Positions 1-35,833 of a DNA stretch of 35,833 nucleotides are shown here, in pieces. The DNA is taken from NCBI GenBank assembly GCA_046497505.1, contig JAWOFN010000059.1, positions 1-35,833 on the forward strand. Reading direction: 5' to 3'. The notes under the pieces are model-generated. The model saw nothing but the letters and a program-made list of their open reading frames with translations, had not been told where the DNA came from and searched no databases. Position numbers and translations under genes: made by a program. The first letter of the stretch is position 1. Every line of letters starts with the position of its first letter. This DNA comes from JAWOFN01 sp046497505 [NCBI: bacterium] (lineage in GTDB: Bacteria; Blakebacterota; Blakebacteria; Blakebacterales).

Positions 1-1
1 G

Positions 2-703
2 GAACAGCAGGCGCCCGCTCTGGAACACCTGCCGTCGATCGTCGTGGTAATCGACGAATTTGCCGACATGATGATGATCGTCGGCAAGAAAGTGGAGGAG
101 CTGATTGCGCGTATCGCGCAGAAGGCACGCGCGGCGGGCATCCACCTGATCCTGGCGACCCAGCGCCCCTCGGTGGACGTGATCACGGGGCCCATCAAGG
201 CCAACCTCTCCACCCGCATCGCCTTCCAGGTCGCCTCCTATGTGGACTCGAAGGTGATCCTGGACACCAAGGGGGCGGAGAAACTGCTGGGTCGCGGCGA
301 CATGCTCTACAGCACCCCGGCCCTGCCCGAGCCGATGCGGATCCACGGGGCGTTCCTTTCCAACGAGGAGATCGAGCGGCTGGTGAACTTCGTGAGCGGT
401 CAGGAGTTGGAGGCAGAGGAGCTGGACATCTTCACGCCCGCGGGAGGAAACGCCGGCGGCATGGGAGCGGCCGGCGACGAGCTGGACGACATGATCCGGG
501 ACGCGGCCCACGTCGTGGTGAGCCACGACCAGGGTTCGATCAGCCTCATCCAGCGCCGGCTGGCGGTAGGCTATACCCGGGCGGCCCGCATGATGGACCA
601 GCTCGAGATGCTGGGCGTGGTGGGACCTCCTGACGGCACCAAGGCCCGGGAGGTGCTGATGAGCGAAGAGGAACTGGAAGACCTCGCATGGGGGGGACGT
701 TGA
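2..703 (+). CDS. ftsK: DNA translocase FtsK/SpoIIIE, C-terminal part (5' truncated by window edge)
   Basis: FtsK is the hexameric, septum-associated DNA pump that clears chromosome termini during division. The reading frame is open from the first bases of the window, so the N-terminal membrane region and Walker A lie upstream. Visible are the Walker B strand (VVVIDEFADMM), the RAAGIHLILATQRP segment and the KANLSTRIAFQV and LLGRGDML motifs of the RecA-like motor domain. The last ~65 residues (SHDQGSISLIQRRLAVGY...RAARMMDQLE) form the winged-helix gamma domain that reads orienting DNA sequences. The stop at 701-703 lies 14 bases before the preferred start of the LolA-like gene, so the two are probably co-transcribed. 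Identification is secure; only the length is unknown. Confidence 0.95.
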   Translation, partial: EQQAPALEHLPSIVVVIDEFADMMMIVGKKVEELIARIAQKARAAGIHLILATQRPSVDVITGPIKANLSTRIAFQVASYVDSKVILDTKGAEKLLGRGDMLYSTPALPEPMRIHGAFLSNEEIERLVNFVSGQELEAEELDIFTPAGGNAGGMGAAGDELDDMIRDAAHVVVSHDQGSISLIQRRLAVGYTRAARMMDQLEMLGVVGPPDGTKAREVLMSEEELEDLAWGGR

Positions 704-717
704 CGGAGAGAGTGCGC

Positions 718-1389
718 ATGACCCGATCCATCCTGACGGTCCTCGTCCTGGTCCTCCTGACCGGTCCCCTGGCGGTGGAGACGCCGGCCCAGGAACCGGA
801 ATCCCGGGAGATCGGCCGGCTCATGAACGGGCTGCGCACGCGCTGGAACGAGATGGAAGGGCTCTATGCCCGATTCATCCACACCTTCGAGTGGGTGCTG
901 GCGGGGGAGACCCGTCAGACCCGGGGGGAACTCTGGCTCTCGGGCAGGGATCGGTTCCGCATCGAGACCGGTGAACGTACCCTGGTGAGCGACGGGGAGG
1001 TCCTCCATGACTACGATCCCGATCAGGAGCAGGTACTGCTCAACGATGTGGACCCCCGTCGGGGCATATTGACCCAGCAGCAGTTCTTCGCGGCCTACAC
1101 CGAGGACGTGGACGTGAGCTGGGTGGGGGAGGAGGGCCGGGGAGAGGAACAGCGGGTGGTGCTCGACCTCGACCGGGGAGCGGAGAGGGACCCCTCCCGG
1201 GTCCGCGTATGGGTGGATCCCTCCCGCTTGCTGGTGACGCGGGCCGAATTCGACGACGGGGCGGGGAACCATCATATCTACAGCATGACCGAACTCCGGA
1301 CCGGTCCGCAGCCCGCCGAGCGGTTCACGTTCGAGGTGCCCGAGGGGGTCACGGTGGTGGACATGCGCACCCCCGGGGGACGCCGTTGA
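718..1389 (+). CDS. lolA: LolA-like outer-membrane lipoprotein carrier protein
   Basis: A 223-residue periplasmic protein of the LolA fold, which ferries lipoproteins from the inner to the outer membrane. The ATG at 718 is preferred over the in-frame ATG at 688. It gives a clean signal peptide (MTRS plus a hydrophobic stretch to residue ~19, then TPA|Q with cleavage near 24/25), whereas 688 would add residues overlapping ftsK. The mature part shows LolA-like features: an amphipathic N-terminal helix with a YARFIHTFEW pattern, alternating strands (GELWLSGRDRFRIE, LVSDGEVLHDYDPDQ), and a late strand where residues are predicted from SRLLVTRAEFDD. Placement after ftsK is a common arrangement. 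The first mature residue would be glutamine, as in two other exported proteins here. Confidence 0.75.
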   Translation: MTRSILTVLVLVLLTGPLAVETPAQEPESREIGRLMNGLRTRWNEMEGLYARFIHTFEWVLAGETRQTRGELWLSGRDRFRIETGERTLVSDGEVLHDYDPDQEQVLLNDVDPRRGILTQQQFFAAYTEDVDVSWVGEEGRGEEQRVVLDLDRGAERDPSRVRVWVDPSRLLVTRAEFDDGAGNHHIYSMTELRTGPQPAERFTFEVPEGVTVVDMRTPGGRR

Positions 1390-2066
1390 GTGAGTGGATC
1401 CTGATCGCCGCGGCCGGCGCGCTGGCGGCAGCGGACACCACGGCCTTCTTCCAGGGGATGATCCACCAGCCCCTGGTCATCTCCACCCTGCTGGGCGCCG
1501 CCCTGGGTCTCCCGGCGGAGGGGGCCTATGCGGGGGCGCTGCTCCAGCTCCTCTGGATCTCCGAGCTCCCCATCGGCGCCGCCGTGTTCCCCGATGTCGG
1601 GAGTGTGAGCGCGGGTGCGGCGGGAGGGGTCCTCCTGGCCGCGGAGGCCGGGACGGGTCTGGGAGAAGCGGGGGCAGCGGCCCTGCTGCTCTCCATCCCC
1701 CTGGCCTCCGCGGCGGGGAGGCTGGTCTCGGCCCAGCGGGAGTTCCAGGGTCTCTTCCTCCCCCGCGTCTACCGGGCGGTCGAGCGGGGCCGTCCCGGTC
1801 TGCTGCGCTGGTACCTGGCGGTGGGGGTCGTACACTCCCTGCTGCGCGGTGCGCTGGTGGCTACGGGCACGGCCCTGCTGGTACGCATGGCGGCCTCCTG
1901 GGCGGGGGGGCAGCTCCCGGCCGGCGCCATCCCCCCCTATACCCTTTTGGCGGGCATGCTCGCCGCGGGCCTGGTGATGGTCTGGCGCCTGCTGGACGAG
2001 GGGGCGCTGCTCCCCTGGGTGCTGGCGGGAGCCGCGGTGGGTACGATGGGGGTGATGCTGCTGTGA
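1386..2066 (+). CDS. PTS mannose/sorbose-family IIC membrane component
   Basis: An integral membrane subunit of a mannose-family phosphotransferase permease, which with IID forms the sugar channel. At 226 residues it is somewhat short for the family (about 250-270). The likely start is TTG at 1386, overlapping the LolA-like stop as TTGA, with a purine-rich GGGGGA just upstream; no in-frame ATG fits the N-terminus. The sequence is almost entirely hydrophobic helices. It carries the family-like N-terminal segment with FFQGMIHQPLV and a glycine/alanine-rich region (EGAYAGALLQLLW, SELPIGAAVFPD, GSVSAGAAGG). The IID gene follows directly. No IIA or IIB gene is nearby, so sugar specificity cannot be inferred. 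Confidence 0.8.
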   Translation: MSEWILIAAAGALAAADTTAFFQGMIHQPLVISTLLGAALGLPAEGAYAGALLQLLWISELPIGAAVFPDVGSVSAGAAGGVLLAAEAGTGLGEAGAAALLLSIPLASAAGRLVSAQREFQGLFLPRVYRAVERGRPGLLRWYLAVGVVHSLLRGALVATGTALLVRMAASWAGGQLPAGAIPPYTLLAGMLAAGLVMVWRLLDEGALLPWVLAGAAVGTMGVMLL

Positions 2067-2086
2067 GGGGGGGCGCAGGGAAGGGG

Positions 2087-2839
2087 ATGCCGCAGGTCCG
2101 GGACTCCAGCCGTTTCGCGGCCTTCCTGACCTCCTTCATGGTCCAGGCCGGCTATCATTACGAGGGCTTCCAGAACATCGGCTTCGCGGCGATGCTGCTT
2201 CCGGCCCTCAAGGACCTCTATCCCGACGAGGAAGAACTCGTCGAAGGCGTCCGCCGGCACCTCGGCTTCTTCAACGCCCATCCCTATCTCACCTCGTACG
2301 CCGCGGGCGCCCTGATCCGGATGGAGGAAGAGCGGGCGCGGGGGGTGGAGGAGGCCCACTCCGACCAGGCCCTGGGGCGGTTCAAGCAGGTGATCGGGAG
2401 CATCCTCGGGAACCTGGGTGACCGCTTCTTCTGGGCGGGCCTGCTGCCCCTGACCGCCCTGGCCGGGCTGTGCGCCTTCCTGGTGGATCCCCTCTGGGGT
2501 GCGCTCGCCCTCCTCGTGCTCTACAATCTCCCCCACCTCATCACCCGGGCCGAGGGGCTGCGGATGGGATATCAGATGGGAGCGGCCTCCGCACCGGCGG
2601 CGGCCGGGGAGTTCGGGAGGAGACAGATCCGATGGGTGAGGCGTCTGGCAGCGGCGGCGGGAGGGGCCCTGATTCCCCTGGCTGCGGCTCATCCGCTCAC
2701 CCCGCCGGTCCCCACCGCCCTGGGGGTCATGGCAGGAGCGGCCCTGGCGATGGCACTCCTGCTCAGACTCCGCATGCGCCGGGTTTTGACTTTGCTCGCC
2801 ATCACGGGCCTGATTAGCCTGTACACGCTGCTGACCTGA
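2087..2839 (+). CDS. PTS mannose/sorbose-family IID membrane component
   Basis: The second membrane subunit of a mannose-family PTS permease. The ~250-residue product begins MPQVRDSSRFAAFLTSFMVQ and contains the conserved IID features GYHYEGFQNIGFA, LYPDEEELVEGVRRHLGFFNAHPY and a helix-rich GSILGNLGDRFFWAGLLPL segment. At least four hydrophobic helices follow, ending LLAITGLISLYTLLT. ATG 2087 is chosen because AGGGAAGG lies just upstream. GTG 2063, overlapping the IIC stop, is an alternative that adds eight residues. HPr starts 15 bases after the stop. The chain of IIC, IID, HPr and enzyme I argues strongly for a functional PTS transcription unit. Confidence 0.88.
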   Translation: MPQVRDSSRFAAFLTSFMVQAGYHYEGFQNIGFAAMLLPALKDLYPDEEELVEGVRRHLGFFNAHPYLTSYAAGALIRMEEERARGVEEAHSDQALGRFKQVIGSILGNLGDRFFWAGLLPLTALAGLCAFLVDPLWGALALLVLYNLPHLITRAEGLRMGYQMGAASAPAAAGEFGRRQIRWVRRLAAAAGGALIPLAAAHPLTPPVPTALGVMAGAALAMALLLRLRMRRVLTLLAITGLISLYTLLT

Positions 2840-2854
2840 GGTCTTCTGTCGGGG

Positions 2855-3118
2855 ATGAGACGTGAGCTGACCATAACGAGTCCCCTGGGCCTGCACGCCC
2901 GCCCTGCCGCACTCTTCGTCAAGACCGCCTCCCGTTTCGACTGCGATGTGCACGTCGAAAGAGAGGGGCTTCGGGTCAACGGGAAGAGTATCATGGGCGT
3001 GATGATGCTGGCTGCCGAGCAGGGGTCGGTGCTCCTGGTCGAGGCCGATGGTGAGGACGCCCAGGCATGTCTGGATGCCCTCGCCGAGCTGGTCGATTCC
3101 GGTTTCGAGACGGATTGA
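2855..3118 (+). CDS. ptsH: HPr phosphocarrier protein of the PTS
   Basis: HPr relays phosphate from enzyme I to the sugar-specific IIA domain. The 87-residue product has the normal length. The active-site histidine is His14 in GLHARPA, and the regulatory serine equivalent to Ser46 is Ser45 in NGKSIMGVMML. Keeping the serine and the following IMGVM docking patch is typical of HPr proteins controlled by HPr kinase/phosphorylase, so such a kinase may exist elsewhere in the genome; this is inference. It lies between IID and enzyme I, 15 bases after the former and 31 before the latter. Confidence 0.95.
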   Translation: MRRELTITSPLGLHARPAALFVKTASRFDCDVHVEREGLRVNGKSIMGVMMLAAEQGSVLLVEADGEDAQACLDALAELVDSGFETD

Positions 3119-3149
3119 CCCACGACCCGCCACACGAGAGAGATCCTGC

Positions 3150-4961
3150 ATGGACCGCATGATAAGCGGTATCGCCGCCTCTCCCGGCTTCGCCGTGGGC
3201 GAGGCCTATCTGATCCGACGGGGCGAACTGAAGGTCGAGGAGCGTCTCCTGGAACCGGGAGAGTCGGAGGAGGAGATCGCGCGGTTCCAGGGTGCCCTGC
3301 GGGACGCGGAGGAGGAGATCGCGGTCCTGCAGGAGCGTATCGGCCGGTCCATGGGGCAGGACGGGGCCAGGATCTTCGAGGCCCACCGCATGATCCTCAA
3401 CGACGAGGTGGTGGTGGGCGAGGTCGTGGAGAGGATCGAGGAGGAACAGCGGAACGCCGCGTCCGTCTTCAACGAGATCATGACCCGGGTCAGGGACAGC
3501 CTGAGCAGCGGGAAGGACGAGTATCTCTCCCAGCGGGCGGTGGACATCGATGACGTGCGCCGGAGGGTGCTGGCCAAGCTGGCCCCGGGAGGCCGTATCA
3601 TGCTCCGGGACCTGCGTCGTCCGGTGGTGGTGGTCGCGAAGGAGCTCACCCCCTCCGAGACCGCCCACATGGACCCGGACAAACTGCTGGCCCTGGTCAC
3701 CGAGGCCGGCGGCCGGACGAGCCACGCCGCCATCATGGCCCGCAGCCTGGGCATCCCCGCGGTGGCCGGGGTACCCCGCATCACCGAACGGGTGCAGAGC
3801 GGCATGCTCATCGCGGTGGACGGGACCTCGGGGCAGGTGGCCACCGGCCCGGACGAGCGCACCATCAAGTTCTTCGAGGCCCAGAAGGCCCGTTTCGCGG
3901 AGCTGGAACGGGAACTGCTCAAGCTCAGGAACCTCCCCGCCGTCACACTCGACGGGCGGGAGGTGGAACTCTCGGCCAACATCGAACTGCCCCACGAGGT
4001 GGACACGGCCCTGAGCCACGGTGCCAAGGGCGTCGGGCTGCTCCGGACCGAGTATCTCTACATGGGCCGGGACGACCTGCCCGGCGAGGAGGAGCAGTAC
4101 GCGGACTACGCCGAGATCGTGGAGCGGATCGCCCCCGAATCGGTCATCATCCGCACGTTCGACCTGGGAGGCGACAAGATGGGCCTGCTCCCGGAGGCGG
4201 TCTCCGAGAGCAATCCCTCCCTGGGATGGCGGGCCATACGGGTGAGCCTCGCCCACCCCGGACCTTTCCTCCGCCAGCTGCGCGCCATCATCCGCTCCTC
4301 GGCCCACGGACCGGTGAAGCTGATCTTCCCCATGATCAGCGGCCTGGAGGAGCTGAGACAGGCCAGGGAGGTCCTGGAGATCGCCCGGGAGGGGCTGCGG
4401 GAGGAGGGCATCCCCTTCGACGAGGACATGCCGGTGGGGATCATGATGGAACTGCCCGCTGCCTGCATGGTGGCGGACGAGCTGGCACAGGAGGTGGATT
4501 TCCTCTCCATCGGTACCAACGACCTCATCCAGTACTCCATGGCCGTGGACCGGGGGAACAGCCGGGTGGCCTATCTCTACCAGGAACTCCACCCCGCCAA
4601 CCTCCGGCTCATCAAGCGGGTCATCGAGGCGGGCCACCGCCACGGCCGGTGGGTGGGGATCTGCGGCGAGATGAGCGCCAACCCCCTGGCCACCATGATC
4701 CTCCTGGGGCTGGGGATGGACGAGTTCAGCGTCACCCCCGAGCTGCTCCCCGAGATCAAGAAGATCATCCGTTCCTGTACCCACTCCGAGGCGAAGGCGT
4801 GCGCAGAGGAGGCCCTGAGGGAGAAGACGGTGGCGGGTGTGACGACCGTGGCCCGCCGCTACACCGAGGGCAAGCTGGGTGAACTGGTCACCACGGTCGA
4901 CGAGGGGGAGATCACCCCTCCCATCCGGGGCCCGTTCCGGGGAGAGGACGAGATTGACTGA
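3150..4961 (+). CDS. ptsI: PTS enzyme I (phosphoenolpyruvate-protein phosphotransferase)
   Basis: Cytoplasmic enzyme I takes phosphate from PEP and passes it to HPr. ATG 3150 gives a 603-residue protein beginning MDRMISGIAASPGFAVGEAY, the usual enzyme I N-terminus. A GAGAGA ribosome-binding site lies 7-8 bases upstream, and the longer open frame overlapping ptsH lacks family similarity. The phosphohistidine is His192 in GGRTSHAAIMARSLGIPAV. The PEP-binding TIM barrel has GVGLLRTEYLYM, IIRTFDLGGDK, LSIGTNDLIQYSMAVDR and the catalytic Cys505 in GICGEMSANP. All key residues appear intact. The isomerase gene that follows starts before this stop codon, indicating translational coupling between PTS and sugar-phosphate metabolism. 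Confidence 0.97.
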   Translation: MDRMISGIAASPGFAVGEAYLIRRGELKVEERLLEPGESEEEIARFQGALRDAEEEIAVLQERIGRSMGQDGARIFEAHRMILNDEVVVGEVVERIEEEQRNAASVFNEIMTRVRDSLSSGKDEYLSQRAVDIDDVRRRVLAKLAPGGRIMLRDLRRPVVVVAKELTPSETAHMDPDKLLALVTEAGGRTSHAAIMARSLGIPAVAGVPRITERVQSGMLIAVDGTSGQVATGPDERTIKFFEAQKARFAELERELLKLRNLPAVTLDGREVELSANIELPHEVDTALSHGAKGVGLLRTEYLYMGRDDLPGEEEQYADYAEIVERIAPESVIIRTFDLGGDKMGLLPEAVSESNPSLGWRAIRVSLAHPGPFLRQLRAIIRSSAHGPVKLIFPMISGLEELRQAREVLEIAREGLREEGIPFDEDMPVGIMMELPAACMVADELAQEVDFLSIGTNDLIQYSMAVDRGNSRVAYLYQELHPANLRLIKRVIEAGHRHGRWVGICGEMSANPLATMILLGLGMDEFSVTPELLPEIKKIIRSCTHSEAKACAEEALREKTVAGVTTVARRYTEGKLGELVTTVDEGEITPPIRGPFRGEDEID

Positions 4962-6060
4962 GCGCCCGCACGATGTGCTGGATGATCCGGGGGCCTTGAG
5001 CGCCCGGGATCCGGAAGGGATGCTGGATGCCGTGGAAGGGGCGGGCATCCAGTGGGAGGAGGCCGCCTCGGCCGCCCTCGGGTTCCGAGGACCGGCCGCA
5101 TGGCGGGACCTCCGCGCCGTCGTGGTGGCGGGTATGGGCGGTTCGGCCATCGCCGGCGACATGGCGGCCAGCTACCTCTCACGGCGCTGGCCCGTCCGGC
5201 TGCAGGTGGTCCGGGACTACCGCCTCCCCGCCTGGGCGGACCGCGGGACCCTGCTCGTGGCCTCGAGCTACTCCGGGGGGACGGAGGAGACCCTCTCCCT
5301 CTGGGAGGAAGCGGGCCGGCGGGGTATGCCCCGGGCGGCTCTCACCACGGGGGGCGTGCTGGGCGCCGAGGCAGAGGCAGCAGGGGTACCCCTGCTCGCC
5401 CTCCCCCCGGGGCTGCAGCCCCGGGCGGCGCTGCCGTCCAGCCTGGTGGGCCTGCTGGCCCTTCTGGGTCGGGTGGGCCCGGCGGGACCCCGGTCGCCCG
5501 GCGGTGAGGAGACCCTGGCCGAGGTCCGGGAGACGGGGCGGGTCCTCAGGGCACTGCCGGAGGAGTGGGGGAGGGAGAGCCCCTCCGACGGCAACCCCGC
5601 CAAGGAGGCCGCCCTGTGGATCGGCAGGGGGCTGCCCGTGATCTACGGTCCCGAGTACCCTCTGGCACCGGTGGTGACCCGGTGGAGGGGCCAGCTGGGT
5701 GAGAACGCCAAGCACCTGGCATGGGGGAACGTGCTCCCCGAGATGAACCATAACGAGATCGTCGGCTGGGAGGCCCAGGAGGAGCTCTACCCCCGGATGC
5801 GGGTCCTCTTCCTGGAGGATGAGGACCAGTCGGATCGGATGGCTCTGCGGACCCGGATCACCCGGGAGCTGGTGGAGCGCGCCGGGGCCCGGGTCTGGAG
5901 CGCCCGGGGAAGCGGTGAGGGACTGCTGAGCCGGATGATCTCCCTGGCCGCGCTGGCGGATTACACCAGCGTCTACCTCGCCTGCGGGTGGGGTGTCGAC
6001 CCCACGCCCGTGGAGAAGATCGACTACCTGAAGTCCCAACTCACGGAGGATCCATCGTGA
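4954..6060 (+). CDS. bifunctional phosphoglucose/phosphomannose isomerase-type SIS-domain enzyme
   Basis: A 368-residue sugar isomerase of the SIS fold, matching the small bifunctional phosphoglucose/phosphomannose isomerases that interconvert glucose-6-P or mannose-6-P with fructose-6-P. The first SIS domain carries GMGGSAIAGDM (from Gly60) and the sugar-phosphate-binding SSYSGGTEET. The C-terminal domain has NHNEIVGWE, with His266 and Glu268 in the positions expected for the active site, and ends VEKIDYLKSQL as in the family. The probable start is TTG 4954, seven bases after GGAGAGG and overlapping the end of ptsI by eight bases; the frame has no suitable ATG. Coupling to the PTS genes supports a role in routing imported hexose phosphate. 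Substrate preference is not readable from sequence. Confidence 0.85.
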   Translation: MTERPHDVLDDPGALSARDPEGMLDAVEGAGIQWEEAASAALGFRGPAAWRDLRAVVVAGMGGSAIAGDMAASYLSRRWPVRLQVVRDYRLPAWADRGTLLVASSYSGGTEETLSLWEEAGRRGMPRAALTTGGVLGAEAEAAGVPLLALPPGLQPRAALPSSLVGLLALLGRVGPAGPRSPGGEETLAEVRETGRVLRALPEEWGRESPSDGNPAKEAALWIGRGLPVIYGPEYPLAPVVTRWRGQLGENAKHLAWGNVLPEMNHNEIVGWEAQEELYPRMRVLFLEDEDQSDRMALRTRITRELVERAGARVWSARGSGEGLLSRMISLAALADYTSVYLACGWGVDPTPVEKIDYLKSQLTEDPS

Positions 6061-7040
6061 AGGCCCTGATCCCTGCGGCCGGAGTCGGTACGCGGCTCCG
6101 GCCCCACACGTACACCGTCCCCAAGGCCCTCCTGGATGTGGCGGGCAAACCGATCCTGGGACATATCGTGGATCGGCTGCTGGAGGCGGGCATCGACGAG
6201 ATCTGCTTCGTGGTGGGCTACAAGGGAGAAGAGATCCGGAGATGGGCGGAGGAGCAGTACGAGATCCCCATGCACTTCGTGGAGCAGACCGAGCGTTTGG
6301 GCCTGGCCCACGCGGTACTCCAGGCCGAGGAACTCATCGGGGAGGAGCCGGTGTTCATCATCCTGGGCGACACCCTCTACGAGGCGGACCTCGAGAGCGT
6401 CATCGAGCGGGGCGCCAACAGCCTGGGTGTCATGGAGGTGGAGGACCCGCGCCGCTTCGGCGTGGTGGTGGCCGAGGGGGAGCGGGTGGTCCGACTGGTG
6501 GAGAAGCCGGACGAGCCCATCAGCCACCTGGCCATCGCCGGTCTCTATCACATCGCCGATACCCGCGACCTCATGGAGGCCTGCCGCCGGCTGGTGGAGG
6601 AGGATATCCGGACGCGCGGCGAGTACCAGCTCACCGACGCCCTCTCCCTCATGCTGGAGGGAGGATCGGTCTTCCGGGTCTTCTCCCTGCAGGCGTGGTA
6701 CGACTGCGGGGTCCCGGAGACGGTCCTGGCAACCAACCGGGCGCTCCTGGAGAAGAGCGGGGGCAAGGCCCGGCGGACCGAGGGGGACGCCATCATCGTG
6801 CCCCCCGTCCATATCGGGGAGGGCGTGGTGCTGGAGCACGCGGTGGTCGGCCCCTACGTGAGCCTGGACGATGGGGTGCAGATCCGGGAGAGCGTGGTCC
6901 GCAACTCCATCATCGGCTCCCGGGCGGAGGTCCGGGGAGCGGTCCTGGACGGCAGCCTCGTCGGTGACAACGCCGTGGTGCGGGGACGGCCGATGGCCCT
7001 GAACGTGGGCGACTCGGCGGAGATCGACTACAACGGATGA
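6057..7040 (+). CDS. sugar-phosphate nucleotidyltransferase with C-terminal left-handed beta-helix repeats
   Basis: A 327-residue NTP-transferase of the RmlA/GalU/GlmU type, making an NDP-sugar from a sugar-1-phosphate. The N-terminal Rossmann domain has the nucleotide signature AAGVGTRLRP followed by VPKALLDVAGKPIL (Lys23), and FIILGDTLYEADL with the metal-binding aspartate. A typical EKPDEPISHLAIAGLY motif follows. From about residue 255, hexapeptide-like repeats (VHIGEGVVLEHAVVGPYVSL, VVRNSIIGSRAEV) form a left-handed helix, as in long-type glucose-1-phosphate thymidylyltransferases. The GTG start at 6057 overlaps the isomerase stop and is preceded by CGGAGGA at ideal spacing. The sugar and nucleotide cannot be fixed; dTDP-glucose, UDP- or GDP-sugar synthesis are all possible. 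Confidence 0.85.
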   Translation: MKALIPAAGVGTRLRPHTYTVPKALLDVAGKPILGHIVDRLLEAGIDEICFVVGYKGEEIRRWAEEQYEIPMHFVEQTERLGLAHAVLQAEELIGEEPVFIILGDTLYEADLESVIERGANSLGVMEVEDPRRFGVVVAEGERVVRLVEKPDEPISHLAIAGLYHIADTRDLMEACRRLVEEDIRTRGEYQLTDALSLMLEGGSVFRVFSLQAWYDCGVPETVLATNRALLEKSGGKARRTEGDAIIVPPVHIGEGVVLEHAVVGPYVSLDDGVQIRESVVRNSIIGSRAEVRGAVLDGSLVGDNAVVRGRPMALNVGDSAEIDYNG

Positions 7041-7056
7041 GGGAAAGGGAGCGAGC

Positions 7057-7986
7057 ATGAGTCTGCTGGTGGTGGGGAGTGCGGCACTGGATACCCTGGA
7101 GACCCCCTTCGGGAAGGCGGAGGACGCCCTGGGCGGATCGGCGGTCTACTTCAGCGTGGCCTCCTCCGCCCTCACGGACGTGCGGCTGGTGGCCGTGGTG
7201 GGGGAGGACTTCCCCACCGAGCACATCGAGACCCTCGCGGGGCGTCCCATCGACCTCACCGGCCTGGAGCGAGCCGAGGGATGTACCTTCCGCTGGTCGG
7301 GACGTTACGGCTTCGACCTCAACCAGGCCATCACCCTGGATACCCAGCTCAACGTCTTCGAGAAGTTCGACCCCCAACTCCCGGAATCGTATGCAGATAG
7401 CGAGTTCGTGTTCCTCGCCAATATCCACCCCTCGCTCCAGTTGAAGGTCCTGGAGCAGGTGCCGGAGGCTGAGTTCACCGGCGCGGACACCATGAACTTC
7501 TGGATCGAGGGGAACCGGGCGGAGCTGGAGGAGGTCTTCCGGCGGGTGGACTGCGTGACCATCAACGAGGCGGAGGCCCGCCAGTTCGCCGACGAACCGA
7601 ACCTCTACCGGGCGATCCGGAGGATCGCGGAGCTGGGCCCCTCCTACGTGGTCATCAAGCGGGGGGAGTACGGTTCGCTGCTCTGGCACGAAGGGGAGGT
7701 CTTCTTCGCGCCCGCCTACCCGCTGGAAGAGGTCTTCGACCCCACCGGGGCGGGGGACAGCTTCGCGGGGGGGCTGTTCGGCTACCTGGCCGCGACGGGC
7801 AGGGTGGACTCCTTGGCGGTCCGGCAGGGTGTGGTGGTCGGGAGCGTGCTGGCCTCCTTCAACGTCCAGGATTTCAGCCTGAAGCGCCTGCTGACGGTGG
7901 ACAGGGTCCAGATCGCCGAGCGCATGGAGCGGTTCCGGTCCATGACCCACGTGGAGACGACCGGGATCCTCACCACCGGCGGGTAG
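7057..7986 (+). CDS. PfkB-family carbohydrate or nucleoside kinase
   Basis: A 309-residue ribokinase/PfkB-superfamily kinase that phosphorylates a sugar or nucleoside hydroxyl with ATP. Seen are the N-terminal GSAALDTLETPFG strand, the di-glycine-like substrate motif ALGGSAVYFSVAS, the central TINEAEARQF motif and the catalytic anion-hole signature DPTGAGDSFAGG, with Asp234 as the expected base. The ATG at 7057 follows a purine-rich GGGAAAGGGAG. It lies 16 bases after the nucleotidyltransferase and 39 before the methionine-cycle genes, so it could serve either group. Because AhcY downstream releases adenosine, adenosine kinase activity is an attractive but unproven reading; a general sugar kinase is the conservative call. 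Confidence 0.85.
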   Translation: MSLLVVGSAALDTLETPFGKAEDALGGSAVYFSVASSALTDVRLVAVVGEDFPTEHIETLAGRPIDLTGLERAEGCTFRWSGRYGFDLNQAITLDTQLNVFEKFDPQLPESYADSEFVFLANIHPSLQLKVLEQVPEAEFTGADTMNFWIEGNRAELEEVFRRVDCVTINEAEARQFADEPNLYRAIRRIAELGPSYVVIKRGEYGSLLWHEGEVFFAPAYPLEEVFDPTGAGDSFAGGLFGYLAATGRVDSLAVRQGVVVGSVLASFNVQDFSLKRLLTVDRVQIAERMERFRSMTHVETTGILTTGG

Positions 7987-8025
7987 ACCGGAGTCTCCCC
8001 TTCCAGGAAAGGCGGCGATCCCCTC

Positions 8026-9867
8026 ATGAGCGAGAAGAAACCTTTGCCCCCCCTGATGGAACTCCTCGAGGACCACGTGATGGTCCTGGACGGGGCCATG
8101 GGGACCATGCTCTACGAGCGGGGGGTCTTCATCAACACCTGCTACGATGCCCTCAACCTCGGGAGCGGGGACCTGGTGGAGGAGATCCACCGGGCCTACG
8201 TGGAGGCGGGCTCGGAGCTGATCCAGACCAACACCTTCGGGGCCAATCGGGTCAAGCTGCTGGGGTACGGCCTGGAGGAGAAAGTGGACCTCATCAACTA
8301 CGAGGGGGCGAAGATCGCCCGGCGGGCCGCCGGGGAGAGGGTCTACGTGGGGGGTTCGGTGGGCCCCCTGGGCATCCGCATCGAACCGCTGGGACCCACC
8401 AGCCTCCAGGAGGCCCGGGACCACTTCAAGGAGCAGATCGAGGCCCTGGCCGATGGGGGTGTGGACTGTATCGTCCTGGAGACCTTCAGCCACCTGAACG
8501 AGATCGTGGAGGCGCTGCACGCCGTACGGGAGGTGTGCGACCTCCCGGTCATCGCCCAGATGACCTGCCGGGAGGACGGATCGACCCTCCTGGGCACCCC
8601 CGCCGAGACCTTCGGTGCCCGGCTCCACGAGGAGGGGGCGGACATCATCGGGGTCAACCACTCCGACGGTCCCGCCAGCATGCTCCCCACCATCGAACGC
8701 CTGGTGAAGGTCACCGACCGACCCGTGGTGGCCCAGCCGAACGCCGGCATGCCGAAGAACGTGGAGGGGCGGAACATCTACCTCACCACCCCCGAGTACA
8801 TCGCCGAGTACGCCCGTCGATTCATCCAGGCCGGAGCGGGACTGGTGGGCGGCTGCTGCGGGACCACCCCGGCACACATCAGGACCATCAAGTCCTCGGT
8901 GCGGATGCTCAAGCCCGCCCATCCCCGCTTGGAACAGCCCACGGTGGAGACGGGGCCGAAGATCTACGAGGAGGTCCCCCTCCCGGAGCGTTCGGGACTG
9001 GCGGACCGGCTGGACCGGGGAGAGTGGGTGATATGTACCGAGCTGGTTCCCCCCCAGGGGCCGGACGCCTCGAAGACCATCGAGGCGGCCCGCCGGCTCA
9101 AGGAGCACGGGGTCTTCGCCATCAACGTCCCCGACGGCCCCCGGGCCAGCGCCCGCATGGGCGCCCAGGCCATGGCGCAGCTCATCGAACGGGAGGCGGG
9201 GATGGAGGCGGTCCTCCATTACACCTGCCGGGACCGGAACCTGCTGGCCATGCAGTCCGACCTGCTGGGGCTGGACGCCCTGGGCATCCATAACATCCTC
9301 ATCATCACCGGGGACCCCCCGAAGCTGGGGGACTACCCGGACGCCACCGCGGTCTACGACATCGACAGCATCGGCCTCACCAACGTGGTGACCATGCTCA
9401 ACCGGGGACATGACGCGGGGGGGAAGGACCTGGGCCGCCCCACCGCCCTCTACCACGGGGTGGGCTGCAACCCCGCGGCCATCAACATGGAGGAGGAGCT
9501 GAAGCGCTTCTGGTACAAGGTGGACGCGGGGGCCAACTACGCGGTGACTCAGCCGGTGTTTGACGTGCACCAGCTGAAGGACTTTCTTGAGAGGATCGCC
9601 GACTGCAGGGTCCCCATCATCGCGGGGATCTGGCCGCTGCTCAGTCTCCGCAACGCCGAGTTCATGCACAACGAGATCCCCGGTGTGGTGGTGCCCGATG
9701 GGGTGATGCAGCGCATGGCGGCGGCGGGAGACGCGGAGAGCGCCCGGGCCGAGGGTGTCGAGATCGCCCGGGAGATCCTGGAGACGGTCCGGCCCATGGT
9801 CCAGGGGGCCCAGATCAGCGCCCCGCTCAACCTCTACGAGCAGGTCATCAAGGTACTGGGAACGTAA
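8026..9867 (+). CDS. bifunctional homocysteine S-methyltransferase / methylenetetrahydrofolate reductase
   Basis: A 613-residue fusion like Bacillus YitJ. Residues ~10-300 form the homocysteine methyltransferase barrel (LDGAMGTMLYERG, QTNTFGANR, GSVGPLG). Residues ~325-613 form the MetF-type 5,10-methylene-THF reductase (ICTELVPPQG, YTCRDRN, IITGDPPKLGDYP, NYAVTQPVFD). Zinc in this barrel is normally held by one cysteine in a VNCS-like motif and a later Cys-Cys pair. The pair is present (Cys277-Cys278 in GGCCGTTP), but the first position reads GVNHSDGP with His212. No cobalamin or MetH folate domain is attached, so the methyl donor is unclear: it could be S-methylmethionine or another methyl compound, or the protein could act in a split system. 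The gene starts the run leading to metK and ahcY. Confidence 0.9.
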   Translation: MSEKKPLPPLMELLEDHVMVLDGAMGTMLYERGVFINTCYDALNLGSGDLVEEIHRAYVEAGSELIQTNTFGANRVKLLGYGLEEKVDLINYEGAKIARRAAGERVYVGGSVGPLGIRIEPLGPTSLQEARDHFKEQIEALADGGVDCIVLETFSHLNEIVEALHAVREVCDLPVIAQMTCREDGSTLLGTPAETFGARLHEEGADIIGVNHSDGPASMLPTIERLVKVTDRPVVAQPNAGMPKNVEGRNIYLTTPEYIAEYARRFIQAGAGLVGGCCGTTPAHIRTIKSSVRMLKPAHPRLEQPTVETGPKIYEEVPLPERSGLADRLDRGEWVICTELVPPQGPDASKTIEAARRLKEHGVFAINVPDGPRASARMGAQAMAQLIEREAGMEAVLHYTCRDRNLLAMQSDLLGLDALGIHNILIITGDPPKLGDYPDATAVYDIDSIGLTNVVTMLNRGHDAGGKDLGRPTALYHGVGCNPAAINMEEELKRFWYKVDAGANYAVTQPVFDVHQLKDFLERIADCRVPIIAGIWPLLSLRNAEFMHNEIPGVVVPDGVMQRMAAAGDAESARAEGVEIAREILETVRPMVQGAQISAPLNLYEQVIKVLGT

Positions 9868-9906
9868 CGCTACCCACATCCGATCTCGAACCGGACAGGA
9901 ACGGAC

Positions 9907-12418
<2,512 letters not shown>

Positions 12419-12423
12419 TCGAG

Positions 12424-12444
12424 GGGGCCGCGGACGGCCTTTCT
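12424..12444 (+). terminator. weak intrinsic terminator after ahcY
   Basis: A short stem GGCCG (12426-12430) and CGGCC (12435-12439) around a CGGA loop is followed directly by TTTCT. G-U pairs could lengthen the stem. The stem is short and the T-run is interrupted, so termination may be partial. It falls where the methyl-cycle genes end and the lipoprotein gene begins. Confidence 0.4.
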
Positions 12445-12449
12445 GACCT

Positions 12450-12458
12450 GCACCCCGC
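12450..12458 (+). promoter_or_regulatory. possible extended -10 promoter for the lipoprotein gene
   Basis: TGT followed by TAGATT (12453-12458) resembles an extended -10 element in an otherwise GC-rich spacer. It sits about 60 bases before the ATG at 12519 and just after the candidate terminator. No good -35 box is visible at normal spacing, so support is weak. Confidence 0.25.
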
Positions 12459-12518
12459 CTGTTAGATTGGGGAGCAGGATGGGTCCCCAGCCGCCGGAGC
12501 CCGCACGGAGGAAGCAGT

Positions 12519-14579
12519 ATGAGATCCCGCGTCACCGACCCGGGTACGATCCGTCCCTGGATCGCGCCCGTCATGTTCGCCGCCCTTCTGCTGGCCGGCG
12601 GCTGTTCCCTCGAAGAACCCAGCGCGCCGAGCTGGGAGATCGAGCTGAACATCCCCCTCAGCAACACCGCCTACGATCTTCCGGAGATCCTGCCGGAGGA
12701 CGAATTCACCGCGACGGGGCCCGACAGCATCTACACCCTGGAGGTGGACGGGTCCATCGACCCGGTGAGGGTCACCGACGAGATCACCGTCGAGGGCTTC
12801 GACCGCCGGGTGGGGGAGACGGTCGGGGACTTCACCGTTCCGGCCCCGGTGGACCGCTCCGCGGCCTTCACCCTCGCGGAACTCTTCCCGGCGGCCGCCG
12901 GGGGGTACACGGGGATCATCCCCGCCTTCACCTTCCCCACGGTGACACGGGACCTCACCCCGTTCGAACAGTACACCCAGGTCACCATCGACTCGGGGTA
13001 TGTGACCCTGGCGGTGACGAACAACACGCCGGTGCCGATCAGCACCCTCCAGATGCGCCTCCTGGAGTCGGGAAGCGAGACGGAGGTCCTCACAGCCGAC
13101 TTCTCCGGTGCGGTGCCTATCGCGGGGAACGGCGGTACGGGTGTCGTACGGGTTTCCCTGGCCGGGGTCAGCATGAGCAACGACCTCTCCATCGAGATGG
13201 AGGGTTCCTCCGACGGTTCGGGCGGGGACCCGGTGACCGTGACGGGGGAGGAGGAGGTCGTGGTGGAGGTGTCCGTCTCCGAGCTGAAGGCGGCCAGCGC
13301 CACGGGCGAGGTGGGCGCTTTCAGCGGGTCCCATACCGAGGAGATCGATCTGGACGCACAGTCCGAGATCCACGCCGCCACCTTCGCCGGGGGGTCCCTC
13401 CAGCTCGAGATGACCAATCAGCTCCCGGTGGACCTGGACGTCGCGGTGGCGTTCCCGACCCTCAGCAACACGGCAGGCTCTCCCTGCACCGTCCTGCTCC
13501 AGGCACGCTCCGGACAGACCGTCTCTCAGGGCCTGGACCTCTCGGGATGGACGCTCGAGACCGAGGCTCAGGGGAACGGTGTCCGGAGGGTACCGGTGTC
13601 GGTGGACTTCTCCTCTCCGGGGAGCGTGGGCGAGCAGGTCACCATGGCCGCCGCCGACTCGGTGGTGGTGCACGCCGTGCTGGACCAGCTGGCCATCTCC
13701 GAACTCAGGGGGGTGCTCAACGCGGAGACCGTCCCGATAGAACCTTCCGCGCAGCCCCTCTTCGAAGAAGAAGAAGGGAACCTGCTGGACGAGCTGCGCA
13801 AGGTGGGTCTGAGCCGGGTCGAGCTGGAGTTGGTGGTGGAGAGCGGGGTGGACTTCCCCGCCCAGGTGGACCTGGACCTCACCGGGAGGGGAGGGGTCCC
13901 GGACCCGGTGACGCTCGACATCTCCTTCCCCATCCGGCCGGGCGGGACACCGGGGATGCCGGTCACCAGCACCTATCTCATCGACGGCGACAGTCCGGAC
14001 CACCAGGCGCTGCTCGACTTCATCAACGCCTTCCCCGACTCGGTGGAATACAGCGGGGAGGTCACCGTGGGAGATGCCGCCTACGAGGGTGAGGTCCGGC
14101 AGGGAGCGGAGGTCTCGGGGCAGATGCGCTTCCGCACCCCCCTGGAGCTGACCGTGAACGAGACCCTCCGCTTCGAATCGGACATCCAGCATAACGAGGA
14201 GGGGCTGGAGGACGAGGTCGACCGGATCCAGGAGGCGACGATCACCTACGCGGTCTCGACCACCACGAACATGCCGATGCGCATCGCCTACCTGGCGGCC
14301 AGGGACTCCAACCGGGTCTTCAGCGACCCCGACCTCTCCCTGGAGCTCTCGGTGACCGGCATCCTGGGTACCGAGCAGGACACGGTGGTGACCCTCGGAC
14401 CCTCCGACTTCGACCTGCTGAAGGAACCGGTGTATACCGGGCTGCGGGTGCTCATACCTCCCAGCGGGGCCGCCCCCTACCGGATAAGCAGGAACGACCA
14501 GCTCTTCGTCCGGGCCTTCGGGACGGTTCGCCTGCTCATCGACCCGGATGAGGACCAGGGAGGAGGTGGCGGACGATGA
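12519..14579 (+). CDS. large predicted lipoprotein with repeated beta-sandwich-like segments, function unknown
   Basis: A 686-residue protein I do not recognise by name. The N-terminus has a basic region, a hydrophobic core (FAALLLAGG) and a lipobox ending at Cys29, so it is probably a lipoprotein facing the periplasm or cell surface. The mature chain is acidic, rich in Thr, Ser, Val and Gly, and reads as alternating beta-strands. Three segments share an N-x-x-P turn after a strand: VTNNTPVPI (Asn168), MTNQLPVDL (Asn300) and TTNMPMRI (Asn584), suggesting repeated LEA14- or Ig-like sandwiches. The start has GGAGGAAG upstream. The stop overlaps the next ATG as ATGA, so it is translationally coupled to the barrel-like outer-membrane protein, and the two may work together. 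Confidence 0.75.
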   Translation: MRSRVTDPGTIRPWIAPVMFAALLLAGGCSLEEPSAPSWEIELNIPLSNTAYDLPEILPEDEFTATGPDSIYTLEVDGSIDPVRVTDEITVEGFDRRVGETVGDFTVPAPVDRSAAFTLAELFPAAAGGYTGIIPAFTFPTVTRDLTPFEQYTQVTIDSGYVTLAVTNNTPVPISTLQMRLLESGSETEVLTADFSGAVPIAGNGGTGVVRVSLAGVSMSNDLSIEMEGSSDGSGGDPVTVTGEEEVVVEVSVSELKAASATGEVGAFSGSHTEEIDLDAQSEIHAATFAGGSLQLEMTNQLPVDLDVAVAFPTLSNTAGSPCTVLLQARSGQTVSQGLDLSGWTLETEAQGNGVRRVPVSVDFSSPGSVGEQVTMAAADSVVVHAVLDQLAISELRGVLNAETVPIEPSAQPLFEEEEGNLLDELRKVGLSRVELELVVESGVDFPAQVDLDLTGRGGVPDPVTLDISFPIRPGGTPGMPVTSTYLIDGDSPDHQALLDFINAFPDSVEYSGEVTVGDAAYEGEVRQGAEVSGQMRFRTPLELTVNETLRFESDIQHNEEGLEDEVDRIQEATITYAVSTTTNMPMRIAYLAARDSNRVFSDPDLSLELSVTGILGTEQDTVVTLGPSDFDLLKEPVYTGLRVLIPPSGAAPYRISRNDQLFVRAFGTVRLLIDPDEDQGGGGGR

Positions 14580-15952
14580 AGCGTTCCCGGCGTATCACAC
14601 TCGCTGCCGCGATCCTGGTCCTCCTCATCCCCGCTGCGGCCTCGGCCCAGGGGACCTACAGCGTCACCGGCTACTCGCTGATGGGGGGGCGGGGGACGCT
14701 GCTGACCGACATCGACGCCGCCCTGGTCAACCCCGCTCTGCTGGGGATGCCGGGACGCAGCAGCTTCAGCCTGCGTCTCTTCAGCGTCTCGGGCCATGTG
14801 GACCAGTCCTTCACCAGCCGGGGGCTCTGGAACAGGCTGCAGGGCAAGCTCCTCACCGACCAGGACAAGCAGGACATCCTGGACGGGATGGGGCCGGCCG
14901 CCAGCGTGAACGGTCTCTTCGAGGCGGCGGGTCCGGGCGTGCAGGTGGGACGGTTCGCCCTCGGGACCTACATGAGTGTCGACGCGGAGGCGCTCTTCCC
15001 GAAGGATTTCGTGGAGCTGGCCCTCTACGGCAACCAGTTCGATCGGGACTACCGGTTCGGGGACATCGGGTTGGTTTCCGACGTGGTGTCCATCCTCCAC
15101 GCCTCCTATGCCTTCCCCATGCCCTTCCTCCAGGATGCGGTGCGGGCCCTGCCCGTCCCGGTACGGGGCGTGTGGGGCGGGGTGACCCTGAAGTACTATC
15201 AGGGGCACGCTCACAGTGAGATCGAGGGGGGTGAGACCTTCCTCCGCTTCACCCCGGACGGGCTGGTCGGCAGTGCCGACTATCGCTTCCGGACCGCCGG
15301 CATCCCCGGCGGGCTGGTGGACGAGGAGAACGACGACCCGGCGATAGCCGCGGACACCACCTTCGCGGCCTCCTCGGGCAGGGGCATCGGTCTCGACCTG
15401 GGCCTGACCGCGGCTCTCACCCCCGATGTGACGGTCCACGCCGCGCTGGTGAACCTGAGCCCGGGCATCACCTGGGACAACTCCACCTACGAGGTACAGG
15501 TCACCGCCACCGCCGACACGATCTCCCTGGGGACCTTCCTGGAGCTGGATGAGGAGGCGGACAGCACCGACCTGGACAGCCTCACCTCCCACGAGGTGGA
15601 CGTGCGGAAGGTCGGTTCCTTCCGCTCGAGCGTCCCCCTCATCCTGCGTCTCGGAGGCACCTACCGTTACGGGCGCCTGGCCCTCAACGCCGAGTTCGAG
15701 CAGGCCCTCACGCGGGGGATGGGCTACAACCTGGTGCCCCGGCTGGGCCTCGGGGTGGAGTTCCGTCCCGTCGGACTGCTCCCCCTGCGGGCGGGCCTCA
15801 GCCTGGGAGGGAAGCTGGGGGTGGGTGCCGCCATCGGCATCGGTCTCGACCTGAAGGCGTTCGTGTGGGACGTGGCGGTGGGCAACACCGGTCTCACCCC
15901 CGGAGGGGTGAAGGGACTCGGTGCGGCCACCGGCCTCAAGATCAGCTTCTAG
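14576..15952 (+). CDS. predicted outer-membrane beta-barrel protein (DUF5723/PorV-FadL-like)
   Basis: A 458-residue exported protein. The signal peptide is clear (MKRSRR, hydrophobic core, ASA|Q with cleavage at 24/25) and the mature protein starts QGTYSVTGYSLMGGRG. The rest is rich in amphipathic strands with glycine and aromatic residues. It includes a LLTDQDKQDILDGMG segment reminiscent of the DUF5723 family of barrel proteins, and an N-terminal AALVNPALLGMPG motif like that of PorV/FadL-type proteins (asparagine-proline before the first strand). The chain ends ATGLKISF with a C-terminal phenylalanine, common in outer-membrane barrels. The exact family is uncertain. It overlaps the upstream lipoprotein gene, and a role in the same envelope module is inferred. 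It could be a type IX accessory barrel, but nothing specific proves this. Confidence 0.65.
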   Translation: MKRSRRITLAAAILVLLIPAAASAQGTYSVTGYSLMGGRGTLLTDIDAALVNPALLGMPGRSSFSLRLFSVSGHVDQSFTSRGLWNRLQGKLLTDQDKQDILDGMGPAASVNGLFEAAGPGVQVGRFALGTYMSVDAEALFPKDFVELALYGNQFDRDYRFGDIGLVSDVVSILHASYAFPMPFLQDAVRALPVPVRGVWGGVTLKYYQGHAHSEIEGGETFLRFTPDGLVGSADYRFRTAGIPGGLVDEENDDPAIAADTTFAASSGRGIGLDLGLTAALTPDVTVHAALVNLSPGITWDNSTYEVQVTATADTISLGTFLELDEEADSTDLDSLTSHEVDVRKVGSFRSSVPLILRLGGTYRYGRLALNAEFEQALTRGMGYNLVPRLGLGVEFRPVGLLPLRAGLSLGGKLGVGAAIGIGLDLKAFVWDVAVGNTGLTPGGVKGLGAATGLKISF

Positions 15953-16004
15953 GGCCGCCGGATGCCGCCCACCCATCGCCGGACGTCATCGATGGAGCCG
16001 TATC

Positions 16005-17360
16005 ATGAGTGATCCGACCCGGGATTCCTGGGGTTCGCAGCTGGGGTTCATCCTGGCAGCCACCGGTTCGGCGGTGGGGCTGGGGCATATCTGGCGCTTC
16101 CCGTACGTGGCCGGTGAGAACGGCGGTGCGGCCTTCGTGCTGCTCTACATCGGAAGCGTCTTCCTCATAGGCCTGCCCATCCTGCTGGTCGAGCTCTCGC
16201 TGGGAAGGCATTCCCACCGCGACCCGGTGGGGGCCATCAAGAGCATCGCGGGAGAGAGCGGCTGGAAGTACCTGGGCTACCTGGGCGTGGTCTCGGGGGT
16301 CTTCATCCTCTCCTTCTACACGGTGGTGGCGGGCTGGACCTTCGGCTACCTCTTCAAGACGCTCATGGGCGACCCGACCTCCTTCGCCGTCTTCTCCAAC
16401 AACGCGCTGCTCAACGGGGGGCTCTACCTGGCCTTCCTGCTGCTGACCGTGGGGGTGGTCTACGGGGGGATCTCGGGCGGGATCGAGAAGTGGTCGAAGA
16501 TCCTCATGCCCATCCTCCCTGTGATCCTCATCGCCATCATCGTCTACGGCCTCACCCTGGAGGGGTCGGGTGCGGGGGTGAGTTTCTACCTCGAGCCCGA
16601 CTTCAGCCGCATCTCCACGGACACGGTGCTGGTGGCCCTGGGCCAGGCGTTCTTCGCCAACAGTCTGGGGATGGGGACCATGGTGACCTACGGTTCCTAC
16701 CTCAAGGATTCCGACAACATCGCCGGGAGCGGTCTGAGCGTGGTGATCTTCGGCCTGCTTATCTCCTTCCTGGCGGGCTTCGCCATCTTCCCGGCCGTCT
16801 TCGCCATGGGCGCGAGCCCGGCGGAGGGTCCGGAACTGGTCTTCGTGGTGCTGCCCCGGATCTTCGCGTCGATGCCGGGCGGTGTGCTGGTGGGCTTCGC
16901 CTTCTTCCTGATCCTCACCATCGCGGCCCTGACCAGCACCATCTCCATGATGGAGGTGCCGGTGGCCTTCCTCATCGACGAGAAGAAGATGGTGCGGAAG
17001 GCGGCGGTGTGGGTGGTGGCGGGGGTGACCATCCTCTTCGGCATCCCCTCGGCCCTCTCCTTCGGGGGGAGCGCCTTCTTCACCGATCTCCCCTTCCTCC
17101 CCGAGGCGTGGTCGGTGGACTCCTTTTTCGACGTCATGGACTACATCTTCGGCAACGTGGCCCTGCCGGTGGGCGGCTTCTTCTTCGCCGTCTTCCTGGG
17201 CTGGCGCTGGGGGATCGACGAGGCCATCGCCGAGGTCGCGAAGGGGAATCGAAGCTTCCTGGGACTCCCGTCGAAGGTGTGGGGTGTGCTGGTGAAGTAC
17301 ATCTGTCCCGTCATCATCCTCATCGTGCTCCTCAATGCCATGGGGATCCTCCGCTTCTGA
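16005..17360 (+). CDS. sodium-dependent transporter, neurotransmitter:sodium symporter (SNF/NSS) family
   Basis: A 451-residue inner-membrane symporter of the LeuT fold, moving amino acids or related amines with sodium. TM1 carries the sodium and substrate site motif GSAVGLGHIWRFPYVAGENGGAAF, nearly diagnostic for the family. Further conserved parts include ELSLGRHSHRDP, a glycine-rich YGGISGGIEKWSKILMP and QAFFANSLGMGTMVTYGSYL (TM6 region). About eleven to twelve hydrophobic helices are present, normal for prokaryotic members. ATG 16005 gives the compact N-terminus MSDPTRDSWGSQLGF; an upstream extension is unlikely. The substrate is not predictable. It ends where a minus-strand pseudogene scar begins, and seems independent of its neighbours. 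Confidence 0.93.
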   Translation: MSDPTRDSWGSQLGFILAATGSAVGLGHIWRFPYVAGENGGAAFVLLYIGSVFLIGLPILLVELSLGRHSHRDPVGAIKSIAGESGWKYLGYLGVVSGVFILSFYTVVAGWTFGYLFKTLMGDPTSFAVFSNNALLNGGLYLAFLLLTVGVVYGGISGGIEKWSKILMPILPVILIAIIVYGLTLEGSGAGVSFYLEPDFSRISTDTVLVALGQAFFANSLGMGTMVTYGSYLKDSDNIAGSGLSVVIFGLLISFLAGFAIFPAVFAMGASPAEGPELVFVVLPRIFASMPGGVLVGFAFFLILTIAALTSTISMMEVPVAFLIDEKKMVRKAAVWVVAGVTILFGIPSALSFGGSAFFTDLPFLPEAWSVDSFFDVMDYIFGNVALPVGGFFFAVFLGWRWGIDEAIAEVAKGNRSFLGLPSKVWGVLVKYICPVIILIVLLNAMGILRF

Positions 17361-17434
17361 TCCCATCCCGGGGCTCGTCCAGCACGAGCAGGGGCGGGCG
17401 ATGTGCAGTCCATCGATACGGGCAGCACACTCAT
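17361..17434 (-). pseudogene. remnant of an ABC-transporter ATP-binding gene
   Basis: On the minus strand an ATG at 17434-17432 overlaps the stop of the GntR remnant as ATGA, the usual coupling in YtrA/YtrB-like operons. The reading passes MSVLPVS-, then only in another frame gives IDGLHIAR (ABC N-terminal-like). After a further shift it gives LLVLDEP (17391-17371), a Walker B motif. Walker A and the signature motif are absent, so more than a hundred codons would be missing. The piece stops at the end of the symporter gene. Only short motifs support this call; chance similarity is possible. Confidence 0.4.
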
Positions 17435-17616
17435 GATGCTTCCCCTTCTTTTGCGAGTTCCTCCCGGAGCTCCTCGGAGGCTGCCGCCTCCCGGATGGCC
17501 CCGGCGGACGTAGACGAGGCCCTCTCGTTCCAGCTCCCTGTAGGCCTGCTGCACCGTGTTCGGGTTGACCCGCGGGTTCCGACCGCCCGCAACCCGGTCG
17601 GGGGGTGCGGAGGAAC
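17431..17616 (-). pseudogene. remnant of a GntR-family (YtrA-like) transcriptional regulator
   Basis: Minus-strand codons 17569-17498 read VNPNTVQQAYRELEREGLVY then VRRG, the recognition helix and wing of GntR winged-helix regulators. Just upstream, a different frame gives PPTGLRAVGTR, resembling the PPTRELA helix that normally precedes VNPNTV. Downstream, another frame gives AIREAAASEELREELAKEGEAS and a stop at 17433-17431, matching a YtrA-type C-terminus. At least two frame changes and a missing N-terminus show it is broken. It starts immediately after the lptG stop. YtrA-type regulators usually control an adjacent ABC transporter, and a candidate ABC remnant follows. Confidence 0.6.
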
Positions 17617-17619
17617 GGG

Positions 17620-18705
17620 TCAGAAACGGGCCCGCCTGAGGAAGAAGAGACTCAGCACGCCGAAGATGATGTTCCCGGCCCAGGCTCCCAGGGCGGGGGA
17701 GAGGTCGCCGTTGTATCCGAAGGCCTGCCCGGTACGGATCACCCCGTAGTAGACGAAGCAGATCAGGATGCTGACGGTGAACCCCACCGCCAGGCCGGTA
17801 CGCCTGCGTACGGCGGCCAGGCTGGCTCCGAAGAGCACGATGATGAAGTTGGCGAAGGGCAGGGCCATCTTCATGTGGAGGTCCACCATCGACCGGCGCA
17901 CGTCCCGTCCCCGCGCCCGTCCCCGTTCCACGTAGTCGAGGAGCTCGGAGAAGCCCATCTCCTCCGGTTCCTTCCGGCGCTTGGCCAGTTCCTCGGGGGT
18001 GAGGGCGGGGAGGGACTCGATGAGGCGGGCGTGGGTGGTGAAGGACTCCTCACCGTCCGACCAGGTCCGCTCCTCCACCTCCTCCAGGGCCCACCGGTCC
18101 AGGTCCGGCTGATAGCGCATCCGCTCGGCCTGGACCAGGCGTACCACCTCGACTCCCTCGGACCGTGCCAGGGTGATGTGCATGGCCAGGCGGTCCTGGT
18201 CGTTGTAGCGCTTCACGAAGAGCATCCGTCCCTCGCCCAGGTCGAGGGCCCGGTTGATGTTCTCGTTCCGGGAGACCGCTCCCCGCTTGTTGACATACTC
18301 GTTCAGGACCATCTGCTTCTTCTCGTTCGCCTTCGGCACCACCGTCTCCCCCACCACGAAGGCCAGCGCGGTGATCACCAGAGCCACCGCCGCCAGGGCA
18401 CGGATGGGCCGGTAGGGGCTGATCCCCGAGGCCTTCATGGCCAGCAGCTCGTTGTCCCGGGCCATCTGACCGATGGTGGAGAGGCTGGCCAGCAGCATGG
18501 CGACCGGGAGGGTGAGGACCACGATGAAGGGGGCGTAGTAGAGGTAGTAGAGGACCGGGGCCGCCCAGGGGGCGTCCTGGTCGATGAAGTCCTCCAGGTT
18601 CTCCACCAGGTCCACGATGACGAAGATGGCCAGGAAGGCGATGACGGCTCCCAGCAGCACCAGGAGGAACTGGCGGACGGCCTTCCGGTCCAGGGTCTTC
18701 ATCAT
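17620..18705 (-). CDS. lptG: LPS export system permease LptG-like (YjgP/YjgQ family)
   Basis: One of the two inner-membrane permeases that, with LptB, extract lipopolysaccharide and pass it to LptC. The 361-residue protein starts MMKTLDRKAVRQFLLVLLGA; its ATG overlaps the upstream stop (ATGA), so the frame upstream of it is non-coding. The layout is typical: TM1 with DLVENLEDFIDQD following, TM2-TM3 with TLPVAMLLASLSTIGQMARDNELLAMKASGIS, a beta-jellyroll-like periplasmic domain, and C-terminal helices (FANFIIVLFGASLAAVRRRTG, FVYYGVIRTGQAFGYNG). The two YjgP/YjgQ proteins are hard to tell apart; order and shorter length favour LptG here. Confidence 0.85.
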   Translation of the reverse strand: MMKTLDRKAVRQFLLVLLGAVIAFLAIFVIVDLVENLEDFIDQDAPWAAPVLYYLYYAPFIVVLTLPVAMLLASLSTIGQMARDNELLAMKASGISPYRPIRALAAVALVITALAFVVGETVVPKANEKKQMVLNEYVNKRGAVSRNENINRALDLGEGRMLFVKRYNDQDRLAMHITLARSEGVEVVRLVQAERMRYQPDLDRWALEEVEERTWSDGEESFTTHARLIESLPALTPEELAKRRKEPEEMGFSELLDYVERGRARGRDVRRSMVDLHMKMALPFANFIIVLFGASLAAVRRRTGLAVGFTVSILICFVYYGVIRTGQAFGYNGDLSPALGAWAGNIIFGVLSLFFLRRARF

Positions 18706-20087
18706 GGTCCGGCCTCCCCCTCGGAGAGGCGTTCGGCGAGGCGCCTGCCCAGCCGGCCCGGGAGCCTGCGGGCCAGGCTCTCCCACCGGATGAAGGTCTG
18801 TTCGTACACCCCGCGCACGATGAGGGTGATGCCGGCCCCGGTGACCAGGAGGTTGGGGAGCCACATGGCCAGCCAGGGGTCCATGAGGTCGCGGTCGGCC
18901 AGGTCCTCACCCAGGATCAGGCAGCTCCAGTAGAGGAGGAAGAAGGCCAGGGCCACGCCGAAGCCGATGATGGCACCCCCCCGGCGGGCCATGATGCCCA
19001 GGGGGATCCCGATCAGGACGAAGGCGATGCAGGCGAAGGGGATGGCGTACTTCTTGTGGATCTCCACCCGGTAGCGGCTGGCCTGCCGGCTGTAGAAGGA
19101 GCGGTTCCGGGCCGCGCTCTCCAGGTCGGCCTGCAGACTCTTGTGGGCCGCGATGATGCGGCTCTCCTTCACCAGGCCCTCGCGGGACTCGGTCAGATCC
19201 ACGGGTTCACCCCGAACCACCCGGGCGATATAGGGCTCGGGGAGGTCCCGCAGCTGCTCCATGTGGAGGGAGGCCATGGAGTCGCGCTCGGCCACCCGTA
19301 CCTCCATGGCGGCGATCGAGAGCTCACGGTCCCCCCGCACCCCGGACCGGCTGCGCTCCAGCCGGGTGTTCTCCATGGCCAGGGAGGTCTTGAACTTCTG
19401 GAACTCCTGGAGCCGGGTCTGTCCGCTCTCCACCTCGGTGATGGTGCCGTCCCGCAGGTCGAGGAGGATGCTCTCCCCCTCCTCGTCGAACTGCATCACG
19501 CCCCACGCGGCCCGGATGACGCGCGGCGGGTCGGGCGGGTCGAAGTTCAGGTACTGGACGACCGTGACACCCTCCACGCGGCCGGTCATCGGGTCCGCCG
19601 AATCCACACGGAGGGTGTAACCGGGCACATCCTCCATGAAGACACCGGACCGGATGGCCAGGCCGGGCCGCTTGGCCCGGATATCCTGCTGGAGTGTCTT
19701 GGCCAGGTAGTTGGACTCGGGGAGGATCCTGTCGTTGAAATAGACCAGCCCCGCCGCGATGGCCATCCCGGCGAAGAAGACGGGCAGCCCGAGGCGGATC
19801 ACCCCCACACCGCTGGCCTTCAGTGCGGTGATCTCCCCGTCATGGGACATCCTCCCGAAGGCCATGAGGACCGAGACCAGCACGGCCATGGGCACGGTGA
19901 GGGCCAGCATCCAGGCGATGTTGAGCAGGAAGAGCTCCACCACCACCGTGACCTCGAGACCCTTGCCGATGACCATGTCGAGGATGTCGATGAGGTACTG
20001 CATCAGGAACAGGAAGGTGAGGACCGCCAGGGAGAGGAAGAACGGCCCCACGTGCTCCTTCAGGATATATCGGGATAGTATCCTCAC
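18702..20087 (-). CDS. lptF: LPS export system permease LptF-like (YjgP/YjgQ family)
   Basis: The partner permease of the LptB2FG exporter. GTG 20087 is chosen since the product then begins VRILSRYILKEHVGPFFLSL, the standard family N-terminus; a GGAGG lies three bases upstream. The 461-residue protein is longer than LptG because of an extended periplasmic section (~residues 130-340) that includes a charged, helix-prone stretch around MEVRVAERDSMASLHMEQLR. Conserved membrane motifs include TVPMAVLVSVLMAFGRMSHDGEITALKASG and the C-terminal IPFACIAFVLIGIPLGIMARRGG. It is the first gene of the minus-strand pair, divergent from sprA across 179 bases. Confidence 0.87.
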   Translation of the reverse strand: MRILSRYILKEHVGPFFLSLAVLTFLFLMQYLIDILDMVIGKGLEVTVVVELFLLNIAWMLALTVPMAVLVSVLMAFGRMSHDGEITALKASGVGVIRLGLPVFFAGMAIAAGLVYFNDRILPESNYLAKTLQQDIRAKRPGLAIRSGVFMEDVPGYTLRVDSADPMTGRVEGVTVVQYLNFDPPDPPRVIRAAWGVMQFDEEGESILLDLRDGTITEVESGQTRLQEFQKFKTSLAMENTRLERSRSGVRGDRELSIAAMEVRVAERDSMASLHMEQLRDLPEPYIARVVRGEPVDLTESREGLVKESRIIAAHKSLQADLESAARNRSFYSRQASRYRVEIHKKYAIPFACIAFVLIGIPLGIMARRGGAIIGFGVALAFFLLYWSCLILGEDLADRDLMDPWLAMWLPNLLVTGAGITLIVRGVYEQTFIRWESLARRLPGRLGRRLAERLSEGEAGP

Positions 20088-20096
20088 GGTCCTCCG

Positions 20097-20126
20097 AATA
20101 TAAGGGTCTGCCGCGGGCCCGGTCCA
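20097..20126 (-). promoter_or_regulatory. possible promoter for lptF-lptG
   Basis: On the minus strand TGGACC (20126-20121) and TATATT (20102-20097) are separated by 18 bases, resembling -35 and -10 boxes. The predicted transcription start would be only a few bases from the GTG at 20087, giving an almost leaderless message without the GGAGG site. Either the promoter or the ribosome site may therefore be a coincidence. Confidence 0.3.
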
Positions 20127-20141
20127 TGAGGGGCTTTGAGC

Positions 20142-20171
20142 TTGTTCGGGGCCCGGGCACGGCCCTACACT
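20142..20171 (+). promoter_or_regulatory. possible promoter for sprA
   Basis: TTGTTC (20142-20147) and TACACT (20166-20171) lie 18 bases apart in the lptF-sprA divergent spacer, giving a modest sigma-70-like match and a leader of about 90 bases. It is one of few AT-richer spots in this spacer. Support is weak. Confidence 0.3.
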
Positions 20172-20266
20172 GCACGACTGCCCCATATGGAGCGACCTCG
20201 TACCGATCCAGGAGGATTACCCAGGAACCTTGTGACCGCCGAGACGTGATGTAACGACCCGGGCAC

Positions 20267-23200
20267 ATGCTGCCCCGGTCCGCAAGGAGCTGCCGGGTGG
20301 TCCCTTCCCCGACCCGCATGACAGCCGCGGTGCTGGCCGCACTGCTCGCCCTGCCAGGGGCGGCCTCCGCCCAGGAACAGGGCGGGAGTGCCCCCGGAGA
20401 GGTCCGGGTCGGGGTATCGATGTATCTGCTCGACGGGGTTTATGACAACCTGACCCGGCCTTTTGTTCCCGGCCGGGACCTTCCCTCTCTCACCGGGATG
20501 ACGCAGAGCGGGCTCTTCCCGGAGACCGGTCTGCCCGGGATGAGCCAGCAGGTACGGGTGCTGGACGGACACCGCACACTGCTCTTCCAGAACATCTACA
20601 AGGGGCACGAGGCACAGCGACCGGCGCTCCTCACCGTGGACGATTTCCTGGAACGGACCCGGGGCGAACAGGCCCGCCGGAAGCTGGTGGACGGCTTCCT
20701 GGAGAAGAGACGCCGCAGCGAGAGAGAACCGGGCAGCGGCAGCCTGCTGGAGTTCGAGATCCCCATCACCGTACCGAAGGGGCTCTCCAGCGTGGTGGGC
20801 GAGGGGGGCGCGGGTCTGCGCATCTCCGGGAACCGGAACATCCGTTTCGCGGGGCGGAGCGAGTGGACCGAAGGGGCGGTATCCACCGCAACCGCCTACC
20901 AGACCAAGTTCCCCAGCCTGAACATGGAGCAGCAGTCCCGGTTCGCCATCACCGGGAACGTGGGGGACAAGATCGAGGTCCAGGTGGAACAGGACTCCAA
21001 CGCACTCACCGACCTGGAGAACAACATCGTGGTCTCCTACCGGGGCTACGAGGACGAGATCCTGCAGGAGGTGGTGGCCGGCAACACCGACTTCAGCCTC
21101 CCGGGCAGCCAGTTCCTCGGCTTCAACCAGGGGGCCCGGGGGCTCTTCGGGGTGAAGGGGAGGGCCCGGATCGGCGACCTCCAGGTCACCGCACTGGCCA
21201 GCCAGGAGAAGGGGTCGGGAGAGAAGGCCACCTTCCGGGCGGGTGCGCGCGAGAGTACGATCCGGCGCCCGGACATCGAGCCCCTGGTAGGCACCTACTA
21301 CTTCCTCGACCCCATCTACCGGGAGAACTGGGCGGACGACCCGGGCCGTGCCGCAGCTTCAGAGGACTCGATCACGGCCATCAGCGTCTTCATCGACGAC
21401 CAGGACTACACCAACGACGTGGAGGACGCGGCCCGGGCCAACTCCTTCGCCTTCGTGGACCCGGACAACCCCCAGTCGGTGGACAGCCGGGAGGCCCACC
21501 TGGGTGCCTTCCATGAGCTGGAATCGGACCAGTATTACATCAACCGGTCCATCGGAATCCTGGCCCTGAACCGGAGCCTGGGGTCGAAGGACGTGCTGGG
21601 TGTGATCTACGAGACCGCGTCGGGGGCCCGGTTCGGGGCCTTCCCGACCGGGGAGGACGCGGAGGAGGGGCTGACCCTCAAGATGATCCGGCCGGAGAAC
21701 CCACGGCCCGAAGACCTCACGTGGGACCTGGAACTGCGGAACGTCTACTACCTGGGGTCGAAGAACATCCCCGCCGAGGGCTTCAAGCTGAAGATCCGGT
21801 TCGATCCCCCCTCGGGGGAGGACGAGTATACCCAGGACGGCACGGACTATCTCCAGATCCTGGGGCTGGATGAGTGGGGGGAGACACCGGACGCACCCCC
21901 GGACGGGAACATCGACCTGAACGAGAACTTCCTGAATCTGGCCCGGGGGGAGCTGATCTTCCCCGACCTCGAGCCCTTCATGAACGAGGAACTTGAGACC
22001 AAGGTCGAGATGTACGACATCATCGACCGGCAGCAGCTGACCCAGCGGTCCCGGTACTACCTGGAGATCCAGCTGGCCACCAGGGCCGCCAGCTACACCC
22101 TGCCGGTCACCAACATCCTGGAGAACAGCGAGGTGGTGACCCTGAACGGCCGCCGCCTCCGGAAGGGCACCGACTACCAGATCAACTATCTCACCGGTGA
22201 ACTCCGCTTCCTCACCGACGAGATCCAGGACCCGTCGGCCGACGTGCAGGTGGACTACGAGTACAGTCCCCTCATCCAGCTGGAGCAGAAGAGCCTGATG
22301 GGCCTGCGGGCCGAGTACAACCTGGGCCGGGCGGGCACCATCTCGGGGATGGTGGTGAGCCGGAGCGAGCAGACCCTCGACCAGCGGATCCGCCTGGGCC
22401 GGGAGCCGAACAGGAACATCGTCTACGACGCCACGGCGGTCCTGGGATGGGAACCGGAGTGGCTCACACGTGCCATGGATGCCCTGCCCGGGGTGCGGAC
22501 CGATGCACGGTCCACCCTGCAGGTGGAGGCGGAGTTCGCTCAGAACGACCCCGACCCCAACACGGGGGGCGAGGCCCTGGTGGACGACTTCGAGGGCTCG
22601 AAGAACGCCACCGACTTCGGGATCGGAAGGGGACGCTGGAATCTCTCCTCGCCCCCGTCGGGGAAGAACCTCGACGAGCGCGCCCGCCTGGTCTGGTTCA
22701 ACCCCTACGAGCGGATCGACAGCCGGAAGATCTGGCCGGAGAAAGAGACCGACATCCGGTCCAGCCAGGTTAACGTGCTCACCCTCGCCTTCCTGCCGGG
22801 CCAGCCCGCCTCTTATCCGGCGGGGCGCTACCTCTGGGGCCAGGTCCCTCTCGAGGACCGGTGGGCGGGGATCCAGCAGGCTGTCTCCGCGGGGGCTGCG
22901 GACCTCTCGAAACTCACCTTCCTGGAGGTGTGGGTGAACGGCAGGGAGGGCCGGCTGCATATCGACCTGGGTACGGTGAGCGAGGACATGAACGAGAACC
23001 AGGTGCTCGATTCCGAGGACCAGCTGCGGAACGGCGTCCGCAACGGGGTCCTGGATGCCGGCGAGGACATAGGGATCGACGGCCGGACCGACGAGGAGGA
23101 ACTGGACTACTACCTGGTCCGGGCGGGTGAGAACCCGGACGGGCTCAGCACCGACCAGAAGAAGGACCGGTTCACCGAACTGTACGTGGATGCCTATCCG

Positions 23201-26200
23201 GACTGGTACGGCAGCCGGAGCGCCGACGACCCGGCGAACGACAACTTCCGCTACGGGAACCGCGACGTCTATGACCACATCAACGGTACCCAGGGCAACC
23301 AGACCGACCCGGACCGGCTGGGACGGCCGGACACCGAGGACCTCAACGGCAACGGCTACCTCGACCGGTCCAGCGACTATTTCACCTACACCGTCGACCT
23401 GAGTCCGGACTCCCCCGACACGGCGCTGGTGGCCGGAGGGGACGACGACCCCGCCAACTGGGACCAGGAGTACGAGTCGTGGCGGCTCTACCGCATCCCC
23501 ATCTCGAGTCCCTCGGGCCAGACCGGCTCTCCGGACCTCTCGCTGGTGGAGAGTATCCGCCTGTGGGTGGACGGGGCCCAGGATTCGACCCGTCAGGCGA
23601 GGATCTCGATCGCGGGGCTGGACGTGGTGGGCAACCTCTGGCGGAAGTCCCCGCTTGTGGACCAGCAGGGGGTGGAACTCCCGGAGGAGACCCTCCAGGT
23701 GAGCGTGCGGAACACCTTCGACAACCCGGAGTACGAACCGCCCCCCGGCGTGGTGCCGATCCGGGACCGGGTGACCAACCTGGCCGCCCAGGAGCAGTCC
23801 CTGGCCCTGACCTTCACCGATCTGCCGCCGGGTGTGGAGGGAGAGGTGTTCAGCACCCGGACCCGGGCGGAGGACTTCACGATGTACCAGGGCCTGGCCC
23901 TTTTCCTCCACGGTCCGGACGGCGGGGAGGGCGAACCGGCCTGGTGGACCACCAGCGACACCAGCTATGTGGAGGCGTTCCTGCGTTTCGGGGCGGATGC
24001 GGACAACTATTACGAGTACCGCACGCGCATCTACCCCGGCTGGGATGAACGCAATCACTCGGACGTGGATTTCCAGGCCGTCACCGAGCTGAAGCAGGCG
24101 GCCCTGGAGGAGATCGCGGGTACCTCCGGGGTCGTCGACACCACCGCCGGGAACTACCGGGTCAAGGGGCGGCCGAGCCTCACCAACATCAAGCGGCTCG
24201 CCATCGGCGTGGTGAACCTCCACCCCACCCTGGAGGTGACCGGCGAGGTCTGGGCCGACGAGCTCCGGGTGACCCGGGTGCGGAGGGACTCCGGGTCGGC
24301 GGCCCGGGTGGCCATCCACAGCGACCTGGCGGACGTGGCCAGTGTGGACTTCCGCCTGAACCGGCAGACGGCGGACTTCCACGGTCTGAGGGAGAAGCGG
24401 GGCAGCCAGAGCACGAACACCAACTCCACGCTCGCGGTGAAGTCGAACCTCGACAAGTTCACCCCCGCCTCCTGGGGTCTCGTCATCCCCCTGAGCATCA
24501 ACTGGCGCAGCAGCCTTACCCTGCCCAAGCGGCTGCCCGGCTCCGACCTGGTGCTGGACACCGAGGAGGAGCGGCATCGGAACCGTACGGCCATGGACGA
24601 CCAGAGCATCTCCATCTCGCTGCGCAAGCAGACCGAGAGCGAGAACCCCCTCATGGCATGGACCCTCGACCGGATGGACCTCTCCTGGACCGGAAGCCGC
24701 CGGGAGGGTGTGAGCACGGTGAACCCGGTGAACAGGTCGTTCCAGATCCAGGGACGGTTCGGGTACGACCTCACCCCGCGGAGCGAGGCGGAGTGGCACC
24801 CTTTCCGGGCCATCCCCCTCCTCCCGGAATCCCTGAAAGAGACGACGTTCAACCCCATCCCCACCGACCTGCGCTACTCCCTCAACGCGACCCAGCTGGG
24901 TGAGCACGTGGCGGACCGTTCGGGGCAGGAGCGCGACCGGTACGCTTTCACGGCCACGGAGAACTACAACCTGGGCATGCGGATGTTCGATCCGATGCGC
25001 ACCGCCTACAGCCTGACCCTGAACCGGGACCTCACCGACGACTGGTCCCTGGGGGACGGGGACCTGGGTGCCGAGGTGGGGCGGAGGCAGGTCCTGGATT
25101 CGGTCTACGAGCCGGACCTCTTCCGCTGGATGACCCAGCGCTACCAGTACACCAGCGAGTTCCGGGAGAACAACGACCCCCGGTACAACACCCGTGTGGC
25201 CCGGCAGCAGGACGGGACCACCCGGGAGGTACAGCTGGGGCGGGACGTGGTGCTGAACGTGGACGCGTCGGCCGACTATACCATCCAGCCCGCCGAGCTG
25301 GTCGGGAGGCCGGAACCGGATGAAGGGGTGGAAGGACTCCAGAGGCCCATCAACGACCTCAAGAAGCTGGTCCAGACCATGTCGCCGGTCATCCTCACCC
25401 TTACCCGGGAGAAGACGGCCAACGAGTTCAACCTCTCCGGCCGGCCCGACCTCTCCTATCAGCTGGGGTTCAGCGACCGGCCCGGGGTGACGAGGACCTC
25501 CGCATCGGCGACCCAGCAGTCGCAGGCCCGGGACACGAGACGCATCGAGGTGCGGTCGGGGCTCAACCTCCCGATCCAGGCCTTCGTGGATCTCGGTCCC
25601 CAGTGGCGGTGGGTGGACCAGGCCAGCGAATCACGTACGATCTACAGCCAGGCCGTCACATGGCCGGCGGTGAACGTGCGCTACACCGGACTCCAGCAGA
25701 TCCGTCCCTTCGCCGACCTCACGCGTTCCCTCTCACTCTCCAGCGGGTTCCGGAAGACGGACGAGAACACCGATCGGCTCAGCGACGAGGGGGGGACGCG
25801 TCTTCCCTACAGCGGCAGGGTGTCCCGCGGCCTGGAGCCGCTCATCAGCATCCAGATGACCCTGAACAACGGCATGGCCGTTATGCTGAACAGCAGCAAC
25901 GTCACCACCGTGAACACCCAGTACGACCCGGCCGGCCATCCCAGCTCCCAGTCGGTCACCGGCAACAGCGGCCTGCGCGTCAGCCTCAACTACCAGTTCA
26001 CCGCCCCCCAGGGGATCGACATACCCCTGATCGGGCAGGTGCGCTTCCAGAGCCAGCTCGACATGGGCATCACGCTGGCCCGGAACCGGAACGAGACGAG
26101 GGTGCGGATCTACAAGCCCCGACAGATCAACGTCGGCGAGGGGCTCATCCAGCGGACCGTCTACGAACCGGATGAGTTCGTGCCCACGGTGAGCCAGGCG

Positions 26201-26353
26201 ACGTGGAGCTTCCAGCCGAACATACGCTATAATTTCAGCCGTCGGGTCCAGGGAGGTCTGGATGCCACTTTCGAGAACGTGGACGACCGGCTCATGAACC
26301 GGACCCGGAAGGTCCGAGAGGTGGCCATCTTCGTGAACCTGTTATTCAACTGA
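20267..26353 (+). CDS. sprA: SprA/Sov-like type IX secretion outer-membrane translocon
   Basis: SprA (Sov) is the giant outer-membrane barrel through which type IX cargo leaves the periplasm. This 2,028-residue homologue has a signal peptide ending ASA|QEQ. ATG 20267 is used; ATG 20318 would give a tighter signal peptide. Family features in order: an N-terminal region with LPSLTGMTQSGLF, the EIPITVPKGL and GLRISGNRNIRFAGRS segments, the highly typical QQSRFAITGNVGDKIEVQ then VEQDSNALTDLENNI, FNQGARGLFGVKGRARIGDL, VDDFEGS (772-778), two calcium-type loops (907-915, 1025-1033), and long strand-rich C-terminal barrel regions ending FVNLLFN. It is shorter than Flavobacterium or Porphyromonas homologues (about 2,400-2,500). 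The glutaminyl-cyclase-like gene follows 15 bases later. Confidence 0.9.
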   Translation: MLPRSARSCRVVPSPTRMTAAVLAALLALPGAASAQEQGGSAPGEVRVGVSMYLLDGVYDNLTRPFVPGRDLPSLTGMTQSGLFPETGLPGMSQQVRVLDGHRTLLFQNIYKGHEAQRPALLTVDDFLERTRGEQARRKLVDGFLEKRRRSEREPGSGSLLEFEIPITVPKGLSSVVGEGGAGLRISGNRNIRFAGRSEWTEGAVSTATAYQTKFPSLNMEQQSRFAITGNVGDKIEVQVEQDSNALTDLENNIVVSYRGYEDEILQEVVAGNTDFSLPGSQFLGFNQGARGLFGVKGRARIGDLQVTALASQEKGSGEKATFRAGARESTIRRPDIEPLVGTYYFLDPIYRENWADDPGRAAASEDSITAISVFIDDQDYTNDVEDAARANSFAFVDPDNPQSVDSREAHLGAFHELESDQYYINRSIGILALNRSLGSKDVLGVIYETASGARFGAFPTGEDAEEGLTLKMIRPENPRPEDLTWDLELRNVYYLGSKNIPAEGFKLKIRFDPPSGEDEYTQDGTDYLQILGLDEWGETPDAPPDGNIDLNENFLNLARGELIFPDLEPFMNEELETKVEMYDIIDRQQLTQRSRYYLEIQLATRAASYTLPVTNILENSEVVTLNGRRLRKGTDYQINYLTGELRFLTDEIQDPSADVQVDYEYSPLIQLEQKSLMGLRAEYNLGRAGTISGMVVSRSEQTLDQRIRLGREPNRNIVYDATAVLGWEPEWLTRAMDALPGVRTDARSTLQVEAEFAQNDPDPNTGGEALVDDFEGSKNATDFGIGRGRWNLSSPPSGKNLDERARLVWFNPYERIDSRKIWPEKETDIRSSQVNVLTLAFLPGQPASYPAGRYLWGQVPLEDRWAGIQQAVSAGAADLSKLTFLEVWVNGREGRLHIDLGTVSEDMNENQVLDSEDQLRNGVRNGVLDAGEDIGIDGRTDEEELDYYLVRAGENPDGLSTDQKKDRFTELYVDAYPDWYGSRSADDPANDNFRYGNRDVYDHINGTQGNQTDPDRLGRPDTEDLNGNGYLDRSSDYFTYTVDLSPDSPDTALVAGGDDDPANWDQEYESWRLYRIPISSPSGQTGSPDLSLVESIRLWVDGAQDSTRQARISIAGLDVVGNLWRKSPLVDQQGVELPEETLQVSVRNTFDNPEYEPPPGVVPIRDRVTNLAAQEQSLALTFTDLPPGVEGEVFSTRTRAEDFTMYQGLALFLHGPDGGEGEPAWWTTSDTSYVEAFLRFGADADNYYEYRTRIYPGWDERNHSDVDFQAVTELKQAALEEIAGTSGVVDTTAGNYRVKGRPSLTNIKRLAIGVVNLHPTLEVTGEVWADELRVTRVRRDSGSAARVAIHSDLADVASVDFRLNRQTADFHGLREKRGSQSTNTNSTLAVKSNLDKFTPASWGLVIPLSINWRSSLTLPKRLPGSDLVLDTEEERHRNRTAMDDQSISISLRKQTESENPLMAWTLDRMDLSWTGSRREGVSTVNPVNRSFQIQGRFGYDLTPRSEAEWHPFRAIPLLPESLKETTFNPIPTDLRYSLNATQLGEHVADRSGQERDRYAFTATENYNLGMRMFDPMRTAYSLTLNRDLTDDWSLGDGDLGAEVGRRQVLDSVYEPDLFRWMTQRYQYTSEFRENNDPRYNTRVARQQDGTTREVQLGRDVVLNVDASADYTIQPAELVGRPEPDEGVEGLQRPINDLKKLVQTMSPVILTLTREKTANEFNLSGRPDLSYQLGFSDRPGVTRTSASATQQSQARDTRRIEVRSGLNLPIQAFVDLGPQWRWVDQASESRTIYSQAVTWPAVNVRYTGLQQIRPFADLTRSLSLSSGFRKTDENTDRLSDEGGTRLPYSGRVSRGLEPLISIQMTLNNGMAVMLNSSNVTTVNTQYDPAGHPSSQSVTGNSGLRVSLNYQFTAPQGIDIPLIGQVRFQSQLDMGITLARNRNETRVRIYKPRQINVGEGLIQRTVYEPDEFVPTVSQATWSFQPNIRYNFSRRVQGGLDATFENVDDRLMNRTRKVREVAIFVNLLFN

Positions 26354-26368
26354 GCCAGGAGCCCAGCC

Positions 26369-27286
26369 GTGCGCCGGACCATCCCTCTCACCCTCTTCCT
26401 CCTCCTCGCCGCCTGCGGCACACGTCAGGCCTCCTCCCCGCGTGTCTCCTTCGATGCCGAGGCCGCCCTGGAGCTGGTGAGGATCCAGACCGATTTCGGC
26501 CCCCGGGTGCCGGGGACGGAGGCGCACCGCCGGCAGCTCGAGTGGTTGGAGTCGTTCCTGGAACCCCTGGCGGCGGTGGTGCAGCGGCAGCCCTTCACCG
26601 CCCACAACCCCTTCTGGGAGGAGGATGCAGAGGCTTGCAACGTCCTGGCTTCCTTCTACCCCGACAAGACCCGTCGGATCCTGCTCTGCGCCCACTGGGA
26701 TTCCCGGCCGGTGGCGGACCAGGAGGACCCGCCGGTCCAGGAACCCATCGACGGCGCGGTGGACGGTGCGGCGGGTACCGCCGTGCTGCTCCAGATGGCC
26801 CGGATCCTGTCGGCACACGAACCCGCCTACGGTGTGGACCTGCTCTTCTTCGACGCGGAGGACCTGGGGGTGAGCGGGGACTACGAGTACACGTACTTCT
26901 TCCAGGGGAGCCGGCATTTCGCCCGGGTGGCCCGGGAAACGGGCTACCAGCCGTGGTTCGGGATCCTGGTGGACCTCATCGGGGACGAGCCGGCGGACTA
27001 CTACAAGGAGTACTACTCGGTGCGCTACGCCCCGGACGTCGTGGAACGGGTCTGGAGCATCGCCGAGCGTCTCGGCCTGGAACAGTTCGAGCACCGGGAG
27101 GGACCGGCGCTGGTCGACGATCACTGGATCCTCAACCGGGAGGCCCGGATCCCCACGATCAACATCACCGAGGCCGCGGAGGACTACCCCTACTGGCATA
27201 CCCGGCATGACACCTACGACAAGGTCCATGCCGAGAGCATCGGGGCGGTGGGCCAGGTCCTGGCCGCCGTGCTCTATCCCGAATGA
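26369..27286 (+). CDS. M28-family glutaminyl-peptide cyclotransferase-like lipoprotein
   Basis: A 305-residue zinc enzyme of the M28 fold that resembles type II glutaminyl cyclases, which convert N-terminal glutamine to pyroglutamate. The start GTG 26369 follows AGGAG by eight bases. A canonical lipobox LAAC ends at Cys16, so it should be anchored in the envelope. Features: QTDFGPRVPGTEAHRRQ, ILLCAHWDSRP, DGAAGTAVLLQMA (zinc-ligand aspartate), FFDAEDLG (acidic pair), VDDHWILN (like the DDH-x-PF loop of cyclases) and WHTRHDT (zinc-ligand histidine). A plain M28 aminopeptidase is the main alternative; the single-zinc-type motifs and the DDH loop favour a cyclase. Adjacency to sprA suggests processing of exported proteins. 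Confidence 0.85.
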   Translation: MRRTIPLTLFLLLAACGTRQASSPRVSFDAEAALELVRIQTDFGPRVPGTEAHRRQLEWLESFLEPLAAVVQRQPFTAHNPFWEEDAEACNVLASFYPDKTRRILLCAHWDSRPVADQEDPPVQEPIDGAVDGAAGTAVLLQMARILSAHEPAYGVDLLFFDAEDLGVSGDYEYTYFFQGSRHFARVARETGYQPWFGILVDLIGDEPADYYKEYYSVRYAPDVVERVWSIAERLGLEQFEHREGPALVDDHWILNREARIPTINITEAAEDYPYWHTRHDTYDKVHAESIGAVGQVLAAVLYPE

Positions 27287-27328
27287 GAGGCCCCCCGGAT
27301 CACCCGCTCCCCGGCGAGGTGGGTCCGA

Positions 27329-27796
27329 ATGCCCATCCCCCTCACGCCAACCGAACGCCGGCTCGCCCGGCTGCTGACCGCCGGGATATTCATCGGCCTG
27401 ACCTGGAACGTCGCGGCGGACCTGCGTCCCGCACCTCCTCCGGTGCGCCTGATCCGCGGCGCCCTGGCCGCCGACTCCACCGCGACCGACTCCGAAGAGA
27501 CCCTGCACGCGGAGGATGCACGGTATGTCTCTCGACCGGGAGACCCCCTCGGGTCCCGACCGGAGGGGCCGGTGGACCTGCTCACCGCGGGGCCTGCTGA
27601 ACTGGAGCAGCTCCCCGGCGTGGGCCCGGTCATCGCCGCCCGGATCGCCGCCTGGCGGGAGGAACGGACCTCGCCCTGGCGGCTGGAGGACCTGCTGGAG
27701 GTGCGGGGGATCGGACCCGCCACCCTGGAGCGCCTCAGAGCGTATCAGGAGGCCGTTGAGAGGAGTGCGGCCGACAGCGCCGGAGGAGGCGGTTGA
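27329..27796 (+). CDS. ComEA-like membrane-anchored helix-hairpin-helix protein
   Basis: A 155-residue protein with one N-terminal hydrophobic helix (~residues 13-32, LARLLTAGIFIGLTWN), a low-complexity linker, and a C-terminal tandem helix-hairpin-helix domain. The hairpins read LPGVGPVIAARIAAW (from Leu95) and VRGIGPATLERLRAY (from Val125), preceded by VDLLTAGPAELEQ. That is the layout of ComEA-type DNA receptors used in natural transformation, which hold incoming double-stranded DNA at the membrane. Related proteins of unknown role are also common, so competence is only suggested. It lies 42 bases after the cyclase-like gene and before a foldable ~186-base spacer. Confidence 0.8.
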   Translation: MPIPLTPTERRLARLLTAGIFIGLTWNVAADLRPAPPPVRLIRGALAADSTATDSEETLHAEDARYVSRPGDPLGSRPEGPVDLLTAGPAELEQLPGVGPVIAARIAAWREERTSPWRLEDLLEVRGIGPATLERLRAYQEAVERSAADSAGGGG

Positions 27797-27982
27797 GGGC
27801 CGATCCCGGGGGGGAATGCCGTTGACGCCCCAGGGGGGTATCACTATGATACCGCGCGGACTGCGCGGCGGGATCAAGACCGTCGCAGGTACCGCAGTTA
27901 CGCGGTTTTCCGCAGGAGGAAAGGCTCTCCGCGGAGGGCCTGACCAAGCCCGGCATGCCGGTCGGGACGGAGGAGGTTGTTC
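27797..27982 (+). other. 186-base intergenic spacer with several hairpins
   Basis: No convincing gene was found here. Several inverted repeats occur in a row: GGTATCA/TGATACC around CTA (7 bp), CCGCGC/GCGCGG around GGACT (6 bp), ACCGC/GCGGT around AGTTAC (5 bp) and AGGCTCTC/GAGGGCCT around CGCG (8 bp with a G-U pair). It leads to GGAGGAGG and the GTG of the next gene, so it may be a structured leader. No known riboswitch consensus was recognised. A 46-codon frame from 27846 overlaps it but shows no family signal. Confidence 0.35.
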
Positions 27983-28477
27983 GTGATTCGAGTTGCCCAA
28001 CAGGGTGGTTCCATCTTCTGGAAGATCATGGTCGTGGTCTTCGGTGCCGCCCTGCTAGCCACCATCCTCATCCCGCTCGAGCAGCGCAAAGAGCGGGAGA
28101 TGCTCCGACGCACCACGTACCAGCACCTCATCGACCTCTACCTGGCCGAGCAGTTCTTCTTCGAGGGACGCCAGTACTACACGTCGGATCCCGAGAGTCT
28201 GCTGGGCTACATCAACAACGTCCGATCCATGCGTATCGACACCGTGGACGTCGGTACCTACTACGCCCCCGGCGACACGATCAGGGAGACGCACCTCTGG
28301 AGGATCGTGGGACCCCGGGAGCGGATCCGGTCGATGTACGTCTCGCCCATCGACTCCTCTCGATACCTGCTCATCGTGAGAGAGGACGGCACGTCCATCA
28401 CCATCAAGGACCCGCACGGGATCGGAGAGATCCGCGACGGGCAGGCGTCGTGGCTGGAGGGTAGAAGGACCCGTTGA
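27983..28477 (+). CDS. membrane-anchored protein with pseudopilin-like layout, function unknown
   Basis: A 164-residue protein not recognised by name. GTG 27983 is preferred to TTG 27977, since GGAGGAGG ends six bases before it. An N-terminal transmembrane helix (~residues 11-29, FWKIMVVVFGAALLATILI) is followed by a charged helix (QRKEREMLRRTTYQHLIDLY), then AEQFFFEGRQYYTSDPESLL and a strand-rich C-terminus. The pattern 'helix, aromatic, YYTSD, SLL' resembles type IV pseudopilins and GspG-like proteins, but no prepilin peptidase cleavage site is visible. Its stop overlaps the next gene's TTG (TTGA), so the two are translated together. The similarity is by eye only. Confidence 0.65.
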   Translation: MIRVAQQGGSIFWKIMVVVFGAALLATILIPLEQRKEREMLRRTTYQHLIDLYLAEQFFFEGRQYYTSDPESLLGYINNVRSMRIDTVDVGTYYAPGDTIRETHLWRIVGPRERIRSMYVSPIDSSRYLLIVREDGTSITIKDPHGIGEIRDGQASWLEGRRTR

Positions 28478-29466
28478 ACCAGCAGCGAAACGAACTGGGT
28501 CTGAAGTTCTCCGACCGCACGTTCCGATTCGTACGACTGTCCTCGTTCGAGACCGGCCCCCAGCTGACCGCAGCGGGGGCCGGTCTCATTCCGTTCGATG
28601 CCAAGCAGGGCGGACAGATGCGTCCGGAAGGTGCGGACCGCCTCATCGACGCCCTCGCCCGTTCCCTGGACCGGGCGGACGCGGATCGCGGCGGTGTGGT
28701 GGTGGTCCTGGACGGGCGGGCCGTCCTGCAGGCTGTCTTCCCCGTCTCGGAGGAACTCGCCGCCTCTCCCGAGGGCCTCGAGGAACGGGCCCGGTGGGAG
28801 CTGGACCGGCGACGGGCGGACATCGGCGAGGAGGAGGGGCTCCATGTGGAGGTCCGTCTCCGCAGGGGGCCCTCGGGCCAGCCGGTGGCGGACGCCTGGG
28901 GTGCCTATCCCGGTACGCTCCGGGCCTACGACCAGGTGGTGCAGGGGGCGGGATGTCATGTGAGCGGGTGGTCGTGCGACGCCCGGGCCCTCTATCGACT
29001 CTTCGAAGCCGGCATCCCCGAGGAGGAACGGGACGACCTCACCGCGCTCACGCACGTCGAGGCGGACGCGATGGAGGTCATCCTGGCGGACCGGCACGGC
29101 TGGGTGGGGCTGACCGCCCTCCGGGCAGGGGAGACCGGGGCCTTCCGCCGGGCATGGGACCCGGACGACCCGGAGGAGGTGGCCCGCGAGGTGGCCTGGT
29201 GGGTCACGCAGCTGGGCGACCGGTGGCTCCCGGGGTCCCGGCAGGAGAAAGAAGAGGTTGCCCGCGTGCTCTTCACCGGCTCGGTGGATGAACCGGACCG
29301 CCTGCTCGGCGCCCTCACCCGGGCCCTGCCCATGCGGGTGGAGCCGCTCGACCTCGACCGTTTCCTGGATCTGGATCCTTCGGTGGCGTCCAGTCCCCTG
29401 ATCCAGGGCAACCTGGGTGCCTTCGCCCTCTCCATCGGAGGGGCCCTCGCTCACCTGAGTCCATGA
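28474..29466 (+). CDS. hypothetical protein, possibly a divergent PilM-like actin-fold protein
   Basis: A 330-residue soluble protein without signal peptide. The start TTG 28474 overlaps the preceding stop. The N-terminal GLKFSDRTFRFVRLSSFE followed by AAGAGLIPFD resembles the opening of PilM/FtsA-type actin folds (a beta-hairpin then 'a..G...lP'). A VVVVLDGRAVLQAVFPV strand pair, a central VSGWSCDARALYRLF segment and a closing GNLGAFALSIGGAL also fit that layout. The ATP-site motifs are not clear, so the call is tentative. Coupling to a membrane protein with pseudopilin-like features makes a small pilus-like or competence-related module conceivable. Otherwise it should be treated as unknown. 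Confidence 0.6.
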   Translation: MNQQRNELGLKFSDRTFRFVRLSSFETGPQLTAAGAGLIPFDAKQGGQMRPEGADRLIDALARSLDRADADRGGVVVVLDGRAVLQAVFPVSEELAASPEGLEERARWELDRRRADIGEEEGLHVEVRLRRGPSGQPVADAWGAYPGTLRAYDQVVQGAGCHVSGWSCDARALYRLFEAGIPEEERDDLTALTHVEADAMEVILADRHGWVGLTALRAGETGAFRRAWDPDDPEEVAREVAWWVTQLGDRWLPGSRQEKEEVARVLFTGSVDEPDRLLGALTRALPMRVEPLDLDRFLDLDPSVASSPLIQGNLGAFALSIGGALAHLSP

Positions 29467-30023
29467 TCCGCCTCACCGGCGGCGACCGGAAGGGCATGAG
29501 TCTGCATGCCCCCCGGGGCCGGCAGACCCGTCCCGCCACCGCACAGGTCAGGCAGTGGATCTTCGATGTGCTGGGCCCCCCGCGGGGCCTGGATGTCCTC
29601 GACCTCTTCGCAGGGACCGGATCCGTGGGCCTGGAGGCCCTGAGCCGGGGTGCCGAGAGGGTCACCTTCGTGGAACCATGGCGTCCCGCGATGGACGCGC
29701 TCCTCCGCAACCTGGCCAAGACGGGCTTCACCGACCGGTCGGAAGTGCTCACCATGGATGCGGCCCGGGCCGCCGCCTCGCTCCGGGACCAGGACCGGAC
29801 CTTCCATCTCTGTTTCTGCGACCCCCCCTATGCATGGGAGGGTCTCGAAGCGCTGCTCTCCGAGAGCGTATTGGACCTGCTCACCGCTGAGGGTACCTTG
29901 GTAGTCGAGCACAGAGGGGACCCTCCCCTCGCTCCCCGGGGACGCCCCCCGGAAAGGGAGAAGGAGTTCGGCGACACGGTCCTCTCACTCTGGTACGGAC
30001 GTGGCGCCGGGAAGGAGAAGTAG
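29463..30023 (+). CDS. rsmD: 16S rRNA (guanine(966)-N2)-methyltransferase RsmD
   Basis: RsmD methylates G966 of 16S rRNA using SAM. The 186-residue length is normal. The N-terminal GGDRKGMSLHAPRG and RPATAQVRQWIFDVLG correspond to the family's GG..RG..L..P.G and RPT....E.lFN motifs. The SAM site is VLDLFAGTGSVGLEALSRGA with the acidic VEP after it, and the catalytic motif is CDPPYAW. The ATG overlaps the upstream stop (ATGA). CoaD follows after three bases, and the rsmD-coaD order is widely conserved in bacteria, which supports both calls. Confidence 0.92.
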   Translation: MIRLTGGDRKGMSLHAPRGRQTRPATAQVRQWIFDVLGPPRGLDVLDLFAGTGSVGLEALSRGAERVTFVEPWRPAMDALLRNLAKTGFTDRSEVLTMDAARAAASLRDQDRTFHLCFCDPPYAWEGLEALLSESVLDLLTAEGTLVVEHRGDPPLAPRGRPPEREKEFGDTVLSLWYGRGAGKEK

Positions 30024-30026
30024 ACC

Positions 30027-30527
30027 GTGTCTCGAATGGGCATCTACCCGGGGACCTTCGACCCCATCACCAACGGTCACATCGACATCATCAAGCGGGC
30101 CTCGAACGTATTCGACGACATCATCATCCTGGTGGCACAGAACGTGCGGAAGAGCCCGCTGTTCGATTTGGAGGAACGGGTCGAACTGGTGGCGGCGGTC
30201 ACCCGGGGGATGGACCATATCCGGGTGGAGACGCACAGCGGCCTGCTGGCGGAGTTCGCCCGGGAGGCGAAGGCGACCGCCATCATCCGGGGTCTGAGGG
30301 CCGTGAAGGACTTCGAGTACGAGTTCCAGATGGCCCTGATGAACAAGTCCCTCTACCCGGAGGTGGAGACGGTCTTCTTCATGCCCTCGGAGAACTTCAC
30401 CTATGTGAACTCCTCCATCGTCAGGGAGGTGGCCCGGCTGGACGGGGACGTCCGGCCCCATGTCCCGCCGGTGGTGGCCCGGGCACTCGCCCGGAAGTTC
30501 GGACACGAACCGAAACAGGACACCTGA
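30027..30527 (+). CDS. coaD: phosphopantetheine adenylyltransferase
   Basis: CoaD transfers AMP from ATP to 4'-phosphopantetheine, the penultimate step of coenzyme A synthesis. The 166-residue protein contains YPGTFDPITNGHIDIIKRA with the nucleotidyltransferase T/HxGH motif (TNGH), the IIRGLRAVKDFEYEFQMA signature, and a C-terminal TYVNSSIVREVARLDGDV, which replaces the more common FISSS-type wording. GTG 30027 is used, six bases after AAGGAGAAG; an internal ATG at 30036 also fits the family start. Three bases separate it from rsmD. Confidence 0.96.
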   Translation: MSRMGIYPGTFDPITNGHIDIIKRASNVFDDIIILVAQNVRKSPLFDLEERVELVAAVTRGMDHIRVETHSGLLAEFAREAKATAIIRGLRAVKDFEYEFQMALMNKSLYPEVETVFFMPSENFTYVNSSIVREVARLDGDVRPHVPPVVARALARKFGHEPKQDT

Positions 30528-30584
30528 ACCACTGCGGCGGACCCCTAGAGGGCCCCGCGAGCCCGACACGCAGGGATGGGAACC

Positions 30585-31775
30585 ATGCACATCTCCAAGC
30601 GACTCAGCGCGTTGAAACCATCGGCGACCCTGGCTGTGACGGCCAAGGCCCGCGAACTCCAGGCCCAGGGGCGGGACGTGATCGCCCTGGCGGCCGGGGA
30701 ACCGGACTTCCCTCCCCCCGACCATGTGCGGGAGGCGGTGGCCGCCGAGGCCCGACAGGGTATCACCCGGTACGGTCCCGCTCCCGGGGGGCTGGAGGTC
30801 CGGGAGGCCATCGCTTCCCAGCTGCAGGAGGTCCGGGGGGTGGAGTACACCCCCGACCAGGTCGTGCTGACCAACGGCGGCAAGCATGCCCTCTTCAACA
30901 CCATGGCCGCCCTGCTGGACCCGGGGGACGAAGTACTGATCCCGGCGCCCTACTGGGTGACCTATCCGGCCCAGGTGGAACTCCTGGACGGGGTGGTCCG
31001 CATCGTCATGGCCGAGGACGTCCAGGGCTTCAAGGTCACGCCCCGGCAGCTGGACGAGTCCATGACCGACAGGACGCGGTGCGTGCTCTTCAACAACCCG
31101 AGCAACCCCACCGGTGCTCTCTACTCGCCCGACGAGGTCCGGGCCTTCACCGAGGTGTGTGTGGAGCGGGGCGTGGTCATCGTGAGCGATGAGGTGTACG
31201 ACTCCATCACCTACGGGGAGGCCGAGTACCTCTCTCCGGCGAGCGTCTCCCCGGAGGCGGCGGAGAACACGGTGCTCATCAACTCGCTCTCCAAGAGCTA
31301 CGCCATGCCGGGATGGCGGATCGGGTACCTTGCCGGTCCGGCTGCGTGGACGAAGAAGGTCACCTCCTTCCAGGGACAGGCCACCCACCACCCGAGCGCG
31401 CTGGCCCAGGCGGCAGCACTCGCTGCCTATACCGGCAGCCGGGAGAAGGTGGAGGAGATGAGGGAGGCGTTCCGGCAGCGCCGGGACTTCCTCCTCGAGG
31501 CGTTCGAGGGGATCCCGGGTTTCCAGGTGGCCGTCCCGCCCCAGGGGGCCTTCTATCTCTTCCCTCGCATCACCGACCTGATCGACTCGGTGGACGGAGT
31601 CTCGGACGACGTGGAAGCATGCACCTGGCTGCTGGAACAGACGGGTGTGGCGCTGGTGCCCGGCTCGGCGTTTGGAGCCCCGGGCTATCTTCGGTTATCC
31701 TATGCAGCCTCGATGGAGGACCTGGAGGAAGCCGTGGAGCGTATCGGGGAGACGATGGGGGGCCTCGACCAGTAG
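30585..31775 (+). CDS. class I pyridoxal-phosphate aminotransferase (aspartate aminotransferase-like)
   Basis: A 396-residue PLP-dependent transaminase of the Ib subgroup, most like bacterial aspartate (or aspartate/prephenate) aminotransferases. It begins MHISKRLSALKPSATLAVTAKA, as is usual. Key parts are LAAGEPDFPPPDHV, TNGGKHALFNTMAAL, PAPYWVTYPAQV, NNPSNPTGALYS, the SDEVYDSITYG motif, the PLP lysine Lys237 in SLSKSYAMPGWRIGY, and a C-terminal GYLRLSYAAS with the substrate-binding arginine. ATG 30585 is preferred over ATG 30576, which has AGGG touching it with no spacing. Substrate assignment within the family is uncertain. Confidence 0.92.
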   Translation: MHISKRLSALKPSATLAVTAKARELQAQGRDVIALAAGEPDFPPPDHVREAVAAEARQGITRYGPAPGGLEVREAIASQLQEVRGVEYTPDQVVLTNGGKHALFNTMAALLDPGDEVLIPAPYWVTYPAQVELLDGVVRIVMAEDVQGFKVTPRQLDESMTDRTRCVLFNNPSNPTGALYSPDEVRAFTEVCVERGVVIVSDEVYDSITYGEAEYLSPASVSPEAAENTVLINSLSKSYAMPGWRIGYLAGPAAWTKKVTSFQGQATHHPSALAQAAALAAYTGSREKVEEMREAFRQRRDFLLEAFEGIPGFQVAVPPQGAFYLFPRITDLIDSVDGVSDDVEACTWLLEQTGVALVPGSAFGAPGYLRLSYAASMEDLEEAVERIGETMGGLDQ

Positions 31776-31839
31776 GTCCCGGCACGCACGTGCGGCCTGG
31801 ACGTCAGGGACCGTGCGGAGGCATACTCGGCCTATCCGG

Positions 31840-31868
31840 CCGGTGCGGGGCACATCTCCCCGGACCGG
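31840..31868 (+). other. inverted repeat between the aminotransferase and the STAS gene
   Basis: CCGGT (31840-31844) and ACCGG (31864-31868) plus GGGG and CCCC pair around CACATCT, with a small internal loop. There is no T-run. In the 123-base spacer (31776-31898) this could be a weak transcription end or a leader hairpin for the partner-switch genes; nothing else was found in this spacer. Confidence 0.3.
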
Positions 31869-31898
31869 TCCCACCGCATCATGAGGAGCTGGAGCAGC

Positions 31899-32240
31899 AT
31901 GCAGATCAGGCACAGTGACAAGCGGGGTGTGGCCGTACTGCACCTTCAGGGGAAGATCATGGGCGGACCGGATGCGACCTCACTCCATGAGAAACTCCAC
32001 GAACTCATCGAGGAGGGACAGCTGAAGGTCGTCGTGGACCTCGAGGACGTGGACTGGATGAACTCCTCCGGTCTCGGCATCCTCATCGGCGGGCTCAGTG
32101 CGCTGCGGAAGAGCGGGGGGGACCTCAAACTCGCCAGCGTTACCGAGAAGATCGACGAGGTGCTCCATATCACGAAACTGGACCGTGTGTTCGACGTGTA
32201 TGGGGATATCGATTCCGCTGTCGAGAGCTACGAGTCTTGA
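31899..32240 (+). CDS. STAS-domain anti-anti-sigma factor (SpoIIAA/RsbV-like)
   Basis: A 113-residue single STAS domain, the switchable antagonist of a partner-switch. When dephosphorylated it binds the kinase and frees that kinase's target. It shows the classic pattern of a central acidic strand VVVDLEDVDWMNSSGLGILIGG, with Ser57 in the position of the phosphorylated serine of SpoIIAA, followed by LKLASVTEKIDEVLHITKLDRVF. ATG 31899 is chosen because GAGGAGCTGGAGC precedes it; ATG 31881 is six codons earlier. The kinase gene overlaps its stop, and the phosphatase lies one gene further on, so all three partners are encoded together. Confidence 0.93.
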   Translation: MQIRHSDKRGVAVLHLQGKIMGGPDATSLHEKLHELIEEGQLKVVVDLEDVDWMNSSGLGILIGGLSALRKSGGDLKLASVTEKIDEVLHITKLDRVFDVYGDIDSAVESYES

Positions 32241-32644
32241 AGAGGAGTGTGGAGAAGAAGTATCCCAGCAACCAGGACGCCGTGGTCAAGGCCGAGCGCC
32301 TCGCCGAGAGGTTCACGGAGCATCTCGACTTCGACGAGGATCAGCGGGTGGATGTGGCCATCGCCATCACCGAGGCCGTCAACAACGCCGTCGAGCACGG
32401 TAACCGCCTGGAGGCCGATCGGACCGTCACCGTCCGTCTGGAGTGGCGGGACTCCGAACTCGTCATCACGGTCCGTGATCAGGGTCGAGGTTTCGACCTC
32501 GATTCGGTGGATGACCCCCTCTCCCCCGAGAACCTGACCAAACCGGATGGCCGCGGGCTCCTCATCGTCAGGTCCCTCATGGACTCCGTCGAGGTGAATC
32601 CCTCCTCTGAGGGCACCGAGGTCGTCATGGTGAAGAAGAGATAA
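32237..32644 (+). CDS. anti-sigma-factor-type serine kinase (RsbW/SpoIIAB-like, HATPase)
   Basis: A 135-residue GHKL-fold kinase that phosphorylates the STAS protein and sequesters a target. The ATP site shows the N-box EAVNNAVEHGN, the G1 box DQGRGFD and the G2 box GRGLLIVRSLMD, all intact. The probable start is TTG 32237 overlapping the STAS stop; GTG 32249 is the alternative, but its GAGGAG is too close. The canonical target is a sigma factor. None is encoded in this window, so the target may be a distant sigma factor or another protein. Confidence 0.92.
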   Translation: MKRSVEKKYPSNQDAVVKAERLAERFTEHLDFDEDQRVDVAIAITEAVNNAVEHGNRLEADRTVTVRLEWRDSELVITVRDQGRGFDLDSVDDPLSPENLTKPDGRGLLIVRSLMDSVEVNPSSEGTEVVMVKKR

Positions 32645-32646
32645 TC

Positions 32647-35034
32647 ATGACCGTGCAGGGACTGCAGGTCGGGGTCTTCCTGGCAGGCGGTCTGCTCCTC
32701 ATGCTCCTGGGTCTGGTCATCTTCCGGGAGGATCCCTCACGCCAGCTCAACCGGATCACCGCCGTCATGCTCTTCTTCGGCGGGATCGGTTCCCTCATGG
32801 GGGCCATCGGTCCCAGCCTGGGCATCCCCGCAGGGACCCCCGGGGAGCCGGGGGCGGTCATCAACACCACCCTGCAGGGGATCCGGCAGCTCAGCGTGCT
32901 GTGGGAGTTCTTCTTCCCCACGCTGGTCCTCTTCACCCTGGCCTTCCCCCGGGAATCGGAACTGCTGGAACGCCACCCCCGGGTGGCCTGGCTCATCTAT
33001 CTCCCCTACATCCTCCACCTGCTCCTGGTGATCCTCTACCTCAACCCGGGGTGGATCCCCACCCCGGAGTTGGGTACCGGCGGCGGCCTGCTCGGGGCGT
33101 TCCTGAAGCTGCTGGGCTTCGTGGGCCTGCTCATCGGGACCCTCTTCGACGTCCTCTACCAGATCCACCTCCAACTCTGGGCCGCGGTGAACGTGCTCTA
33201 CGTGGTCCTGGCCATCTACTTCCTGCGCCGCACCCAGAAGAAGCTGGAGAACCGACGGCTCCGCAGCCAGGTGACCATCATCATGGCGGGGATAGGGACC
33301 GCCGTGGGGCTCTATGTCATGGTGCAGGCGGTGCCTCTGCTGCTCCCGTTCCTCACCCCCCCGCAGTGGCTCGTCTCGGTGCTCCTCTCCCTGGCCCTGA
33401 TCATCGGGTCGGGGTCGGTCGCGTGGGTGATCATCCGCCACCAGTTCCTGGACGTGCAGGTGCTGGCCAAGCGGTGGCTGATCATGTCCGCCGCTATCGG
33501 CTTCCTGGTAGCGGTCTTCTTCCTCCTCTACACGTGGTTCGTGGACTTCTACCAGCGCCTGGCCGGCGAGGCCGCGGGCGACTCGAGTGCGGTCCAGGTC
33601 ATCTTCGTGGTCATCGCGGTCATCGCCTTCCAGCCGCTGCTGAGCAGGATGGAATCGCTGGTGGACCGCTTCTTCATCCGGGACGAGAGCGACTACCGGA
33701 ACGTGCTCCAGCAGAGTGTGCGCAACATCATCGGCATCCTGGACATGGATTCTCTGGTCCGGGCCGTCTACCAGACCCTGGAAAGGGCCTTCCTCATCCA
33801 GGAGGCCGCGGTGATCCTCACCGACCGGGAGACGGGGGCCTTCCGCTTCGTCCGGAGGGGGCCGCCCCCTCTCCGCCATGGGAAGTGGGAACTCTCCGCC
33901 CCCAGTGCGCTGGAGCAGGACGTGGAGTTCAAGGACGCATCGCCCGAGTCCCGGCGTTCCTCTCCCTCGGGTCCCGGGAAGGTGATCTTCCGGAGCGGCG
34001 ACCCGGTGGCCGAGGCCCTGAGCCGGGCCTCCGGACCGGTGAAGTTCGAGCGCCTCCGTTCCGAGCTCCCCGAACCGGAGGACGGGAGACCGTACCTGGA
34101 GGGGCTCAACCCCGCCCTGCTCGTACCCCTGAAGCATCGGAACGAACTCATCGGGGTCCTCTCCATCGGGCCGAAACTGGCGGACACCGGCTTCAACACC
34201 GAGGAACTCACCCTCCTCTCCCTCCTCTCCGGTCAGATCTCGGTGGCGCTGGAGAACGCCTGGCTCCACGAGGAGCGGCTGGAGCAGGAGCGGATACGCG
34301 AAGAACTGGCTGTCGCCCGTCAGATCCAGCAGGACCTGCTCCCCCGCAGTCTCCCCCGGGGGGAGAGCTTCGAGGTCTCGGCCATCAACCTCCCCAGCCG
34401 GGAGATCGGCGGGGACTACTACGATTTCATCGTTACCGGCGAGGGGGAGGAGGGGGAGGCGGAACGGCTGCTCCTGGTCATCGCCGACGTCTCGGGGAAG
34501 GGCACACCCGCGGCACTGCTCATGGCGAGCCTGCAGGCCACGCTCCGGGCGGTGCGGGAGGTCCGGCCCGGGCTGGCGGCGACGGCGGAGAAGGTGAACG
34601 CCGCACTCTTCCGGACCACCGACACCGAGAAGTTCGTCACCCTCTTCATGGCGGAGCTGGAGGTGGAGAGCCGGCGGCTGCGGTACGTGAACGCCGGGCA
34701 CAACTTCCCCATCCTCACCCGGGCCAGCGGCGAGCAGGTCCTCCTGGAGGATGGGGGGCTGCTGATGGGAGTGATGGAGGATGCCGGGTACGAGGAGGGA
34801 GAGGTCCGGCTCGAGCCGAACGACGTGCTGGTGCTCTACACCGACGGGGTCAACGAGGCCCAGGACCCCCGAGGGGAGGAGTTCGGAGAAGAGTCCCTTC
34901 GGACCCTGATCCGGGAGCGCTCCTACCTGGGTGCCCGTGAGATACGGGACGAGATCTATCGCGAGGTCCTGGCCTTCGCCGGCTCCCAGCCGCAGTACGA
35001 CGATCTGACCCTGGTCGTGCTGAAGGCCCTGTAG
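32647..35034 (+). CDS. membrane-bound GAF-PP2C phosphatase (RsbU/SpoIIE-like)
   Basis: A 795-residue sensor phosphatase that would dephosphorylate the STAS protein. About nine hydrophobic helices (residues ~5-345) resemble the 7TM-type sensory regions of some histidine kinases, including the RHQFLDVQVLAKRWL and QPLLSRMESLVDRFF signatures. A GAF domain follows (~355-545, ending with VALENAWLHEERL), then a short coiled coil and the SpoIIE-type PP2C domain (LAVARQIQQDLLP, GGDYYDF with Asp590, IADVSGKG with Asp614, YVNAGHN, YTDGVNEA with Asp733, YDDLTLVVL with Asp785/Asp786). All expected metal-binding acids are present. It starts two bases after the kinase stop. The input signal is unknown. Confidence 0.93.
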   Translation: MTVQGLQVGVFLAGGLLLMLLGLVIFREDPSRQLNRITAVMLFFGGIGSLMGAIGPSLGIPAGTPGEPGAVINTTLQGIRQLSVLWEFFFPTLVLFTLAFPRESELLERHPRVAWLIYLPYILHLLLVILYLNPGWIPTPELGTGGGLLGAFLKLLGFVGLLIGTLFDVLYQIHLQLWAAVNVLYVVLAIYFLRRTQKKLENRRLRSQVTIIMAGIGTAVGLYVMVQAVPLLLPFLTPPQWLVSVLLSLALIIGSGSVAWVIIRHQFLDVQVLAKRWLIMSAAIGFLVAVFFLLYTWFVDFYQRLAGEAAGDSSAVQVIFVVIAVIAFQPLLSRMESLVDRFFIRDESDYRNVLQQSVRNIIGILDMDSLVRAVYQTLERAFLIQEAAVILTDRETGAFRFVRRGPPPLRHGKWELSAPSALEQDVEFKDASPESRRSSPSGPGKVIFRSGDPVAEALSRASGPVKFERLRSELPEPEDGRPYLEGLNPALLVPLKHRNELIGVLSIGPKLADTGFNTEELTLLSLLSGQISVALENAWLHEERLEQERIREELAVARQIQQDLLPRSLPRGESFEVSAINLPSREIGGDYYDFIVTGEGEEGEAERLLLVIADVSGKGTPAALLMASLQATLRAVREVRPGLAATAEKVNAALFRTTDTEKFVTLFMAELEVESRRLRYVNAGHNFPILTRASGEQVLLEDGGLLMGVMEDAGYEEGEVRLEPNDVLVLYTDGVNEAQDPRGEEFGEESLRTLIRERSYLGAREIRDEIYREVLAFAGSQPQYDDLTLVVLKAL

Positions 35035-35048
35035 CTCCCAAAGCCCTT

Positions 35049-35066
35049 GCCCCGTCTGCCCGGGGC
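35049..35066 (+). terminator. possible terminator-like hairpin after the phosphatase gene
   Basis: GCCCCG (35049-35054) and CGGGGC (35061-35066) form a perfect 6-bp stem with a TCTGCC loop, 14 bases after the phosphatase stop. No T-run follows, so it may act weakly or not at all. Confidence 0.3.
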
Positions 35067-35126
35067 GCCGAACCTGTAACCAGGGCCGCCCGTGAGTCGA
35101 GACATCCCATGCCGGAGAGGCACACC

Positions 35127-35833
35127 ATGAATCCGCACATCTTCCGTGAGTACGATATACGGGGTATCGCCGGGGAGGACCTCACCGACGAGGTGGCCCG
35201 GAACATCGGCAGGGCCTTCGGGACCCTGGTCCGCCGGGAGGGGGGCAGCCGTGTGGTCCTGGGCCATGATGTGAGGGATTCCAGCCCCAGGCTCCACGAG
35301 GCGGTGGCCGCCGGGCTGGTCTCCGCGGGGGTCGATGTCGACGACCTGGGCTTCATCGTGACCCCGGGCGGCTATTTCGCCTCGGTCGAGAGGGATGCCG
35401 ACGGGAGCCTCCAGGTCACCGGCTCCCACAACCCGCCGGAGTACAACGGCTTCAAGATGACCCTGGCCGGCGCCGCCGTCTACGGGGACGCCATCCAGGG
35501 GATCCGCCGGATCATCGAGGAGGAGGACTACGAGGAGGGGGAGGGGAGGGTCACCTCCAACCCGGTGGACGACGTCTACTTCGCGGCCGTGACCAGCCGG
35601 GTGACGCTCAAAGGATCACCCCGGATCGTCGTGGACGCGGGGAACGGGACCGCCGGCCCGATGGCCCGGAGGATCCTGGAGGCCCTGGGCTGTGAGGTGG
35701 ACTGCCTCTACTGCGAGCCGGACGCCTCCTTCCCCAACCATCTGCCGGACCCCACCATACCGGAGTACATGGAGGACCTCGTCGACCGGGTGAAGGAAAC
35801 GGGGGCGGAGGTGGGGATGGGGTTCGACGGTGA
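35127..35833 (+). CDS. phosphomannomutase/phosphoglucomutase (AlgC-like), 3' truncated by window edge
   Basis: The first 235 residues of an alpha-D-phosphohexomutase, which interconverts hexose-6-phosphate and hexose-1-phosphate. ATG 35127 has GGAGAGG six bases upstream. The N-terminal IFREYDIRGIAGEDLTDEV is typical of the bacterial PMM/PGM group. The phosphoserine is Ser100 in VTGSHNPPEYNGFK, with the glycine before serine found in AlgC-type enzymes rather than the TASHNP form. RIVVDAGNGTAG and FPNHLPDPTIPEYMEDL belong to domain 2, and the sequence stops at GMGFDG, where the metal-binding loop begins. It could link the isomerase and the nucleotidyltransferase at 4954-7040 into an NDP-sugar route. 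Confidence 0.92.
   Translation, partial: MNPHIFREYDIRGIAGEDLTDEVARNIGRAFGTLVRREGGSRVVLGHDVRDSSPRLHEAVAAGLVSAGVDVDDLGFIVTPGGYFASVERDADGSLQVTGSHNPPEYNGFKMTLAGAAVYGDAIQGIRRIIEEEDYEEGEGRVTSNPVDDVYFAAVTSRVTLKGSPRIVVDAGNGTAGPMARRILEALGCEVDCLYCEPDASFPNHLPDPTIPEYMEDLVDRVKETGAEVGMGFDG

Follow-up and report, generated by a model that had tools for sequence, protein, structure and literature searches.

The window analyzed here, a 35,833-nucleotide stretch of DNA with a GC content of 67%, very probably carries the Q-rule pathway in a lineage outside Bacteroidota, with the cyclase gene in a gene cluster common with Gemmatimonadota. The Q-rule has been published as a feature of Bacteroidetes (Bochtler et al. 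2018, PMC5837995; Szczesniak et al. 2023, PMC10653852), and its origin and purpose are unsettled. By analogy with Bacteroidota, proteins would be exported by Sec, and cleavage by signal peptidase I would leave Gln as residue 1 of the exported protein. A membrane-anchored, periplasmic type II glutaminyl cyclase (QC) would then close this N-terminal Gln into pyroglutamate, which may block aminopeptidases and stabilize the protein. We infer the cyclization, the membrane location, and the stabilization from work on Bacteroidota; in Porphyromonas gingivalis, QC is described as essential via its activity, with pyroglutamate proposed as a stabilizer of extracytoplasmic proteins (PMC10653852). The cyclase gene itself would belong to an old envelope cluster, in which LptF/LptG-type permease genes diverge from sprA, followed by the QC gene and the gene of a ComEA-like protein (Table 1).

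Table 1. Features of the window that bear on N-terminal Gln capping
Feature	Position	Strand	Basis
LolA-like periplasmic carrier	688..1389	+	PF03548 E 2.8e-8, translation
DUF5723 outer-membrane barrel protein	14576..15952	+	PF18990 E 2.7e-24; barrel is the reading of the first-pass annotation
LptF/LptG-type LPS export permease	17620..18705	-	PF03739 E 7.6e-82
Second LptF/LptG-type permease, divergent from sprA	18702..20186	-	PF03739 E 4.8e-84
SprA, outer-membrane translocon, type IX family	20267..26353	+	TIGR04189 E 1.6e-205
Type II glutaminyl cyclase (QC), predicted lipoprotein	26369..27286	+	PF04389 E 9e-32, PDB 6qro E 6e-61
ComEA-like helix-hairpin-helix protein	27329..27796	+	PF12836 E 8.5e-13, signal-peptide scorer

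The first-pass annotation held that every predicted signal peptidase I substrate of the window has Gln at +1. Translation confirms the three cleavage sites that it named, which read AVETPA↓QEPES in the LolA-like carrier (read from an internal ATG at 718), PAAASA↓QGTYS in the DUF5723 protein, and PGAASA↓QEQGG in SprA. A scorer that leaves the +1 residue unused returned seven candidates in the window when its threshold was set low, at 6, of which five scored at least 8.5. One candidate, the minus-strand gene at 17620-18705, was rejected as a substrate because it encodes an LptF/LptG membrane protein. A fourth, doubtful candidate is the ComEA-like protein (VAA↓DLRP, score 9.2), which has Asp at +1 and may be a membrane anchor rather than a substrate. 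With the LptF/LptG protein set aside, Gln therefore occupies +1 in three of four plausible candidates, so that "every" holds for the three named proteins but not for the fourth. The chance of at least three in four is approximately 0.001 to 0.006, given backgrounds of 7% (the E. coli estimate) to 12% (other phyla). This count is small and post hoc and is therefore suggestive; weight was placed instead on the sampling of relatives.

The lipoprotein gene located 15 bases downstream of sprA (sprA stop at 26353, GTG start at 26369) had been described as cyclase-like, a reading that is borne out by PDB matches, active-site residues, and the tree. Its product carries the lipobox LLAAC, with the N-terminus VRRTIPLTLFLLLAAC↓GTRQ. 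Bacteroidal QCs head the list of PDB matches by E-value, namely 6qro (6e-61; a glutamine cyclotransferase, T. forsythia QC), 3gux (2.3e-58), and 4fuu (5.8e-55). Aligned residues place the active site at D132, E164, D165, D202, and H277, with zinc-ligand and catalytic roles taken from the literature and the correspondence of residues made by motif. Among 33 aligned QCs (the window, 25 from Gemmatimonadota, three from Bacteroidota, and four others), D132, E164, D202, and H277 are kept in every row, and D165 is kept in 30, being replaced by Glu in genomes G009, G012, and G175. Window D165 lies at the position of human Glu202 as an Asp zinc ligand. Asp at this position is reported for most Bacteroidetes QC orthologues (PMC5837995), and Asp at the third zinc position is termed bacteroidal-QC-specific (PMC7948796). 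In common with the P. gingivalis and T. forsythia enzymes (PgQC and TfQC) as described in PMC7948796, the window protein has the M28 fold family, Asp in place of human Glu202 among three zinc ligands, and lipoprotein character; its identity by tblastn to the three Bacteroidota QCs is 34-37%. Family, zinc ligands, catalytic residues, lipobox, and tree together identify it as a predicted type II QC. By our own lipobox rule, 22 of the 25 Gemmatimonadota QCs also carry a lipobox. The Trp that precedes the zinc-binding His (W276 in the window) is kept in the window QC and the three Bacteroidota QCs, whereas 16 of the 25 Gemmatimonadota QCs differ from PgQC/TfQC in carrying His there; activity could therefore differ in those 16.

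The M28 protein could alternatively be an aminopeptidase, with the Gln residues at +1 in the window arising by chance or from a general signal-peptidase preference in GC-rich bacteria. The M28 family includes many aminopeptidases, the window offers only three or four proteins, and the only NCBIfam models that match the protein are desuccinylase and aminopeptidase models, both far under cutoff. However, the bacteroidal QCs, with E-values of 6e-61 and down, leave the aminopeptidase 6hc6 (1.2e-6) far behind, and the bacteroidal-QC-specific Asp is present. The protein therefore groups with cyclases rather than with aminopeptidases in PDB matches, alignment, and tree. The part of this alternative that concerns signal peptides is addressed by the relatives.

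For the relatives, 1.6 Mb of sequence (80 stretches of 20 kb from 33 Gemmatimonadota genomes) was processed with codon-model gene calls. Only proteins with an N-terminal hydrophobic core were retained, to the exclusion of lipoproteins and of probable membrane proteins. An initial, ad hoc scorer of signal peptides gave Gln in 15/45, 13/67, 8/34, 3/5, 6/16, and 0/4 sites in six Gemmatimonadota classes and in 4/72 sites in other phyla. It was dropped because its values were lower and noisy and its sites appeared by eye to be off by a few residues; these misplaced sites led to the adoption of a latent-site model. This model, our own and distinct from SignalP, estimates the cleavage site and the +1 residues jointly with fixed -3/-1 preferences; its first form, in which the -3 and -1 columns drifted, was replaced. 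The tests assume that proteins, and likewise genomes, are independent of one another.

Across all Gemmatimonadota, Gln is found at +1 in 113 of 196 called sites (EM estimate 0.52). When the 25 residues after the core were shuffled 30 times, the estimate averaged 0.09 and reached a maximum of 0.14; per-class shuffled nulls, from an earlier model run, reached up to 0.23. The same method gives 15/27 in Bacteroidota and 3/38 in 300 kb of E. coli (Fisher p 5.5e-9 vs Gemmatimonadota), where an initial sample of 100 kb had given 3/14 before this enlargement. The frequency in relatives is thus well above background. For other phyla, the count was 0/56 earlier and 8/52 with a changed set, and the less favorable 8/52 is used. 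From this "other phyla, no QC" set we excluded seven loci of QC- or PF05096-positive genomes as well as four from Gemmatimonadota; the set is still not clean, as it contains short stretches of the plant-type QC genomes G012 and G175 and loci from genomes outside the QC search (61 genomes searched, 76 non-Gemmatimonadota loci).

The bias persists, at lower values, when the site is chosen blind to the +1 residue. Among 105 confident Gemmatimonadota sites, 38 have Gln at +1, and each of positions +2 to +8 has only 3 to 8, so the peak is confined to +1; E. coli gives 3/27. Posterior-weighted blind values are 0.22 in Gemmatimonadota, 0.39 in Bacteroidota, 0.08 in 300 kb of E. coli, and 0.04 in other phyla, but the initial 100 kb sample of E. 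coli alone gave 0.22, no lower than Gemmatimonadota. A model-free count of residues after [AVST]xA in the c-region yields Gln in 48/254 cases for genomes with an animal-type (window-type) QC vs 8/110 for other phyla (p 0.004); the count for 100 kb of E. coli is 4/17. In the mature parts of the same animal-type-QC candidates, Gln follows this motif in only 96 of 2204 cases, which argues against chance or a general preference. Taken with the cyclase matches and the zinc-site Asp, these data make an aminopeptidase accompanied by fortuitous Gln residues highly unlikely.

QCs are widespread in the phylum. In an even draw of 150 genomes from the phylum of G010, a genome with a locus titled Gemmatimonadaceae, by which Gemmatimonadota is defined throughout this work, the animal-type QC was found in 106 and a plant-type QC (PF05096) in 47 (50 matches, of which three weak ones were dropped). 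Both types occur in 14 genomes, neither in 11, and at least one in 139, and the two types avoid each other (Fisher p 4e-13, with kinship ignored). The suggestion of the first-pass annotation that the pathway extends beyond Bacteroidota is upheld by this distribution and by a Gln frequency comparable to that of the Bacteroidota sample. Among 61 genomes of other phyla, the QC search was positive in four (39, 34, 30, and 27% identity) and the PF05096 search in five. A draw of 395 genomes contained QCs in 260 (E up to 1e-30), with at most 49% identity to the window QC. Of the comparisons that bear on the affiliation of the window, a separate scan with the QC gave no match and one with PfkB gave matches in many phyla, while the window MetK reached at best 66% identity (a record titled Nitrospirota) and no more than 64% to Gemmatimonadota.

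The presence of a QC and the Gln bias are imperfectly matched. Gln is at +1 in 74/125 sites of genomes with the animal-type QC, in 28/59 sites of Gemmatimonadota with only the plant type, and in 14/30 sites of Gemmatimonadota in which neither was found. The QCs missing from these Gemmatimonadota may be gaps of draft genomes. Genome G052, negative for both QC types, shows Gln at +1 in six of seven sites; for it and the other QC-negative Gemmatimonadota with the bias, an incomplete genome or a third cyclase is possible. Conversely, G007 (an Armatimonadetes record) has a QC-like gene (C104:3565-4419, L259) of 39% identity that contains the ED motif, and none of 12 called sites in its 62 kb has Gln at +1. 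None of eight called sites does in G009.

In the QC tree, the 25 Gemmatimonadota QCs form one group (support 87/90) with deep branches. The window QC lies outside this group and joins three Bacteroidota QCs with moderate support (82/83); the branches of G009, G012, and G175 are very long. The position of the window QC would suit a history in which the window lineage and Gemmatimonadota obtained the pathway by gene transfer from Bacteroidota and not by common descent. However, the single, deeply branching Gemmatimonadota group argues against such transfer, as does a wider gene order common to Gemmatimonadota and the window that differs from the one annotated Bacteroidota QC stretch, in which QC is flanked by sufE and a gene for an LD-carboxypeptidase. 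We consider gene transfer unlikely.

The neighborhood of QC and sprA, whose frequency the first-pass annotation had proposed to survey, is conserved. QC and SprA occur together in 75 Gemmatimonadota genomes, and for 73 of them a SprA position is listed. In 51 of the 73, QC follows sprA on the same strand, no more than 4 kb from the matched part of sprA; the two genes are on different contigs in 19 and apart on the same contig in three. In 22 Gemmatimonadota loci selected for this adjacency, LptF/LptG-type permeases diverge from sprA in all 22, as a pair in 21 (the L305 stretch ends first). The corresponding pair beside the window sprA is absent from the first-pass annotation. Downstream of QC, the selected loci contain a ComEA-like gene in 19/22 and pilT in 20/22, the pilus families being named for one locus. 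In the window, the place of the Gemmatimonadota pilB, pilT, and pilC is occupied by two genes behind the ComEA-like gene (27983-28477 and 28474-29466) that match neither Pfam nor NCBIfam families. In the draw of 395 genomes, sprA-like sequence also lies upstream of QC in the three loci nearest the window, weakly in two.

Such linkage could mean that the cyclase exists solely for the SprA (type IX) route, capping its cargo or SprA itself, and that this is the reason for the operon. The adjacency seen in the window and shared by 51 of 73 genomes would fit, as would Gln at +1 of the window SprA and of SprA at 7 of 15 Gemmatimonadota loci (8/16 with the window) when SprA signal peptides were called blind to +1, although several of these calls are visibly mis-started and none was made in 7/23. 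A functional tie between the type IX pore and capping, as suggested by the first-pass annotation, nevertheless finds no support in the relatives. SprA is matched in 106 of the 150 Gemmatimonadota genomes, and 31 of the 106 QC-bearing genomes are without a SprA match. In QC-bearing genomes, Gln is at +1 in 49/79 sites without a SprA match vs 25/46 with one, with the proviso that drafts may miss SprA. Plant-type-QC-only genomes also keep the bias, and in those compared QC lies far from sprA (3.0 vs 4.6 Mb in G037, 3.1 vs 4.7 Mb in G057). The window substrates include a periplasmic LolA. We regard a cyclase dedicated to SprA as quite unlikely. Since genomes that have no SprA match show an equally strong bias, the most likely role of capping is a general one for exported proteins, and the linkage of sprA and QC is most likely a legacy of an old envelope cluster and not a sign of a step in type IX export. 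A neighborhood alone cannot show function.

The search for other type IX components may also speak against a dedicated cyclase. The window SprA, at 685.7 bits, is well over the TIGR04189 cutoff of 200 and is thereby like the SprA/Sov translocon of type IX systems. Among 40 SprA-bearing Gemmatimonadota, on the other hand, no PorU sortase scored over cutoff, and a type IX C-terminal sorting domain was found in 13; GldM was found in none of the 40, but its positive control gave no signal either. In two genomes, a gene cluster lies approximately 10-20 kb upstream of sprA (L300:1488-9955 in G030 and L301:1234-9290 in G062). It encodes a 1308-1324 aa protein whose end resembles a type IX sorting domain weakly, a 374-383 aa protein that in G030 belongs to the PorV/PorQ family (NF033709 E 6.1e-29), a further protein that in G030 has a GWxTD domain, and a lipoprotein. 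This cluster is possibly a divergent type IX module. The highest SprA scores among the 150 genomes (681 to 1251 bits) belong to plant-type-QC genomes (G037, G057, G073, G086, G092, G097, G128, and G160), and a separate SprA lineage possibly accompanies the plant-type QC.

If the Q-rule does hold across Gemmatimonadota and the window lineage, it would lie deeper in the tree. We are evenly divided on a broader reading, in which capping of N-terminal Gln would be ancient in the broader FCB group and not an innovation of Bacteroidota. The type II cyclase would ancestrally have belonged to the LptF/LptG-SprA cluster, left it in Bacteroidota, and been exchanged repeatedly for the plant type, with Gln at +1 kept throughout. 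Members of Gemmatimonadota are mostly free-living, and an origin of the Q-rule in protection from host peptidases would thus be weakened. Two unrelated cyclases that largely substitute for one another under one habit of Gln at +1 would provide a natural test of the purpose of the cap.

The literature contains parts of this picture. The text of PMC5837995 states that the Q-rule is not common to the entire FCB group, and gives high Q-values for Ignavibacterium album (77%), Chloroherpeton thalassium (55%), and a few cyanobacteria. Because such single-species values outside Bacteroidetes are already published, our data extend the range of the Q-rule and not its kind. Gemmatimonadetes are listed in PMC11285876, with citation of the Q-rule paper, among phyla that possibly have type IX systems. 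Abby et al. 2016 (PMC4793230) describe these systems as found solely in Bacteroidetes. The main texts of PMC5837995 and PMC10653852 have no mention of "Gemmatimonad", and a search of an open-access collection returned no paper in which glutaminyl cyclase is joined either with Gemmatimonadota or with SprA and type IX secretion. The system proposed here is like the Bacteroidetes Q-rule in that most substrates of signal peptidase I (in Gemmatimonadota) carry Gln at +1 and in that its QC is an animal-type lipoprotein. As reported for Bacteroidetes (PMC5837995), animal-type and plant-type QCs also occur as alternative lineages inside one phylum. It is unlike the Bacteroidetes Q-rule in that it is found outside Bacteroidota and in that its QC gene is linked to sprA and lptF/lptG.
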